Source: an uncultured Flavobacteriaceae bacterium
Lineage (GTDB): Bacteria; Bacteroidota; Bacteroidia; Flavobacteriales; Flavobacteriaceae
Length of the DNA stretch: 64,000 bases
Direction of reading: 5' to 3'
Assembly: GCA_947500385.1 (NCBI GenBank)
Contig: CANMSA010000010.1
Location: 62,001 to 126,000 of the forward strand
In this document: one piece after another, positions 1 to 64,000 of the stretch
Position numbering within the stretch: the stretch's first letter is position 1
Layout of the letters: every line of letters starts with the position of its first letter
Notes under the pieces: generated by a model
Seen by the model: only the letters and a program-made list of their open reading frames with translations
Databases searched by the model: none
What the model was told of the DNA's origin: nothing
Translations under genes and position numbers: made by a program

Positions 1-7
1 TAAGTAA

Positions 8-36
8 ACCACTCTTCGACCAAGAGTGGTTTTTTT
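8..36 (+). terminator. Rho-independent terminator of a gene left of the window
   Basis: A perfect 9-bp stem (ACCACTCTT / AAGAGTGGT) with a 5-nt loop is followed by six T residues. It must end transcription of a gene lying left of the window, because nothing upstream is visible. Confidence 0.85.
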
Positions 37-376
37 GTACCGCTCCCTTTCCAAGCCCGCGAAACGGTGTTTCCGAAAATAACCAATGCATCCAGAAGGG
101 AACATTGCCAACGCGTTTCCCCGATAAAGAATGTATCATGCTTCAACGATGACACCTCTTCTCGGGTTCCTTGCCATTCTACCATCCCTACTTCAGCAAA
201 AAATCTTTACCTTTAAAAAACCTTATTTTTTTTCTTGAAAAGTCCTACTTTTTTGGATAATGGCCGTACAGAACGATTGCTGTGGCAAAGTAGGTATAAT
301 ACAAAATCAATGACAGAATAAACCGGAAAGTTGTTATTACCAATAAGGCTAAATGGTTCAAAAACATTTCTCCCCT
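37..376. other. Intergenic region with no gene seen
   Basis: About 340 bases between the terminator and the TPR-AraC regulator. No coding frame here looks natural and I see no convincing TAnnTTTG promoter box. The regulator's promoter is presumably in the last 100 bases. Confidence 0.5.
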
Positions 377-2065
377 ATGAAAGTATGTTGTTTTTTGATG
401 TTGCTTGTATTTGTAAATGCGGTTATAGTAGGGCAACCAAGCTCGGACAAGGAATCTTCGCAAGTGCTGATCGAGCGAATTAAAGCAGCCGACGAGCAAG
501 CGGCGGTCCCCTACGAAAAAAGACTGATGACCCTTCCCTATTCCGAAGCGGAACAGGCCAAAAACCTTATGGAACTGGGACGCTATTTTTATAAACAAGG
601 AACGTATAAACGAAGTTTGCACTATATCAACAAGGCAATTGTTTTGGCTCAAGCCTCGAAAGAGGATGTCCTGCTTGGCGAAGTGTATCTTATGCAAGGA
701 AATTCGTACTTATTGGATTGGCAAAATCAACGGGCCCTCGACGCGTATCACAAGGTGCTTTCCTATACCAAAAAGACGAGGCAACTGAACAAAAATGTGA
801 TTGCCAAAATAAATATAGCCATCATCAACCGTCGTATGAACCAGCTGAACCAATCGATTGCGAGCTGTTTAAATGCCTTAAAAATTGTTGATAGCACCTC
901 TTTGCGACATACAAAAAACCACGTAAATCTGTTGACCATTATCAGCGATTCTTATCTAGACCTTGGCGAATACGGCAAAACACTTGAATATGCTGAAACG
1001 GGTGTTGCCATCAGCAGCACCATCGATTACCGCAAAGGCTTGGCGGACCTCTATACCAAAATAGGTCATGTATATTGTAAAAAAGGGGATCATGCGCTTG
1101 GGACCGACTATTTTGATAAAGCGCTCACCCTTATCAAGAAGGAAGCCATAGCGGAATCGTACTTTATGGAAAATATCCATTTTTTTACCGCCATTTCGTT
1201 CCATGACCAAGGGCGTTATAAGGAAGCTATCATTCCGCTGCTCGCCTTAACGCATAGCGCCACCAAGGTGGAAGGGCGTCAAAAATATCGCACCATTGAA
1301 GCGCATAAGTTGTTGGCCGATAGTTACAAGCAACTAGGCGACACGGAAAATTCCGCCAAATGGTATGACACCTATATTACGTTGAACGAAGCGTACTTGG
1401 AAAAGAAAGACGAGGTAGTGAACAAGATATATGAAAAAGATACCCAACAACTCGGTGCCGAAATTCAATTTCTGAAGCAGGAATACGTGGTACAACAAAA
1501 AAGAAACAAATACCTCTGGCTGGGTGGTTTATTGGTTACCCTTACGCTCGGCGTATTGTTGTTGTTACATTTGAAAAGGCCAACGGGCAAAAACAACAAG
1601 GAGGCAAAACCAGTCGATGATCGGTCTTACCTACTAGACCCAAAACCAGAAAGTGCAAGCGCAAAGCCCGTCGGCAAAGAAATTTTAATAAATAGCATCA
1701 AGGTCGAAGAAGTGCTTAAAAGATTGGAAAAATTAGAAAACCAAGAATATTTTCTGACCATGGGTTGCAATCTAAGGGCCATGGCAAAAAAAGTAAAAAC
1801 CAATGCCACCTATCTGTCGCTGATCATCAACCAGTACAAGGATAAAAAATTCGTGGACTATATTAATGACCTGCGCATCGACTATGCTATCGAAAGATTA
1901 AAGAAAGACAAGAAATTCCGATCTTTTTCGGTAAAGTCCATCGCCTCGGAAGTCGGCTATAAAAGTGACTATTCATTTGCCAAACATTTTAAGTCCAAAA
2001 CCGGGCTTAACCCGTCGGACTATATTAAAAAACTACGGCCGGCAGAGCCTTTGGCAACTACCTGA
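377..2065 (+). CDS. TPR-repeat membrane regulator with C-terminal AraC-type HTH domain
   Basis: About 562 residues. I prefer the ATG at 377 over 353 because it puts a hydrophobic signal (MKVCCFLMLLVFVNAV) at the N terminus. Residues about 50-360 are TPR-like helical repeats (for example RYFYKQGTYKRSLHYINKA), presumably outside the membrane. A transmembrane helix follows (YLWLGGLLVTLTLGVLLLL), then a linker. The last 100 residues form an AraC-type double HTH, with the conserved IASEVGYKSDYSFAKHFK signature. This one-protein sensor/regulator layout is common in Bacteroidota. It lies directly upstream of two lanthipeptide-type precursors and a LanC gene on the same strand, so it may regulate them; that link is inference from position only. 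Confidence 0.85.
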   Translation: MKVCCFLMLLVFVNAVIVGQPSSDKESSQVLIERIKAADEQAAVPYEKRLMTLPYSEAEQAKNLMELGRYFYKQGTYKRSLHYINKAIVLAQASKEDVLLGEVYLMQGNSYLLDWQNQRALDAYHKVLSYTKKTRQLNKNVIAKINIAIINRRMNQLNQSIASCLNALKIVDSTSLRHTKNHVNLLTIISDSYLDLGEYGKTLEYAETGVAISSTIDYRKGLADLYTKIGHVYCKKGDHALGTDYFDKALTLIKKEAIAESYFMENIHFFTAISFHDQGRYKEAIIPLLALTHSATKVEGRQKYRTIEAHKLLADSYKQLGDTENSAKWYDTYITLNEAYLEKKDEVVNKIYEKDTQQLGAEIQFLKQEYVVQQKRNKYLWLGGLLVTLTLGVLLLLHLKRPTGKNNKEAKPVDDRSYLLDPKPESASAKPVGKEILINSIKVEEVLKRLEKLENQEYFLTMGCNLRAMAKKVKTNATYLSLIINQYKDKKFVDYINDLRIDYAIERLKKDKKFRSFSVKSIASEVGYKSDYSFAKHFKSKTGLNPSDYIKKLRPAEPLATT

Positions 2066-2179
2066 AAAAACCCAAATCATGCACCCTATTTTGTTCAATT
2101 TTGGGTATCATAATTATTGGTTTCGGTTCGCAAAAGGTATCTTTAAGTACATTCATTTATTAAAACTAAAAATTAGACT

Positions 2180-2332
2180 ATGAAACGAAAAACGATCAAA
2201 AAAATAGTTTTCAACAAGGGTGTTGTCGCGAAAATTACCAAAGAAAATATGGCGAGCATTCGCGGTGGAGACTGTATTCCGACCGAAATAGCCCACACAG
2301 ATTGGGTGTGCCCTGGGCAGCATTTACCATAG
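2180..2332 (+). CDS. Class I lanthipeptide-type precursor peptide 1
   Basis: A 50-residue peptide, too short for a standard ORF cutoff. The lysine-rich leader (MKRKTIKKIVFNKGVVAKI) is followed by TKENMASIRGG and a 20-residue core (DCIPTEIAHTDWVCPGQHLP) with two Cys and two Thr. The leader fits the Bacteroidota GG-leader natural product precursor family, with its K/I/L pattern ending in GG. An ATTGG/TATCTTTA pair at about 2115-2142 could be its promoter. A strong terminator follows at 2385. Its neighbours are a second precursor of the same family and a LanC-like cyclase. Thr-Cys thioether crosslinks in the core are predicted from family knowledge, not seen. Confidence 0.75.
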   Translation: MKRKTIKKIVFNKGVVAKITKENMASIRGGDCIPTEIAHTDWVCPGQHLP

Positions 2333-2384
2333 AGGTTCTACCCTTATCACATTCCCTATATAAAGGATATTTTTTTAATACTTT

Positions 2385-2422
2385 CCCAAGGCTTTACAAA
2401 ACAAAACCTTGGGATTTTTTTT
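2385..2422 (+). terminator. Terminator after precursor peptide 1
   Basis: Stem CCCAAGG / CCTTGGG with a 15-nt A-rich loop, followed by a run of eight T. It separates precursor 1 from precursor 2, so the two are probably transcribed apart or by partial read-through. Confidence 0.8.
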
Positions 2423-2580
2423 GATGCCTCATTTTGATGAATCTGGCGTGCTACCGTTTTTTACTCTGTATATCGGTTTATAACTTCAAGGCAGATTCTG
2501 GGTGTACGAACCCAAGTCAACATAGGGGAAACCGAAAACCTTTCTTAGAGTAGGTATCTTAACAATTAACATAGTAAAAT

Positions 2581-2730
2581 ATGAAAAAGTCCTTGAAAAA
2601 ATTGCAGTTAAAAAAAGAGGTCATTAGCAACCTAAAGCGTGAAAATATCAAAGGTGGTGGGGTAACACACTGCTGTCCTACCGAAGGCGCGCTAAATTCT
2701 TGCCCTCCTCCAGGAATGCAATGCTTCTAA
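2581..2730 (+). CDS. Class I lanthipeptide-type precursor peptide 2 (Cys-rich core)
   Basis: A 49-residue peptide beginning MKKSLKKLQLKKEVISNLKR, then ENIKGG and a core GVTHCCPTEGALNSCPPPGMQCF. The leader matches the same Bacteroidota GG family as the peptide at 2180, with L-x-L-K and N-L before GG. The core differs completely and has four Cys plus two Thr and one Ser, more than precursor 1. The start is unambiguous because ATG follows a short A-rich stretch. LanC lies 220 bases downstream, beyond a terminator. The two precursors share the leader and not the core, as expected for substrates of one modification enzyme. Confidence 0.8.
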   Translation: MKKSLKKLQLKKEVISNLKRENIKGGGVTHCCPTEGALNSCPPPGMQCF

Positions 2731-2803
2731 GAGAAGCCTACCCAAGATTTTTGAAAGTTGGCAGTCGTATATCACGCGGCATCAACTTCCGATCGAGGAA
2801 TCA

Positions 2804-2832
2804 AAAAGCTGCCTACATTTTAGGCAGCTTTT
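2804..2832 (+). terminator. Terminator after precursor peptide 2
   Basis: A perfect 12-bp stem (AAAAGCTGCCTA / TAGGCAGCTTTT) with a short loop and terminal T run. It lies between precursor 2 and the LanC-like gene, which must therefore have its own promoter or rely on read-through. Confidence 0.8.
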
Positions 2833-2950
2833 CTATGAAAGTTTCTTAAAAAAAGATATCGTAGGTTCGAATCGTAACGAGCATCTTGTTCGGTGAAGTT
2901 CTTTACCAAAGAATACATCTTAACTTATCCCATTTATCTGTCCTGAATTT

Positions 2951-4192
2951 ATGACTAGTGCATTGAGCGACCCTCTGACCTTACAGCAAACAGCTGAAAA
3001 AAAACTTCGAGAAATATACGAACTTTTACAGGGGCACTACCAAGAGCCTGAAGAAATCGGGGTGCTGACAGGACGTTCGGGCATAGCACTGTTCTTCTTT
3101 TACTACTCAAAACTGGCCCAGCAGGAAGAAGCCGCCGATAAAGGGGTGCATATCCTCTCGGAAATTGTTGACCAGCTGAACAAAGGGTACAACCTACCTA
3201 CTTTTTGTTCGGGAATTGCGGGAGCCGCCTGGGCAATTGAATTGCTCGAAGAGGAAGCTTTTATCGAATTGGACACGGATGCTTTTTTGGTTGATTTAGA
3301 CGACTATTTGTTGGAGGCGAAACCCCATAGGAATACACGAAATTTTTATGATTTTCTACATGGCCTAATGGGTATTGCATTCTATTTTTTTAAAAGATTT
3401 CAAAAAACAAAATCCGCTACACTTAGAAAAAAGTACGAAGACATACTCCGCGACGTTTTAGACGAACTTCTGGAAACGGCGCAAATAAATGGTGACCATA
3501 TCAAATGGGAATCTTTTTTAATACACAACGATACCGTTCGCGGCTACAACCTAAGCCTATCACACGGCATATCGAGTATTGTGAATATTCTTTCAAGGAT
3601 GGCCAAGCACAGTGCGTTCGCACCACAGGCCCAAGCACTACTGGTTCCTGCGGTAAATTATATTCTGAGCACACAGCTAAACAACCCGCTGATACCCGAT
3701 TGCTTTCCTGCATGGGTCATTGACGGGGAATTGGAAAACCAGCCCACTCGGCTGGCCTGGTGCTATGGAGATCTCGGGGTCGGTATTTCCCTTTGGCATG
3801 CCGCCCAAACGCTCCAGGACAATACCCTCAAAAAGAAGGCCCTGCATATTTTGGAACAGACGACCAAAAGAAGGAATCTTCAAGAGAATAGGCTCTTAGA
3901 TGCCGGCCTGTGCCATGGAACTTTCGGAGTGGCACATATGTATCGTTACCTACATAAGGAAACGGGGCTTGCGCATTTCAAGGAAACCAGCGAGTTTTGG
4001 CTAGAAGAAGCCCTAAAAATGGATACGCATAAAGAAGGTTACGCGGGCTACATGCAGTGGCGTGGTGACGGAAAGGCACAATGGAGAAGGGAAACGAATT
4101 TATTGGAAGGAGTTGCCGGCATCGGGCTTGCCCTAATTTCGTATCTGGCGCCGTTCGAAACCAAATGGGACCAGTGTCTTCTCATCGGCTGA
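2951..4192 (+). CDS. LanC-like lanthionine synthetase (cyclase)
   Basis: 413 residues, the usual LanC length (about 400-430). LanC enzymes are zinc-dependent alpha/alpha barrel proteins that add Cys thiols to dehydrated Ser/Thr in lanthipeptide precursors. The expected motifs are visible: a GRSGIALFFFY helix near residue 38, FLHGLMGIAFYF, LSHGISSIVNIL, the zinc Cys in WCYGDLGVGISLW (about residue 275), and the Cys-His zinc pair in LCHGTFGVAHMY (about residue 320). The two GG-leader precursors lie just upstream. No LanB dehydratase, protease or ABC transporter is in the window, so the pathway is incomplete here. Those genes may lie elsewhere or left of the window. Confidence 0.88.
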   Translation: MTSALSDPLTLQQTAEKKLREIYELLQGHYQEPEEIGVLTGRSGIALFFFYYSKLAQQEEAADKGVHILSEIVDQLNKGYNLPTFCSGIAGAAWAIELLEEEAFIELDTDAFLVDLDDYLLEAKPHRNTRNFYDFLHGLMGIAFYFFKRFQKTKSATLRKKYEDILRDVLDELLETAQINGDHIKWESFLIHNDTVRGYNLSLSHGISSIVNILSRMAKHSAFAPQAQALLVPAVNYILSTQLNNPLIPDCFPAWVIDGELENQPTRLAWCYGDLGVGISLWHAAQTLQDNTLKKKALHILEQTTKRRNLQENRLLDAGLCHGTFGVAHMYRYLHKETGLAHFKETSEFWLEEALKMDTHKEGYAGYMQWRGDGKAQWRRETNLLEGVAGIGLALISYLAPFETKWDQCLLIG

Positions 4193-4462
4193 CCAGTTGG
4201 TACCGAAAGTACGGTGAAAGGTTGATTTTCAAAACCTTCCCAATAGATTGGGTTTATGGTGTATCTTCTACATCGATTTAATCGGTTACATCGGTTACAT
4301 TACCCTTCAATTCACCTTAAAAGGTCTTATCCCGAAACAACCTGAACCAAACAAAATCCGAAAAAATCATATGCCGCCGGATGAATCAGGTGGTTTGCGT
4401 ATTTTTATGATGGGAATATCCCGATGCTCGGTACGAATAGAGGTAGTTATATGCCGCAAAAA

Positions 4463-4798
4463 ATGAATTATAACAACAAAAGATTTAGACCCGTTTCTAC
4501 CACTGAAAATGGTGAGACGTCCCCAGAAACCATCTTTGAATACAAGCAGCAGGGAAACATCCTAACGGCCACCTACCACGGGGGCCAAATCCAAAAGGGC
4601 CATTTGATAGGATTAGTGGATGCGCAGGGGAAAATTGAAATGCGGTATCATCAAATTGATTTAAAAGGAACATTTATGACCGGGATTTGTTTTTCGGTGC
4701 CAGAAATTTTGAAAAACGGAAAAATACGTTTGCACGAAACTTGGGAATGGACCTCGGGCGATAAATCCAAGGGAAACTCCGTACTGGAAGAAATATAG
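4463..4798 (+). CDS. Small conserved protein often labelled N-acetylglutamate synthase-like
   Basis: About 111 residues from the ATG at 4463 (MNYNNKRFRPVS). Longer upstream starts add a non-conserved stretch. It contains many short beta strands (TILTATYHGGQIQKGHLIGLV, IEMRYHQIDLKGTFMTGICF). In databases this single-domain family is often given the name n-acetylglutamate synthase, but I see no acetyltransferase motif and do not accept that function. It is probably an independent single-gene unit between LanC and a secreted peptidase. The 270 bases before it hold only a tandem 9-mer (ATCGGTTAC twice, 4281-4298). Confidence 0.7.
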   Translation: MNYNNKRFRPVSTTENGETSPETIFEYKQQGNILTATYHGGQIQKGHLIGLVDAQGKIEMRYHQIDLKGTFMTGICFSVPEILKNGKIRLHETWEWTSGDKSKGNSVLEEI

Positions 4799-4883
4799 TC
4801 TTTTAGTCAAGGCAATAGCCCTCATCTAACGTCCATAGAAATTTATGCAAGATTCTTTTGAAGCAAACCATTAAAGAAATACT

Positions 4884-6725
4884 ATGAAAAAAAGTACCCA
4901 AAGTACCATCCTGACTGCCATTCTATTGTTATCAGCTGGCGTTTTAAGGGCTCAACCGGCAGAAAAATCCGTTCCTTTTTTCAAAAATGGAGAGGCCCAA
5001 ATCGTGCAGGCATTTGAAGATCCCGAAAAGTGGATCAGACATGATCTTTGGGTAGAGACGGAGTTCGATACCGACGGTGATGGAAAATTGGATCGCATGC
5101 ATGTAGCGGTCACCAGACCTTATCAGACCGATACCGAAAACCTGAAACTTCCCGTTATCTACGTTTCCAGTCCGTATTTTGCCGGTGTGGCGCCCCCTAC
5201 CAATGGTTTGTTCTGGGACGTAAAACATGAACTTGGCGAGGTGGCCAAAGAACGGGTACACCCAGAGGTAACGCGAACCGGGAACAGGCCGATTATCTCC
5301 AATTCCCATATTCAAAAATGGGTCCCCAGAGGGTATATTGTGGTACACTCTTCCTCCCCGGGGACCGGACTATCACAAGGGGCACCCACCGTAGGCGGCG
5401 ACAATGAATCTTTAGCACCCAAAGCGGTTATTGATTGGTTGTGCGGGCGTATTCCGGGTTACGCCTCCCCAAGCGGTAAAGAACAGGTAAAAGCCTTTTG
5501 GTCAACCGGCAAAGTAGGGATGACGGGCACCTCTTATAACGGCACCATCCCGCTGGCCGCTGCGACGACCGGCGTTGCCGGACTGGAAGCCATTATTCCC
5601 ATAGCTCCCAATACTTCCTATTATCATTACTACCGATCCAATGGTTTGGTACGCTCTCCCGGAGGGTATTTAGGGGAAGATATTGATGTACTATACGATT
5701 TTATTCATAGTGGTGATGAATCAAAACGAGCCTATAACAATGCCACCGTAAGGGACCAGGAAATGAAGAACGGGATGGACAGAATTACAGGAGATTACAA
5801 CGACTTTTGGGCAGGACGTGACTATTTAAACGACATGGCGCCCATGAAAGCGGCCTTGTTGATGTCCCACGGATTCAACGACTGGAATGTGATGCCCGAG
5901 CATAGTTATCGAATTTACAAGGCCGCAAAAGACAAGGGAATCCCCGCTCAAATTTACTACCATCAAAATGGGCACGGGGGTCCCCCACCTATGAAGATGA
6001 TGAATCGGTGGTTTACCCGTTATTTGCATGGCGTAGAAAATGGAGTGGAAAATGATGCCAAGGCGTGGATTGTCAGGGAAAATGACGAAATGGAAAACCC
6101 TACTCCCTATGACGCGTACCCACATCCAGAAGCGTCGAACGTGGCCCTGTATCCGCATCCCGGCGCGCCCGAAAAAGGAAGCCTTGGTCTTGCAAGGCCC
6201 AAGGGTAAAACCACCGAAAAACTGATTGACAACTATTCTTTTTCCGGTGCTGCCTTGGCCCAGGCGGAAAGTACAGATCATCGGTTGCTATACGTAACCC
6301 CGCAACTGTCAAAAGCGGTTCACCTATCCGGTACTGCAAGAGTGACCATTAAGGTGGCCAGTAGCAAGCCAGCGGCGAATCTTTCTGTTTGGTTGGTATC
6401 CTTGCCATGGAACCAAAAAAAGACCGCAAAGATTACCGATAATATTATCACCCGAGGCTGGGCAGACCCTCAAAACCATGCCTCCATTACCAAAGGGGAA
6501 CCTTTGGAAGCGGGAACCTTCTACGAGCTAAGCTTTGATTTAATGCCAGATGATCAAATTATTCCCAAAGGGCAGCAAATAGGGTTCATGGTATTTTCAA
6601 GCGATAAAGAATTTACCCTTTGGCCCGACCCGGGAACCGAACTAACCATCGATTTAGGCGCAACCACCCTTCAATTACCGGTTGTGGGAGGTGCCAAAGC
6701 ATTTGCAAATGCCCTTAACGATTAA
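4884..6725 (+). CDS. Secreted X-Pro dipeptidyl-peptidase family (S15/CocE-like) serine hydrolase
   Basis: 613 residues with an N-terminal signal peptide (MKKSTQSTILTAILLLSAG...LRAQ). It belongs to the S15 alpha/beta hydrolase family, which removes Xaa-Pro dipeptides or hydrolyses esters. The nucleophile Ser is in GMTGTSYNGTIPLAA (about residue 215). The acid is probably the Asp of FNDWNVMP (about residue 335) and the His is in HQNGHGGPP (about residue 367). The C-terminal 200 residues form a jelly-roll typical of the family (FYELSFDLMPDDQIIPKGQQ). It is probably periplasmic or exported. The next gene starts 153 bases downstream on the same strand, with no clear terminator between. Confidence 0.85.
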   Translation: MKKSTQSTILTAILLLSAGVLRAQPAEKSVPFFKNGEAQIVQAFEDPEKWIRHDLWVETEFDTDGDGKLDRMHVAVTRPYQTDTENLKLPVIYVSSPYFAGVAPPTNGLFWDVKHELGEVAKERVHPEVTRTGNRPIISNSHIQKWVPRGYIVVHSSSPGTGLSQGAPTVGGDNESLAPKAVIDWLCGRIPGYASPSGKEQVKAFWSTGKVGMTGTSYNGTIPLAAATTGVAGLEAIIPIAPNTSYYHYYRSNGLVRSPGGYLGEDIDVLYDFIHSGDESKRAYNNATVRDQEMKNGMDRITGDYNDFWAGRDYLNDMAPMKAALLMSHGFNDWNVMPEHSYRIYKAAKDKGIPAQIYYHQNGHGGPPPMKMMNRWFTRYLHGVENGVENDAKAWIVRENDEMENPTPYDAYPHPEASNVALYPHPGAPEKGSLGLARPKGKTTEKLIDNYSFSGAALAQAESTDHRLLYVTPQLSKAVHLSGTARVTIKVASSKPAANLSVWLVSLPWNQKKTAKITDNIITRGWADPQNHASITKGEPLEAGTFYELSFDLMPDDQIIPKGQQIGFMVFSSDKEFTLWPDPGTELTIDLGATTLQLPVVGGAKAFANALND

Positions 6726-6878
6726 GTGCGTATTTTTTGGCCGGCCCCAACCAATCTCCCTTTTGATGCCTAGGAAAAATGAACGGAATACCTGGGCCTA
6801 TGCACTAAACACACCCACCAAAACGTTGGTAGTATGATTGGATGGTCGCAGGCAACTGCCGCAACACAAACCTAACAT

Positions 6879-8021
6879 ATGAAAAAGCAAATTACACGAA
6901 TGCGCGTGGGTGAAGGAAGAATTAGTGGTGCTATCTCCATTTTTCTTGGAGCGCTATCCTTGGTCGCTATCTTGTGCTTTAAGTTTCCCGAACAATTGAC
7001 AACCCCAGAATTTCGCGAGATATATACGGCAGAGATGGTCGAAAATCTTATGCTTGGCGGAATCATCGCAACATTTCTCTTTGGGCTGGTCAGTTTGTTG
7101 CTCAATAAAAGTAAAAAATACGCAGCGATCGGTATTTGCCTGGGAGTACTTACCATTGTACTGGGGGGTGTCACGGTCGAAGGTAGGGCCGTAGAACAGG
7201 TCGCCTGGAGTATAGGTCTTGACTGGCTCATCCTAGATTTATTGATAATGGCCTTGTTGTTCGTACCCATAGAACTGGCTTTTCCCAAGAACAAGTTACA
7301 GTCTAAATTTCATGAGGAATGGCGAACCGATCTCGTGTATTTTGGCATCAGTCATTTGGCAATTCAATTGTTCGGGGTCATCACAAAAAAACCAGCAGTG
7401 GCCTTTTTTGGTTGGATGAATTTGGAGGACGTGCAAGCCTGGGTTTCCGGATTGCCATTTGCGATCGAATTGTTCTTGGCCCTATTCATAACCGATATTT
7501 TTCAGTATTGGGCGCATCGATTTTTTCATTCACACCATTACCTATGGCGGTTTCATTCCATTCATCATTCTACTCAAAACATGGACTGGCTCGCAGGTTC
7601 ACGCACGCATTTTATAGACATATTTTTCACGCGTAGTGTCTCCTATATTCCGTTATATGTGCTGGGTTTCTCTACCCTCACGTTCAATGTGTATATTTTA
7701 TTCATCGCCATTCATGCCGTATTGATCCACGCCAATACCAGAATCAATTTTGGGTTTTTAAAGTATATCATCACCACCCCGCAATACCATCACTGGCATC
7801 ATTGTGAGGAACCTGAGCACTACGGAAACAATTTTGCCGTCGTCTTCCCCTTTATCGATAAAATTTTTGGCACCTATTACCTACCAGGAAATAAATGGCC
7901 AAAAGGCACGGGACTGGTAGATGCGTCCTTTCCAAAAGGATTTATCAAACAACTATTCTTTCCTTTTACGAAAAACCCGTTTAAAAACGATTTGTTACCG
8001 GAAGAGAAGAGCAAACGGTAA
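6879..8021 (+). CDS. Sterol desaturase / fatty acid hydroxylase superfamily membrane protein
   Basis: 380 residues. Several hydrophobic segments occupy the first 130 residues (LSLVAILCF, LMLGGIIATFLFGLVSLLL, LILDLLIMALLFV). The di-iron histidine boxes of the superfamily follow: HRFFHSHH (about residue 212), HSIHHS (about residue 226) and HHWHHCEEPEHYGNNF (about residue 307). The enzyme would hydroxylate or desaturate a lipid at the inner membrane with O2; the substrate cannot be told. The first 130 residues extend beyond the minimal hydroxylase domain. It follows the S15 peptidase without overlap. Confidence 0.85.
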   Translation: MKKQITRMRVGEGRISGAISIFLGALSLVAILCFKFPEQLTTPEFREIYTAEMVENLMLGGIIATFLFGLVSLLLNKSKKYAAIGICLGVLTIVLGGVTVEGRAVEQVAWSIGLDWLILDLLIMALLFVPIELAFPKNKLQSKFHEEWRTDLVYFGISHLAIQLFGVITKKPAVAFFGWMNLEDVQAWVSGLPFAIELFLALFITDIFQYWAHRFFHSHHYLWRFHSIHHSTQNMDWLAGSRTHFIDIFFTRSVSYIPLYVLGFSTLTFNVYILFIAIHAVLIHANTRINFGFLKYIITTPQYHHWHHCEEPEHYGNNFAVVFPFIDKIFGTYYLPGNKWPKGTGLVDASFPKGFIKQLFFPFTKNPFKNDLLPEEKSKR

Positions 8022-8672
8022 GGAAATAGATTAACTAGGTCTCAATATTCATTGTTGTACTATCAATTACGGTCCTTATTTATAATCATAGTTTACTTTT
8101 CGACTTTGCATTTCATCTCTATTTTTAGCTAATTATTAACGCTTTGTGTTTAGGAAATTACAAACAGGAAGTCTAATTTAAATATTACAGCTATAATCAA
8201 ATTTGCTTCATATAAAGCACTCTCTACACTTTCTATTACTATTCGCTTTCACTATCGCTGGCCAAGCCAACTACAATATCCCTTCTTCCGATTATTTGGG
8301 TCTTTTTGAGAATCGCGTACCTGTTAAATAGCACCTAGCTAAGGTTTTACTGAAATATTTGTCTATTTTTAGGAAGTGTAATTGTGATAGCTATTCGGAT
8401 AGAATTTTACTCTGACCAACCCAAAAACCCTACCGCATCGGTAGTTAGCAAAAGTCCATTTAACAAGGCATTCATTAGCAAGATGCTTCCCCCAAGGTCA
8501 TCGTGGACATTCCGGCAGGTCAAAATACGCAGCTTTGTTTCTGGAAATACACCGGATTTCTTAGAGCGGCAATCACGGCCAAATCGTCGTATGGTTACAC
8601 CAATAGAACAACAACATTTAATAAATGACAATAACTTTCTATTCATTAATCAGGTTAACAAACATCTTCATC
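8022..8672. other. 650-base gap with probable gene remnants
   Basis: No intact gene. Two short frames read like decayed coding sequence. One is at 8212-8331. The other, about 8474-8630, reads KVIVDIPAGQNTQLCFWKYT and has no start codon. A 114-residue ORF at 8384-8728 overlaps the second in another frame and runs into the S9 peptidase start; I do not treat it as a gene. TAACTTTC at about 8631 is close to the -7 consensus and may serve the peptidase at 8673. Confidence 0.4.
8212..8331 (+). pseudogene. Possible remnant of a secreted protein N terminus
   Basis: In one frame it reads IKHSLHFLLLFAFTIAGQAN, then YNIPSSDYLGLFENRVPVK and a stop. This looks like a signal peptide plus the first 20 mature residues. 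The expected ATG is an ATA codon and the frame stops after 39 residues. The parent family is not identified. Confidence 0.25.
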
Positions 8673-11144
8673 ATGAAAAAATCAGCTTTTGCTCTTCTAT
8701 TACTAGGCTTTATTTGCCTCGTATTTAATCACGAAACCATGGCCCAAGACAATTCAAATGTCTGGCAATCTCCAAAAGAAGATATCCTTAAAATTCTGCA
8801 TGCACCACAATTACCTAGAACATCAACGTCTCCACCAAGAACGCACATGCTATTGACGGATCCTATTATCTATCCTACTTTGTCGGAGTTGGCCGGACCG
8901 ATGCTCAAACTTGCAGGGACACGTGTCAATCCAAAAAACAATTACTATCATGGGCGTCATGGTGGTACTTCTCCTAGAATACTCACTATTAAAAATGGAA
9001 AAACAATACCCTTGAAAATTCCGGAAAAAGCAGAGGTTCTATCTACTTACTGGGCTTTGGATGGTAAACGGTTTGCCATGTCTGTCGGATTTGAAAATAG
9101 GATTGAATTGTGGATGGGTAATATTGATGGTCATGTAGAAAAAGTGCCCAACATCATTCTAAACCCCCTTATGGATTCTCCGGTAAAATGGTTTCCCGAT
9201 CAAGAAAAAATATTGGTAAGAAGAATTACCGATCGCGGTCCTGCACCACATAAACCTTCAATGCCTAGCGGCCCAAAAATTTTGGAAGATGAAGGAGCTA
9301 AAGCAAGATCCACTTACGAAGCAAGAAACCTATTGGAAACGTCACATGATGATGCCTTATTTAGCTATTACACCAATTGCGAATTGGTTATTTATGATAC
9401 CAAAACAAAAAAATCAAATGTAGTGGGGCCAGCCGCTTCTTATATATGGGCAGGGCCATCGCCAGATGGAAACTACCTATTGGTAGAAAGATTGAAAAAA
9501 CCTTGGTCACATGAAGTCACTTGGTGGCGATTCGCCAACGACGCAGAAGTATGGGACCTAAAAGGAAATTTATTAAAAACGATTGTTAACCACCCTACTG
9601 CCAATGAAGTTCCCGTTCATGGGGTAATTACAGGTCCTCGTTCTATAAACTGGCAACCTACAGCGCCTCATTCCCTATTTTGGCGGGAAGCCTTGGATGG
9701 AGGTAACCCTGTTGCAGAAGCCGAGTTTAGGGATCGAATTATGCGCTGGGAAGCACCGTTCAATGGAGAGCCGGAAGAAATTTTCAAAGCTGAACATAGA
9801 ATTCAAGCAACCATGTGGGGCCAGTCTGACGGAATGCTAATGGTCTATCAAAGGGAGCGTATCAAAAGATGGAGGTATGTCTGGTTATTGGATGTCGATA
9901 AAGGAACTTCCAAAAAATGGTTTGATCTTGATGAGAATGATCGTTACAATGACCCTGGTTATCCACTGTTTACGCAATTGGATAATGGTAAGTACGCAAT
10001 TAAGGTGGAAAATGGGTCTATGTATTTCCGTGGAAGTGGCGGAACGGAGAATGGAGATCGCCCGTTCGTTGATCAACGAAACATTGAAACCGGAGTGGTA
10101 GAAAGGTTGTTTCGAAGTGAAGAAGGCAAGTATGAATATTTTGTAGATTTTGCGCAAGGAACCGACAGCTTTATTATGAGTTCTGAATCGGCAACGGATG
10201 TGCCTAACTACTACCTAGGCAAATTTGGAAATACCATAACTGCAGCGGAAGGTGAGGCGACCAAGACAATCACGAAAACGCCGATTACCAAATTTAAAGA
10301 TCCAAGCCCCGAATTGCGAAAGATTGAAAACAAGATTGTAAAATACCAAAGAAATGACGGTGTTGAATTAAGTTTTCAACTCCTGCTACCTCCAGGTTAC
10401 AAAGAAGGTACAAAAGTCCCGACCGTTGTATACGCATATCCATTGGAATACTCCGGGGCAAAGACGGCTGGCCAAGTACGGGGTTCATCTAATCGCTTTA
10501 TGCGTATATATGGGCCATCGCATAAATACTTTTTAATGAGAGGATATGCCGTTTTGGACAATACAGCGATGCCGATGATAGGCGATCCAGAAACGGTCTA
10601 TGATACCTTTGTTCCACAATTAGTGGCAGATGCAGAGGCAGCCGTTGAGAAAGCCATAGATATGGGGATAGCCGATCCAGATAGGATCGGTGTCATTGGC
10701 CACAGTCATGGTGGTTTGATGGTCGCCAACCTACTTGCTCACTCCGATTTGTTCGCCGCCGGTATTGCGCGAAGCGGTTCGTACAACAAAACAAACCAGC
10801 CTTATGGTTTCCAGGGTGAGCGGCGTTCACTTTTCGAAGCGACCAAATCCTATATTGATTGCTCACCTACTTTTTTTGCAGATAAAGTCAACGAACCAAT
10901 TTTAATAATTCATGGAGATGATGATTCTAATCCTGGCACACTTACTTTTCAATCCGAAGTATTTTATGAGGCGGTGCGAGGTTCTGGTGGTACTGCAAGA
11001 TTAGTATTATTGCCATTTGAAGATCATGGTTACCGGGCAAAAGAATCGATCGAGCATGTTTTGTGGGAACAAATGCAATGGTTCGACAAGTATGTCAAAA
11101 ACCGTAAGGTCAAAGAAAAACTGCAAGAAGAAGGGAAACCATAA
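8673..11144 (+). CDS. Secreted S9 prolyl oligopeptidase family serine peptidase
   Basis: About 823 residues from the ATG at 8673, which gives a proper signal peptide (MKKSAFALLLLGFICLVF...MAQ). An earlier in-frame ATG at 8625 would bury it. The N-terminal 560 residues form a beta-propeller-like domain. The C-terminal 250 residues are the alpha/beta hydrolase, with nucleophile Ser in GVIGHSHGGLMVANLL (about residue 686), Asp in ILIIHGDDDSNPG (about 747) and His in LPFEDHGYRAKE (about 783). Such enzymes act as dipeptidyl or tripeptidyl peptidases in the periplasm. It is transcribed alone. Confidence 0.88.
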   Translation: MKKSAFALLLLGFICLVFNHETMAQDNSNVWQSPKEDILKILHAPQLPRTSTSPPRTHMLLTDPIIYPTLSELAGPMLKLAGTRVNPKNNYYHGRHGGTSPRILTIKNGKTIPLKIPEKAEVLSTYWALDGKRFAMSVGFENRIELWMGNIDGHVEKVPNIILNPLMDSPVKWFPDQEKILVRRITDRGPAPHKPSMPSGPKILEDEGAKARSTYEARNLLETSHDDALFSYYTNCELVIYDTKTKKSNVVGPAASYIWAGPSPDGNYLLVERLKKPWSHEVTWWRFANDAEVWDLKGNLLKTIVNHPTANEVPVHGVITGPRSINWQPTAPHSLFWREALDGGNPVAEAEFRDRIMRWEAPFNGEPEEIFKAEHRIQATMWGQSDGMLMVYQRERIKRWRYVWLLDVDKGTSKKWFDLDENDRYNDPGYPLFTQLDNGKYAIKVENGSMYFRGSGGTENGDRPFVDQRNIETGVVERLFRSEEGKYEYFVDFAQGTDSFIMSSESATDVPNYYLGKFGNTITAAEGEATKTITKTPITKFKDPSPELRKIENKIVKYQRNDGVELSFQLLLPPGYKEGTKVPTVVYAYPLEYSGAKTAGQVRGSSNRFMRIYGPSHKYFLMRGYAVLDNTAMPMIGDPETVYDTFVPQLVADAEAAVEKAIDMGIADPDRIGVIGHSHGGLMVANLLAHSDLFAAGIARSGSYNKTNQPYGFQGERRSLFEATKSYIDCSPTFFADKVNEPILIIHGDDDSNPGTLTFQSEVFYEAVRGSGGTARLVLLPFEDHGYRAKESIEHVLWEQMQWFDKYVKNRKVKEKLQEEGKP

Positions 11145-11545
11145 ATGAGGGGCGCATAACTGTTTGGACATTGGTTCCTTTATGTTGATCATTGCCATTT
11201 TTCCTTTTCTAGTGTATTGCTCTTATAAAGATAGCTTCATTGTTAAAGATGAACTGTATGTATTGTTATATAGAAGTGGTTTAAACTTTTTGTTTTGAAT
11301 CGAAAATGACGTGTTTTGTGCCGGATGAAGTCTTTTTTAAGTTGCGTAGTGGGCTACAACAGGAGAAAAAGTCGAAAAAAGGATGAAAAAGCATCATTTT
11401 TTTGCCAATATGAAAAAACTTAAACCTCTTAATAACTAAAAAAGGGTGGGTAGATGACCTAAGAGGTTTTCTGAATTTGTAAAATCGCTAAATTCATATT
11501 TGACCGATCTCATCATTTGTAACGAAACGCCCCTTAGCCAGACCA
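11145..11545. other. Intergenic region, nothing recognised
   Basis: About 400 AT-rich bases between the S9 peptidase and a small membrane protein. I see no natural coding frame, no stable terminator hairpin and no exact promoter box. Confidence 0.5.
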
Positions 11546-11851
11546 ATGGTTGTAAAGAAAGGTATGGGTGGAGAAGGTAGCATGGCGAGCGCAATTTTAA
11601 GCTTAAAGCAAAACAGAAGTCTTTTAAAAAAGCGATCTATCCGAGAATTAAAAGATGTACTGCTTGAAAAATCGGGAAAGACCGAATTGGAATTTAAAAA
11701 AGTGAGTGTCGAAGAACTGGCTCACTTAAAAAAGGAAATTCGGAAAGAAGCCAAAACGAGGGCCCGTAAGGAGGTCATGGTATTCGCAATCTCGTTTGTG
11801 CTATCGGCCACGTTGATATGCTATCTTACCTACCTCTTGTTTTCGGTTTAA
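11546..11851 (+). CDS. Small charged protein with C-terminal membrane anchor
   Basis: 101 residues. A basic N terminus (KQNRSLLKKRSIRELKDVL) and a highly charged helical middle (AHLKKEIRKEAKTRARKEV) precede one C-terminal transmembrane helix (VMVFAISFVLSATLICYLTYLLFSV). I recognise it only as a type often found as hypothetical in Flavobacteriaceae. It probably sits in the inner membrane with its charged part in the cytoplasm. It converges on the truncated nucleoside hydrolase gene, 22 bases away. Confidence 0.6.
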   Translation: MVVKKGMGGEGSMASAILSLKQNRSLLKKRSIRELKDVLLEKSGKTELEFKKVSVEELAHLKKEIRKEAKTRARKEVMVFAISFVLSATLICYLTYLLFSV

Positions 11852-11873
11852 AGACAGTTGCCTACTTAAACGA

Positions 11874-12776
11874 CTATAGCACAAGACGTTTTTTTACCAA
11901 CTCGATAACCTCTTTGGCCCGAACGTCGACACAGATGTTGACCAACGGCCTATTACGCCATGGGATTACTGCTAGGTTTTCCTCATGGTCCGAGGTCCCT
12001 TCCGAAGGCCATACTTTTCCCTTCCCAAAACATTCGGCCGCTTCAACGCGTACGGGATATCTACCAAGGGTGTAAGGATTTCGGTCTAGCAAATACAGAA
12101 TTGCCGATCCATCATGAAGATAGGTTCCCTCAATTTTATTCACCTTTCGAAAGAACGCCTGGTAGAATTTATAGGCCTCCATCACATGATTGTTCAGTGG
12201 GCTGTCGAAAGTTGAGATATCCAGGATATCATCCTTCGAGAGCAGGGTTTTATGGGTCACATCGAGACTAACCATGGTCACGGGCCAGTGCCCACCTAAT
12301 ACCCTATCGGCCGCTACGGGATCGGAGTACATATTTGCCTCGGCAGCCGGCGTCGCATTCCCCCAGCAAAAGGCATTGCCCCCCATTACCACTATTTCCT
12401 TTACCATCCTTTGAATCCTAGGTTCTTTGTCCAATGCTATGGCCAGGTTGGTCAAAGGGCCCAAAGTCGCAATGGTAACTTCCCCTGGATGGGCAAGAAT
12501 CTTTTCTATTAAAAAGTCTGGGGCAAAGCTTGCTATAGGTGAATTTCCGCTTGGCGAACTCCAAGTATTGCCCTGCCCGTCGTCTCCATGAACAAACGGC
12601 ACACCCCCGCTAAAAGTGCCATCCAAAGGGTTTTCCGCACCTTTCGCAACCGGTATATCGCTTCTTTGGGCCAAGTCGAGCAGTCTTAGGGCGTTCGTGG
12701 TGGTAAGATCAACAGCTACATTTCCGAAGACCGTGGTCAAACCAATAATGTCAAGCTCATTAGAGTTCAAATCCAT
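11874..12776 (-). pseudogene. Nucleoside hydrolase (IUNRH family) lacking its N-terminal catalytic motif
   Basis: 300 readable residues match inosine-uridine preferring nucleoside hydrolases: IIGLTTVFGNVAVD, PLTNLAIAL, IVVMGGNAFCWGNATP with AEANMYSDPVAADRVL, SLDVTH and HDGSAILYLLD. Family members begin with a DTDPGxDDA-type motif that binds Ca2+ and the ribose and is essential. Here the frame opens at MDLNSNELDIIG, about where residue 20 of a normal protein should be. No DTDPGxDDA motif can be read in any frame upstream. Instead the upstream bases encode, on the other strand, an S41 peptidase C terminus. It is therefore 5'-truncated by a deletion and should be inactive. The remaining frame is otherwise clean, so the loss may be recent. 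Confidence 0.7.
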
Positions 12777-12992
12777 TTGAATTGCCTGGAGGATATCGCA
12801 TAAGCTGGACCGGAATGAAAGTAAACAAACATGATGGTTCCCAGCATCATGCGGTAGGGGGTTACACCAGATATATATGTCTCAAAAACCATACAGGGCG
12901 TAAAGTCGGGAAAAGATGAATTCTTGGAGAAAGCAATCGAGCTTGCCAACAATCATCTAGGCAAACTCAAGAAAGTTGAAATGAAGGACTGA
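12762..12992 (+). pseudogene. C-terminal remnant of an S41 family peptidase, frameshifted
   Basis: No start codon. The frame reads NPFELPGGYRISWTGMKVNK and then HDGSQHHAVG up to about 12858. A +1 shift in a GGGGG run follows, and the next frame continues GVTPDIYVSKTIQGVKSGKD, then EFLEKAIELANNHLGKLKK, to the stop at 12992. The pattern PGGYR-WTGM-HDGSQHH-GVTPDI-GKDEFLEKAIE is the C-terminal end of S41 (tail-specific) peptidases with the usual termination after the LEKAIE helix. The PDZ and catalytic Ser/Lys parts are gone. It abuts the nucleoside hydrolase remnant head to head. Confidence 0.65.
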
Positions 12993-13053
12993 TTTTTTGT
13001 TTCATACCATCCCGATTCAATCGCAACATAGATTTTTTTGGCGTACTATGAAA

Positions 13054-13061
13054 TAACTTTG
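13054..13061 (+). promoter_or_regulatory. Bacteroidota -7 promoter box (TAACTTTG)
   Basis: TAACTTTG matches the TAnnTTTG -7 consensus exactly. TTTG at 13037-13040 is a possible but closely spaced -33 element. It lies 43 bases upstream of the YegP-family gene. Confidence 0.6.
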
Positions 13062-13103
13062 GGAAAATTGAGTTATTTGAAAAACCCTAAAACATAGATT
13101 AGT

Positions 13104-13433
13104 ATGGGAAAATTCGAAATTAACAAAGACAAAGCGGGAAAATTCAGGTTCAATCTTAAAGCAGGAAACCACCAAGTAATTTTAAGTAGCCAAGGATACG
13201 CTACAAAATCATCTTGTGAAAATGGTATCGAATCTGTTCGAAAAAACTCTCAAGAAGACAAAATGTTTGATAGAAAAAAAGCAAAAGATGGCTCTCCATA
13301 CTTTAGCCTTAAGGCCACTAACGGGCAGATTATCGGCAGCAGTGAAATGTACTCCAGTACTTCCGCAATGGCCAAAGGAATAGCTTCTATCAAAAAGAAC
13401 GCTCCAAAAGCGACCGTTCAAGATAATTCCTAA
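13104..13433 (+). CDS. YegP / DUF1508 (UPF0339) family protein
   Basis: 109 residues with two tandem DUF1508 repeats. Each has the form FRFNLKAGNHQVILSSQGYATKSSCENGIESVRKN (residues about 13-48) and YFSLKATNGQIIGSSEMYSS followed by AMAKGIASIKKN (residues about 65-100). The repeats form small antiparallel sheets; the function is not established. The gene has its own promoter box at 13054 and a strong terminator at 13468, so it is monocistronic. Confidence 0.88.
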   Translation: MGKFEINKDKAGKFRFNLKAGNHQVILSSQGYATKSSCENGIESVRKNSQEDKMFDRKKAKDGSPYFSLKATNGQIIGSSEMYSSTSAMAKGIASIKKNAPKATVQDNS

Positions 13434-13467
13434 AAACAGTCGATCATATTCGCACTATGAATTATTG

Positions 13468-13499
13468 AAAGACAGCTCCTTTAAGCTGTCTTTTTTTTT
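13468..13499 (+). terminator. Terminator after the YegP-family gene
   Basis: Stem AAAGACAGCT / AGCTGTCTTT with a 6-nt loop and a run of nine T. The symmetric A tail could also serve hemL on the other strand. Confidence 0.9.
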
Positions 13500-13550
13500 G
13501 CGCCTAAGGGGTACACCAAAGCTCCGTCTTTCGTACGAATCCTAAATCCC

Positions 13551-14834
13551 CTACCCTAACGCTAACCCATCCAACGCGTCAATGGTCTCATCCAGATCGG
13601 CGTAAGACAGGGCGTTGTTCAGGAAATAACTTTCAAAAGCACTGGGTGGCAAGTAAATCCCTTTTTCGAGCATGCCGTGAAAATACCGTTTAAACGTATC
13701 GTTATTGCCGCTTGCAGAAGAGGTAAAATCCACCACGGCTTGGTCGGTAAAATGAACGGAAATCATGCTTCCATAACGGTTGATTTGATAAGGGATTCCC
13801 TTCTTCCGGAGTACGCCATCCAAACCTTCATGCAAATACGCCGTTTTCCGGGCCAAACTTTCAAAAATTTCGGGCTGTTCGTTGAGTTCGGTAAGCATGG
13901 CAAGACCCGCGCTCATTGCCAGGGGGTTCCCGCTTAGGGTCCCGGCTTGGTATACCGGTCCTTCCGGGGCCAAATGCCCCATAATATCTTTTCGCGCGGC
14001 AAAGGCCCCAACAGGGAGTCCGCCCCCGATTACTTTTCCGAAGGTCACGATATCGGCAGGGATGTTCAGTGCTTCTTGAGCGCCTCCCTTCCCCAAACGA
14101 AAACCGGTCATTACCTCATCAAAAATAAGGAGTATGTTTTCCTCGGTACAAAGGGTTCGCAACCCCTTCATGAATGCTTCTTTGGGAATGATACATCCCA
14201 TATTACCCGCTATGGGTTCTATAATAATGGCCGCAATTTCAGCTTTATTGGCCTCTACCAGCGCCCGTACCCCCTCCAAATCATTGTAATCGGCCAAAAG
14301 GGTATCCTTTGCAGTGCCCTGCGTCACACCCGGACTATTTGGACTACCGAAAGTTACCGCGCCACTGCCCGCCTGAATCAAAAATGAATCGGAATGCCCG
14401 TGATAGCAGCCTGCGAACTTTATAATCTTGTCTTTTCCCGTATAACCCCGCGCCAAACGTACCGCACTCATACAGGCCTCGGTACCACTATTCACAAAGC
14501 GTATTTGGTCGATATTTGGCACCATGGAGACCGCTAATTCCGCTAGCTGCGTCTCAATTTCGGTCGGCATCCCGAAAGAGGTGCCCTTTTTGGCTTTTTC
14601 TACCACCGCATTGACCACCGGTTCATGCGCATGTCCTAAAATCATAGGACCCCAAGAGGCAATATAATCGATCAACCGATTGCCGTCGGCATCGTATAAA
14701 TAAGCACCTTTGGCCTCTTTTACAAAAATGGGGTCCCCCCCCACGGCCTTGAAGGCCCTTACAGGGGAATTAACACCGCCCGGAATGTATTTTTTAGCTT
14801 CCGCAAAGAGCGCACTACTTCGCTGATATATCAT
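13551..14834 (-). CDS. hemL: Glutamate-1-semialdehyde 2,1-aminomutase
   Basis: 427 residues, full length. It converts glutamate-1-semialdehyde to 5-aminolevulinate, the C5 route to heme, in the cytoplasm and with PLP. The motifs are clear: [13 protein letters not shown] at the N terminus, [42 protein letters not shown], the PLP-cofactor Asp region [11 protein letters not shown], and the Schiff-base Lys in [15 protein letters not shown] (about residue 265). The gene is followed on its strand by intergenic DNA and a bidirectional-looking terminator. The glucosaminidase and ACC deaminase genes lie upstream on the same strand, 12 bases away. Confidence 0.96.
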
Positions 14835-14846
14835 CTTATTCTTTGA

Positions 14847-15695
14847 TTATTTATGTACCCGAGATGGGCGTATGGTAAGTTCCTGTCCTATAGAAATCGT
14901 ATTTCCCTCCATTCGGTTCAGTTCTTTCAAGGCAGCTACCGATACATCGTGTCTTCTGGAAATGGAATATAAGGTGTCCCCCTTTTTTACGGTATATACC
15001 AAACGACCCGCTGCGTCCTCAACGCTTTCTTGTACGTTTTTCCGGGAACCGTCAAGAACATCGTATTCATATAAGCGGTGTCTTTCGATCAGGGCAATTA
15101 GTTTTTGCGGGTATTTTCGATCCGTTGCATACCCTGCCTGCTTCAGGCCTTTCGCCCATCGTCTATAATCGTCTGTATCCAATTCGAACAAACTTGCATA
15201 CCGTGAACGGCTCGAAAGGAAAATACTATGGTCTCGAAAGGAGTACATGGGATGGTTGTATTTTCGAAAACATTCCCCTTTCTCGTCATCGTCGTGGTAA
15301 TCGCGATCGCCTTCCCATCCCTTATGACATTTGATTCCAAAATGGTTATTGGTCTTTAAGGCCAATGCCCCCTTACCCAGTCCGCTTTCCAACAGTCCCT
15401 GCGCCAAGGTAATACTGGCCGGTATTCCGTAGGCTTTCATTTCCATCTGGGCAATTTCGGAAAAGGTTGCTATGTATTCTTCTACCGAATGAATGGTAAA
15501 GCGCACAAAGGTTCCGTTGTCTGCTGGCAAGGCATAGTATCCGTTGTCTTCATACTTCGGTGCCTTCGGTTCGGTTCGGGTACGTTTAACGACTTTTTCG
15601 GTCGATTTCTTTTTTGAATAGGTAGCACGTTTTTTGGCTTTACAACCGATTAGTACTGCTCCCAAAATGATACAAAACACCCCTTTTTTAATCAT
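14847..15695 (-). CDS. Lipoprotein N-acetylglucosaminidase (FlgJ-like) with LysM domain
   Basis: 282 residues. A lipoprotein signal (CIILGAVLIGCKAKK, Cys at about residue 18) and a basic linker precede a glucosaminidase domain at about 70-215. That domain has the catalytic Glu in LAQGLLESGLGKGALA, the NNHFGIKC motif and YASLFELDTDDYRRWAKGLK. A C-terminal LysM domain (about 232-277: YTVKKGDTLYSISRRHDVSV) binds peptidoglycan. It would cleave wall glycan in the periplasm. Its start codon overlaps the stop of the ACC deaminase gene by 4 bases (ATGA), so the two are translationally coupled. Confidence 0.92.
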   Translation of the reverse strand: MIKKGVFCIILGAVLIGCKAKKRATYSKKKSTEKVVKRTRTEPKAPKYEDNGYYALPADNGTFVRFTIHSVEEYIATFSEIAQMEMKAYGIPASITLAQGLLESGLGKGALALKTNNHFGIKCHKGWEGDRDYHDDDEKGECFRKYNHPMYSFRDHSIFLSSRSRYASLFELDTDDYRRWAKGLKQAGYATDRKYPQKLIALIERHRLYEYDVLDGSRKNVQESVEDAAGRLVYTVKKGDTLYSISRRHDVSVAALKELNRMEGNTISIGQELTIRPSRVHK

Positions 15696-16597
15696 AGGTC
15701 TATCTGTGGTAATTTTTTCTTTTTCAATCTTCTGTTCATTCCCGCAATGCCTTGCAAGCCTCCCGTATGTATCGCTAGAATACGGGTTTTGGGGACAAAA
15801 AAATCCTTCTCCACCAAATCAAGGATTCCAAAAAGCATTTTCCCTGTATAAATCGGATCTAAGGGAATACCCGTTCGATGCTTAAAATCATTGATGAACC
15901 GTATCAATGATTCGTTTGTCTTTGCATACCCCCCGAAATGATAATCGCACTGCAATGACCAGTTGTTCCGCGTTACAAAGCTACGAATATCTTCGTTTAA
16001 AAAATCGCCCTTTAACGCGGGGAAACCCAACACCTTTTGTCCCCTAAAGGCCGATCTTATAATTCCGGCCAAGGTACCACCGGTGCCTACACAAGCGCAA
16101 AGCAGATCAAAATCGGCATCCTCGACAGTAAGGATTTCCTCGCACCCTTGTACCGCCGCTGCATTGGTTCCTCCTTCCGGGATAAGATAAAACTGCCCAT
16201 GGGCGGCTTGCAGATCGGTTAGGAATGCCCGGGTCGTTTTTTCCCGATAGGCGGCCCTTGAAACAAATTGAAACTGCATTCCGCAGTGCTGGGCAAATCG
16301 CAAAGTAGGGTTCGCTTGCCAGCGATCTACCAGTTCCTCCCCTCGAATAATACCGATGCTTTTAAAACCAGCTTCCTTAGCAGCATAGGCAGTTGCCGCA
16401 ATATGGTTCGAGTAGGCGCCTCCAAATGTCAGTACCGTTTTAAAGGCCTGCGTTTGTGCAGCTACCAGGTTGTACTTCAACTTTCGGTATTTATTCCCGG
16501 AGAGCAAAGGATGTAATAAATCTTCCCGCTTCAGGTAAAGCGTGATTTTTTTTTCAGATAATAAGGGCAGCAACACCTGCTGGTTTTGTGAGGTCAC
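15692..16597 (-). CDS. ACC deaminase / D-cysteine desulfhydrase family PLP enzyme
   Basis: 301 residues. Belongs to the fold-type II PLP enzymes that deaminate 1-aminocyclopropane-1-carboxylate or desulfhydrate D-cysteine. The PLP Lys lies in SGNKYRKLKYNL (about residue 35). The substrate loop GGAYSNHIAATAYAA follows, and a phosphate-binding GTGGTLAGI is at about 172-180. The length is near the lower end of the family (about 300-340). The substrate cannot be decided from sequence alone. It precedes the glucosaminidase gene with a 4-base overlap. Confidence 0.88.
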   Translation of the reverse strand: MTSQNQQVLLPLLSEKKITLYLKREDLLHPLLSGNKYRKLKYNLVAAQTQAFKTVLTFGGAYSNHIAATAYAAKEAGFKSIGIIRGEELVDRWQANPTLRFAQHCGMQFQFVSRAAYREKTTRAFLTDLQAAHGQFYLIPEGGTNAAAVQGCEEILTVEDADFDLLCACVGTGGTLAGIIRSAFRGQKVLGFPALKGDFLNEDIRSFVTRNNWSLQCDYHFGGYAKTNESLIRFINDFKHRTGIPLDPIYTGKMLFGILDLVEKDFFVPKTRILAIHTGGLQGIAGMNRRLKKKKLPQIDL

Positions 16598-16614
16598 GTA
16601 TCGGAAAATAGGCC

Positions 16615-16938
16615 TTAAAGATATTTAATAAAGCTGAAAACCGTACGTTGTTCGGGATATTGAAGATCGTGCTCATTGTAATAGGCTTCCCGTTCAAAAC
16701 TGATATTCTGATAGCCCTTGTAGAAATTAAAATGGTATAGGGAGCGCAGCAACCATTCCGTTACATAAATAAGGTAAAAAGGAATCACCAACAGTTCTAG
16801 TTGTTGTTTCAAATGAATCTTCTCGTGATTGATCAACACGGGATCGTCTTTAAGCGCATCGCTCTTTAGGATAATAAAGGGCCATACCGAGAGTCCGACA
16901 TAATTACTATAGAAAAAATGTTTAAAGACTAGTATCAT
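16615..16938 (-). CDS. Small membrane protein with HEKIH motif (M56-like)
   Basis: 107 residues. It contains INHEKIHLKQQLELLVIPFYLIYVTEW: an HExxH zinc-type motif followed by a hydrophobic helix, then an E-rich tail (FEREAYYNEHDLQY) that could supply a third ligand. This resembles the minimal M56/BlaR1-like fold. The family is common as an unnamed protein in Flavobacteriaceae; peptidase activity is unproven. It lies just upstream of the ACC deaminase gene on the same strand (17 bases), so it probably leads that operon. Confidence 0.75.
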   Translation of the reverse strand: MILVFKHFFYSNYVGLSVWPFIILKSDALKDDPVLINHEKIHLKQQLELLVIPFYLIYVTEWLLRSLYHFNFYKGYQNISFEREAYYNEHDLQYPEQRTVFSFIKYL

Positions 16939-17105
16939 ACTGCATGATTAAAACGGCCTTTCTCAAAGATAATTGTTAAAAAAGCACCTTAGACAGGAAC
17001 TCAATATTCTTGCCAACAATTGTATCTAACGGTCCAAATCCCTATAAATCCCTATGAAATGTACGTTTAAGGAGGCTACTTTGGTCGTTATTAACACAAA
17101 TAGGC

Positions 17106-17113
17106 TAATTTTG
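17106..17113 (+). promoter_or_regulatory. -7 promoter box (TAATTTTG) before the DUF5522 gene
   Basis: TAATTTTG fits TAnnTTTG, with TTTG 22 bases further upstream as a -33 element. It lies about 78 bases before the ATG at 17191. Confidence 0.5.
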
Positions 17114-17133
17114 AAGGGCAAACTTTTCGTTGA

Positions 17134-17352
<219 letters not shown>

Positions 17353-17430
17353 CACATCTTGTTTTCGGCATGATTATTGAGGATATTTTAAACGATAAAA
17401 AAGATTGTGATAACTCAAAAAAAGTGAAAA

Positions 17431-18021
17431 ATGAAGGCAACTAAAATGTTAGCAATACCGATGCTTTTGGTCTTATTCCTTAGTTCATGCAGCTCAGTAA
17501 AAGTGCTGTCCGATTATGACCGAGAGGCAAATTTCAAAGAATACAAATCCTACGCATTCTATAAAACCGGAATTGACAAAGCGCAAATATCCGATTTGGA
17601 CAAGAAACGTATCTTAAAAGCCATTGAAACCGAAATGGGCGCAAGGGGGTTCGTAAAATCGGAAAACCCTGATATTTTAGTAAGCATCTTCACCAAAGAA
17701 CAAGAACGCGTGAACGTCTACAACAATAACAACTTCGGTTGGGGTTGGGGCGGCTGGGGCTGGGGAGGCTTTGGCTGGGGCGGTTTTGGCTGGGGAGGCT
17801 GGGGACCTGGTTGGGGCGGTGGCACCCAAGTAAGTACGAGTACTCAAGGTTCGCTCTATATTGATTTGATCGATGCCAAAAACAAAGAATTGGTTTGGCA
17901 GGGAAAAGGCCAGGGCACCTTACACAATACCAGTAATATTGATAAGAAAGAGGCCAGAATTCGCGAGTTCGTTGCCGAAATACTACAGCAGTACCCGCCG
18001 GACGCGCTTGCCGCGAACTAA
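17431..18021 (+). CDS. DUF4136 lipoprotein with Gly/Trp-rich insert
   Basis: 196 residues. The lipoprotein signal is MLLVLFLSSCSSVKVLSDYD (lipobox LSSC, Cys about residue 20). The DUF4136 fold follows: FKEYKSYAFYKTG, an AIETEMGARGFVKSENPDILVSI segment, then SLYIDLIDAKNKELVWQGKGQGTL. Residues about 106-132 are a run of GW-rich repeats (GWGWGGWGWGGFGWGG) inserted in the loop between the two halves. It is probably an outer-membrane-associated or periplasmic lipoprotein. A terminator follows at 18045. Confidence 0.88.
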   Translation: MKATKMLAIPMLLVLFLSSCSSVKVLSDYDREANFKEYKSYAFYKTGIDKAQISDLDKKRILKAIETEMGARGFVKSENPDILVSIFTKEQERVNVYNNNNFGWGWGGWGWGGFGWGGFGWGGWGPGWGGGTQVSTSTQGSLYIDLIDAKNKELVWQGKGQGTLHNTSNIDKKEARIREFVAEILQQYPPDALAAN

Positions 18022-18044
18022 TACAATTGTATAGCATTTTTTTC

Positions 18045-18084
18045 GGAAGCCTTTGATTGTCAAAATCAAGGGCTTTCTCTTTTT
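18045..18084 (+). terminator. Terminator after the DUF4136 gene
   Basis: A long stem (AAGCC-TTTGATT / AATCAA-GGCTT) followed by TCTCTTTTT. An upstream ATG for the next gene (18053) lies inside this hairpin, which argues for the later start at 18143. Confidence 0.8.
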
Positions 18085-18142
18085 AAATTTGACCAAAATT
18101 TTGTTTAATTTTAAATTAAACTATCCATCAACCCAACAAACA

Positions 18143-19060
18143 ATGAACTCGACATTTCCCAAGGAATTGGATAGTTATGACTGCCAAATTCATATTTCAG
18201 GGTTTTGGATTCACAGCCGTACGATCCGAGAGGAATTACAAAAAAGAGTGGAAGTAGAAGATTCCCTGAAACTATTCAATATTCATGCCACGTACACGGA
18301 AAGCCATCTAGATTTACTCAATTTAGCGGATTTCAAGAAACCGAACCAAATTTTTGTACTTAATAGGTTTGGTGCCTTACTTGGTTCTGATAGGGTCTAT
18401 AATAATTTGATTCGGAAAACGGGTTCGCATCCTGCCTTTTTATATAACCTAGATACTAAAGAGGTCGCGGAATTAATGAATTCAACTCCCAAAACGAACC
18501 ATAAAAACTATATTATAATAGAGACTGAATATTTAAAAAATCAGTTGATAGACGAAATAATAAAACTACTGTTTTTATACAAAAACAAAAAGAACCCAAA
18601 TAAACTGACCCTTGTAGAATATGACCTCGAAGTGATAAATACCAGTCTTCTTAAACACCTCACAAGAAAACCGGAACTTCTGTATCAGCTTAACCCAAGA
18701 AAATTCGAAGAACTCGTTGCTAACTTATTTGAAAATGAAGGATATTCAATTGAACTTACACCAAACGGAGCAGACGGAGGAAAAGATATCTACGCCTTCA
18801 AAAAGGAAGGGCTGAATAATTCATTGTTGGCAGTAGAGTGCAAACGATTTGCTCCGGGCAACAAAGTAGGAAGACCCATTGTTCAAAAACTATACGGAGT
18901 TGTCGAACAAGAAAAGCTTTCTGGTGGTGCTATAGTAACTTCTTCCTTTTTTACCAGACCTGCTAAGGACTTTTCTAACGAGTTAAGGAATAGAATATTT
19001 CTAAAGGATTATCATGATTTGTTGGAACTGATCTCCAAGCATAAAATCATAAAAACTTAA
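18143..19060 (+). CDS. Mrr-type restriction endonuclease domain protein
   Basis: About 305 residues from the ATG at 18143 (MNSTFPKELDSYDC). The earlier ATG at 18053 lies in the terminator hairpin. The N-terminal 170 residues are unrecognised. The C-terminal 130 residues are an Mrr_cat PD-(D/E)XK domain: LNPRKFEELVANLFENEGY, then GADGGKDIYAF (catalytic Asp) and LLAVECKRFA (ExK, here ECK), then VQKLYGVVEQEK and GAIVTSSFFT. Mrr enzymes cut methylated or foreign DNA. It stands alone with no cognate methylase, outside the integrated element. Base composition is somewhat AT-richer than neighbouring genes. Confidence 0.85.
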   Translation: MNSTFPKELDSYDCQIHISGFWIHSRTIREELQKRVEVEDSLKLFNIHATYTESHLDLLNLADFKKPNQIFVLNRFGALLGSDRVYNNLIRKTGSHPAFLYNLDTKEVAELMNSTPKTNHKNYIIIETEYLKNQLIDEIIKLLFLYKNKKNPNKLTLVEYDLEVINTSLLKHLTRKPELLYQLNPRKFEELVANLFENEGYSIELTPNGADGGKDIYAFKKEGLNNSLLAVECKRFAPGNKVGRPIVQKLYGVVEQEKLSGGAIVTSSFFTRPAKDFSNELRNRIFLKDYHDLLELISKHKIIKT

Positions 19061-19141
19061 TCAAAAACACAATCGAAATCTTAAAATTCCATGGAATTCC
19101 ATTGCATCTAATGGATATAAAGTAAAATAGTGCCCTTTTCG

Positions 19142-19149
19142 TAACTTTG
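19142..19149 (+). promoter_or_regulatory. -7 promoter box (TAACTTTG)
   Basis: Exact TAnnTTTG match 21 bases upstream of the ATG at 19170. It overlaps the GTG at 19149, so translation must start at 19170, not at that GTG. Confidence 0.7.
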
Positions 19150-19169
19150 TGAAATACCAAAGGAATCGC

Positions 19170-20924
19170 ATGTCATACGAAAGCAATCCCATTCTCGATA
19201 AACTTCCCACGCATCTGCAGCAATATATTAAGCCGCAAGCATATGAAGCGTACTCTGCTATCGACCAGGCCGTATGGCGCTATGTGATGCGGAAAAATGT
19301 GGATTATTTAAGCAAGGTAGCCCATACATCGTATTTAAACGGGCTCAAAAAAACAGGTATTTCGATCGATACCATTCCCAATATGTACGGGATGAACCGA
19401 ATTTTAGAGGAAATTGGTTGGGCCGCGGTAGCGGTCGATGGGTTTATTCCTCCCGCTGCCTTTATGGAATTTCAAGCCTACAATGTATTGGTTATTGCCT
19501 CCGATATTCGGCAGCTCGAAAATATTGAATACACCCCTGCTCCCGATATTATTCACGAAGGCGCCGGGCATGCGCCTATCATAGCGAATCCCGAATATGC
19601 AGAGTACCTACGACGCTTTGGCGAAATCGGCTGTAAGGCCATTTCAAGCGCCAAAGACTTTGAATTGTATGAAGCGGTTCGCCATCTTTCAATCATCAAA
19701 GAAGCCAGCGGCACTCCAGAGAGCGAGATAGCAACTGCCGAAAAGCATATTGAAGCGTTGCAACAAAATATGGGAGAACCGAGCGAGATGGCCCTTATTC
19801 GAAACCTTCATTGGTGGACCGTAGAGTACGGCCTGATCGGCACCGTTGATAAACCCAAGATCTATGGGGCCGGCTTATTATCCTCGATTGGGGAAAGTGC
19901 CCTGTGTATGACGGACAAGGTGACTAAGATTCCGTATTCCCTGGAGGCGGCGGTAACCCCTTTCGATATTACCCAACCGCAACCCCAATTGTTCGTCACA
20001 CCCGATTTTGCCTTTCTTAGCCAAGTACTCGAGGAGTTTGCCAATACTATGGCCCTGCGAAAAGGTGGATTGAGCGGCATTCAAAAACTAATCGACTCCA
20101 AGGAATTGGGGACTGTTGAACTGAGTACTGGACTTCAGATTTCCGGGAATTTTACCAAGGTAATAGCGTATGACCACAAACCCGTTTTCATTCAAACAAA
20201 AGGCCCTACCGCTTTGGCCTATCGTGAAAAAGAACTGGTAGGACATAGTATTTTACAACATCATGATGGTTTTGGGTCGCCCCTTGGGCGTCTCAAAGGT
20301 ATTAATCTGGCCATCGAGGACATGGGACCGCGTGATCTAAAGGCGTATAACATTTTTGAAGGTCAGACCATCTCCCTGGAATTCGAAGGAAACATCAAAA
20401 TAAGCGGTGAAATTATAACAGGCACGCGCAACCTGCGGGGAGAAATAATTTTGATTACGTTCAAAAACTGCAAAGTAGCCCATAAGAACAAAGTGCTGTT
20501 CGAATCAAAAGACCGTCTATATAACATGGCCGTGGGAGAACAGATCGTATCGGCCTTTAACGGTCCTGCGGACGTAGACAGCTTCGACCTCGTTACGCAT
20601 GAAGTGAATTCAAGCACGGTCAAACCCGCGGTTTCACAAGAAAAAGCACGCTTAGAACAATACTATAAACAGGTGCGCGAATTTCGGGAGGGTACAAACA
20701 CCACTATTTCAAGAAATAAAGTATTTCAAGAAGTAAAGGCGGCATACCCCAACGACTGGCTATTGCCGGTAGAACTGTATGAACTTGCCAAGAGCAACGG
20801 TGACCAAGAGTTCGCCAATGAGATTGCACAGCATCTCGAAAAGGTAAAACAACGGCATCCAAAGGTGGGCCATTTAATAGATGATGGTATTTCCCTCACA
20901 GATACCCACTCGGTCAACGTGTAA
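19170..20924 (+). CDS. Aromatic amino acid hydroxylase (phenylalanine 4-monooxygenase-like) with C-terminal extension
   Basis: About 584 residues from the ATG at 19170; the GTG at 19149 lies in the promoter. Tetrahydropterin- and Fe(II)-dependent hydroxylase. The iron site HEGAGHAP (PDIIHEGAGHAPIIAN, about residue 130) gives two His, and WWTVEYGLIG (about residue 214) is a conserved family segment. The usual catalytic domain is only about 260-300 residues; here about 280 more follow, with no domain I recognise (SLEFEGNIKISGEIITGTRN). It should convert Phe to Tyr or act on another aromatic amino acid. Its 3' end overlaps the convergent M61-like gene by 11 bases. Confidence 0.88.
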   Translation: MSYESNPILDKLPTHLQQYIKPQAYEAYSAIDQAVWRYVMRKNVDYLSKVAHTSYLNGLKKTGISIDTIPNMYGMNRILEEIGWAAVAVDGFIPPAAFMEFQAYNVLVIASDIRQLENIEYTPAPDIIHEGAGHAPIIANPEYAEYLRRFGEIGCKAISSAKDFELYEAVRHLSIIKEASGTPESEIATAEKHIEALQQNMGEPSEMALIRNLHWWTVEYGLIGTVDKPKIYGAGLLSSIGESALCMTDKVTKIPYSLEAAVTPFDITQPQPQLFVTPDFAFLSQVLEEFANTMALRKGGLSGIQKLIDSKELGTVELSTGLQISGNFTKVIAYDHKPVFIQTKGPTALAYREKELVGHSILQHHDGFGSPLGRLKGINLAIEDMGPRDLKAYNIFEGQTISLEFEGNIKISGEIITGTRNLRGEIILITFKNCKVAHKNKVLFESKDRLYNMAVGEQIVSAFNGPADVDSFDLVTHEVNSSTVKPAVSQEKARLEQYYKQVREFREGTNTTISRNKVFQEVKAAYPNDWLLPVELYELAKSNGDQEFANEIAQHLEKVKQRHPKVGHLIDDGISLTDTHSVNV

Positions 20925-22623
20925 AGTAGTTCTTGTTTTTATCGGAAATTTTCAGCTGGGGTGCCGGTACTTCTTTGACTGCCAAATAACGTATGGGGAT
21001 GGCCACCCCATTCCGGTGTAAGGTCAGTTCTACCGGCATGGTCGTACTACCGTAGTAGATACTTCGGGAACCTACAAGGTCTCCCTCTCGAACCCCTGCT
21101 TTGTAGGCCGCAGCGGTTTCATCGACCGAAACGACGACCCGCTGTTCAGAATCTAATTTAAATCCAATTTCGAACACCTCACAGGTAGGGTCGTATTCCA
21201 AATCCCTATCACCGAACATTTGCGTTAAAGGGAGCCAAGTTCCTTTTTCAATATGTTCCTCAAAAAAATTCGTGATATCCCCGTTTAAGAAACGATTTAC
21301 ATTTTCTATAAAATAGGGATGTGTGATTTTTTGCCCGCTTTCCGTCGAAGCCTTTAAAAAGGTGCGCATTACGTCGTCGAGACTATAGGTGCCCTCACTA
21401 TCGCTTTGAATCATTTCATCCAAACAAAAGGCGAACAACATCCCGCGGTAATAGGGAAGTTTTCCATACTCCCGACTCGACCAAAAGGTATCATAGGTAA
21501 TGTCGCTATTCGGGGCCTCTTTTACCGGAGAACTGTACAGGTTTCTGATATTTTCATTTAACTGTTCCATATAGTAGTCCCAACCGAGCCCATGAATGCG
21601 ATTCTGAGCAATATTCTTAATCGTATAATACTCGGTAAAACCTTCGCTGAACCAATACTGTTCTTCTTCATTATCATTCTCAATGGCCTTCCCGATCCAA
21701 TTGTGCTGTAATTCATGGTTAAATAAGTACACCAATTGTTCAACATCGGTATAGTCGTTATTGGAGATAGACGTAGCAAAGGAATTGGTGAGCCCGGTTC
21801 CTTGAAAACTGCTACCGCGTTCCTGTACAATGGGCCGCATGGTAACGGTAAAGTATTGCTGGGAATGATCGTTCCAAAAATCCCGCTGCACCTCCAAGGT
21901 TTTATCCAATATTTCGACTACCGTAGAATCATTAAAGGGCACCCAATCACCGCGACTGGCCAAGTACACATCATTCCCTTTTACGGTTCTATGGTGTACC
22001 CTAAAATCGCCGCCAACAAAAATTGCCGAATGAAAATCCTGCAAGGGAATTGCTGACAAATGCTGCGTTCGCTCATTACTCCCGAAACTGTTATGAATGG
22101 TATAGTCTTCCGGGAAACCCACCCATTGCATCTCAATATCGAGCAAGGCATCGCCATCCTTTCCCAAATGTTCCGGAATCATAAAAAAATTATGCGCAAA
22201 TATGTGAAAGTGATCTGGTTGTACTACGGGCCTGTAATTCTCTGCCCGTGAGTCAAGACCTGAATTCTCTTGTTGAAGCTCATAACGGAACGTAAGCCGT
22301 CGCAACTCTTTGGAATGGGTTATTTTTACCCATCCACTATCTTTTTCTACCAAGGTTTCAGTACCTGCTTCCAGAGTCTTGGCACCACCAATACAGTCAA
22401 AAAGATTTTCCTGGCCCCAAGCGGCATCATCGAACAAGACCTTGGTGACTCCTGCTGCATTGGCAGCAAAAGTCATAGTCACTGCCAAACGGGGAACCAT
22501 ATCGGTCTGCGTAACCGGACGTATGGTATAAACGATCTGTTTTGATTCCGATGTAGTGCAACTGCTGCCGAACACAAGCAAACAAAGAAGCAAAGTGCAC
22601 AAAAAGTAGTTGGTTTTGAACAT
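20914..22623 (-). CDS. M61-like metallopeptidase lipoprotein with PDZ domain
   Basis: About 569 residues from the ATG at 22623, which gives a lipoprotein signal (LLLCLLVFGSSCTTSES). The N-terminal half is a beta-rich region typical of M61. The zinc motif HELQHNW (about residue 263) and downstream Glu in FSEGFTEYY fit a gluzincin HExxH-E site. The C-terminal 80 residues are PDZ-like (VVSVDETAAAYKAGVREGDLVGS). It is probably anchored at the cell envelope and would degrade peptides. It converges on the hydroxylase gene (11-base overlap). Confidence 0.85.
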   Translation of the reverse strand: MFKTNYFLCTLLLCLLVFGSSCTTSESKQIVYTIRPVTQTDMVPRLAVTMTFAANAAGVTKVLFDDAAWGQENLFDCIGGAKTLEAGTETLVEKDSGWVKITHSKELRRLTFRYELQQENSGLDSRAENYRPVVQPDHFHIFAHNFFMIPEHLGKDGDALLDIEMQWVGFPEDYTIHNSFGSNERTQHLSAIPLQDFHSAIFVGGDFRVHHRTVKGNDVYLASRGDWVPFNDSTVVEILDKTLEVQRDFWNDHSQQYFTVTMRPIVQERGSSFQGTGLTNSFATSISNNDYTDVEQLVYLFNHELQHNWIGKAIENDNEEEQYWFSEGFTEYYTIKNIAQNRIHGLGWDYYMEQLNENIRNLYSSPVKEAPNSDITYDTFWSSREYGKLPYYRGMLFAFCLDEMIQSDSEGTYSLDDVMRTFLKASTESGQKITHPYFIENVNRFLNGDITNFFEEHIEKGTWLPLTQMFGDRDLEYDPTCEVFEIGFKLDSEQRVVVSVDETAAAYKAGVREGDLVGSRSIYYGSTTMPVELTLHRNGVAIPIRYLAVKEVPAPQLKISDKNKNYFTR

Positions 22624-22681
22624 AAAATAAAGCATCTTTACTTAAAGACGAGCCAACTTTCAAAATGTTGCAAAACAAGCG

Positions 22682-23323
22682 TTACACGATCCTACTTTTG
22701 ATAAATTTAATTTGTCCGTTATGGTTCGATTCGTGCTCCACAACATGAAACCATTTACAATAGTTATTGGTAGGTTGCCCGTCAAAGAAATCGGTGGCTT
22801 CCATCAACCAGCTATCATCCCTATTCTTCAGTTCTTTTAAGGTATTCTCTCGAATCGATTGCAGTTTGTCGGTATAATACGCAATAGGATGCCCTTTAAT
22901 TTCTTTTCTGGCTCTTGCCCCCAAACGGCTTCCTACGCTCCATTGGTCTTTGTCGACTTCATCAAAATCGCCCCATTTTCGATTCTCGAACGTATGAATC
23001 TGATAAAACCGTTCCGTGGCGGCCAAATGCATTAACATGGCCCCGATAGAGTTCGATGCTTCATCCAATAAAAAATCGAGCTCTCGTTGGGACAGGCCGG
23101 CTACAGAACTGAGCACTCCTTCACGCATCCAGTCCATCATTGAAACCAATATACTCATTTGATTATCATAACCTTCCCGTTTCCCGAATTCATGTATTCC
23201 GCCATTCATTAAAGGAACAGGGGCAGCGGTGAGGTGTATGGTCGGGACCAATAAACCGGCTCCCAAGATACCGGTCGATTTAAGAAAATTTCTGCGTAAA
23301 TTTATTTTTTGAGAACCTTGCAT
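22682..23323 (-). CDS. DinB-like (DUF664) four-helix protein with twin-arginine-like signal
   Basis: About 213 residues if started at the second Met (23323); an ATG at 23341 adds six residues. The N terminus RRNFLKSTGILGAGLLVP resembles a Tat signal. The remainder is a DinB-type helical bundle with the metal-binding His set: LMHLAATERFYQ, and at the end HVVEHESNHNGQIKF. DinB-like proteins often act as metal-dependent thiol transferases; no specific function can be given. It sits upstream of the M61-like gene on the same strand (58 bases). Confidence 0.8.
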   Translation of the reverse strand: MQGSQKINLRRNFLKSTGILGAGLLVPTIHLTAAPVPLMNGGIHEFGKREGYDNQMSILVSMMDWMREGVLSSVAGLSQRELDFLLDEASNSIGAMLMHLAATERFYQIHTFENRKWGDFDEVDKDQWSVGSRLGARARKEIKGHPIAYYTDKLQSIRENTLKELKNRDDSWLMEATDFFDGQPTNNYCKWFHVVEHESNHNGQIKFIKSRIV

Positions 23324-23495
23324 CTGTCTGATTTTCTGCAATATAACAACAAATATGGTCTTTGAAGGTGGTCTGCCCCTTATTTAAGCGATCCCACCCC
23401 TATCGCAGATAAGGGTATTTTGTACCTTCAAGGCCAGGTCATGGCCAGAATGGAAATGCATTTTTACCTATGAAACAATTCTTAACCAGCGTCGT

Positions 23496-23867
23496 ATGAA
23501 CTCCCGTAGGTACTTTTTGATAGATGGCCTCGGAGCGGTATTATCAGCACTGCTGCTCGGTGTGGTATTGGTTCGCTTTCAATCCTTTATCGGGATGCCT
23601 TCGAAGGTGTTATATGGCTTGGCGCTGATTGCCGGTTTAATTGCCTTGTGCTCTTTCCTATGCTATTTTCAAAAACCAAGGAATTGGCGTTTATTTTTAA
23701 AGGGAATCGCTTTTACGAATATCGGATATTGTGGCCTTACACTTGCGTTGGTATGTACCTACTACCCCGAATTGACGGCTTGGGGGATTACTTATTTTGT
23801 CCTTGAAATGGTTGTTATTGTAGGCATTGCCGTATGGGAGCTAAAAAAAACAAAGCAAGCTTCTTAG
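23496..23867 (+). CDS. Four-helix integral membrane protein, unknown function
   Basis: 123 residues with four hydrophobic segments (GLGAVLSALLLGVVLV, VLYGLALIAGLIALCSFLC, FTNIGYCGLTLALVC, YFVLEMVVIVGIAVWEL). I do not recognise a family. Its last four bases overlap the end of the convergent DUF4230 gene, so the two ends interlock. Confidence 0.65.
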   Translation: MNSRRYFLIDGLGAVLSALLLGVVLVRFQSFIGMPSKVLYGLALIAGLIALCSFLCYFQKPRNWRLFLKGIAFTNIGYCGLTLALVCTYYPELTAWGITYFVLEMVVIVGIAVWELKKTKQAS

Positions 23868-24475
23868 TCTAACCCTAGTGTAGGAAAACGTTCTTCGATG
23901 ATTTCCCCTTGGTATAGCAAGGTCCACTCCATCGAATTTGTAAGAATATAGAATTGTTGCAATTCGCTCATCAAGCGGTTTTGTGCGTTTCTCTTTAAGC
24001 TCGAAGCTTCCACTTTTTTGAGGAGGGACGCTTTTACATTTTTCTTGATCTTATTGTAGTCAGCTGCGTTAAATTGATTCAAGTAATCTGCCGATATATC
24101 GTAATATTCAAAATCGGGATTTAGTCTTACTTCGGGCTCGGGAATACTTTTGATCCGTACTGTCTTGGCAGTTTCATCTACTTCGAAATCGATTTTACTT
24201 AAATCGTACGCGACGGTTACCGCTGCATTTACCACCACCAACGCTTTTTTATCGGCTGTAATGAGCGGTCCAAACAATTCTTGCGAATCTTTGTAATTGT
24301 ACACCTCGGCAAAATGACCTTCGGTAACGATCAATTTGGAGACATTTTTGATCTGCTCTTGTATCAACATCGAGTTTTCGGCCAAAATGGTTTTATTCGC
24401 CTTATCCTCTGAACATGAACGAAAAATGAGTACCCCGGATAGGGCAATGAGCGCGCCAACAAGTATTTTTTTCAT
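23864..24475 (-). CDS. DUF4230 family membrane-anchored protein
   Basis: 203 residues. The N terminus is a signal/anchor (MKKILVGALIALSGVLIFRSC). The body fits DUF4230: VTEGHFAEVYNYKDS, KALVVVNAAVTVAYDLSKIDF, EPEVRLNPDFEYYDIS and the C-terminal FYILTNSMEWTLLYQG. It is common in Bacteroidota as an envelope protein of unknown role. Its end overlaps the small membrane protein gene by four bases. Confidence 0.85.
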   Translation of the reverse strand: MKKILVGALIALSGVLIFRSCSEDKANKTILAENSMLIQEQIKNVSKLIVTEGHFAEVYNYKDSQELFGPLITADKKALVVVNAAVTVAYDLSKIDFEVDETAKTVRIKSIPEPEVRLNPDFEYYDISADYLNQFNAADYNKIKKNVKASLLKKVEASSLKRNAQNRLMSELQQFYILTNSMEWTLLYQGEIIEERFPTLGLD

Positions 24476-24525
24476 TTGATCTAATTAGGATTCATATCAG
24501 GCCTTAAACAGCGCAAAACGAGCGG

Positions 24526-25497
24526 TTATTTTGAGGGGCCGGGGAACTGCATCCAAGCATACTTCTTTTGAAGATACGTAATTTTCGCCTCGAGCGATTT
24601 CACAAACTGTTGATGTTCTGCTGAATTCGGATTAAATGGGCGATGGGCCAAGCCTTTCTGAACCGCTGCTACCCTTTCCATGGTTGTTCGGGTTTCCGGG
24701 CCGTTATAGGCCCATGTAAATTTTTTCCAGATATATTGAATGGCCACTTCGTTAGGGTGTACCATATCTGCCGCATAAAAACGGTAGTCACGCAGTTCGT
24801 CCATCATGAGTTCATAGGCCGGAAAGTAAGACGTTTTTTCTTTCAAAAGCCCATCCTGTATCGTATCGTGAACTGCAGCGACCAAATGGGCCTTGCTGCG
24901 CTGGTTTTCAACAAAGCCGTCTCTTAAATGCCGTACCGGGGACACGGTAAAAATAAATTGGGCCTGATCATTGATCGATCGAACCCTTTCCACACAATTT
25001 CGTAAACTCTTCGATACATCGGCTATTGAAAGTAATTGCTTCGAAAAGGCCGTTTGTGGTATTTTATGACAATTTGCTACTATTTGATTACGCTCTTTAT
25101 GTTCATATGCCCAAGCGGTTCCAAGCGTAATGATAATATGGGTGGCCTGCTGCAACCGTTGACGAGTTTTCGAGAGACCGACATTCAATTTTTGCAGCAA
25201 TTCTGCAGCCGTTGTACTACTCAAATCTGAATGGGCCTCAAAGCAATGCCAACGTTCGTTTGCAAAGAATACGTCATCGGCAACATACTCTTTTTCATGT
25301 ATGGCCCTATCCAATAGGTTTTCAATTGCTTTTGGGTGAAACAAAATCCCAAACGGATTTTGAAGGGATTGGAACCGGTAGTACTGCAGTTGGGCCCCCA
25401 TATGCTGTGAAAAACAGGACCCCAACAGCAGTAACTTACTCTCATAAGTAATCGAGGCCGCTTCTTTTTCTAAAGGCAATTGGGTTTGAAGTTGCAT
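24526..25497 (-). CDS. GSCFA domain protein (SGNH-like hydrolase)
   Basis: About 323 residues from the ATG at 25497 (MQLQTQLPLEKE); a longer start at 25575 adds a non-conserved segment. The eponymous GSCFSQHMG motif is at about residue 26 (LLLLGSCFSQHMGAQL), followed by FQSLQNPFGILFHP. Further family blocks: IITLGTAWAYEH, NCHKIP, FTVSPVRHLRDGF, and a DMVHPNEVAIQYIW block near the end. The fold is probably SGNH-like with the Ser of GSCFS. The function is unknown. Confidence 0.9.
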   Translation of the reverse strand: MQLQTQLPLEKEAASITYESKLLLLGSCFSQHMGAQLQYYRFQSLQNPFGILFHPKAIENLLDRAIHEKEYVADDVFFANERWHCFEAHSDLSSTTAAELLQKLNVGLSKTRQRLQQATHIIITLGTAWAYEHKERNQIVANCHKIPQTAFSKQLLSIADVSKSLRNCVERVRSINDQAQFIFTVSPVRHLRDGFVENQRSKAHLVAAVHDTIQDGLLKEKTSYFPAYELMMDELRDYRFYAADMVHPNEVAIQYIWKKFTWAYNGPETRTTMERVAAVQKGLAHRPFNPNSAEHQQFVKSLEAKITYLQKKYAWMQFPGPSK

Positions 25498-25578
25498 GGG
25501 TCGCTCGTTTAAAAATACAATAGGTTTGCATTGGGCATAAAGGTCCTGCAAGCAATAAGGTCGATAAAATTGCACTAA

Positions 25579-26400
25579 TTACCGTAAGGGTATCCTTCTT
25601 TTTTTACCTTTTTCGAACTCCGACATTAAATCAAGCTGGGTCACCTTCGAATTGTCCAATTTATACACTAATACGAACTTCATATCCGTAATATCAATAA
25701 AGCTGGTATACAGGGTACCCCCTTCCCTACCTTCCGCCGTTTTTCTAGGTGTTTGTACGGCCTTTGCGCCTGCGTTCCCGATCATCTTCAAATCTACCGG
25801 GGTCTCCAAACCTTGCAAACGCTGCAGTTCGTTTTCTATAGCCAAATAGCGGGGACATGAAATAGCGTCATGGTCCGTATCGGACAAATTAAAATTCGTC
25901 ATGACCAACCGATTTTCCTTGACTCGAACAACCTGCTTCATTCCATCGACCCATTCTACCACTACAGCATCTCCATGCCGGTCACCAAACATCATATGGG
26001 CATTGTCCAAGGCCACTTTTTCCCCTTCCAAATACGACAAAGCCTCCGCAACGGTTTTACAATTCGCCAATATACGATCTCCTAAATTACCCTTTGGGCC
26101 CGTATACCCGGAAGGCCTTTCTTGTGTAGGAGTAACGGCACCGTCAAAAAAAAGCCCGGCTTCGTTTACGCCTCCTTGGGCAAAATCGTCCCAGCCATAC
26201 CATAAACGCGCCAGTTTCTTCTTCGTCCGAGGTTGCAGTTGTACGTACGCCTCCGCATCGTAGAAGTAGTCCTCATTGTTTACCACATAGATTTTTCCAG
26301 TAGCCTCATCTACGTAATAAATTACGGAGCAGGCCCATAAATCACCCATTCCCAACAAAAAAAGGGTGCCCGTTAAAAAAAACAATAGCCATTTGATCAT
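25579..26400 (-). CDS. Ntn-type linear amide hydrolase (choloylglycine hydrolase-like), secreted
   Basis: About 273 residues from the ATG at 26400 (MIKWLLFFLTGTLFLLG), giving a signal peptide that ends just before Cys (GDLWACSVIYYV). This Cys is placed like the Ntn nucleophile of C-N hydrolases, at the N terminus of the mature enzyme. NNEDYFYD and the GGVNEAGLFFDG motif support the family. Substrate unknown. It lies 17 bases after alaS on the same strand and upstream of the GSCFA gene; the three may share a transcript. Confidence 0.8.
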   Translation of the reverse strand: MIKWLLFFLTGTLFLLGMGDLWACSVIYYVDEATGKIYVVNNEDYFYDAEAYVQLQPRTKKKLARLWYGWDDFAQGGVNEAGLFFDGAVTPTQERPSGYTGPKGNLGDRILANCKTVAEALSYLEGEKVALDNAHMMFGDRHGDAVVVEWVDGMKQVVRVKENRLVMTNFNLSDTDHDAISCPRYLAIENELQRLQGLETPVDLKMIGNAGAKAVQTPRKTAEGREGGTLYTSFIDITDMKFVLVYKLDNSKVTQLDLMSEFEKGKKRRIPLR

Positions 26401-26416
26401 TTGTACTACGTATTGC

Positions 26417-29032
26417 CTAGTTGAGATAGGATTCGGCATGTTTTAACGCCTCGGAAATTCCACTCGGATTTTTGCCACCTGCGGTAGCAAAAAAGGGTTG
26501 CCCCCCTCCACCGCCTTGTATATATTTTCCCAGTTCCCGCACAATCGACCCGGCATTGAATCCTTTCGAAGCCACTAATTCCTTCGAAATATAGCACGAC
26601 AGCAATGCTTTGCCTGCCTGTTCGGTTCCGAACAACAAAAACAGGTCGTTCCGATCCTTGCCCATTTCGAACGCCAAGTCCTTGATCCCACCTGCATCCA
26701 ACGCCACTTTCCGTGCCAAGAATTGCACCCCGTTGATCGTTCGCAGTTCTTTGAGCAAATCGCCTTTTAAGTTTTTCGCTTTGTCTTTCAACAGCCCTTC
26801 CACCTCTTTTCTAAGCCTGGCATTTTCTTCTTGTAAAGATGCCACTGCTTTGACCGGGTCTTGGGGTTTGTTCAACAGATCCCTGACTTCGAACAAGACG
26901 CGATTATTATCAAAATAAAACTGCTTCACCGCATCGTACGTAATCGCCTCAATACGCCGTATTCCGGCCGCTACGGCTCCTTCCGACTTGATTTTGAAAT
27001 GCCAGATATCTGCCGTATTCTGAACATGGGTACCCCCACAAAGCTCTATAGATTGGCCAAAGCGAATGGTACGCACCGCATCCCCGTACTTTTCTCCGAA
27101 CAACGACATGGCACCATCCTTAATGGCTTGTTCTTTTGGTACGTTTCTATGCTCCTGTAGCGGTAATTGTCCCTCGATCCTGGCATTTACAAAATTCTCT
27201 ACGGCTCGCAACTCATCCGTTGTGACCTTCGAAAAGTGCGAAAAATCAAAACGTAAATATTTCGAATGCACGGCCGAACCTTTTTGCTCTACATGGGTAC
27301 CCAGTATTTCGCGCAACGCTTGGTGCAGCAAATGTGTGGCGGTATGGTTTGCGGCCGTACGTTGCCGTTGTTTTTGATCCACCACAGCACGTAGGGTTTC
27401 ATCTAAGTGTTTTGGCAAACTCTTGGCAAAATGTACGATTTCATTATTTTCCTTCTTGGTATCAATGATGTATACCACATCACCATTGGGAACCTCTAAA
27501 TATCCCTTGTCACCTACCTGGCCCCCGCCCTCGGGATAAAAGGGTGTTAGGTTGAATACCAATTGATACTGCTCACCCTCTTTTTTGGAAACAACCTTGC
27601 GGTATTTTACCAATTTCACGGCCCCTTCCAACACATCATAGCCAATAAACTCTTGTTCAAGATCCTTGCTCAGTACCACCCAGTCTTCCTTGGAAACCTC
27701 GGAAGCAGAACGCGAACGGTCTTTTTGTTCCTGTAAAGCTGCTTTAAAAGCAGTTTCATCGAACGACATTCCTTTTTCGCTCAGAATCAAGGCGGTCAAA
27801 TCTTTGGGGAAACCATAGGTGTCATAAAGTTCAAAAGCCTTACGCCCGTCTACCTCTTTGCCATTATTGGTTTTGACGATCGTATCGAGTAGCACCAAGC
27901 CCTGTTCCAAGGTATTCAAGAAAGAATGTTCTTCCTCCTTGATTACATTTTCAATTAGTTGGTACTGTTCCTTAAGCTCAGGAAAAGCGTTGCCCATACT
28001 ATCGGTCAATACTTTTACCAGACGATACATAAAGGGTTGTTTGGTACCCAAGAAGGTAAAACCATAGCGTATGGCCCTTCTTAAAATACGACGAATTACG
28101 TACCCGGCACCGGTATTGCTCGGCAATTGCCCATCGGCAATTGAAAAAGATACGGCACGGATATGATCGGCAATGACCCGAATGGCAATATCCAACTCCT
28201 CATTTTTACCATATGTTGTGTTCGTAATCACCTCAATCTCGCGAATCAAAGGAGTAAACACGTCGGTATCATAATTAGACTTCACATCTTGCAATACCAT
28301 GCATAAACGTTCAAAGCCCATTCCGGTATCGACATGTTTTGCAGGCAACGATTCCAATTGTCCGTTGGCTTTGCGGTTGTACTGCATAAATACCAGATTC
28401 CATATCTCTACCACAAGGGGATGGTCTTGATTGACCAGGCTCGCCCCGGAGACCTTGGCTTTTTCTTCTGCCGAACGTATATCAACATGAATTTCCGAGC
28501 AGGGGCCACAGGGCCCTTGATCGCCCATCTCCCAAAAATTATCCTTTTTATTGCCCATGATGATCCGATCCTCGGGCACGATCGCTTTCCAAAGATTAAA
28601 TGCCTCACGGTCCATTTCAAGGGCATCGGCATCGTCGCTTCCTTCAAAAACCGACACATATAAACTGTCCTTATCAATTTTAAAGACCTCCGTTAGCAGT
28701 TCCCACGCCCATTGTACCGCCTCTTTTTTAAAGTAGTCGCCAAAACTCCAGTTCCCCAGCATTTCGAACATGGTATGATGGTAGGTATCTTTCCCTACCT
28801 CTTCCAGATCATTGTGTTTTCCACTGACACGAAGACATTTTTGGGAATCCGCGACCCGTACATTTTTAGCCACACTATTTCCTAGAAAAAACTCCTTGAA
28901 TTGATTCATACCGGCATTGGTGAACATGAGGGTAGGATCGTCTTTGATCACCATAGGGGCGGATGACACAATTTTGTGCTCTTTTTCTTTAAAAAAGGCT
29001 AAAAATTGTGCTCTTATTTCGCTGGAAGTCAT
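26417..29032 (-). CDS. alaS: Alanyl-tRNA synthetase
   Basis: About 871 residues from the ATG at 29032 ([14 protein letters not shown]); an ATG at 29053 adds seven residues. Class II aminoacylation domain ([41 protein letters not shown]). The editing domain has [11 protein letters not shown] and the CGGTHV zinc motif. A coiled coil ([18 protein letters not shown]) and a C-terminal C-Ala domain ending [14 protein letters not shown] follow. All parts are present, so it is functional in appearance. It charges tRNA-Ala in the cytoplasm. Confidence 0.97.
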
Positions 29033-29081
29033 GAATATGCTACGATTTTTCAAAAATTAACATTTTATGCAAAACAATTTT

Positions 29082-29089
29082 TATATTTG
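29082..29089 (+). promoter_or_regulatory. -7 promoter box (TATATTTG) of the M23 peptidase gene
   Basis: Exact TAnnTTTG match 44 bases before the ATG at 29133, in the divergent alaS/M23 interval. Confidence 0.55.
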
Positions 29090-29132
29090 TTTGTTCTGAT
29101 AAAACGACACAAAAATAGGATAAAATACATTT

Positions 29133-30110
29133 ATGTCTAAGGTTAAGTACTATTACGATCCAGATACGCTCTCGTATCGAAAGATCGAACCTAAAAAATC
29201 GCGCCGGTATCGCAACATCGGTCTGTTTGTTTTGGGATCGGCTCTTTTTGGGTTGCTTGGCTTGATTTTCCTATTGAATACCAATCTCATAAACACCCCT
29301 GCGGAACTTTCCTTGCGGCGGGATGTGGACAATTACGAGCTTCAGTTTGAGCTATTGAACCGTAAAATGGCACAGATCGAGGAAGTCTTATCGAATATCG
29401 AAGAACGTGACAATAATATCTATCGGTTGTATTTTGAAGCGAATCCTATTTCGGAAGAACAACGCCGTGCCGGTTTCGGTGGTGTAAACCGTTACAAATC
29501 GCTGGAAGGTTTCAACAATTCCGAGATGGTGATATCAACCACCAAACGGTTGGATATCATTAAAAAACAAATGGCCATCCAATCCAAGTCATTGGATGAG
29601 ATCGCCAAGCTGGCCGAAGAAAAAGAAAAACTGTTATTGGCCATTCCGGCCATACAACCCATCAGCAATAAGGAACTGACCCGTATGGCCTCGGGTTACG
29701 GTTGGCGTTCCGATCCCTTTACCAAGGCCAGAAAAATGCATTGGGGTATGGATTTTACGGCTCCCAAGGGCACCCCTATTTATGCCTCTGGCGATGGCAA
29801 GATTATTAGGGCCGACAATAATTCTTCGGGCTTTGGAAAACACATACGTATTGATCATGGGTATGGCTACCTTAGTCTGTACGCTCATTTGAGTGCCTAT
29901 AACGTAAAGAAAGGGCAACGCGTAAAACGTGGTGACCTCATCGGTTTTGTAGGCAGTACCGGGCGTTCGGAAGCCCCCCACTTGCACTATGAAATTTGGA
30001 AGGACAAAGACAAGATCAATCCGATCAATTTCTACTACGGCAGTTTATCGCCTATTGAGTTTGAAAATATGCTGAAATACGCAAACCAAGAGAATCAATC
30101 CCTGGATTAA
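29133..30110 (+). CDS. M23 (LytM) murein endopeptidase, membrane-anchored
   Basis: 325 residues. Cytoplasmic 24 residues, one transmembrane segment (LFVLGSALFGLLGLIFLLN), a coiled-coil region, then the LytM domain from about residue 190. The zinc ligands are visible in GYGWRSDP, HWGMDFTAPKG, and HLHYEIW. M23 peptidases cut cross-bridges in peptidoglycan in the periplasm. The stop overlaps the start of the MerR gene by one base (TAATG), so they are cotranscribed. Confidence 0.93.
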   Translation: MSKVKYYYDPDTLSYRKIEPKKSRRYRNIGLFVLGSALFGLLGLIFLLNTNLINTPAELSLRRDVDNYELQFELLNRKMAQIEEVLSNIEERDNNIYRLYFEANPISEEQRRAGFGGVNRYKSLEGFNNSEMVISTTKRLDIIKKQMAIQSKSLDEIAKLAEEKEKLLLAIPAIQPISNKELTRMASGYGWRSDPFTKARKMHWGMDFTAPKGTPIYASGDGKIIRADNNSSGFGKHIRIDHGYGYLSLYAHLSAYNVKKGQRVKRGDLIGFVGSTGRSEAPHLHYEIWKDKDKINPINFYYGSLSPIEFENMLKYANQENQSLD

Positions 30111-30439
30111 TGCAAATAGACCTCCCTGAAAAACTCTATTACGGTATCGGCGAGGTCGCGAAGGCCTTTGGTGTAAATACCTCCCTTATTCGCTTTTGGG
30201 AAAAGGAATTCGATGTGCTGAAGCCTAAGAAAAATGCGAAGGGCAATCGCAAGTTCACACCGCAAGACATCAAGAACTTGCAACTGATCTATCATTTGGT
30301 CAAGGAACGGGGCTTTACGCTCGACGGTGCAAAAATCCACCTAAAGGAGAACAAGCAAAAAACGCTCGATAATTTCGAAATCATTCAAAAGCTTGAGCGC
30401 GTGAAATCAGAGCTTATCAAAATCAAAGAACAACTATAA
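30110..30439 (+). CDS. MerR family transcriptional regulator
   Basis: 109 residues. The N-terminal winged HTH reads YYGIGEVAKAFGVNTSLIRFWEKEF, the wing KNAKGNRKFTPQDI and the linker helix LQLIYHLVKERGFTL. It lacks the long C-terminal sensor domain, so it is a minimal MerR-like DNA-binding protein. It is coupled to the upstream M23 gene by a one-base overlap and lies 23 bases before lemA. Confidence 0.9.
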   Translation: MQIDLPEKLYYGIGEVAKAFGVNTSLIRFWEKEFDVLKPKKNAKGNRKFTPQDIKNLQLIYHLVKERGFTLDGAKIHLKENKQKTLDNFEIIQKLERVKSELIKIKEQL

Positions 30440-30462
30440 ACGAACCCCTAAAACACTGAAAA

Positions 30463-31062
30463 ATGAAAAAAGGACTCATCGCACTGATTGTAATAGTCGT
30501 ATTGGGCCTAGGCCTTTACAATTGGGCCGTAGGTTTTAACAATACCGCCGTAGAGTACGAGGCCAATGCCAAGACCGCTTGGTCGAATGTTGAAAGTGCC
30601 TATCAACGTAGAAATGATTTAATCGGGAATTTGGTGAAGACCGTGCAGGGGGCGGCCGACTTTGAACGGGGAACCTTGACCGATGTGATCGAAGCGCGTT
30701 CCAAGGCGACCTCCACCAATATCGATGCCAACAACCTTACCCCGGAAGCCATGGCCAAATTTCAGCAAGCGCAAAGCGGCTTGACCGGCGCATTGAGCAA
30801 ATTAATGGTCGTCGTAGAACGTTATCCGGAGCTGAAAGCAAACCAAAACTTTTTAGAGCTACAGGCACAGTTGGAAGGTACTGAAAACCGTATTAATGTA
30901 GAGCGCAACCGCTTTAATGAACAGGTAAACATCTACGATATACACACCACAAAATTCCCGGGCAAACTGTTGGCCGGTATGTTTGGCTTTAAGGAAATGG
31001 CCCGTTACCAATCGGACGCTGGGTCTGAAAATGCGCCCGACGTAGAATTCGACTTCAACTAA
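30463..31062 (+). CDS. LemA family protein
   Basis: 199 residues with an N-terminal membrane anchor (MKKGLIALIVIVVLGLGLYN) and the LemA helical core: VESAYQRRNDLIGNLVKTVQG, LSKLMVVVERYPELKANQNF and ENRINVERNRFNEQV. The function is unclear in the family. It forms an operon with the two TPM-domain genes that follow, an arrangement seen across Bacteroidota. Confidence 0.92.
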   Translation: MKKGLIALIVIVVLGLGLYNWAVGFNNTAVEYEANAKTAWSNVESAYQRRNDLIGNLVKTVQGAADFERGTLTDVIEARSKATSTNIDANNLTPEAMAKFQQAQSGLTGALSKLMVVVERYPELKANQNFLELQAQLEGTENRINVERNRFNEQVNIYDIHTTKFPGKLLAGMFGFKEMARYQSDAGSENAPDVEFDFN

Positions 31063-31065
31063 CCT

Positions 31066-31503
31066 ATGTCTAGAGTCGAGGATTTTTTAACCCCGGAGGA
31101 AGAACTTGCTATTGTTCAAGCAATTCTTGAGGCGGAAAAAAACACCTCTGGAGAAATACGGGTTCATATTGAATCACACACCCGACTAGATCATTTTGCA
31201 CGCGCCCAGGAAGTATTTCATTTGCTCAAGATGGACAATACCAAGCAGGAAAACGGGGTACTGCTCTATGTAGCGGTCAACGACCGAAAGTTTGTAATCT
31301 ATGGGGACCGTGGTATCGACAAGGCCGTACCTGACACTTTTTGGGATAGCACTAAAAATGCCATCGAAACACAATTTAAAAAGGGAAATTACAAACAAGG
31401 TATCCTTGACGGTGTACGAAGGGCCGGGAAAGAACTGGAAGCCCATTTTCCATGGCAGCATGGCGACACCAACGAACTGAGCAATGAGATTTCTAAATCG
31501 TAG
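31066..31503 (+). CDS. TPM domain protein (soluble)
   Basis: 145 residues of a single TPM (TLP18.3/Psb32/MOLO-1) domain: FLTPEEELAIVQAILEAEKNTSGEIRVHIE, NGVLLYVAVNDRKFVIYGDRGID. No signal or membrane segment. It lies three bases after lemA and overlaps the next TPM gene by 20 bases. Confidence 0.9.
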   Translation: MSRVEDFLTPEEELAIVQAILEAEKNTSGEIRVHIESHTRLDHFARAQEVFHLLKMDNTKQENGVLLYVAVNDRKFVIYGDRGIDKAVPDTFWDSTKNAIETQFKKGNYKQGILDGVRRAGKELEAHFPWQHGDTNELSNEISKS

Positions 31504-32287
31504 CATATTCCTCTTTTTATTGGCGATTCCCCTGCTTGGAATCGCGCAATACGCTATTCCCGAAAAACCGGCGCTTGAAACCAGCGTTTATGATTATATC
31601 AACCTCCTTTCTAAAAACCAACAACGGTCTCTTGAGCAAAAACTAGTTCGGTATTCCGACAGTACCTCTACCCAGATCGTGGTGGCCATCATTCAATCGA
31701 CGAAGGGCGAGGACATTAACTACCTAGGGGCACAATGGGGGCAACAATGGGGTATTGGTCAAGATGGAAAAGACAACGGCATATTAGTGCTGTTGGCACG
31801 CGGAGACCGCAAGATAGCGATCAGCACCGGGTATGGTGTTGAAACCCGTTTAACCGATGCTTTAGCCAAACGCATCATAGAACAGGTGATTATTCCTAGA
31901 TTTAAGCAAAACGACTATTACGGGGGGCTAGACGCGGGTACCAATACCATTTTTAAGGCGTTGAACGGAGAATTCAAAGAGGAACGCACTTTTGACGGAC
32001 AAGAAGGTTTTCCGTTGGGTGCTTTTTTACCCATCATCATTTTCTTCATCATCTTACTCATCCTCTCCCGAAGAAATCGCGGCAATCGCGGTGGTAGAAA
32101 TGGAGGGCGACGCTCCTCAGGGCTTGATTTATGGGACATCATCATTCTAAGTAATATGGGACGTAGCGGCGGTTCCGGAGGTGGTTTCGGTAGTGGCGGC
32201 GGTTTCGGGGGCGGAAGCGGTGGTGGTTTTGGCGGTGGCTTTGGTGGTGGCGGTTTCGGGGGCGGTGGTGCCTCCGGGGGGTGGTAA
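31484..32287 (+). CDS. TPM domain protein with membrane helix and Gly-rich tail
   Basis: 267 residues. Signal peptide (IFLFLLAIPLLGIAQ), TPM domain (VYDYINLLSKNQQRSLEQKL, TQIVVAIIQSTKG, GILVLLARGDRKIAISTGYGVE), a transmembrane helix (LPIIIFFIILLILSRR), then a C-terminal Gly/Ser/Phe-rich region from about residue 226 to the end. The tail is low complexity and common in this YgcG-like family. Third gene of the lemA operon. Confidence 0.9.
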   Translation: MRFLNRSIFLFLLAIPLLGIAQYAIPEKPALETSVYDYINLLSKNQQRSLEQKLVRYSDSTSTQIVVAIIQSTKGEDINYLGAQWGQQWGIGQDGKDNGILVLLARGDRKIAISTGYGVETRLTDALAKRIIEQVIIPRFKQNDYYGGLDAGTNTIFKALNGEFKEERTFDGQEGFPLGAFLPIIIFFIILLILSRRNRGNRGGRNGGRRSSGLDLWDIIILSNMGRSGGSGGGFGSGGGFGGGSGGGFGGGFGGGGFGGGGASGGW

Positions 32288-32293
32288 GTATGA

Positions 32294-32369
32294 GTCAAGT
32301 GCAAGTGTCAAGTGTCAAGTTCAAACTCAAACTCAAATTCAAATTCAAACTCAAACTCAAACTCAAAAT
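32294..32369 (+). repeat. Short tandem repeat of hexamers TCAAAC/TCAAAT
   Basis: Starts with imperfect GTCAAGT/GCAAGTGT units and passes into about seven TCAAAC/T copies. It follows the TPM gene stop and is likely unstable by slippage. Function unlikely. Confidence 0.85.
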
Positions 32370-32425
32370 ATAGAGTTTTAGGTTTATGATTGCCCCTTGG
32401 TTGAATTCTTTCTTAAGGTACGATC

Positions 32426-34762
32426 TTAGTTATTCGCTTGAAGTTCGATCTCTTTTTTTAGGGAGATTAGTGAACCATCTGCCGATATGCCTTCAATGTA
32501 CAGAAGCAGTTCGTTTTGACCTGACAAAGGGACCATTAAAGAGGTGGGCACATCTGCTTCTACTAGCAATTTCCCCTTCCAAAAAATGGCTCCGTATTCT
32601 TTAAAATCCTTAGTGGTTGTACGATATATTGGGCTAAAATATTCGCTTGGTTTGGCATAGCCATTTGTAATCAGTGTTCTAATATACTTATTGCGGTTTT
32701 CCGGAACGACATAATGGCCGTTTCGCAGGATGATAGAAACAAAAACCACCCCATCGGTCGTTTCTTGATCATAAATAATAGATTCCGCACTGCTTAACCG
32801 CCTATTCAGCAATTCGCCAGGCTCTGAACGCATTCCATTGATATACACGGGCACCCTCATATGCGGCCATCTTTTCGTACTTACCGAGAGCGATGACCCT
32901 ATCATTTCCACTCGGAAACCTACTTTTTGCAAGTACCTTCGCATAGTGGGATATCTTTTAATATCATCATCTGTAATACGGCGCCCCTGCACCACCGAGG
33001 AGTTCAGCAAAATTTCATTGTTTTGAACGGCCCTATCGGTAACCACTACCTCTTCCAAAGCAATCGTGCGGGAATTTTGAGTAAAGGTTTCCCTTACCTG
33101 GTCCGAATCCGTAGATCTCTTTTGTTTATCATTTGGAACACCGAAAAAGGCCTTAAGATTATAATTGGTCGAGGCAGGCGATTTTTTTTCATCGGCAAAG
33201 GTTACCTTCGGCAAACGCAGCTTCCCTTTTTTGCCTATGAGGCTTACTCCGAGTGAATCCCCAGCATACAATAGCATATTTGTGCGAAAAGATTTATCGG
33301 AACCGAGTGGTTCTATGACGACTTCCTTTGCATTAGCGGTTTGTAAATACACCTGTTTTTCCATTGTAAGATCGGCATCAAGAACCTTCCCTGCAACCGT
33401 TATGCCCGATTCTAATGGTGGTAAAACACCATTTGCCTCAGGTATTCGGGAACTCCAAGAGTATCTTCCCCATCCCTCGACAAGCAAGCGCATATCCAAT
33501 GCGTATTGTATTTGTTTGTCTTTATCATTAAGATTGGGTATCGCCCTATCATTGTTTACATAAGGAGCAATTAGAAAGGATGAAACCAGGGATTGATCTG
33601 GGTTATAGGCCAAAGTACCTTTGGGCAGTACGGAAACACTAACACTTACAGGAGGGCTGTCACCCGCAGGTAGTTCAAAATCGATTTGTAAGGAATCTCT
33701 GGAAGTACTGCTACAGTGCTCGGTCCTCAAATCGAGAATCCTAGTTGCGTTCAAGCGGTGATTATAAAACATTCTACGAGCAATGGGCCGCATTGCAGCG
33801 TCAAACAACACCGCAGTATTGATACCATACGAAACTAAATTTCTATTGACAGCTATGGCCAATTCTTCGGCTCCTATTTCCCAATCTTCTAATAAGATAT
33901 CATTATTCCTATATATTGCCAATACATACTCTTGTCCTTCTTTCTTTTGTAATATGCCCTTAGAAGCTACCAATCTGAATACGATCCGATCTTGTGCAAG
34001 ATTATCGACACTTAGGCTTACCGCTGTTTTGTTTGCCGAAGGTAAAATGGTCTTGACAGCTTTGTTGTCGAGACTAAAATAACGCAAGTAATAACGCTTG
34101 TCGGCTTTAGGAACAAAACCGAACTTTCCAAAACCTTCTTTATTTGTCGCGATACCTTTTACTATGGTTTGGTCTTTGTCATCTACCAGCGCTATGTTCT
34201 TCAAAGGAATTCCGATACCCTTGTCAACGCTATGCAATCCAATATTATTGAAGGCCTCTGCGACCAATTCGCCTCCTTCGGGAAATATTCGAAGCGATAC
34301 GCTATCTGTTTTTTCACCCATGGGCTCCCTTGGAAAACCTACAATATGAATTTTTTGGGCATACGGCTTCAATGCCTTAAAATTTTCTATATAGCCGGTC
34401 CATGCGAAAATCAGATACTCCTTCTCGGTAAATGTACTATCTATCACAAAATGGCCGGTAGCTAATCCATTTTCAACATACAACAGCTTTCTTTTTACCT
34501 CCTCCGTTTTCGAATTGTAAATAGCGACATGCAGATTGGTAGTATTCGTTGAGGGTTTAGCCGTTAATTGATCTTGCACATAGGCGGTAAACCACAAATT
34601 TTCCCCTTTGGCCAAGGTGGTCTTGTTTAAATGAAGGTGAAGGTTCTCATAGGGAGGAGTTTCCGATAAGGTAGCCGTTTCGAAAGTGGCCTTCGTTTTT
34701 TTATTCTGGCCGTGTGCGACAATACAAGCGAAAAGAAAAAGAAATTGCAGCTTTTTACCCAT
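32426..34762 (-). CDS. Secreted MG2-like/TonB-plug-like envelope protein, unknown function
   Basis: About 778 residues from the ATG at 34762 (MGKKLQFLFLFACIVAHGQ), which begins with a signal peptide. The next 90 residues resemble a macroglobulin MG2 domain (LHLNKTTLAKGENLWFTAYV). Towards the C terminus a plug-like region (ALEEVVVTDRAVQNN, RYPTMRRYLQKVGFRVEM) resembles TonB-receptor plugs, but there is no barrel. Such proteins are common and unnamed in Bacteroidota; envelope location is inferred. The start codon lies 47 bases after the der stop on the same strand. Confidence 0.75.
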   Translation of the reverse strand: MGKKLQFLFLFACIVAHGQNKKTKATFETATLSETPPYENLHLHLNKTTLAKGENLWFTAYVQDQLTAKPSTNTTNLHVAIYNSKTEEVKRKLLYVENGLATGHFVIDSTFTEKEYLIFAWTGYIENFKALKPYAQKIHIVGFPREPMGEKTDSVSLRIFPEGGELVAEAFNNIGLHSVDKGIGIPLKNIALVDDKDQTIVKGIATNKEGFGKFGFVPKADKRYYLRYFSLDNKAVKTILPSANKTAVSLSVDNLAQDRIVFRLVASKGILQKKEGQEYVLAIYRNNDILLEDWEIGAEELAIAVNRNLVSYGINTAVLFDAAMRPIARRMFYNHRLNATRILDLRTEHCSSTSRDSLQIDFELPAGDSPPVSVSVSVLPKGTLAYNPDQSLVSSFLIAPYVNNDRAIPNLNDKDKQIQYALDMRLLVEGWGRYSWSSRIPEANGVLPPLESGITVAGKVLDADLTMEKQVYLQTANAKEVVIEPLGSDKSFRTNMLLYAGDSLGVSLIGKKGKLRLPKVTFADEKKSPASTNYNLKAFFGVPNDKQKRSTDSDQVRETFTQNSRTIALEEVVVTDRAVQNNEILLNSSVVQGRRITDDDIKRYPTMRRYLQKVGFRVEMIGSSLSVSTKRWPHMRVPVYINGMRSEPGELLNRRLSSAESIIYDQETTDGVVFVSIILRNGHYVVPENRNKYIRTLITNGYAKPSEYFSPIYRTTTKDFKEYGAIFWKGKLLVEADVPTSLMVPLSGQNELLLYIEGISADGSLISLKKEIELQANN

Positions 34763-34808
34763 GGCATACCATTTATGGTTTGTAAACGGCACAAAAAGTA
34801 TTCCAGTC

Positions 34809-36113
34809 TTACTTCTTTCGCATATAAATGGTGACCGGTACACCGGTAAAATCAAAATGCTCGCGAAGCTTGTTTTCCAAAAAGCGCTTGTAGGGTTCTC
34901 TCACATATTGCGGAAGGTTACAAAAGAAAGCAAACTGCGGATAGGGTGTGGGCAGCTGTGTAATGTATTTGATTTTTACGTATTTGTCCTTATAGGCCGG
35001 CGGTGGTGTATGCTCGATGATGGGATGTAGTACGTCATTGAGCTCGCTGGTCTTAATTTTTTTCGAACGGTTCTTATATACCTCAACAGCCGTTTCAATT
35101 GCTTTATAAATTCGCTGTTTATTCAACACGGAAATAAAGATGATCGGCACATCTACAAAAGGTTCTATTGCTTGTTTAATGCGAATGGTATACTCTTTCA
35201 TGGTATTGGTCTCTTTGTCCTGGACCAAATCCCATTTATTCACCAGAATGACGATACCCTTGTTATTGCGTTGGGCCAACCAAAAAATATTGGACACTTG
35301 CCCGTCAAATCCACGGGTAGCATCGAACAAGAGAATGCACACATCGCTGTGTTCTATTGCACGTACCGAACGCATCACAGAATAAAATTCCAAATCTTCC
35401 TTGACTTTTGCCTTCCTGCGGATACCGGCAGTATCAATAAGATTAAACTCAAACCCGAAACGGTTGTATCTGGTATCGATGCTATCGCGTGTAGTACCGG
35501 CAATGTCGGTTACAATGTAACGCTCTTCTCCGATGAGGGCATTTATGAAGGATGATTTCCCCGCATTGGGCCTTCCGACTACGGCAAATCTGGGCAACTC
35601 GTCCACTTCTTCCTCGACTTCGGGCAATACGGCCACCAGTGCATCGAGCAATTCGCCCGTTCCCCCACCGTTAATACTTGAAAGGGTAAAATAATCCCCC
35701 AGCCCCAAGGCATAAAATTCAACCGCATCTGCAGCGCGCTTGGCATTGTCGACCTTATTAATGGCCAAAAAAACCGGCTTATCAACACGTCGTAATAGCT
35801 TGGCCACATCCTCATCCATTCCGGTAACGCCGGATTCTACATCGACCATAAAAATAATGGCATCGGCCTCATCGATCGCCAATTCTACTTGCTTGTCGAT
35901 TTCTTGTTCGAACACATCGTCGCTCCCAACGACATACCCTCCGGTATCGATCAAGGAAAATTCCTTTCCGTTCCAATCGCTCTTTCCGTAATGACGATCC
36001 CGGGTAACCCCGCTCACGGCATCGACAATTGCTTCTCTGCGTTGGATCAGCCGATTAAAAAATGTCGACTTCCCTACATTCGGTCTTCCTACAATGGCAA
36101 CAATGGCGCCCAT
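34809..36113 (-). CDS. der: Double-GTPase ribosome biogenesis factor Der (EngA)
   Basis: 434 residues with two G domains. The first has [12 protein letters not shown] (about residue 8), DTGGY and NKVD. The second has [12 protein letters not shown] (about residue 181), DTAGI and NKWD. A C-terminal KH-like domain follows ([21 protein letters not shown]). Der is essential for 50S subunit maturation. Full length for the family. Two genes on it shares a strand with an MG2-like gene and, upstream, the choice-of-anchor gene, from which a terminator separates it. Confidence 0.97.
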
Positions 36114-36139
36114 ATCCTGGTTTTAATCGGCAAAGGTAT

Positions 36140-36180
36140 TCAAAATAAAAAGAAAAGGAAGGTGCTTGGCACCTCCCTTT
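36140..36180 (-). terminator. Terminator after the choice-of-anchor I gene
   Basis: On the minus strand an inverted repeat (AAAGG-AGGTGC / GCACCT-CCTTT) is followed by a T-rich tail (TTTTCTTTTT). It ends the gene at 36214-37749 before der. Confidence 0.8.
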
Positions 36181-36213
36181 CATAGAATCAAATAATGGGA
36201 ATTATGTTTGGAC

Positions 36214-37749
36214 TCAATTTTCATAAAAAGTAACCCCTCCCGTATCCTCATTACTCACCACAAGTAGGTCTTTTCCGGTAGGGCTGTCTGCCGCCGGGAT
36301 GGCTAAAAGTCCTTCCGGGCCTTCGTCGCCGGCGGTTGAAAGCAAATCCAAAAATTTGGGGGAACTAGGATTTGAAATATCGTATACCAATACTTGATCA
36401 TTGCGTTCGAGTCCCACAAAAAGGAGATAGCGATCTCCCACCTTCAGGACCTCAACAGACTCTGGCTCTGCTCCTTTGTCATCGCTACGGCCATCCCCTC
36501 CATTAAAAACTGTCGGGGTCAATTCCAGAGTTTTACGGGCAATTTCACTACCACTATCGTATACCATATCGCCACTGGCCGTCCAGATAGTGAAAGAACG
36601 TGCCCCATAACTATAGAGCTCGTTGTAATACCCATCGCCATCCGGATCTCCCAAGGTAGTGGTGACCTTAAGCCTGCCCAACACTTGCTCTTCCTGCAAT
36701 TGCGCATAGTTGGGAAATACGATACTATCCAACAAAATATCTTTGATACGTGCCTCTTCCTCAAATCCCGGGTTCCCATCGTACTCCCGGGCATCGCCCT
36801 CATTGGCCGTAATAATGTATTCGGCCCCGTGGATCATTACGTACTCGATGGCATCTGGTTGATATATGCCAAACACCGGATAGTTGTTCAACCTGGTCTG
36901 ATCGTCCTTATCACTAGGATCGATCTCGTTTCCCGGCAATGAATAGTCTTTAAACCCCAAGGGATAAATGGCTTCTATAACGGCAGTTTCTAAATCCACT
37001 TTGGCAATACCATTGTTTTCCTGTAGGGTGACCCAAGCGGTCTTGGAATCGTCGGAAATGGCCACATATTCAGGTTCCACATCCATGGCAAGACTGGCGT
37101 TGGGACCAAAAACACGGAACCCCTGCCCCATTAGTTCATTGAGTTGATTCTCGAATCCACCGAAAGAAAGCGTAGCAGCGTTACTATTATCCATATTCAC
37201 AATGGTGATACTGCCATAAGGATCGGTTGTGTAATCGGCGTTCGGTTCTCCTTCATTTGCGGACACTACGTATTTTCCATCTGGCGAAAAAGTAACCATA
37301 TCGGGTAAAGCGCCCGTACCGTAAGCGGTTAAAAAAGCCAAGGTTTCCGTATCATATATCTTAATATACCCATTTGCCTGCTTGTTGAACAATTCAACGG
37401 CAACGGCCAATTTGCCATCGTTCACGGACACGCTATTGGGCTTTCCTACCCCATTTAGATTTAAGGAAGGGAGTTTTACAGCATTGTTCACATCGCTGAT
37501 ATCGAATACGGACACCTCATCCGATGCTGCGTTTACTACGAATAGTTTATTGGTCGATGGGTCGAAGGCCGAAATCTCGGCAGCACCCTCTCCCCCCACT
37601 TGTAGGGAGGCGCGAAATCTAAAGTCTACCGATACAGGGATATCGGGGGTATCGTCGTCATGACCATCTCCCAAAAAATCATCGAGTTTAGTACAGGAAA
37701 CTACAAAAAGAAGAGAGGCCAAAACGGCCCATTGAAGCGTATTTTTCAT
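36214..37749 (-). CDS. Choice-of-anchor I family beta-propeller lipoprotein
   Basis: 511 residues. Lipoprotein signal (LASLLFVVSCTKLDD, Cys at about 20). The rest is a seven-bladed propeller-like protein: FDPSTNKLFVVNAASDEVSVFD, NGYIKIYDTETL, TFSPDGKYVVSANEGEPN, AWVTLQENNGIAKVDLETA, IITANEGDAREYDGNPGFEEE, GARSFTIW, and a final SNEDTGGVTFYEN. The NEGDAREYDG pattern marks the choice-of-anchor I family. Enzymatic role unproven; probably an exported surface or periplasmic protein. Confidence 0.85.
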   Translation of the reverse strand: MKNTLQWAVLASLLFVVSCTKLDDFLGDGHDDDTPDIPVSVDFRFRASLQVGGEGAAEISAFDPSTNKLFVVNAASDEVSVFDISDVNNAVKLPSLNLNGVGKPNSVSVNDGKLAVAVELFNKQANGYIKIYDTETLAFLTAYGTGALPDMVTFSPDGKYVVSANEGEPNADYTTDPYGSITIVNMDNSNAATLSFGGFENQLNELMGQGFRVFGPNASLAMDVEPEYVAISDDSKTAWVTLQENNGIAKVDLETAVIEAIYPLGFKDYSLPGNEIDPSDKDDQTRLNNYPVFGIYQPDAIEYVMIHGAEYIITANEGDAREYDGNPGFEEEARIKDILLDSIVFPNYAQLQEEQVLGRLKVTTTLGDPDGDGYYNELYSYGARSFTIWTASGDMVYDSGSEIARKTLELTPTVFNGGDGRSDDKGAEPESVEVLKVGDRYLLFVGLERNDQVLVYDISNPSSPKFLDLLSTAGDEGPEGLLAIPAADSPTGKDLLVVSNEDTGGVTFYEN

Positions 37750-37853
37750 CTTGATCGGTTTTAGTTGACCAAAGATGAAATTCCTATGCCAAGTAGGGGT
37801 TAGGGGAATTGAAAATTATGGTTAGTGTACCACTATTAAAAGGTTACGAAGGT

Positions 37854-38741
37854 TTAGTTATTGTAACCAAAACGTTTTAACTGCCGTGCATCGGTACGCC
37901 AGTTCTTATTCACCTTTACATACAGTTCTATATGTACTTGCTTCCCAAAGAATTTTTCCAAGTCTTTTCGCGATTCGATACCCACCCTTTTCAAAGCGCT
38001 CCCCTTATGCCCAATGATGATTCCTTTTTGAGAATCGCGTTCCACCATGATTACGGATCGCATGCGAATGATATCTTCATCCTCGAAGAATTCTTCGGTC
38101 TCGATTTCAACGGAATACGGTATTTCCTTTTTATAGTGCATCAAGATTTTCTCCCGGATGGTCTCATTTACAAAAAAACGCTCGGGCTTATCGGTCAGTT
38201 GGTCTTTCGGGTAATAAGCGGGTGCTTGAGGAAGTAGTTCAACAATGCGTTCAAAAACGTTCTTCACGTTAAAATTCGATAAGGCAGAAATCGGGTGCAA
38301 CTCGACCGTAGGCAACATAGCTTGCCAATACTGTACTTGTTCCTCTAACAATTCTTGGGTAGCGGTATCTACCTTGTTCAATAAGAGTAGCACCGGAATC
38401 TTGCTATTCTTTATTTTTTCGAAAAAAGCCTCATCCTTTAGGGCTTTCTCCCCAATTTCAACCATGTAGAGCAGCACATCGGCATCTTCAAAGGCCGACT
38501 TCACGAAATTCATCATAGACGATTGCAACTCATAGGCAGGTTTAATGATCCCAGGGGTATCGGAGAGAATCAGCTGAAAATCGTCTCCGTTCACTATACC
38601 CAGAATGCGGTGCCGTGTCGTCTGTGCCTTGGAGGTAATTATCGATAGTTTCTCCCCCACAAAAGCATTCATAAGGGTAGACTTCCCTACATTGGGATTC
38701 CCTATAATATTGACGAAGCCCGCTTTGTGTGTGCTTTCCAT
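37854..38741 (-). CDS. era: GTPase Era
   Basis: 295 residues, the normal Era length. G1 is GNPNVGKSTLMN, G2 TTRHRI, G3 DTPG, G4 NKVD. A C-terminal KH domain includes the IIGHKGSALKRVGIESRKDLE signature. Era binds 16S rRNA near its 3' end during 30S assembly. It sits 37 bases upstream of the symporter stop region, same strand. Confidence 0.97.
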   Translation of the reverse strand: MESTHKAGFVNIIGNPNVGKSTLMNAFVGEKLSIITSKAQTTRHRILGIVNGDDFQLILSDTPGIIKPAYELQSSMMNFVKSAFEDADVLLYMVEIGEKALKDEAFFEKIKNSKIPVLLLLNKVDTATQELLEEQVQYWQAMLPTVELHPISALSNFNVKNVFERIVELLPQAPAYYPKDQLTDKPERFFVNETIREKILMHYKKEIPYSVEIETEEFFEDEDIIRMRSVIMVERDSQKGIIIGHKGSALKRVGIESRKDLEKFFGKQVHIELYVKVNKNWRTDARQLKRFGYNN

Positions 38742-38778
38742 GTTGCAAAGGTAGCACTATGCCCTAAGCTTTAAAAAC

Positions 38779-40161
38779 CTAAGGTCGGTTCGTTTTAAGC
38801 TTTACAAAATATTCTTTTGCCGCCTTATTCACTTTAGGGGCCAATAACAGTACTGCAATCATGTTCGGAATAACCATGAGTGCGTATGAAAGATCAATCA
38901 GGTTTTTTACCAACTCCAAAGAAGCAATCGCCGCAAAAACAATCATCAAAACAAAATAAATATTGTACAACTTTCCAATTTTGGCATTGGTCAAAAAAGA
39001 CAAACTTTTTACCCCGTAATACGAATAGGTAAATAAAGTAGACATGGCAAAAGCGGTAACAATGAGCATCAGAAGATCATCGCCAAAACCGAACAACGAT
39101 TTTTCAAAGGCGCTCAGCGTCATTACGATCCCGCTTGAATCTTCGAGGTAGGCCCCGCTAAGGATAATTACAATGGCCGTAAACGTACAGACCAGAATGG
39201 TATCTATAAACGGTCCTAAACTGGCTACCAACCCCTCTTTGATCGGGTTATCGGTCTTGGATTGTCCGTGATACATCGGGGCAGACCCCAAGCCTGCTTC
39301 ATTCGAGAACATAGCGCGTTTGACACCGATGATGATCAACCCCCAAAAACCACCGGTAACGATGGTATTAAAATTCCATGCTTCGGTAATGATCAATTTT
39401 AAGGAAGGTATGATCTGCGCGGCATTCATCACCATTACCACGACCACAGCGATCAAATACACGGCCACCATAAAAGGCACAATGGCCGAAGCGACCTTGG
39501 CAATTTTTGCCAGCCCGCCAAAAATTACAAAAGACGTGACGATCGCTAATACAATACCAATCAAAAACTTCCAATAAAACAACGGATCTTCGGCAGTGCC
39601 TCCAAGTGCCACCAGATTCTCCTCCGGTTGTACAACGGTCATAAAAGTATCGGTGAATTGATTGGCGGTAAAGACACCTAAAAACCCAAAAAGACCACAT
39701 ATCGCAAAGAAAACGGCCAATGGCCGCCACTTTTCCCCAAGCCCCTTGGTGATATAGTACATAGGACCGCCTTGTAGTTTCCCCTCTGAATCGGTACCCC
39801 GAAACATGATGGAAAGGCTGCAACTATAGAATTTTATACACATACCGATGAGCGCAGTGACCCAAATCCAAAACACCACGCCGGGACCCCCGTCGTGAAT
39901 GGCAATGGCCACTCCTGAAATGTTTCCCAAACCGACGGTTGCCGCAACCGCGGCGGACAATGCCTGAAAGGAACTCACCTCCCCTTTGGCGTTCTTGTCG
40001 TCGTACTTGCCGGCCGTAATGGCGATGGCATGCCCAAAAAAGCGATAGGGTAAGAACTTCGAGTAGAAAACAAGGAGCAATCCACCTCCTATTAGCAATA
40101 TAAACATGGGCCAATTGGCGTACGAATTGGCGTTTTGCAAAAAAGTATTGATTGTCTCCAT
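38779..40161 (-). CDS. Alanine/glycine:cation symporter (AGCS family)
   Basis: 460 residues with about ten hydrophobic segments. The AGCS signature region GLGNISGVAIAIHDGGPGVVFWIWVTA is at about residue 78-105, and NEAGLGSAPMYHG at about 290. These transport alanine or glycine with Na+. No other partner is visible. The gene starts 121 bases before the tRNA gene, which is transcribed in the opposite direction. Confidence 0.92.
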   Translation of the reverse strand: METINTFLQNANSYANWPMFILLIGGGLLLVFYSKFLPYRFFGHAIAITAGKYDDKNAKGEVSSFQALSAAVAATVGLGNISGVAIAIHDGGPGVVFWIWVTALIGMCIKFYSCSLSIMFRGTDSEGKLQGGPMYYITKGLGEKWRPLAVFFAICGLFGFLGVFTANQFTDTFMTVVQPEENLVALGGTAEDPLFYWKFLIGIVLAIVTSFVIFGGLAKIAKVASAIVPFMVAVYLIAVVVVMVMNAAQIIPSLKLIITEAWNFNTIVTGGFWGLIIIGVKRAMFSNEAGLGSAPMYHGQSKTDNPIKEGLVASLGPFIDTILVCTFTAIVIILSGAYLEDSSGIVMTLSAFEKSLFGFGDDLLMLIVTAFAMSTLFTYSYYGVKSLSFLTNAKIGKLYNIYFVLMIVFAAIASLELVKNLIDLSYALMVIPNMIAVLLLAPKVNKAAKEYFVKLKTNRP

Positions 40162-40263
40162 AACCGCTGTATGTTTCGAAGGTATGCATTTTCACCTTTT
40201 TTGAACTGAACAGGGGCAAAAAATATTATGAAAATAAGTTTTGAATAAACCAAGAATGTGTTG

Positions 40264-40271
40264 TATCTTTG
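40264..40271 (+). promoter_or_regulatory. -7 promoter box (TATCTTTG) of the initiator tRNA gene
   Basis: Exact TAnnTTTG match 10 bases upstream of the tRNA 5' end. TTTTGA about 26 bases upstream could be the -33 element. Confidence 0.75.
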
Positions 40272-40281
40272 CCGTCCACAT

Positions 40282-40354
<73 letters not shown>

Positions 40355-40360
40355 CTAGTA

Positions 40361-40412
40361 TAACCCATTGATTGACAGTAAATTAAAACTGTTGCCAATG
40401 GGTTATTTTTTT
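40361..40412 (+). terminator. Terminator of the tRNA gene overlapping the integrase start
   Basis: A 10-bp stem (TAACCCATTG / CAATGGGTTA) encloses a second inner stem (ACAGT / ACTGT) and is followed by seven T. Both possible integrase ATGs (40368 and 40398) lie in this hairpin. It would end the tRNA transcript and limit read-through into the integrase. Confidence 0.75.
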
Positions 40413-41678
40413 GATAAATTGCAAACCGCATACGCTACCGCATACAAACACGGTTTGGAGAAGAAAAAATATACGGAACCGAAAATATATCATGGCGGGG
40501 ATAATTTTGACCTCTCCAAAAGGTGGTACGTCTATTATTCTTTCGCCAAACCCGACCTTTTCGACAAACTTGGGAAACCTGTATTGGTCCGCCAAACACC
40601 TGTTACGATGAGCGTCAACAAACAGTTTAAGACCAAGGCGGAAAGGTTGCTCCACCTGGGAATCATAAAGGAGGTTTTGTCCGAGATGCTCAAGGAAGGG
40701 TATTCCCCGTATAAGGACAAGCTTAAGCTTGATTCCAAATCGTTGGAGTATACGGCAAGTGCCGCATTGGATTTTGCCTACAATATAAAAGTTAACGAAC
40801 TATCGGAAACTTCGATCAAAGATTACAAAAGTCGATATGGTAGGTTCAAGAAATACCTGGACAAAAAGAACTTACTTGACAAAAGTATCCTGAGCATAAC
40901 CAAGCAAACTGTCAACAACTATTTGCAAAGCATTGTCAAGACAAGTAGTGCCAGAAACCGAAACAATACCCGTATCGTTTTGAGTTCCCTGTTTGCCGAA
41001 CTTGAGGACAACGATATCATCCCTAGAAACTTTATCGAGAACATCAAGGTCCTGAATACCAAATCCGTAAGCCACAAAACCTACTCGTTGGACGTTTTAG
41101 AGGGTCTTTTTGCCTTTATCAAAGAAAATGACCCCTTATTATTGCTTTTCATAAAATTTGTTTCCTATAATTTCTTACGACCCATTGAGGTGTGCAGGCT
41201 AAAAGTAGAAGATGTTTTTCTTGCTCAAAAGCTATTGCGATTCCAGGCAAAGAACAAACCCGAAAAAACCAAGATCGTACCTGATATCGTCCTTCGGGAA
41301 ATCAAGGATTTGGACTTTTCCGAACAGAATCACTTTTTGTTCACCCCAAATGGCGTTGGAGTATGGGACGCCACAGAATCCAGTAGAAGGGATTACTTTA
41401 CAAAGCGTTTTTGGAAACTCAAAAAGAAATACAACGAATACCTTCTTTCAAAAGGCAAAACACTTCAATTGGGAGGGGAATATACCATCTATTCCTTTAG
41501 ACATACTTTTATAACGCTGCTCTTTAGGAAATTAAGAAAGGACTTTTCGTATACTGAAACTTGCGATAAGTTAATGCTGATTACCGGCCATTCCACTTTG
41601 GATGCCCTAAAAGCCTATTTGAAAGATATCGATGCAGAACTCCCTGAAGATTATAGCGGTTTGTTGTCCTTATACTGA
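40398..41678 (+). CDS. Tyrosine recombinase / integrase
   Basis: About 426 residues from the ATG at 40398; an ATG at 40368 adds ten. N-terminal SAM-like DNA-binding domain (VNELSETSIKDYKSRYGRFKKYL) from about 145. Catalytic domain with Arg in NFLRPIEVCRLKVED, His-x-x-Arg region YSFRHTFITLLF, TGHSTLDALKAYLKDI with the Tyr nucleophile in AYLKD. It follows the initiator tRNA directly, the standard position for integrases of tRNA-inserted elements. The start lies inside the tRNA's terminator hairpin, which may make its translation depend on structure. Confidence 0.92.
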   Translation: MGYFFDKLQTAYATAYKHGLEKKKYTEPKIYHGGDNFDLSKRWYVYYSFAKPDLFDKLGKPVLVRQTPVTMSVNKQFKTKAERLLHLGIIKEVLSEMLKEGYSPYKDKLKLDSKSLEYTASAALDFAYNIKVNELSETSIKDYKSRYGRFKKYLDKKNLLDKSILSITKQTVNNYLQSIVKTSSARNRNNTRIVLSSLFAELEDNDIIPRNFIENIKVLNTKSVSHKTYSLDVLEGLFAFIKENDPLLLLFIKFVSYNFLRPIEVCRLKVEDVFLAQKLLRFQAKNKPEKTKIVPDIVLREIKDLDFSEQNHFLFTPNGVGVWDATESSRRDYFTKRFWKLKKKYNEYLLSKGKTLQLGGEYTIYSFRHTFITLLFRKLRKDFSYTETCDKLMLITGHSTLDALKAYLKDIDAELPEDYSGLLSLY

Positions 41679-41746
41679 CCAAATGCTATATCGATCATAA
41701 GCAACGCTGCAAATGAGTTTTGAAAGGGCGTAACTATTGACTTTTT

Positions 41747-41950
41747 CTATCTGTTTAAGTAGAGCTTCCCCATGGAAAGGAAAAGTTGTCGATAATGTTT
41801 TTTTAGTCGGTCCCTTTCTGTCATCGGTTTTGGAGTATGGTCGCGAGATGTCTTGGCCCTTTTTTGGGATAGAATAGCTTCCAAATCCTCAACGGACAGG
41901 CTATCTACCAGAGCGTTCAACAATTTATCGCTTACCAATCCTCCTTCCAT
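41747..41950 (-). CDS. Small protein following the relaxase
   Basis: 67 residues, acidic at the N terminus then basic (DRLKKHYRQLFLSMGKLYLNR). It reads VSDKLLNALVDSLSVEDLEAIL, amphipathic helices with no known motif. It lies six bases after the relaxase gene on the same strand, so it is cotranscribed with it; likely a mobilisation accessory. Low information. Confidence 0.6.
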   Translation of the reverse strand: MEGGLVSDKLLNALVDSLSVEDLEAILSQKRAKTSRDHTPKPMTERDRLKKHYRQLFLSMGKLYLNR

Positions 41951-41956
41951 GATGGC

Positions 41957-42985
41957 TTACAATCTCTTTTTTCTTCGTTTCTTCTTTCGTTTCCGACCGT
42001 CGAAATCTTCCAATTCCATTTTAAAGGGCGTAAACGGTTCGTCGATCAGGCCATCTTTTTGAGCGCTTCCCAAATCGTAGTTTGGTTTTTCGCCAGTTTG
42101 GACTGCCCCTCCCCCAACATCTTTTGCTTTTCCGATAGTGTTGTTTGATGTGTTTGAATCTGAAGAAGAAGCTCTTTTATTTCCTTGTTCTGAATGATTA
42201 TTTTCGAGAACAATTGTACGGTCTCGGATTTGTTCATAGTCGATATGTTTTATTATGTTGTTCCAGGAATATTGGCGGCCCAAGCTGCTCCCTTTGTATA
42301 TGACCCCTTCATATTTGAAAGAGATACCCGATACCCTTCCCGTTGTTTTACTGGTATTGAATTTTGGACGGATATCTCGTGAATGCAATTGATACATGAA
42401 TTCTTCCGTATTGTTCGAACGTTTCAACGCCTCTCCCAATTGATGTTGAAGTATACTTTTTATCGGAGCGTTACCGGTACGTAGGGATTTTTCGATTTCC
42501 TTTTGAGTAAGTGCTGCTCTTAGTATAAAAGCTGTGTTCGGTAGTTCTGCGATACCATATTTCTTTTCTAGTTTTCGTACCAAACGTTCACTACGCTCAT
42601 AGTCCTTGCTATCGCTGACCAGATTACCGGACAGCTTTACCCTGTTGGCGATGATATGGATGTGTTCATGGCCTTGGTCGAAATGACGGTACATGATATA
42701 TTGATTATCATCGAATCCCATTCCTTTTAGATAGTCTAATCCTATTGAAACGAAATTTTTGTCACACATTTTTTCATTTGGAGGAAGATTTAAGGAAACA
42801 TGATATACTGCTTTTCTGAGTCTAGGGCGTAACTGTCGTATCAAATTGAACTCTTTGGTCATCTCGACCGTACTATCCAAATCGATATTCGCATCCAAAA
42901 CGACTGCCTCACCATTTTCGACCTTTCTTTGATTGTAAGCGAGTAGCCCATAAAAATCTTTACCCTTTATCTGTTTGGCGATCAT
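41957..42985 (-). CDS. Relaxase / mobilisation nuclease
   Basis: 342 residues. The N-terminal domain has MIAKQIKGKDFYGLLAYNQRKV and the three-histidine motif in QGHEHIHIIANRVKLSG (about residue 110), which binds metal and cleaves oriT at nic. YNQRKV carries a candidate catalytic Tyr near residue 18. The C-terminal 90 residues are low-complexity and basic (FDGRKRKKKRRKKRL). It overlaps mobC by 4 bases (ATGA). Relaxase plus MobC and no visible type IV secretion suggests mobilisation by another element. Confidence 0.9.
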   Translation of the reverse strand: MIAKQIKGKDFYGLLAYNQRKVENGEAVVLDANIDLDSTVEMTKEFNLIRQLRPRLRKAVYHVSLNLPPNEKMCDKNFVSIGLDYLKGMGFDDNQYIMYRHFDQGHEHIHIIANRVKLSGNLVSDSKDYERSERLVRKLEKKYGIAELPNTAFILRAALTQKEIEKSLRTGNAPIKSILQHQLGEALKRSNNTEEFMYQLHSRDIRPKFNTSKTTGRVSGISFKYEGVIYKGSSLGRQYSWNNIIKHIDYEQIRDRTIVLENNHSEQGNKRASSSDSNTSNNTIGKAKDVGGGAVQTGEKPNYDLGSAQKDGLIDEPFTPFKMELEDFDGRKRKKKRRKKRL

Positions 42986-43323
42986 TTGCCTTTAATATTT
43001 GATTTTAATTCTTTCAAAAGATTATACAGTTCTGCTAATTGTTCGAAAAGAATTTTCGGTGCGTGCATTCTTAAATGGGAATTCTTTGTGAGCTGGTTTA
43101 CATTATTTCCGATTCGGCTCAACTCGATAAACAGCTTTCTATCCTCAGGTGTTACTTTGGTTCGAGGAAGCGGTCTGCCTGTGACCTTTTTTCGGATGTA
43201 ATCCGGTATACCCATACCTAGTGTGGCAGCATTACTGGAAACGATTAAGTATTCGTTCACCGTCATACGAACGTTTACGCGTATCGCTTTCAATAATTCA
43301 ATACTCTTTTTTGGCCTTGCCAT
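42982..43323 (-). CDS. MobC-like relaxosome protein (ribbon-helix-helix)
   Basis: 113 residues. N-terminal RHH-type DNA-binding part (RVNVRMTVNEYLIVSSNAATLGM), then the MobC core LFIELSRIGNNVNQLTKNSHL. It binds oriT and helps the relaxase nick. Coupled to the relaxase by a 4-base overlap; upstream is a 170-base gap with inverted repeats that fits oriT. Confidence 0.88.
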   Translation of the reverse strand: MARPKKSIELLKAIRVNVRMTVNEYLIVSSNAATLGMGIPDYIRKKVTGRPLPRTKVTPEDRKLFIELSRIGNNVNQLTKNSHLRMHAPKILFEQLAELYNLLKELKSNIKGK

Positions 43324-43492
43324 AATTTTGATTTAAGAAGGATTTTGAACTAGCCTCGCAAACGAAGTGAGCGGTTTTTGCTTGCAAAAACATGGCTTGC
43401 TTCGTGACCTCCGATTAGCATAGTGCTAACCTAGAACTTTTCGTTTGTTGGGAAGTGCTTTGCCGTACATGGTGTGTTGTACGGTAAATTTT
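43324..43492. other. Candidate origin of transfer (oriT) upstream of mobC
   Basis: Three separate inverted repeats lie in 169 bases with no gene: GTTTTTGC/GCAAAAAC (43374-43391), TTAGCA/TGCTAA (43415-43429) and CCGTACA/TGTACGG (43463-43484). This density just before mobC, where oriT of mobilisable elements usually sits, supports an oriT. The nic site cannot be pinned by eye. Confidence 0.5.
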
Positions 43493-43978
43493 TTAGCAGA
43501 GTCTGACGTCCGCGTACAGCAATTTAAGGGAAGTTTCGGCTTCGGGGTTTTCAAAATAGCGGTGGGATTCCAGGACCAAATGTTGCAATGCCGATTTGTA
43601 ACGTGCTTTGGCGTAACCGTTATTCTCATAGAATGTGCATGGGTCCTTTGGATGCACTTCCGCGGGAGTGGTAAAGGATTTTGTTTCCCTGTTCATATAT
43701 TCGAACCGTTGGGCGGCTCTTCTATGGATACCTTCGAGTGTAAGGTCTTTGGGATATTCTGGAACATTGTAATAAAGTTCCTCCAAGATTACGATAAACG
43801 CTCTTCTTCTTGATAGTTTCGGCTTTTGGGAGGCGGTGCCTATCGCCTTTTGCGCATCTCGTACCAACTGCTCCGCCAATTGGACCTGTGATCGGGAATA
43901 TTCTTTTCCGTTGATTGTTGGATGCGCTTCCTTGGCCAGATCCTCCAGATATTTGAGCAGTTCTTCTGATGGTATCAT
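43493..43978 (-). CDS. Unknown mobile-element protein
   Basis: 161 residues, helical and charged; N terminus IPSEELLKYLEDLAKEAHPTI, middle SRRRAFIVILEELYYNVPEYP, end HLVLESHRYFENPEAETSLKLLYADV. I recognise no domain. It overlaps the next upstream gene by 4 bases and so forms a pair with it. Position suggests an accessory of the mobilisation module or the defence operon. Confidence 0.6.
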   Translation of the reverse strand: MIPSEELLKYLEDLAKEAHPTINGKEYSRSQVQLAEQLVRDAQKAIGTASQKPKLSRRRAFIVILEELYYNVPEYPKDLTLEGIHRRAAQRFEYMNRETKSFTTPAEVHPKDPCTFYENNGYAKARYKSALQHLVLESHRYFENPEAETSLKLLYADVRLC

Positions 43979-44760
43979 GGTTTTGGCCCTCCTTTGCGTT
44001 TGTTGATAATTGAAGTTCGTTCCAAAGCGAAGTTCATTGCACTGGCAAGTTTTTTAGAACGAAGGGAGAGGCCCAATAGGTGTTGTTGTACTATCGTACC
44101 CGCCAACAGGTAATCGGCCATTACGGTCTTTTTGGGCCACAGCTTGGCCTTGACGATAAGATCTAGCAATAGCTGTTCATGGGCGTCAAGACCATATCTG
44201 GATTTTTCAAGCTCCTTGCAAAAATTTTTGAGATAAGCCTCGGGGCGGGAGTTGTTTTCTTGCGCTTTCTCCAAATTTTCCCATCCGTCATGCAATGATA
44301 AATATGTCGATAAATACGCCGTGGAGAAGTGCCCATATTCCCATTTACGGTAAGAGGTGGTTTGGTCCAACAACTCTTCCTCTACAAAATCCACCAACCT
44401 TTCATTGGACAGTGGACGATTCACATCGTACTCGATGGTATGGAGTGCTTCCAGTTGCGATTTTGAAGAACCATCAAGATTGTTCATCAAATGTCTTGCA
44501 AAAGTTTGGGAAAGGTCGAACAGTGGCTGTTTATCTTCTAATATGGCCTTCAGCAGCAGTTCTCTTTTCTCCTCCGGCACTTCGCTATAATGCAGTCCAT
44601 AGGTAAAAATAGTCGCAATTAGGGTTTTCAGTTGCTTGTCCGAGACCTTTGACTTTTTATGGAAAGGGAAAGGACCGGCTAGTTCATCGAGGACCTCCCC
44701 ATAAGTCTGTCTGCTTATCGGTAGACTGAAGTCCAGTACCTTGTATGGGGTTTCGGGCAT
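43975..44760 (-). CDS. Unknown helical protein of the element
   Basis: 261 residues. N-terminal MPETPYKVLDFSLPIS, middle TIFTYGLHYSEVPEEKRELL, end ASAMNFALERTSIINKRKGG. No membrane segment or signal, and I see no family motif. It overlaps the downstream 161-residue gene (ATGA) and lies 28 bases after the PP2C stop, same strand, so it may be the tail of the defence operon. Confidence 0.6.
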   Translation of the reverse strand: MPETPYKVLDFSLPISRQTYGEVLDELAGPFPFHKKSKVSDKQLKTLIATIFTYGLHYSEVPEEKRELLLKAILEDKQPLFDLSQTFARHLMNNLDGSSKSQLEALHTIEYDVNRPLSNERLVDFVEEELLDQTTSYRKWEYGHFSTAYLSTYLSLHDGWENLEKAQENNSRPEAYLKNFCKELEKSRYGLDAHEQLLLDLIVKAKLWPKKTVMADYLLAGTIVQQHLLGLSLRSKKLASAMNFALERTSIINKRKGGPKP

Positions 44761-44788
44761 AGGTTAAAATTAATCAATATAATTGCAG

Positions 44789-45496
44789 TTATACTGCGTA
44801 AATAAATATAAAACTAGCATTATCTTCAGCCTCCATTTTTAGTCTATCCCTAATTTTTTTTATTACTAGATCCGTTGATTTATTGTTCTTTAGCAAATAT
44901 TCGATGTTGTGGCTATCTATAATATTGTGCAGTCCATCCGAGCAGATTATTAGCTTATCTGTCTTACCATTCAATTCTAATTCTTGATAAGAGACGTAAG
45001 ATTTCCTTAGGTTACCCTGAACAGATCGTGTTACTATGTGTGAATATTTGGATTTTATTTCGGAAATATTAGAGTTAGCATCATCTGAGGTCTCATTAAA
45101 TAAATTATGGGATTTACTTTCAAAATTCAATTTGCTATCTGAATACCTTAATATTTTTACATCACCAACCCAAAAACATCTAGCCAAATTATTTTCCACA
45201 ATGACACCCCCTATTGTCGCTCCCAGCCTAGACCGATTCAGTTCTTGAAATTGTCGTATTGCAAGATTTGCCTTGTTGACCGCTTTCTGAATACTTTCTT
45301 CATTAATTTCTCTAACGGTAGACAAAAATGTTGAAATGCTATCTACTGTCATCGAAGCCGCAAGTCTTCCATTATCGTAACCCCCCATTCCATCTGCTAT
45401 TATGTAGAGATCTGTTCCAGCACTAAGACTACTCTCCCAAATCACATCTTGATTTGTTTTTCTTTTTCCTTTATATGAAGATGTAATAGATTTCAT
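44789..45496 (-). CDS. PP2C family serine/threonine phosphatase
   Basis: 235 residues, a compact PP2C. Metal-binding motifs: KTNQDVIWES (about residue 14), ADGMGGYDNGRLAAS (about residue 34), IICSDGLHNI and the terminal EDNASFIFIYAV. It dephosphorylates Ser/Thr with Mn or Mg. Its stop-start overlap with the preceding 1813-residue ATPase is one base, so the two are translated together. The obvious partner is the double kinase three genes upstream, giving a phosphorylation/dephosphorylation switch; that is inference. Confidence 0.9.
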   Translation of the reverse strand: MKSITSSYKGKRKTNQDVIWESSLSAGTDLYIIADGMGGYDNGRLAASMTVDSISTFLSTVREINEESIQKAVNKANLAIRQFQELNRSRLGATIGGVIVENNLARCFWVGDVKILRYSDSKLNFESKSHNLFNETSDDANSNISEIKSKYSHIVTRSVQGNLRKSYVSYQELELNGKTDKLIICSDGLHNIIDSHNIEYLLKNNKSTDLVIKKIRDRLKMEAEDNASFIFIYAV

Positions 45497-48400
45497 TAGT
45501 TACCTGTTGCCTGTATAGTGCCTCCTCCATGCTTAGTTACCCTTGGTCTGGTAGAAACTTTTACAGGTTTAACTGAAACACTTTTTTCAGTTGCTTTGGT
45601 CGCCCATAAAAATCCTTCCCCTGGGGTCAAAGCGCTCATGTCCGCAGGAGTTAGAGTAGAAAGTTGTGTTATTGACTTTTGAATATGTTTAAGCCACTGT
45701 GGACTATTAAACTTGTGTAGTAGTACAACAGAACTCAATTCAATAATTTCATTTGGAAGACTAGGTGGGTCTTGACTTGCAATCATTATACTTACCCCTT
45801 TATGTCTCATTTCTCTTATGGCGGTAACAATATTTCCAGTTAAATCTTTGTTATCCATATACTTATGAGCCTCATCGAATACAATGAATTTGTTAAAATG
45901 CAATCCGTTAATATTCTTTACCGCAGAGAAAATATTAAGCATTATGACAAAAAGACCCAAGGCTTCATCTTTTACAATAAATTCATCTCTTAAATCAACA
46001 ACTACCAATCTTCCTGGCATTAACACATCTCTCATCATAAAGCTGTCATCAATATATTCACGAGCAAAGCTTAGTTTCTGCCTTGCTAATGCTTTTTGAG
46101 AGTTGCTCAATAGTTCAGATTCTTCGACACTCTCCGAAAGAGCGTTTATTGTAATATTAGATCGATGCTGTTTCATTATTGCCTTTAGCTGTCTTATATA
46201 GGTGGAGTCATTACCTATTGCTCCTAAAATAAACAACCAATCTTGCACATTCAGTTCCTTAGAATTAAAAGCTATTGGCAATACCTTAATAGAAGGATAT
46301 TCGGCTTGCCTTTCTTCAATTTTATCTTTTGGTGTGAGAATAATAACATCCTCAATATTATCTGGTTCAGCTCCATAGCGTACTTTCAATTTTTCTAATT
46401 CCCGATTTTCATCATTAGCGTGTATCATTGAGGTAAACTCAGGCGCATAATCCATACTTTCACTATAGTGAAAAATAACCCCTGCTAATGGTGCTGGAAG
46501 TAGATTGATATTGCTAAATTGCTTAAGAACCATTTCGGATATGGTTCCAATAGTATAACTTTTACCGCCGCCTTGAACTCCAAATAGACTAATGGTGTTC
46601 GTCTCGCTAAGGTCAATAGCGATTTTTTTCTGTAAAGTACTTTCCCCAAGAATTCCAAATTGATCGCTTGGTGATGTTTTACCAATAAGTATATCAAATT
46701 CAGGACAGATATGTTCATTATGATTTGACATGACTTCAATAGAATCATCTTTTGTGTCTAATTCTATTTCTGTCTCGGTCGCCTTAAGGGTACCTTCTCG
46801 ATTTGTCGGATATACCGTTTGCTTAGTCGGTGGACTTATTGCAAGGTTATCGAGTTGAGAATCTACTTCTGTTAAATTATCGACCTCATCGTCTCCGCTA
46901 GAATCGGATGTGCTTTCGCTAGGTTCTAATTTTGATTTGAATCTTTGAATAAAAGGTTTGAGTTCACTGATATTTCCAAAGGCTTTTATAAGGTCTTTGT
47001 CAAAATCACTTTCTTCAAGTCTCTTAGTATTTAAATCTGAATAAGGGTCAAGAATATCATCAATCAATTTTCCTCCGAAAGTAAAAAAGGTGGACTCATT
47101 ATCTAAAATTACCTTTTTATGTCTTTCTGTAGCCGCAAAATCAAAAATCAAACCTAGTTTTCTAAAGTGAAGACTAAACCCCGAATCAAGTTTTTGCAGA
47201 AAAGCTAAATATTGATTGTAAGCTTTATTGGATAGATACTCATATCTATGTGCTCTTTCCAAATAAAAGGTCAATAGTGATTTTAGTTCTTTGTTTTTTA
47301 TTTCTCTATCTAGTCTATCAAAAGAATGATTATATGAGGGGTCAAAATGGTTCCTCAAGGCTTCTATCGTATTATCTATCTGATCGAGCATTTTTAATCT
47401 AAGAGCATCTTTTTCATTTTCTCCTAGGGCTTTACGGCATTTTATTTCAATTACCGAGATTAATATTTCTTTTCTATTTGGATCGATTGAAACAAGCAAG
47501 TTATCTGCTCTTGATTTACTTCCAGAAGGTAGATTCTCAAATAGGTTTTGATGCAAATCAATCGGAATCAGAAAAGCATCTTCTAACATTTCCTTTTTTT
47601 CCAACACACGCTTGGTAAACGCAGAACCAATTACCTCAAACGCCTTGTTTTTCGAAGAATTCAATTGAAGCACCAATGAACTACTAACTGCTCTTAAATC
47701 TTCAAGAAGAATTTTTATTTTATGCTCGTCCTCTTCATTATGAACATCAAGGTTGAATTCTTCAAAGTGAGGCCCTAGTAGCCCTAATACTTCTGAAGTA
47801 GGCCTTGTTGTGAGATATGATGAAATTCCCAAAGCCTCTTCTCCAGGAACATAGTCTAGTAAAAATGGGATTTTACCATCCTTAGATGGTTGATCAAATA
47901 TTTGTGGCCCTAAATTTTTGTCAAACGTTATTACCCAATCGGAATAATCGTGTAAGTGGGTAAGTAGCACCTTGTCCTTATCATTTAACCTAAGTTGCGT
48001 AGAAGGTACGGATGAAGTGTGTTTTGACACTAAAGCTCCGCTTACAAAACTTTGGAGGTTCTCAAAAAGCTTGATGCCGTTTGCACCTGCAGTATCATAT
48101 TTTACTGGTAGTTTATTCCCTTGAATGAAACGATTCCACTTAATCTGACATCCATTTTCATCTACCTTTACCGTAGACTCTGTAATTAAACCATTCAAAT
48201 AAAAATTGCGCTCTTCTATAGTTGGTTTTATAAGTTCGATAGTTATCGGAAATGGACTGACTAAAAAGCTCAAATGAGAGGTATAAGTTGAGGGGTCTAT
48301 TAAGAAGTCTGAAATATCGTTGATTGAAAAACGTAATTTTGGAAACAATCTATTCTTAGAAGGTTGAGAAAATGCTTCTGCTTCCTCGGAGATATTTGAT

Positions 48401-50937
48401 TCTGGGTTGATTAAAGTCTTTAAAGCTTCTCCATGTTCAATTATTTTGTCATCACCTTTAAAAATTCGGATCTCGTAATTGATACTCTCAAATGATTTTT
48501 CCTTTTCTAACTCGACAAATGCATTAGCAAAAACCTCCGCGTCGCCCGCGTTGAATAAATTAACTACTAATTTATCTATATATGGATGTTGCGCTAGATA
48601 ATTCTTAATATGTCGAATTACCAATTTGATACTTAAATCAGTTTCTACATAGTTGTCCTTAGTGATATTAAATAGCAATCTTAAATAATGCTGAAGCTGT
48701 CTAGAAATAGAAGTCATTCCATTTTTAGATTCTTGGGATACTGTACTCAAGTAAAGCCCCCATCCAAATGAAAGCTCGCCACTATAATTAAATTGTTTTT
48801 GAGATATTGTCTCAATTAGAACTTGTTGATTATTTTCAGGAGAGAGTTGACCAATAAACAATTCTTCTAAATGTTGCGACCAAGATTCTTTGTGCCCTGA
48901 AAACTCTTTTGTTCTTTGTTCCCAATTCTCAAAAACTTCTAAAAGTTGTAAAGTCCAACACAAGCGTAATGGATGCAAAGGTGATAGGAGTATTGCCTCG
49001 ACTTTACTTCCGTCAGGTAATTTACTTTTGACCTTAACAAGGTCAATCATTTGTAATTCAATTAGAAACTCTCTAAGTTTTGTTTTTTCATCTAGCGTTA
49101 TTTCATCCGTCACCAACTGGTTATTTAGTTTTGTTGTCCATTTAGTATATGTATTAACATATTTTCTGATGTTCTCTTTGAGATTAAATATATCTGCCGT
49201 TTCAAAAATTCCATTAGCCTTTGTATTTGAATTAATAATAGCTTCAAAAAGCTGTAATCTTGACTTTAGCAATGATTTTGGTACAATTTCACTTAGTTCG
49301 CTTTTTACAAATTGTAATTGTTCAAAACCTATTGCTAGCTTATTGCCTTTTAATCGACATCTTACATAGCCTAAGCTATCAGCATTTGCGAGAAATTTAT
49401 TTTCTATTTGACGCAGTTTAGTCGAGATGTTGATCTGATAATTGTGTTGGTCAGAATAATTGATGTGAAATGTAGAGTTATGTTTTTCCTTTCCGTCATT
49501 AATCCAAATATTTGATGTTTCCGAAGGTTTTGGTAATTCAATTTCAATATCACTCTTTAATGCTTCAATGCGATATTTGAAATACGCTTGTAAAACATTA
49601 TTAAGTTTATCCTTTCGCTGATTTTCATCGCGTTCTAAAGATTCCTCAATTACATAGTCAAAATCAATCGAATCACAGCTGAGCTTATAAGGAAAGGTAC
49701 TTTTTGGTGTACTTTCATCTTCTTTCTTAGCCTCCTCCCAAGCTTTTTGAATTTTAGATTCACGAAACTCATCATTGGCATTTAACATATTACCGTGTTC
49801 GTCCTCCGCTAAAACCTTTATAAAATAAGAGCCTTCCTCAATGATATTCGGGTTCAACTCAAGAGTGGCATCCCTATAGGGTCTATTAGAATTTGAGTTT
49901 TTGATTTTTCTTAAAACGGTAATTTCTTCTCCGTTACTTCCATTTACAGCCATCAGTATAATCCTGAAGAATCGTAAATCCTTTATATCCTTTGGATTTG
50001 GATTGGTGTGAAAACGAACTTTCAACTTCGCTACATTACTCTCTTGCGCATAAAGCACATTAGTTCCATCTTCTACTTTTAAATCTTTAGACTTAATCTC
50101 ATCAGTTATTAATTTAATATGCGTAAAATCTAAATCAGGAATGGGCCAATAGCTGAAATTTAATTCATCATATCCATTTTTTATAGCACTACAAATCTCT
50201 TGGGCATTTCTTGCTCCTTTTTCAATTTTGAGAAAATTGACAATATCCTTTTGTATAGAATCATTTTCTAACCTTAGTTCGGCTATTCTATCATATAGTG
50301 GTTTATTGAAAGCTGATAATAACTCAACACTTTCTCTATTGAAATTTAATCTTGACCTGATTTTTTCAACATGTTTTGAAAGAGTCTCATCAGGTATTAG
50401 AGAGAGTTTAAAGAGACAATTTCCAATTGCCGAAGGCTCGTAACTCTCTTGATTAATGGCTATTAAGTAGTCTATTACTTCCGTATTTGAGGGGTTTAAA
50501 TAATCTATTATATCATTAACTACAGTATCATAAACATCATCAGGAACTTGTTCTATTAGAGCATTAACCAATTCTTCTTCCATACCTTCTAGAGATATCT
50601 CTTTAAAGGTTGCGTTACCATAGGAATCTTCCGCAGCTGTGCGGCTATTCGACGGTATCAAGATCAATAGAGCTTTATCCTGCTTATTTCGAAGCTCGAT
50701 GAGTTTTGTCGCAGAAATAAATTTGTGACTTGTATTCTCCGCTTCGGAAACAATATAAATGTCGAGATGTGAATGTTTCTCCTTTAGCAAATCCCATAAA
50801 TATTCCAATTCTAATATACCTAGCCCCGTAATTTTCATACAATGACCTGGACCTGCCGTTTCAAAGTCAGTATTGTGCAATCGAAGAATAAGACCTATTA
50901 TCTTTTGATAGTATATATTAATCGTAATTGATTCCAT
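45496..50937 (-). CDS. Large HerA-type ATPase with embedded PD-(D/E)XK-like motif (MADS ATP-binding protein-like)
   Basis: 1813 residues. The first 1100 residues are mostly unrecognised. A PD-(D/E)XK-like stretch occurs at about 1140-1170: SRADNLLVSIDPNRKEILIS then VIEIKCRKAL, giving Asp and an ExK. The C-terminal 380 residues are HerA/FtsK-like: Walker A FGVQGGGKSYTIG (about 1454), Walker B FIVFDEAHKYMD (about 1690), then SIMIASQDPPSLP and LLHKFNSPQWLKHI. HerA ATPases form hexameric DNA pumps and often pair with nucleases in defence. Last large gene in the operon, 7 bases after the 517-residue gene. Comparison to MADS is by layout and order. Confidence 0.8.
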   Translation of the reverse strand: MESITINIYYQKIIGLILRLHNTDFETAGPGHCMKITGLGILELEYLWDLLKEKHSHLDIYIVSEAENTSHKFISATKLIELRNKQDKALLILIPSNSRTAAEDSYGNATFKEISLEGMEEELVNALIEQVPDDVYDTVVNDIIDYLNPSNTEVIDYLIAINQESYEPSAIGNCLFKLSLIPDETLSKHVEKIRSRLNFNRESVELLSAFNKPLYDRIAELRLENDSIQKDIVNFLKIEKGARNAQEICSAIKNGYDELNFSYWPIPDLDFTHIKLITDEIKSKDLKVEDGTNVLYAQESNVAKLKVRFHTNPNPKDIKDLRFFRIILMAVNGSNGEEITVLRKIKNSNSNRPYRDATLELNPNIIEEGSYFIKVLAEDEHGNMLNANDEFRESKIQKAWEEAKKEDESTPKSTFPYKLSCDSIDFDYVIEESLERDENQRKDKLNNVLQAYFKYRIEALKSDIEIELPKPSETSNIWINDGKEKHNSTFHINYSDQHNYQINISTKLRQIENKFLANADSLGYVRCRLKGNKLAIGFEQLQFVKSELSEIVPKSLLKSRLQLFEAIINSNTKANGIFETADIFNLKENIRKYVNTYTKWTTKLNNQLVTDEITLDEKTKLREFLIELQMIDLVKVKSKLPDGSKVEAILLSPLHPLRLCWTLQLLEVFENWEQRTKEFSGHKESWSQHLEELFIGQLSPENNQQVLIETISQKQFNYSGELSFGWGLYLSTVSQESKNGMTSISRQLQHYLRLLFNITKDNYVETDLSIKLVIRHIKNYLAQHPYIDKLVVNLFNAGDAEVFANAFVELEKEKSFESINYEIRIFKGDDKIIEHGEALKTLINPESNISEEAEAFSQPSKNRLFPKLRFSINDISDFLIDPSTYTSHLSFLVSPFPITIELIKPTIEERNFYLNGLITESTVKVDENGCQIKWNRFIQGNKLPVKYDTAGANGIKLFENLQSFVSGALVSKHTSSVPSTQLRLNDKDKVLLTHLHDYSDWVITFDKNLGPQIFDQPSKDGKIPFLLDYVPGEEALGISSYLTTRPTSEVLGLLGPHFEEFNLDVHNEEDEHKIKILLEDLRAVSSSLVLQLNSSKNKAFEVIGSAFTKRVLEKKEMLEDAFLIPIDLHQNLFENLPSGSKSRADNLLVSIDPNRKEILISVIEIKCRKALGENEKDALRLKMLDQIDNTIEALRNHFDPSYNHSFDRLDREIKNKELKSLLTFYLERAHRYEYLSNKAYNQYLAFLQKLDSGFSLHFRKLGLIFDFAATERHKKVILDNESTFFTFGGKLIDDILDPYSDLNTKRLEESDFDKDLIKAFGNISELKPFIQRFKSKLEPSESTSDSSGDDEVDNLTEVDSQLDNLAISPPTKQTVYPTNREGTLKATETEIELDTKDDSIEVMSNHNEHICPEFDILIGKTSPSDQFGILGESTLQKKIAIDLSETNTISLFGVQGGGKSYTIGTISEMVLKQFSNINLLPAPLAGVIFHYSESMDYAPEFTSMIHANDENRELEKLKVRYGAEPDNIEDVIILTPKDKIEERQAEYPSIKVLPIAFNSKELNVQDWLFILGAIGNDSTYIRQLKAIMKQHRSNITINALSESVEESELLSNSQKALARQKLSFAREYIDDSFMMRDVLMPGRLVVVDLRDEFIVKDEALGLFVIMLNIFSAVKNINGLHFNKFIVFDEAHKYMDNKDLTGNIVTAIREMRHKGVSIMIASQDPPSLPNEIIELSSVVLLHKFNSPQWLKHIQKSITQLSTLTPADMSALTPGEGFLWATKATEKSVSVKPVKVSTRPRVTKHGGGTIQATGN

Positions 50938-50944
50938 TCTTTTC

Positions 50945-52498
50945 TTAATCGTTTAATTCGTATCGTGGACGTATTCTCTGCAAAATGTAGGCATCACTTA
51001 AATCATTATAAAAGCCTATTTGGCGTAGTTTCATTTTAAACGATTCTACATTTTCTTTAAAAGCTAAATGGGTATTCAAATCTGCGTCCGCAAATCTTTC
51101 TTCAGACAAGCCATTGATAATTAATCCATAGCGTGTTCTTATATTTTCTATCAACTCCTCTATAGAAAGGGTTTTTGTTGCGAAATGATCATCTTCAACA
51201 TTAAGTACTAATATTTGAACTAGTGTTTCCAATAATCGAGTACCTAAGACAAAACGCCGTGGATGCCTTTTACTTCGTCCTTGAGCCATAAAGCCCCGTT
51301 CCGAATTCTTTTGTGAGAGATTATCAATAAGTTGTATATGATATCTATATTGATACGCTCCACGCGCTTTCACTATTAATTCGATATACTTATCGAAATA
51401 AGAATCTTCATACTTTACCATATCTTTAATTAATTCCCGATCATCCTCTTCAAGTGAATTGTAGAGATTATCCCATTGAGTCTCAAAATATATTTCAAAA
51501 CCTATAGGCTTTTCTGCTAGAATCTTAAGAGCTTTTTCTAGATTTAGTGAATTTGTTTTCTCCAACTTTAATCTTCTCAAAGCTGCGTTTATTTGATAGG
51601 TAGCCTTGACATAATCATATATGCTGTTAGTTAAGCTCTCAGCGTCATAGCTCGCAAGTTTTGCAATTTTACTTTCAAAATCATCCGTTGCGTCTACCAC
51701 AATACTCCAATCATCACTATGACGAATAGAACCTTTTTCTACCATCTCAGGCAAAAGAAAAAATAGCTTTTGTATATAAATTGATAAATGAAATGAAGTT
51801 ATAGTCTTCAAATAATCTACCACAACGTTTCTCGGAATTTTTCTTTTATAAACCAGTAAACGCCTCACATCGTCACAATAAAGTTTGGCTTGTTCTTCTA
51901 GTAATGGCTTGATTTGATTTAAAGAACTATTAGTATCTAAAAAACCTGGTTTAATATTTTTAATAATATGAAGTAGTCCCAGACTGTCAACATCTAGACC
52001 AGTGCTAATATTAATTTTATTAGCTGTGTTATCCCAACCTTCCATTAGAAAACTTTTAAGCTCTTCTTTAACGTTGGGATTGGCGCCAAGCATTAAATAT
52101 ACTTGATCTGCGGTGTTGTAATCTCTTGTATGGGATGCATTTCGAACCCGATAACTTTCAAGGTGGATTGGTCTAAGAGATGATATTTTCTCCTTATCCA
52201 AATTGCCTCTATAAACCATATTTACGAGATTACTTCGCATCCAAAGCTCAGCGGCTTCCTTGTTCTTATTGAATCCTTTTACAGACCCATCTTCTTCTAA
52301 CTTTCCAAAAACTCTCTGTAAAGTATCCAAATCAATAAAAGAATTACTTCTTGCTCGTTGTCTAGGTCTAATACCGTTGTGCTTTAAAAGCATAAACAAG
52401 TTCACGAACACATTATCTATGTTTACAGCTTTTGCATCTCCTGCATATATGAGTTCATTCCTTAAGACGCTCTCTTCTTTATTTAGTTTTATCGCCAT
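50945..52498 (-). CDS. Unknown 517-residue component of the MADS-like operon
   Basis: 517 residues, mostly helical, soluble, no signal. N terminus IKLNKEESVLRNELIYAGDA, then NLVNMVYRGNLDKEKISSLRP and HLESYRVRNASHTRDYNT, and the C-terminal SDAYILQRIRPRYELND. I recognise no nuclease, ATPase or methyltransferase motif. Its position between the kinase and the HerA ATPase corresponds, as I recall it, to MAD7 of the methylation-associated defence system. Its start lies 2 bases after the kinase stop, so it is strictly cotranscribed. Confidence 0.75.
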   Translation of the reverse strand: MAIKLNKEESVLRNELIYAGDAKAVNIDNVFVNLFMLLKHNGIRPRQRARSNSFIDLDTLQRVFGKLEEDGSVKGFNKNKEAAELWMRSNLVNMVYRGNLDKEKISSLRPIHLESYRVRNASHTRDYNTADQVYLMLGANPNVKEELKSFLMEGWDNTANKINISTGLDVDSLGLLHIIKNIKPGFLDTNSSLNQIKPLLEEQAKLYCDDVRRLLVYKRKIPRNVVVDYLKTITSFHLSIYIQKLFFLLPEMVEKGSIRHSDDWSIVVDATDDFESKIAKLASYDAESLTNSIYDYVKATYQINAALRRLKLEKTNSLNLEKALKILAEKPIGFEIYFETQWDNLYNSLEEDDRELIKDMVKYEDSYFDKYIELIVKARGAYQYRYHIQLIDNLSQKNSERGFMAQGRSKRHPRRFVLGTRLLETLVQILVLNVEDDHFATKTLSIEELIENIRTRYGLIINGLSEERFADADLNTHLAFKENVESFKMKLRQIGFYNDLSDAYILQRIRPRYELND

Positions 52499-52500
52499 AA

Positions 52501-55500
52501 TTATAATTGCATTGTTTTTATGCTAAGATGATTCTTGATATCCTTGCTTATTTCATAAAACTCAAGATTATCCCTTGTGACTATTACCTTGTTATAAGTA
52601 AGGTTCTCAAGTAGGTTTTTAAAAATAGTTAGCTCCACAAACTTTCCTCTAATGTCATTAAGGGAGGGACTGTACCCTTGCTGAATAAAATAAAGCATTT
52701 CAAAAAGGTCTAATGAAATAACCAATTCAATATGTGATTCTTGTTTATGTCTAAATACAAGACTATCCGGTTCATATTCTAGATATTTAACTAGATGATC
52801 CGTACGACTCACAAATAGCTCAAAATCATTAAGATCGAATATTCTGAAAGATTTACTAAATGGATCGTTGATTTCAGAGGAAGTCAATACCAAATTTTTT
52901 TGCCAAATAGCCTCATTCTCACATCCCTCGTTCATGGAGATGGCTCGAGAAATAGACATTTTGAGACGTAATAGCGAGTCTTCTGTTAGCTGCTCATATA
53001 ATCTAGGCAAAGCATTTTTTATAGTTAGTGTATTTGTAGCTCTTTTAAAGTCTGTCCAGCTACAGCCTTTATAGGAGTCTAAAGAAATTACTTCCATAAA
53101 TTCAGTAGCCTGATTAATTATCGACAATTGCTTTATTCCTTTACCTTCCTCTTGCACAAGAGGTTTAATTTGTTTTAAACATGCCTTTGTGAAAGAAGAA
53201 TTATCCGCAAAATCTTCTTCATCAAACTTGAACTGTTTGTTTTTAGACTGCTCATCATTTGTGATGTAACGTATTTTTACATCTGAAACACTATTCTCCT
53301 TTTCCACATTAAGTGCTTTGTAAAAATTCTGTAAGGATTGATACGGAAGCCGCTTTTTATAATTACCTACACGTCCTTCATAATATTGATGGCGTACAAA
53401 GGATTTCTGAATTGACTTTATCTTATCCAATACCTTATTATCCTGTTCGTGTGCGGGTACCCAAATCTTGTTTGCATTGAAATCATCTAGCAAATGGAAT
53501 TCACGATCAACAAATTCTAAATAATGTCTTGCAAGGTGCTGACCAAAAAATAAATCTCTATCTAAATTCGGTATGGCCACACTACCTACGTCTGTTTCCC
53601 GCAGTAATTTTACTAAACGGTCGTTCTCCCCAGAATCCTCATAATCAGGATTTGTAATGTTGAAATAATACAGCTGCCAGTATTCCTCTGGCTTGTTCAA
53701 TGTGCGATTGTAAGCATCATCAACTTCTTCACAACTATGGTCACGTGTAATCATGAATGCAATGTAGGATCTTAAGTCACGCATTGTAATGTGCAACTCG
53801 CGCTTTAAACCAACTGTGCGCAGTAACCATTCTAATCTTGTAATAACCTCGTTGCCAGAAGCAGGGTCATTCAAAGAATCAACATTGTATTTGATGAAGC
53901 ACTTGTTTGCCAATGAGCAACCTTCACACTTAGTCCAAAGACTTTTATTAGTTAAAGCTTTGATTTGCTGCCTAAAGAGGCTAGGTTCGTCATCGTCTAT
54001 GGCAGTAATTGATCTTAAATTAAGATTGATTATCATTAATCCTGGAAGTAAGTCAAAATGACCTTCCTTGTAGAAATATTGATTAATGGTGTCGTGAAGC
54101 GATTTATACTTCTTCGATGTTTTTAGAAATTCTACTAATCGTCCTTCATTTATGGCAATGATTCTTCCTTCGCTGGCTTCATTAAAATTTTTGAGTCCTT
54201 CAAAACAGTGGAAGAAGGATTCCAAAACTTCGTTATTAACTTTTCCGTCTTCATCCTGCGAGCCATCATAGTTGCTTTCAAACGGAATACCGTTTACTTC
54301 AAATTCAGCTCCATTTTTATGTTCAAACCGATTTAGTTTTTTTACGCTGGCCGCGTCTTCTATTTTTCTAATGAAAGCCGTCTTACCATCACCCGCATTG
54401 CCAGTAATTATTATTAGTTTAAATTGTGCATCTAGTATATCTGGTATTAATTTTCTATCCAGTTTAGAAGGTGAATATGTGGCCTCATCATATTGTGACC
54501 CTCTATCATTAACACGTGTCCCCCAATTTCCAGACTTTGATTGACTATAAAGCGAATTTATATAGTCAACCATATCAATTCCTTCAACATCTATCTTATG
54601 CTCCTTTAAGCGATTAGTGTTTTCTTTAAAGGAGTTTTTTAAGGCGTCGTACACTTTTAGGATATTCCCATCATTAAAATTACGAGCACCACCTTGCCAA
54701 AAAGTCTCATTAATCAAGACTTCATTATCAACTTTGATTACAACTTTCAATTTTTCTTTTAAAGAAATAGAGGTTTTGTAGCCGTTGATTTTTTCTTTGA
54801 ATTTATTTAATGAAGAATATATGGTTTTCCGCAATTGACCATAATTCGACATTTCATTTAATAGAACAATAACTGTACTACCCTGTCTAATTGAAACTTC
54901 TGTATGATATTCTTTCTGATCAAGTACGACGGAATCTGCTTTTTCTTTGTTCTCTGAGAGGAGATTTTCTATTCCTATTTCGCGCAAGCGATTTAACATT
55001 TCTTGGGCAGAAGAAAAACGCTCACTACTCTTGGTTCCAATTGATTTTAGTAGAAATTCAGAAAATTCAACGGAAATTCTTTGATTAATCGTTTTCGGAT
55101 TTTCCGGTTTAATGCTTATTTTAGGAATACGACCTTGTGGCCAGGGGTATTTTTTAGTGACTAGTTCGTACAATGTAATTCCCAATGCAAAGGTATCCGC
55201 AGAAAGATCCCAATTGATATGATGCCCGTCCACTAAATCTGGTGCTAAGTACGGATTGGTTCCAACATAAGCCTTATCATCCTCCTTAAGGGAAGCCACA
55301 TTAAAATCAATAAGTACAAAACGACCTTCATTATCCCATATAATGTTTTGCGGTTTTACATCACGGTGCAGAATAGGTTTCTCTCTACTTTGTAAATAGC
55401 TTAGTGCAGAGAGCATATCTTCTGCTAGTTTATATACAGTGCCTATTGGTAAATTAGCATCGGTTTTTGTGTAAGTGCTTAAATTGTCCCCATCAAGAAA

Positions 55501-57237
55501 CTCGGTTGTGGTGTAGAATTGCCCATAACGGGTTTGTCCGTTCCATACAAATTTCACAATATTAGGATGGTCTAATTCCGCTAATGCTTTGTATTCATCT
55601 ATTACAGAAGCAACACTTACACTTTCATGAAATAGTTTTAAGGCAAAATCACGCCCTTGCAAATCATGTTTCGCTTTGAAAACACGGGAATACCCCCCAC
55701 GCCCTAAAATCTTATGAATAATATAGTCATCTACACGATCTCCTTCCTTTAAATCGTATGTATCCGGTTGGTCATTTACTATGGGAGTATTTGTTGTCTT
55801 TGTAGGTTCTTTGCTAGAGAACTCAACTTTTAAAGCTTCTTCGATATTAGTTTCTAATTCTTCTGTACTATCTATACGCTTATCACTATCGGTCAAGATG
55901 GTTTTTAAACAGATATCATCTAGCCATTTTGGCAACGAACTATTCTCGGCAGACGGTAATCTATCCAGTGGTAGTTGCCCTCCTAGTTTATCAAGTTCAA
56001 AAGGATTTTTTATGGGTTCTTTTCCTGTAAACAACCAAGCAATTAATACCCCTAACGAATAAATATCCGAAGCTCTAGATGCATCTTTAGCAATCAGTTC
56101 TAAAGGATGATACGGTGTAGCATTCGATTCATTAATTGTGGGCATCACTGTGTAGCCATGGTCATTATGATCTGTGAAGTAAGACTTCCCAAAGTTTCCC
56201 AAATAAGCATATCCATTACTTAAAAAGATATTATCAGGATTGATGTCCCTATGGAAGATATTCTCTTTATGGGCTGATTTTAAAGCACTCATCACATTCT
56301 TTAAAATACTTACACGTTCATCAAAAGTGAATGTTTTATTTCTTGATGCTGAACGTAAAGAATCATCTTCCATCAAATCTGTAATTTCATAGAAAAGATG
56401 ATTTTCTTCATCCAGTTTGAACTCGACAGGAAGAATGAACGGATTTGAACGGATTTTTATAAGTGCATTATATTGATTTAAGATACTTTCTTCCCGCTTT
56501 AGCAGTTCTAAAGGTGATAAACCTACCACCTGTAGTGAATACTCCTTGACCCGTTTACGTATGTTTGAGGTTACATTTTTGGGCTTTACCAGATATTCTA
56601 CATAGTTATCCGATTCTTGTTTTAAGATTTCTACGATCTCGTAGCCTTGTACTTCTTTCTTTTCATTAGGAGCTTTTTTATTTTGCTCTCCTATTAAGAA
56701 TTGAACAATATCATTTTGAATATCAGCGATAGCTGCTTCCCATTTACCAATTTGTTCGGGATTTTTAATATAATCAACTAGTTCGTCGGTAAGTATGAAA
56801 GATAGCTTACCCGCTTCCTGTCTAAGGTTTGGAATGAATGAATTGGGATAGGAAAGCGTTACCATATTCTGGATCCAAGCCTTTCCCCAATCTCTATTGG
56901 CCTCCTTAAGTTTTGAGGCTAGTATAGCTGTTTTTTGACGACCAGTTTTGAGCGGATTGGGCTTTTGTCTGTCATTGATGTACCAGTAATCATCCGCACC
57001 TTCAATTCGGCCTTTCCAATCTTTATTTTCTATATTGTAAATAGCATGAGGAGCAACAACAATCAAATCATATTCCCAAAATTGAGTTCTATTGTTTCGA
57101 GGGTTCGTAGAAGCAATCTCTACATTTGGTATCAAGAAATAGTTGTCGGGGAGTTTTATCTGTAAAAAATCTAGCAAACGCTTCTCCCCTGCATTTACTA
57201 CTGTTTCAAAATAGGGTGGTTTAATTATTTTTGCCAT
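52501..57237 (-). CDS. NERD-double kinase-P-loop multidomain protein (PglW/MADS kinase-like)
   Basis: 1578 residues. N-terminal NERD domain (about 10-200) with WEYDLIVVAPHAIYNIENKDW, a PD-(D/E)XK-type D...ExK. First kinase-like lobe about 230-480: FHRDINPDNIFL at about 329, and LGNFGKSYF in the DFG position (NFG). Second kinase about 505-770: GRGGYSRVFKAKHD, Lys in FALKLFHE, LHRDVKPQNIIW, LIDFNVASL (DFN for DFG), APDLV. A STAND/AAA-like P-loop follows, ITGNAGDGKTAFIRK (about 949), then a Cys cluster CEGCSLANKC (about 1105). The NERD-kinase pair is the PglW design of BREX type 2 and of MADS kinases. The gene overlaps the specificity gene by 13 bases. Confidence 0.85.
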   Translation of the reverse strand: MAKIIKPPYFETVVNAGEKRLLDFLQIKLPDNYFLIPNVEIASTNPRNNRTQFWEYDLIVVAPHAIYNIENKDWKGRIEGADDYWYINDRQKPNPLKTGRQKTAILASKLKEANRDWGKAWIQNMVTLSYPNSFIPNLRQEAGKLSFILTDELVDYIKNPEQIGKWEAAIADIQNDIVQFLIGEQNKKAPNEKKEVQGYEIVEILKQESDNYVEYLVKPKNVTSNIRKRVKEYSLQVVGLSPLELLKREESILNQYNALIKIRSNPFILPVEFKLDEENHLFYEITDLMEDDSLRSASRNKTFTFDERVSILKNVMSALKSAHKENIFHRDINPDNIFLSNGYAYLGNFGKSYFTDHNDHGYTVMPTINESNATPYHPLELIAKDASRASDIYSLGVLIAWLFTGKEPIKNPFELDKLGGQLPLDRLPSAENSSLPKWLDDICLKTILTDSDKRIDSTEELETNIEEALKVEFSSKEPTKTTNTPIVNDQPDTYDLKEGDRVDDYIIHKILGRGGYSRVFKAKHDLQGRDFALKLFHESVSVASVIDEYKALAELDHPNIVKFVWNGQTRYGQFYTTTEFLDGDNLSTYTKTDANLPIGTVYKLAEDMLSALSYLQSREKPILHRDVKPQNIIWDNEGRFVLIDFNVASLKEDDKAYVGTNPYLAPDLVDGHHINWDLSADTFALGITLYELVTKKYPWPQGRIPKISIKPENPKTINQRISVEFSEFLLKSIGTKSSERFSSAQEMLNRLREIGIENLLSENKEKADSVVLDQKEYHTEVSIRQGSTVIVLLNEMSNYGQLRKTIYSSLNKFKEKINGYKTSISLKEKLKVVIKVDNEVLINETFWQGGARNFNDGNILKVYDALKNSFKENTNRLKEHKIDVEGIDMVDYINSLYSQSKSGNWGTRVNDRGSQYDEATYSPSKLDRKLIPDILDAQFKLIIITGNAGDGKTAFIRKIEDAASVKKLNRFEHKNGAEFEVNGIPFESNYDGSQDEDGKVNNEVLESFFHCFEGLKNFNEASEGRIIAINEGRLVEFLKTSKKYKSLHDTINQYFYKEGHFDLLPGLMIINLNLRSITAIDDDEPSLFRQQIKALTNKSLWTKCEGCSLANKCFIKYNVDSLNDPASGNEVITRLEWLLRTVGLKRELHITMRDLRSYIAFMITRDHSCEEVDDAYNRTLNKPEEYWQLYYFNITNPDYEDSGENDRLVKLLRETDVGSVAIPNLDRDLFFGQHLARHYLEFVDREFHLLDDFNANKIWVPAHEQDNKVLDKIKSIQKSFVRHQYYEGRVGNYKKRLPYQSLQNFYKALNVEKENSVSDVKIRYITNDEQSKNKQFKFDEEDFADNSSFTKACLKQIKPLVQEEGKGIKQLSIINQATEFMEVISLDSYKGCSWTDFKRATNTLTIKNALPRLYEQLTEDSLLRLKMSISRAISMNEGCENEAIWQKNLVLTSSEINDPFSKSFRIFDLNDFELFVSRTDHLVKYLEYEPDSLVFRHKQESHIELVISLDLFEMLYFIQQGYSPSLNDIRGKFVELTIFKNLLENLTYNKVIVTRDNLEFYEISKDIKNHLSIKTMQL

Positions 57238-58628
57238 TGTTCTATTTCTTTTTCCACTAATGCTATTGCCTCGTCTTCCTTCAACAAAGCTTGATATAAC
57301 ATAGTATGGGCTTTTTTTACTGACTCATCTATTTCATTCATGACAGCACTGTCTAGAATAGGCACTGGAATATCCTTGAGTAGCGCAGGAATTGGCCTAC
57401 AAAGTTTAGTACCTGTTTGTGTTGATCTAATCATTCGAAATCCATAGTCAGATGAAAGCCAGCTAAATAAATATCCCGATGGAATTTCATCGTTTGTTCT
57501 CATGCGAATGAACTCACCTGCAACTAATTGCCCATCTAATTCTTCGTTTGCAAAAATCACCCTACAAAAGGTTTCCCCCTCTCCCAAAGTTCCAACACCA
57601 GCAACTAAAATTTCTCCATAACGCACAAAATTTTCAGTACTTACATATCTTCTAGATATCAATTTTCCTGTTTTTCTGAAATTGAATATATCAGACTGAT
57701 TTAACAGTTTAATGGACTTATTAGAATTAATTGCAACTCTTTTAAAAGAGCCTGTAGTAAAAAACTTATTACTGTCAAGGCAGTTAACCAACTCTGAATG
57801 GTGATTCATTTTTACAGCATTGATAACCTCTTCAATTCTTTTTGAATAATTAAAGGCGTTTATTGAAATGCTAGTGATTTGTGAAATGTTCCTGGTAAAA
57901 GTAGATACAGCTCTATCGGAAGAATGATGCCCGAAGTATTCAAAGTTTTCTTTTTTGAGAAGCTTTAAGCCTGTGGAATTTTTAAGTGAATTTTGAGCGT
58001 CAGTTAATAATATATTTCCTTCTACCCTTAATTTTGATGATTTAACAATTAAATTGTGAATCTTTTCAGTCAATTTAGTCGAAAAAACCGGCACCAATGT
58101 TTTTCTTATTCCCGGAGCCTCTATATAACGGACAACTGAACCGGAGGCATTTTTATTAAGTTGAGATTTTCCGTATTTAGAGGTTAAAAATGCATACACA
58201 AAACCATAAAAAGATTTTGATGACACATCTACTCTACAAACATTATTCGCATAACAAATACCAGCACTAATCTCATTTACTAATCTTGTGTTACCAATTG
58301 TCCCAAATCCTGTTACTAGAATCTGTCTATCCTTTACAATAGCCTTAACTTTCAAAGCTTGTTCCTTATTTATATAGACATTATTACCTTCTAATGTGTT
58401 AGGGATATCGCTACTTTGACAATATTGTATTGCTTTTCCAGTATTTTCACAGAACTGTCTCTTGAAAATAGGAGGATTCCAAACTTCAGCTAGCTTCTTA
58501 AGTTGAACACACTTGTCACTATTTTCTTCTAACAATCTACTATTTATGGCATCTTTATTTAAAAAATAACCACTATTCAGCCTATTAGACTCATGAATCA
58601 ATTGACTTTTGACGGAAGATGTAATCAT
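57225..58628 (-). CDS. HsdS-like DNA specificity protein (MADS specificity subunit-like)
   Basis: 467 residues with two target-recognition half-repeats separated by conserved helices. Repeat one contains QYCQSSDIPNTLEGNNV, ILVTGFGTIGNTRLV, FVYAFLTSKYGKSQL and IEAPGIRKTLVPVF; repeat two LLNQSDIFNFRKTGKLI, ILVAGVGTLGEGET, GYLFSWLSSDYGFRMI and IPALLKDIPVPILD. These are type I S-subunit-like features. It should direct the methyltransferase (and probably restriction) to a bipartite DNA target. It starts 3 bases after the methyltransferase stop and overlaps the kinase start. Confidence 0.9.
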   Translation of the reverse strand: MITSSVKSQLIHESNRLNSGYFLNKDAINSRLLEENSDKCVQLKKLAEVWNPPIFKRQFCENTGKAIQYCQSSDIPNTLEGNNVYINKEQALKVKAIVKDRQILVTGFGTIGNTRLVNEISAGICYANNVCRVDVSSKSFYGFVYAFLTSKYGKSQLNKNASGSVVRYIEAPGIRKTLVPVFSTKLTEKIHNLIVKSSKLRVEGNILLTDAQNSLKNSTGLKLLKKENFEYFGHHSSDRAVSTFTRNISQITSISINAFNYSKRIEEVINAVKMNHHSELVNCLDSNKFFTTGSFKRVAINSNKSIKLLNQSDIFNFRKTGKLISRRYVSTENFVRYGEILVAGVGTLGEGETFCRVIFANEELDGQLVAGEFIRMRTNDEIPSGYLFSWLSSDYGFRMIRSTQTGTKLCRPIPALLKDIPVPILDSAVMNEIDESVKKAHTMLYQALLKEDEAIALVEKEIEQWQK

Positions 58629-58631
58629 AAA

Positions 58632-60647
58632 TTATCTATTTAAAAAATCACGATAAGCGATGAGAATTCCTTTAAGGTCATCATCAATTAGCTTGACCTT
58701 CTCCTTTCTAATTTTAAGGATTTTTTCTCCGTTTTTCTTTTTCGTCAAATATTTAGTTTCGGTATTAAAGATTAATTCAGCTCCATCTTCATCTTTTAAA
58801 TATATTGGACTACCTCTACGATCTTTACCCAATTTTTCTGCAATTGCCATAAAAATGTGATAATCTTCTCCTTTTCCCTGTGCCAATTGCCTCTGCGCTT
58901 CAGTTTTCTTCTCAAGGAATAAAAGTGAAGATTGGACTCCAACCTGTGGCAAAAAGGCTTCTACTGGAAGATCGATTGATGCAAGAATTTTAAAACGATC
59001 TAAAACCCACTCACGCACACCTTGCATGTTGGGATTTCCCAAAATACCATCGGGCAATACTATTCCCACTTTCCCGCCTTCTTTCAAAAAATCGTGACAA
59101 GCTTCTATGAATAAAACTTCAGGAGCAGTACTAAATTTATTCAATTCAAAACGTGAGGCAATTTCTGTCTCGACTTTTACTTTAGCTCCAAAAGGTGGGT
59201 TACTAAATATCAAATCAAATTTTCCTCTAGCATCATCATATTTAGGATTTTCAATATCACCCAATATTTGTAGACTATTATCAATAGCTTCTTTTATCTT
59301 TTCCGTTTCCCTTGGATGGTCCCATAAAGGATATTCAAGTGAGTTGACATGGAAGATATTGGCGTGACCATCCCCACCCATCACCATGTTCATGCGTGCA
59401 GCTTTTTTAAGATCGGGGTCGAAATCAAAACCAAAAATACTACGCTCCGCATAGGTTCGAACACGCTCATTAACTTCAACAGAATTGTATTTTTCCTCTA
59501 GTAAAGGCCCCTCAAGTTCTGGATACATACATTTTGTAATCTGCTGGCGTACATGGTCAAGAATCATTACTAGAAACCCCCCAGAGCCACAAGCAGGATC
59601 CAATACACGGTGGTGTTCTTTTGGATCAAGCATTTCTACCATAAATTTCACGATGTTGCGTGGTGTGAAGAATTGCCCTGCCTCTTGTTTCAGTGTATTA
59701 CTCACGATGGTTTCATAGGCTAGACCTTTTACATCTACAGAAGCATCTAGGAAAGAATATTTTGAAAGTTCTCCTGCAATAAAGGCGAGTCCTTTATCTG
59801 TGAGGTCGATGCTTTCGTTTCCTTGGAATACTTCCGAAAACAAATTATCGTTTTTAAGTTCTTCAAAAAGACCCTTAACTCTTTTGGCCACAGCTTTGCG
59901 ACCCCCGTCAGTGTTTTGTTCTTTGACCCCTACCCAAAATTTACGACGGTAGCTTTCGCCGTTTGGCAACTCCATAAATCTCCGTTTCTCATCGTAGATT
60001 TTGCAGAAAATAAGATTGAGCAATTGCCAGAAGGCATCTTTTTTTCGACCTTCATTGCCATAGATATAATCATGAGAGCGTTTAAAGACTTTTATCAAGG
60101 AGTCGTTCGCTGGTGTACGTGTATGGGAGCGGTCTGCACGATCTAAATCTTCCAAAGTTTCTCCTTCTCCCGGAAAGTCTGATAAATCTGTAAATTCAAA
60201 ATCGAAGCCAATTCCATCTTCCTCTTTTTGAAGAAAATGATAGCTAGAACCATTTGCCCAAAGACCAAATTCACAATTATTGACTGCACCCATCGCATTC
60301 TCCAAAGTAGCAGCAAGACCTTTTTTCTTATCGGTTTCCTTAACCTTATCATCTTGTACTATGCACATACGAATAATAAAATCTTGTTCGTGTGGTTTAT
60401 TTTTCTCAAAAATGGTTAAATCTACCTTTTGTTTTTTAGTTCGACCAGTATCTGGATCTTCGTATTCAATGGTAAAATTACGCGCCATATTATCAAGGTC
60501 GAATCCATATTCTTCATTTAGCATTAAGATTACAGATTGCAGATTGGTCTCTTGCGCCTTTATTTTCTTTACCTCTCCTGTAAGTATGCATACGAGTTCA
60601 TTATCTTCTAATACTACTTCTTCTTTACTTTTTATAGCTGTGGCCAT
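58632..60647 (-). CDS. Type I-like N6-adenine DNA methyltransferase
   Basis: 671 residues, longer than a standard HsdM (about 500-550). The N-terminal 300 residues are extra (LVCILTGEVKKIKAQET, then KKGLAATLENAMGAVNNCEF). N6-MTase motifs: GQFFTPRNIVKFM (about residue 325), SAM motif VLDPACGSGGFLVMIL (about 350), catalytic NPPF in LIFSNPPFGAKVKVE (about 490), and KVGIVLPDGILGNPNM. It probably modifies adenine at the site picked by the adjacent S-like protein. There is no HsdR gene, so it is not a plain type I system; MADS methyltransferases have this arrangement. Confidence 0.92.
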   Translation of the reverse strand: MATAIKSKEEVVLEDNELVCILTGEVKKIKAQETNLQSVILMLNEEYGFDLDNMARNFTIEYEDPDTGRTKKQKVDLTIFEKNKPHEQDFIIRMCIVQDDKVKETDKKKGLAATLENAMGAVNNCEFGLWANGSSYHFLQKEEDGIGFDFEFTDLSDFPGEGETLEDLDRADRSHTRTPANDSLIKVFKRSHDYIYGNEGRKKDAFWQLLNLIFCKIYDEKRRFMELPNGESYRRKFWVGVKEQNTDGGRKAVAKRVKGLFEELKNDNLFSEVFQGNESIDLTDKGLAFIAGELSKYSFLDASVDVKGLAYETIVSNTLKQEAGQFFTPRNIVKFMVEMLDPKEHHRVLDPACGSGGFLVMILDHVRQQITKCMYPELEGPLLEEKYNSVEVNERVRTYAERSIFGFDFDPDLKKAARMNMVMGGDGHANIFHVNSLEYPLWDHPRETEKIKEAIDNSLQILGDIENPKYDDARGKFDLIFSNPPFGAKVKVETEIASRFELNKFSTAPEVLFIEACHDFLKEGGKVGIVLPDGILGNPNMQGVREWVLDRFKILASIDLPVEAFLPQVGVQSSLLFLEKKTEAQRQLAQGKGEDYHIFMAIAEKLGKDRRGSPIYLKDEDGAELIFNTETKYLTKKKNGEKILKIRKEKVKLIDDDLKGILIAYRDFLNR

Positions 60648-60664
60648 ATAAATAATGATTGTGT

Positions 60665-61510
60665 TTAGTTAAGTTGGTTGATTATATTTTCTATACTATT
60701 TAGTACCTCTTCAAACGAGAATGCCTTGTGCGTTTCTATGATCTGATTGATAAGTTTACTGTCTTCCTTTTTATTGTTTTCAGTAGTTAATATTTCAACT
60801 ATGGAAGCTTTGGTTTTTTGATGGGTTTTGAGCAATTCATTGATATCCTTTCCTAAGAGAGTTGCCCCGCCCGTAGTTGTTGAAAAAGGTTCAACTCCAT
60901 AAATTTCATCATAGTGTTCCATCGCAGCTCGTTCTGAATTGATATTGAGATAGTTTTCTAATATGAATCCCATGTCATCAGCGTCCTTGTTGTTTTTATG
61001 ATTTCGGTCTTTCCATGCGGCTATTTTCAATAAAAAAATACCACTAAGGGTGGCAATTTTGATATCAGTCTTGTCATCGATGCTAACAGATAAAGCTGCT
61101 TCATCGGCAGCTGAAAATCCTAAGACAGACATTGCAAACTCTTCTTCGGGTGGCCAGAATATCCTACTATCCTGTTGCATTATTTCTCCGAAAGGCACAA
61201 TATCCAATTGAAACTTACCCTTGTAGATAAAGCGTTGTTTTTGGTTCTCGTCCTTGGTAAAATTTTCAAGACGTATAATTTCCTCTTCAACCTTTTTCCA
61301 TTGTTCCCAATCATTGACCGTAATCGCAATATCAAGATCATGTGTTAAGCGTCCAGATTTTTCATTATGCAATTCCATAATGATATCCCTGGCTGTAGCA
61401 CCTATAACGAAAAAGGAAATTCCCGCTTCTTTAAAGTATTCTGTAAGCTCCACTAAAATGGGCTTTAATAGCGGATGAGTAAATCGACTACTAGATATGT
61501 TGTAACTCAT
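60665..61510 (-). CDS. Nucleotidyltransferase, AbiEii-like
   Basis: 281 residues. The nucleotidyltransferase core is at the N terminus: FFVIGATARDIIM (GxTARD-like), then LTHDLDIAITVNDWEQW (D-x-D active site), and LDIVPFGEI. AbiEii-type toxins have this fold and transfer nucleotides to tRNA or other targets. It overlaps the upstream HTH gene by 20 bases, the usual arrangement for an AbiEi-AbiEii pair. Its stop lies 17 bases before the methyltransferase start. Either it is a type IV toxin of this pair or an integral part of the defence operon. Confidence 0.8.
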   Translation of the reverse strand: MSYNISSSRFTHPLLKPILVELTEYFKEAGISFFVIGATARDIIMELHNEKSGRLTHDLDIAITVNDWEQWKKVEEEIIRLENFTKDENQKQRFIYKGKFQLDIVPFGEIMQQDSRIFWPPEEEFAMSVLGFSAADEAALSVSIDDKTDIKIATLSGIFLLKIAAWKDRNHKNNKDADDMGFILENYLNINSERAAMEHYDEIYGVEPFSTTTGGATLLGKDINELLKTHQKTKASIVEILTTENNKKEDSKLINQIIETHKAFSFEEVLNSIENIINQLN

Positions 61511-62492
61511 TCTCTAATATTTGTTTTGCCGTCTCTATGTTTCTACCGTAACCACTATTAATCAAATCAGTATAGATCAAAAGCGGAGGGGCTACTCTAG
61601 TTTCATCAAAATCATTCTTCCAAAATTTTTGTAGTACTTCAATTTCCCCAGTTTCACTTGGCACTAATCGAAATACTTTAGCCAATTCTGATAGCTCTAA
61701 GTCAGTAAAAAGAGTAAAGTGTTCTGGTCTTAGATTGTTGGTAAGAATTGCACCACCAGGTTCGCCACCCCAAAGAATTGTCCCAAGATTAGTATGCGTA
61801 TTTATATTTCGCCAATGTTGAACATAATCTGAATCCATAAAACGCATGCGTTTTCTTATAATTCGTGGTCTAAGCACTGAGTTGAACTCGACAAGCCAAC
61901 GCTCTAGGAGTTCCGTTGTGTTCTTAAGAACTCGTTTTTCATTAGTTTTTAAAAGGAAGTTTAAGTCTTCAAGCTCTGCCATAACATTACTTACTGAGCC
62001 GATAGAGACATCTGCCTTTTCTGCTATTTTCCTGTAAGAATCTTGAAGATGTTCAGGCTTAGACAAAAGATGAAAGAGAATCTTTAAACCAGCCTCTTGA
62101 AAAGCACGAGATTGATTTGTTTTTTCTCTTTTTGGTTTTTTCTGGCCTTCAATATATATTACTAAATCATCGTGTTTAATGAAGGCGTTGCCAGCTACAT
62201 CAATATAATTGATAAGACGCTCCTTCAATTCCTTTGCGGCCATTTTAGAAATATATTCAGCAATTAAAATAATAGGCCTACTGTTACTATTTTTCATCTC
62301 CTGTAGCTGAGATAGCACAAGACCTTGATTTGAAGTTCTAACAGCAGATTTTGCCTCAATGAGAAATTGCTCGTTTTTGATTCGCAGTAGAGCGTCATAA
62401 TTTTGACGACTACTATCTATCTCTATGGGAATGTTTACAAGCTGCTCAAGCTTAGAAGTAGCTTCATATATAAAGTCATTATTACGATACAT
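61491..62492 (-). CDS. AbiEi-like winged-HTH protein, first gene of the MADS-like operon
   Basis: 333 residues. The N-terminal 110 residues look like a restriction-type/NTD fold (FLIEAKSAVRTSNQGLVLSQ; EAK could be an ExK motif). A winged HTH follows at about 135-180 (AFQEAGLKILFHLLSKPEHL, IAEKADVSIGSVSNVMAELEDL). The C-terminal half contains WGGEPGGAIL, matching type IV AbiEi-like antitoxins. As I recall, MAD1 is an HTH protein that opens MADS loci. A symmetrical operator 11-63 bases upstream fits autorepression by this protein. Confidence 0.78.
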   Translation of the reverse strand: MYRNNDFIYEATSKLEQLVNIPIEIDSSRQNYDALLRIKNEQFLIEAKSAVRTSNQGLVLSQLQEMKNSNSRPIILIAEYISKMAAKELKERLINYIDVAGNAFIKHDDLVIYIEGQKKPKREKTNQSRAFQEAGLKILFHLLSKPEHLQDSYRKIAEKADVSIGSVSNVMAELEDLNFLLKTNEKRVLKNTTELLERWLVEFNSVLRPRIIRKRMRFMDSDYVQHWRNINTHTNLGTILWGGEPGGAILTNNLRPEHFTLFTDLELSELAKVFRLVPSETGEIEVLQKFWKNDFDETRVAPPLLIYTDLINSGYGRNIETAKQILENELQHI

Positions 62493-62502
62493 AGCTGTTT
62501 TT

Positions 62503-62555
62503 TGTTCATTATTTTTATTTGTTCAGCGTCAATGAACACTTAAATTTAGTGAACA
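62503..62555. promoter_or_regulatory. Symmetric four-site operator (TGTTCA / TGAACA) before the MADS-like operon
   Basis: Two direct TGTTCA sites (62503-62508, 62520-62525) are mirrored by two TGAACA sites (62533-62538, 62550-62555). The first and second start 17 bases apart, as do the third and fourth, and the middle pair is 7 bases apart. The whole is one palindrome centred at about 62529, 11 bases from the ATG of the HTH gene. It is very likely the operator of a dimeric regulator, best candidate the HTH protein itself. Confidence 0.75.
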
Positions 62556-62746
62556 TCATGTTAATTACAAAATATTCTTGTATAATATTAATGATGTATC
62601 GGACATTAAGCTTTCTTGTCTTCAAACACTTTCAATACAATAAAGGTTTGAGGTGAATAGTTTAAGCTGATTCAAATTAAAAGGAAATGCTGATAATTTT
62701 AGAATTCCATAAGTTTTGAAGAAAACCGATTAGGTATACTGAAGTG
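62556..62746. other. Gap between operon promoter region and IS element
   Basis: AT-rich, no coding frame. It presumably carries the -33/-7 promoter of the MADS-like operon; I see no exact TAnnTTTG on the minus strand. Confidence 0.5.
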
Positions 62747-62775
62747 ATTTAGACTTTTTTTTAGATCGAAAGATA

Positions 62776-62818
62776 GGGCTACGGACATTTGTGTCGCTGA
62801 ACATAAATACCGTAGCCC
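62776..62818 (+). promoter_or_regulatory. Hairpin blocking the transposase start
   Basis: A 9-bp perfect inverted repeat (GGGCTACGG / CCGTAGCCC) with a 25-base loop ends exactly at the transposase ATG (62819). In transcripts entering from outside it would fold over the ribosome entry region, as known for several IS families. Confidence 0.6.
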
Positions 62819-63580
62819 ATGTACAAAGTACTTGACAAAGATACTATAGAAATGGAGATAGTCCCATACATACCGCTTCCCAAGCGGGGCTTTGCTCCAA
62901 GGGTACCTTTATCGGAAATCGTCAACGCGGTGCTCTACAAGATGAAGACCGGTGTCCAGTGGGAGTACTTGCCAGTCGCTGCGCTGCTCTCCGGGGACCC
63001 GCTGGGTTGGCAGGGCGTCTATTACCATTTCAGGAAATGGAGCCTGTCGGGGACCTTTTTCGAATGCTGGACGGGCATACTGGAAGAGTACCGGGACAGG
63101 CTCGACCTCTCCAGTGTCGACCTTGACGGGAGCCATACCCCTTGCAAACGGGGTGGCGAGGCCGTGGAATACCAAGGGCGCGAGAGGGCGAAGACCACCA
63201 AAGCACTCTACCTGACCGACCGCCAGGGGCTGCCCTTGGCCATGTCGCAACCCGTTGCGGGCAACCACAACAATCTCTACGACATCGAGGTGCAGTTCGA
63301 GGTGGTCACCGCCACGCTCGACCAAGCGGACATTGTGACGGACGGCCTGTTCCTGAACGCGGATGCAGGGTTCGATTCCAAGGATTTCAGGGCGGCATGT
63401 TCGGCAAAGAAGATCAATGCCAACATCTGTTTCAACAAGCGAAACGGGAGCGCGGACGATAGGGACGAATATTTCGACCAAGACCTTTACGATGAGAGAT
63501 ATGCCGTTGAAAGGACAAATGCGTGGATGGACAGCTTCCGGTCACTGCTCAATAGATTCGATACGACCATCGCAAGCTGA
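62819..63580 (+). pseudogene. IS5-family transposase with premature stop
   Basis: 253 codons to a TGA at 63578. Sequence matches IS5/IS427-like DDE transposases: LYKMKTGVQWEYLPV, VYYHFRKWSLSGTFFECW, first catalytic Asp in SVDLDGSHTPCKRGG, second near ADAGFDSKDFR, and Glu in ERYAVERTNAWMDSFRSLLNRFDTT. Beyond the stop the same frame continues KGFNYLSFIVLALRKFKMKK to a stop at 63649, and homologues have WKGFN here, so TGG became TGA. The enzyme has lost only its last 20 or so residues and could be partly active or dead. Confidence 0.8.
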
Positions 63581-63708
63581 AAAGGTTTCAACTATCTGTC
63601 ATTCATAGTCTTGGCCTTGAGAAAATTCAAAATGAAAAAGTCTAAATGAGTTCTGTATCAATTTGTGCTACGTTTGCATTAGTGAACAGCAAATCACATC
63701 CAGCAAGG

Positions 63709-63744
63709 GTACGGGCAAGGCTATAGGGGCTTGCCCGTACTTTT
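63709..63744 (+). terminator. Strong hairpin, possible terminator
   Basis: Perfect 11-bp stem with a 10-nt loop followed by TTTT. It has terminator form but also sits alone in an otherwise uncoded stretch, so a structural role (for example in transfer) is possible. Confidence 0.5.
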
Positions 63745-63937
63745 GCCTTCCGTTTCGAGGGGGTTGTGCGAAAGCGAACCGTTCGGCCCCGACATCCCTG
63801 CGGGATTTCGGAAGGCCGATAAGGTGTGGCTTTTACACAACTTCCGCAGAAACCATGGGGAGGGAGAGAAAGAAATCGGACAATAGTGATGAAAGTTCTT
63901 ATGGTCACAAATACGATCTCGGCCATTGATTGGCGAT

Positions 63938-64000
63938 ATGATATCCCCACACGGATATTTCCAACGCCCCGAAGAGCCAAACCAATTCCTTGATGAAGGG
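63938..64000 (+). CDS. Possible start of a further element gene, cut by window edge
   Basis: An open frame begins MISPHGYFQRPEEPNQFLDE and runs to the window end without stop. It reads like a natural N terminus. The opposite strand also has an open frame, so confidence is low. Confidence 0.25.
   Translation, partial: MISPHGYFQRPEEPNQFLDEG

Follow-up and report, generated by a model that had tools for sequence, protein, structure and literature searches.

The locus described here raises the question of which defence system is encoded by a dense run of genes in the window (the whole 64,000-nucleotide stretch analysed, from an uncultured Flavobacteriaceae bacterium), and how such a system may be controlled. 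In our check of the reading frames, eight ORFs are open in one minus-strand run between 44789 and 62492, with gaps of no more than 17 bases and overlaps of no more than 20. An earlier note on this DNA had counted seven minus-strand genes plus a PP2C gene; the place, the strand and the tight spacing were as described, whereas the PP2C gene belongs to the same run, which thus holds eight genes. The domain calls of that note agree with Pfam and NCBIfam, except that the HTH of the first gene is a MarR match below the cut-off beside a strong AbiEi_2 match.

The operon is a form of MADS common in Bacteroidota, as MAD2, MAD5, MAD6, MAD7 and MAD8 are contiguous and all five exceed the curated NCBIfam cut-offs. 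MAD2, an N6-adenine DNA methyltransferase by family (671 aa, 58632–60647), scores 811.5 bits against the MADS2 cut-off of 720, and MAD5, an S-like specificity subunit (467 aa, 57225–58628), scores 484 bits against 400 (MADS5). MAD6 (1578 aa, 52501–57237), in which NERD, pseudokinase and kinase domains precede a DptF-like P-loop part, reaches 769.6 bits against 460 (MADS6), the DptG-like MAD7 (517 aa, 50945–52498) 651.3 bits against 410 (MADS7) with a PADLOC SspG match at 9.1e-9, and the DptH-like MAD8 (1813 aa, 45496–50937), with a nuclease-type site and a HerA/FtsK-type ATPase, 227.7 bits against 175 (MADS8). In PADLOC, the mad2 and mad5 models score below generic ones for type II methyltransferases and specificity subunits. 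The HMM comparison with MADS and BREX models that the earlier note had proposed thus bears out its MADS-like call, and neither outcome that it had named as contrary, an HsdR partner or a kinase and ATPase unrelated to MADS, was found; as it had stated, Pfam and NCBIfam place no HsdR among the eight proteins. The proposal that the HTH gene is MAD1 fails, as this gene has no MAD1 match and would encode an AbiEi antitoxin whose partner is the AbiEii toxin. MAD1, MAD3 and MAD4 have no NCBIfam match among the eight proteins (MAD4 also gave no match in the bacterium's own genome, in a search whose controls were likewise silent); as these three are absent from the run, the operon is filed as a MADS variant rather than as the eight-gene form. 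The nucleotidyltransferase and PP2C genes, which had been thought to replace or add to other components, are both additions to this set.

To place the operon among its relatives, genomes were scanned with two peptide patterns and the best 80 of 176 relatives were compared; as the ranking was by similarity to a query made up mainly of Bacteroidota, the counts describe that group (77 of the best 80 are Bacteroidota by record title). Genes were labelled by BLAST matches to the window and plasmid proteins. In this gene-order comparison, of the kind suggested earlier, the five-gene MAD core stands in the same order in 70 of these best 80 loci, and PP2C is visible in 64 of the 70; the layout is thus not due to chance. 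MAD2 was out of sight in 10 of the 80, MAD3 and MAD4 were judged in 70, and 10 of the 70 have unlabelled ORFs between MAD2 and MAD6, of which four (two in locus L091, the others in L090 and L092) were scanned. A PP2C gene lies behind MAD8 in 71 of the best 80, so that the description of the operon as an unusual variant in a marine Bacteroidota did not hold.

In a passage of a 2026 review (PMC12904381), MADS is listed among the systems that restrict by unknown mechanisms. Comparison by hhalign of MAD6, MAD7 and MAD8 with profiles of six DptF, DptG and DptH sets pairs the C-terminal half of MAD6 with DptF (99.6%, 1.6e-23), MAD7 with DptG (94.5%, 7.5e-8, the weakest of the three pairs) and MAD8 with DptH (99.6%, 3.4e-24, 1033 columns); the six cross-pairs are all negative (≤5%), and the gene order corresponds to DptF, DptG, DptH. 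On these profiles, MAD6-MAD7-MAD8 are homologous to DptF-DptG-DptH. The link is visible by profile–profile comparison only; when a lone DndG or DndH sequence was compared, none emerged. The curated NCBIfam DptF, DptG and DptH models match none of the window proteins (the DptH and DptF models were likewise searched in the bacterium's own genome), and MAD6, MAD7 and MAD8 are therefore related to, rather than members of, those families. Foldseek against the PDB returned nothing at E 0.001 or better (best 0.11 for the middle part of MAD8, 0.73 for MAD7), and a PDB sequence search gave nothing for MAD7 and only weak HerA/TdpA matches for MAD8. MAD7 homologues were found in neither phage records nor viral contigs, and DptG relatives were likewise absent from viral contigs.

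The counts of catalytic residues exclude fragments under the length limits as well as loci that appear to duplicate L028 or L083, namely L019-L022, L029 and L084. D1145, E1164 and K1166 of MAD8, a D...ExK nuclease-type site, are invariant in 79/79 sequences, align over D, E and K of DptH, and lie on a predicted strand-strand-helix unit (pLDDT 85–94 in the structure model), and the DEAH-type box is kept in the same proportion (79/79). MAD8, the H-like subunit, therefore appears to carry the REase D...ExK and the HerA/FtsK-type ATPase residues of a DndFGH complex. In MAD6, the second kinase retains K534, D626 and D644 in 77/77, the first is without the DFG aspartate in 76/77, and the NERD domain keeps D57 (77/77), E70 (76/77) and K72 (77/77). 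According to passages of PMC10853773, DndF occurs fused to NERD and to an inactive and an active kinase, DndG is a triple winged helix, and DndH combines REase with HerA/FtsK. The HSDR_N-like N-terminal stretch of MAD2 was ruled out as a nuclease because its E-x-K is lost (R93 in 65/66). MAD5 is highly variable in identity among operons that are otherwise near-identical.

The operon is closed by a gene for a PP2C-type Ser/Thr phosphatase (235 aa, 44789–45496; Pfam PP2C_2 1.8e-12, 47.7 bits against 24), in which D17, D35, D187 and D225 are present in 72/72 aligned sequences. At its head, the first two genes are, by domain content, an AbiE type IV toxin–antitoxin cassette: a presumed repressor, the AbiEi-type antitoxin (333 aa, 61491–62492; Pfam AbiEi_2 3.4e-21, 76.5 bits against 21), overlaps by 20 nt a presumed toxin, the AbiEii-type nucleotidyltransferase (281 aa, 60665–61510; Pfam AbiEii 8.1e-7, 29.6 bits against 22.5), whose G37, D58, D60, K162, D168 and D176 are present in 25/25 aligned. 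The pair occurs in 25 of the best 80 loci, and PP2C and AbiE are each absent from some MADS loci.

Ten nucleotides upstream of the AbiEi ATG, at 62503–62555 (minus strand), lies an operator-like inverted repeat, TGTTCA-N11-TGTTCA-N7-TGAACA-N11-TGAACA, as would befit an AbiE system, and at ≤3 mismatches it occupies a single place in the 6.03 Mb genome. It precedes AbiEi with 0–2 mismatches of 24 in all 27 AbiEi-type MADS loci tested (L072 lies outside this set), three toxin-less ones included, and is found in 0/31 loci with other first genes (DUF6577 or small HTH); three of the latter (L018, L044, L096) beat the best of 60 shuffles by 1–2 mismatches, yet still have 8–9 of 24. This distribution is why MADS here seems, on sequence grounds, to be under the control of an AbiE antitoxin. 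A similar repeat also precedes AbiE pairs with no MADS gene in the surrounding 1.5 kb, and therefore the repeat marks AbiE, not MADS; its use as a MADS-specific mark is ruled out by five AbiEi paralogue loci, four of which bear it (0, 2, 2 and 4 mismatches; 9 in the fifth). The Bacteroidota -7 element is TAnnTTTG, and this motif lies inside the repeat in 22/27 loci, where the window has TAAATTTA instead. A Sigma-70-type promoter scan of 60500–62900 was not above shuffles. The regions upstream of the DUF6577 or small HTH genes share no inverted repeat common to the set, and DUF6577 as a distant AbiEi was ruled out by a negative profile comparison. The label of the six small HTH loci rests on resemblance to a Cro/C1-type gene of Bacteroides finegoldii, itself without a MAD1 match.

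The operon is probably carried by a tRNA-inserted mobile element, as had been claimed. A tRNA-Met gene (40282–40355) provides the presumed left attachment repeat (40286–40358, plus strand), which comprises the tRNA from its fifth base on and 3 additional nt, and the contig carries an identical copy of these 73 nt 72.6 kb further along (C10:174911-174983). A tyrosine-integrase-like gene follows at 40368–41678 (plus strand; Pfam Phage_integrase 22.2 bits against 27.1 and SAM-like 22.1 against 22.3, both just under cut-off), and then a relaxase (MobA/VirD2-type) with a MobC/NikA-like gene at 41957–43323 (minus strand; Pfam 1.1e-36 and 1.5e-15, over cut-off). In a search for an empty site, the sequences behind the second tRNA copy and behind a copy on contig C18 were unmatched in the loci of nine same-genus relatives.

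Taken together, the interpretation of the earlier note is partly supported, and we put a probability of roughly 0.7 on the following reading as a whole. MAD2 and MAD5 would mark self DNA by methylating adenines in a target sequence that MAD5 determines, while MAD6-MAD7-MAD8 would act as a DptFGH-type (DndFGH-type) restriction complex that recognises DNA lacking this methylation, the MAD8 ATPase driving movement along DNA and its PD-(D/E)xK-type site cutting. Within MAD6, the NERD domain and kinase 2, which looks active, may be further effectors or switches, with PP2C reversing the kinase to keep the system quiet. An AbiE cassette would have been captured at the operon head, where AbiEi may bind the four upstream half-sites and repress the whole operon, and AbiEii may act as a nucleotidyltransferase toxin upon loss of AbiEi or when MADS is countered. 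The basis is curated family membership, DptFGH homology, catalytic residues, the repeat, the operon layout and the repeats at the presumed element ends. From these we infer methylation, cutting, phosphorylation, DNA binding, repression, toxicity and phage protection at this locus, as well as the working part assigned above among the nuclease and kinase domains.

Three other readings were weighed against this one. A plain type I restriction-modification system whose HsdR was lost or separated, with unrelated neighbours, would fit the HsdM/HsdS-like character of MAD2 and MAD5 and the ResIII and HSDR_N-type matches elsewhere in the genome, but the kept MAD2-5-6-7-8 order and the MADS-specific scores of both proteins argue so strongly against it that a type I system without HsdR was ruled out and this reading deserves hardly any credence. 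It is unlikely, too, that the kinase is the effector, with MAD6 phosphorylating host or phage proteins to arrest infected cells, PP2C as the antidote and the DptFGH-like parts as mere DNA sensors. The intact residues of MAD6 kinase 2 and PP2C are consistent with such a role, as are the frequency of PP2C and its history, which on the MAD7 tree fits one gain and two losses; against this, the nuclease-type site and DEAH-type box of MAD8 are invariably kept, and MADS loci without PP2C exist, so that the kinase is tolerated there without the antidote.

Rather improbable is the suggestion that the AbiE pair is an independent toxin–antitoxin system that merely sits upstream of MADS and stabilises the element with no regulatory tie. 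The repeats at AbiE pairs away from MADS genes favour it, as do some 10 switches of regulator type along the MAD7 tree (in which the second gene of L069 was counted as AbiEii-like from size and place only; that of L064 was scanned). However, the spacing from AbiEii to MAD2, from a 37-nt overlap to a 40-nt gap in the 25 loci measured, as a rule gives scant space for a separate promoter; L040, L067 and L076 keep AbiEi and the repeat with no toxin gene before MAD2, which is not expected of an addiction module; and DUF6577 or small HTH genes occupy the identical slot in 27 other loci.

A bolder version, which we advance only tentatively, is that MADS as a whole is a DndFGH restriction machine whose coupling has shifted from phosphorothioate to adenine methylation, the long-missing nuclease being the D1145/E1164/K1166 site of MAD8. 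In part of the Bacteroidota, on this view, it would have become a two-layer device: restriction and a tRNA-attacking abortive toxin would both answer to one AbiEi-bound promoter, and the threshold of the kinase would be set by PP2C. Any phage that knocked out the antitoxin or shut down host expression would then trigger restriction and toxin together. The DptFGH relation points to a likely machine and to one nuclease-type site to mutate, making the question of MADS restriction directly testable; the AbiE head would put restriction and abortive infection behind a single conserved operator-like repeat, and the recurrent swapping of the gene in that slot (AbiEi, DUF6577, small HTH) offers a natural experiment in the bacterial regulation of defence operons that are costly.

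Compared with known systems, the operon shares MAD2, MAD5, MAD6, MAD7 and MAD8 in identical order with canonical MADS (MAD1-MAD8) of the Piscinibacter plasmid (L018), where MAD1-5, 7 and 8 exceed the NCBIfam cut-offs in a scan of these seven, but is without MAD1, MAD3 (AAA ATPase) and MAD4 and has AbiEi-AbiEii in front and PP2C at the end. BREX was ruled out: residues 19–754 of MAD6 resemble PglW at 215.8 bits, far under the cut-off of 990, PglX-type models match MAD2 only far under cut-off, and PglZ and PglY/BrxC have no match among the eight operon proteins. The KKP kinase-kinase-phosphatase module of Pf prophages likewise has two kinase domains and a phosphatase per defence module, whereas here the kinase domains, of which one is a pseudokinase, share a protein with NERD and a P-loop part, and a methylation system stands alongside. 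AbiE type IV systems share the AbiEi_2 and AbiEii domains, the overlapping genes and the upstream inverted repeats, but here a six-gene defence operon is continuous behind the pair, and in three MADS loci the toxin is gone while antitoxin and repeat stay. Finally, the C-terminal half of MAD6, MAD7 and MAD8 align to F, G and H of the phosphorothioate systems DndFGH/DptFGH, whereas the complex in the window has none of the DndABCDE modification genes among the eight operon proteins and is paired instead with an N6-adenine methyltransferase and an S subunit; its DptF-like MAD6 bears NERD and two kinase domains, and such fusions of DndF appear in the passages of PMC10853773 cited above.

The operon is a single run of eight ORFs on the minus strand (44789-62492), in which neighbouring genes are separated by no more than 17 bases or overlap by no more than 20; the PP2C gene that the earlier note had set beside a group of seven is present, but as a member of this run. 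Among the eight proteins, MAD2, MAD5, MAD6, MAD7 and MAD8 exceed the curated NCBIfam cut-offs for the methylation-associated defence system (MADS) and are also matched by the PADLOC models mad2, mad5, mad6, mad7 and mad8, in agreement with the earlier assignment to MADS. On MAD2 and MAD5, generic type II methyltransferase and specificity models outscore PADLOC mad2 and mad5. No NCBIfam match to MAD1, MAD3 or MAD4 was found among the eight proteins, and the HTH gene previously equated with MAD1 is instead AbiEi_2 by Pfam. Pfam also identifies the second gene as AbiEii and the last as PP2C, consistent with the proposed addition of a nucleotidyltransferase and a PP2C gene to the MADS components. 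The operon is thus a genuine MADS, in a form that is widespread among Bacteroidota. What is new here is the relation to DptFGH, the restriction complex of phosphorothioate systems, with a named nuclease-type site, and an AbiE cassette with a conserved repeat, the function being predicted.

One genome per species was scanned (84,980 species); this gave 176 relatives, and the 80 best were analysed (77 Bacteroidota by record title). Among these 80 loci, the MAD2-5-6-7-8 core is complete and ordered in 70, with PP2C visible in 64 of the 70, and upstream genes are not visible in the remaining 10. PP2C lies behind MAD8 in 71 of the 80, falls beyond the contig end in 4 and is absent in 5 (L046, L068, L087, L100 and L105). 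The gene order noted earlier is therefore shared with other loci, and the suggestion of an unusual variant in a marine Bacteroidota is contradicted by these same counts. Piscinibacter MAD3 and MAD4 have no match between MAD2 and MAD5 in any of the 70 loci with a visible MAD2. The slot before MAD2 in the best 80 holds AbiEi and AbiEii in 25 loci (one with a DUF6642 gene between), DUF6577 in 21, AbiEi alone in 3, a small HTH in 6 and other genes in 11, and is not visible in 14; in locus L064 an AbiEii-type gene stands behind a DUF6577 gene. On a quick MAD7 tree, for which the program warns of long branches, PP2C needs 3 changes, regulator type 10 and toxin 11; the PP2C changes fit a single gain basal to the main Bacteroidota group plus losses in L046 and L068. 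MAD7 is rare, occurring in 1 of 198 relatives (the genome studied here) and in 6 of the 395 phylum genomes examined, a single one of which exceeds the cut-off.

Among individual loci, L018 on a Piscinibacter plasmid has the full set of eight genes, MAD1 to MAD8 in numerical order (MAD1-5, 7 and 8 confirmed by NCBIfam). A Bacteroides finegoldii plasmid carries a small Cro/C1-type HTH gene followed by MAD2-5-6-7-8-PP2C, and a Hymenobacter plasmid, for which the MAD names come from position and similarity, DUF6577-MAD2-5-6-7-8. The 21.5-kb MADS loci L028 and L029, whose records bear different Flagellimonas/Muricauda names, agree at 21545 of 21551 bases, reflecting either very recent transfer or a single species with two names. 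Locus L046, on a contig titled Bacillus sp., has its operon without PP2C behind an integrase gene, with a MAD7 74% identical to that of the window, and represents either cross-phylum transfer or contamination. Additional genes lie between MAD5 and MAD6 in some Bacteroidales (L090, L091, L092): either a nuclease of YhcG type (DUF1016), or a CpXC protein together with an unknown of 735 aa, or a Schlafen/AlbA protein. Of the distant MADS-like loci L019 (G524) and L020-L022, one has the differing order MAD6-like, MAD7, MAD2, MAD5, MAD8, whereas in others the stretch examined shows neither a MAD2- nor a MAD5-like gene.

AbiEi and AbiEii overlap by 11-59 nt in 24 of 24 two-gene loci (mechanical starts), an extra gene separates them in L072, and AbiEii-MAD2 spacing ranges from a 37-nt overlap to a 40-nt gap. 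Upstream of AbiEi lies the repeat TGTTCA-N11-TGTTCA-N7-TGAACA-N11-TGAACA. After retrieval of the upstream regions of 20 relatives, 27 AbiEi loci including the window were tested against its 24 specified bases, giving 19 full matches, 6 with one mismatch and 2 with two. Within the repeat site, the loci share a mean pairwise identity of 0.82, versus 0.29, 0.29 and 0.39 in three upstream windows. The repeat is present in all three AbiEi loci without toxin, occurs once in the 6.03 Mb of the genome, and is absent upstream of 22 DUF6577 and 9 HTH-first-gene loci (8-12 mismatches, about the shuffle level). As it also stands at four AbiE pairs with no MADS gene seen in the surrounding 1.5 kb (0, 2, 2 and 4 mismatches), MADS seems to have been linked to an entire AbiE cassette. 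The Bacteroidota -7 element, TAnnTTTG, lies within the repeat in 22 of 27 AbiEi loci, the window having TAAATTTA instead. The N-terminal stretch of AbiEi (61491-62492), residues 33-48, resembles a PD-(D/E)xK core (D33 in 27/28, K48 in 26/28, E46 in only 19/28). Published work describes Streptococcus AbiEi as repressing its own operon via inverted repeats (PMC7319586) and proposes tRNA as the target of AbiE toxins (PMC7725324); the AbiEi_2 type found here may behave likewise.

Compared with its nearest relatives, the window shows 86-97% identity in MAD2 and MAD6-8, whereas MAD5 identity is 28% (L026), 51% (L027) and 97% (L028), a pattern that we read as exchange of DNA specificity. The tRNA-inserted mobile element proposed earlier is probable, given a 73-nt exact repeat, an integrase-like gene, and a relaxase and MobC gene following it. 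The repeat, which includes tRNA-Met minus its first 4 bases, recurs 72.6 kb on (C10:174911-174983, same contig), and a 46-nt part lies on another contig (C18:37396). ARAGORN also calls tRNA-Met at C10:174911-174983, so this copy may be a second tRNA gene; an integrase-type gene beside each copy (after the first and second, before that on C18) argues for attachment sites. The same adjacency, with L122 and L123 as the further two copies, suggests several integrative elements stacked at one tRNA gene. All nine same-genus relatives carry the gene left of tRNA-Met (38779-40161, by eye an amino-acid symporter); eight have the exact tRNA 3' end alongside, and the element's left end is at this site in none of the nine. 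Past the operon head (62819-63580; L024:13177-19938), a transposase gene of IS4/5 type is followed by genes for a ThiF-domain protein and a large helicase, apparently mobile-element backbone.

The PADLOC SspG model matches MAD7 (9.1e-9). In a profile comparison with six DptFGH sets (L110, L115, L116, L117, L119 and L120; L118 left out), MAD6 matched DptF at 99.6% (533 columns), MAD7 DptG at 94.5% (326 columns) and MAD8 DptH at 99.6% (1033 columns), with all six cross-pairs at 5% or less (MAD6-DptH 1.2%). With single sequences as partners, DndF gave 94.4%, and DndG or DndH no match with MAD7/MAD8. The curated DptF model directly matches MAD6-like proteins of two phylum members below cut-off (1.9e-6 and 1.5e-5), and a Rhizobium plasmid trio of NERD-kinase, MAD7-like protein and ATPase links to both sides. 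The DptH D, E and K align with MAD8 D1145, E1164 and K1166, which are invariant (79/79), as are the Walker A GK and entire VFDEAHKY box; in a predicted structure of residues 850-1335 (mean pLDDT 78, pTM 0.82) the three residues lie on a strand-strand-helix unit. Foldseek against the PDB gave nothing significant for the MAD8 model, the first entries including restriction nucleases at E 0.1 or worse, and no significant match for the MAD7 model (pLDDT 88). MAD6-MAD7-MAD8 is presumed to be a restriction machine.

In MAD6, the NERD residues D57 (77/77), E70 (76/77) and K72 (77/77) are kept and the P-loop GNAGDGKT is invariant; kinase 1 retains the HRD aspartate in 70/77 with the DFG aspartate replaced by N in 76/77, and kinase 2 retains K534, D626 and D644 in 77/77. 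The four PP2C aspartates are kept in 72/72. MAD6 of the window (52501-57237) is ∼200 aa longer than many others, owing to insertions near residues 772-887 and 1317-1423. No MADS-DndFGH link was found in the literature searched, where the mentions of MADS in the papers judged relevant were followed up, a set outside which the original MADS paper lay; the words MADS, HsdM, HsdS, phosphatase and toxin-antitoxin are absent from the main text of PMC10853773. That paper describes fusions of DndF to NERD and to inactive and active kinases (PMC10853773), and the DndF so described has the same layout as MAD6, with NERD, inactive kinase and active kinase.
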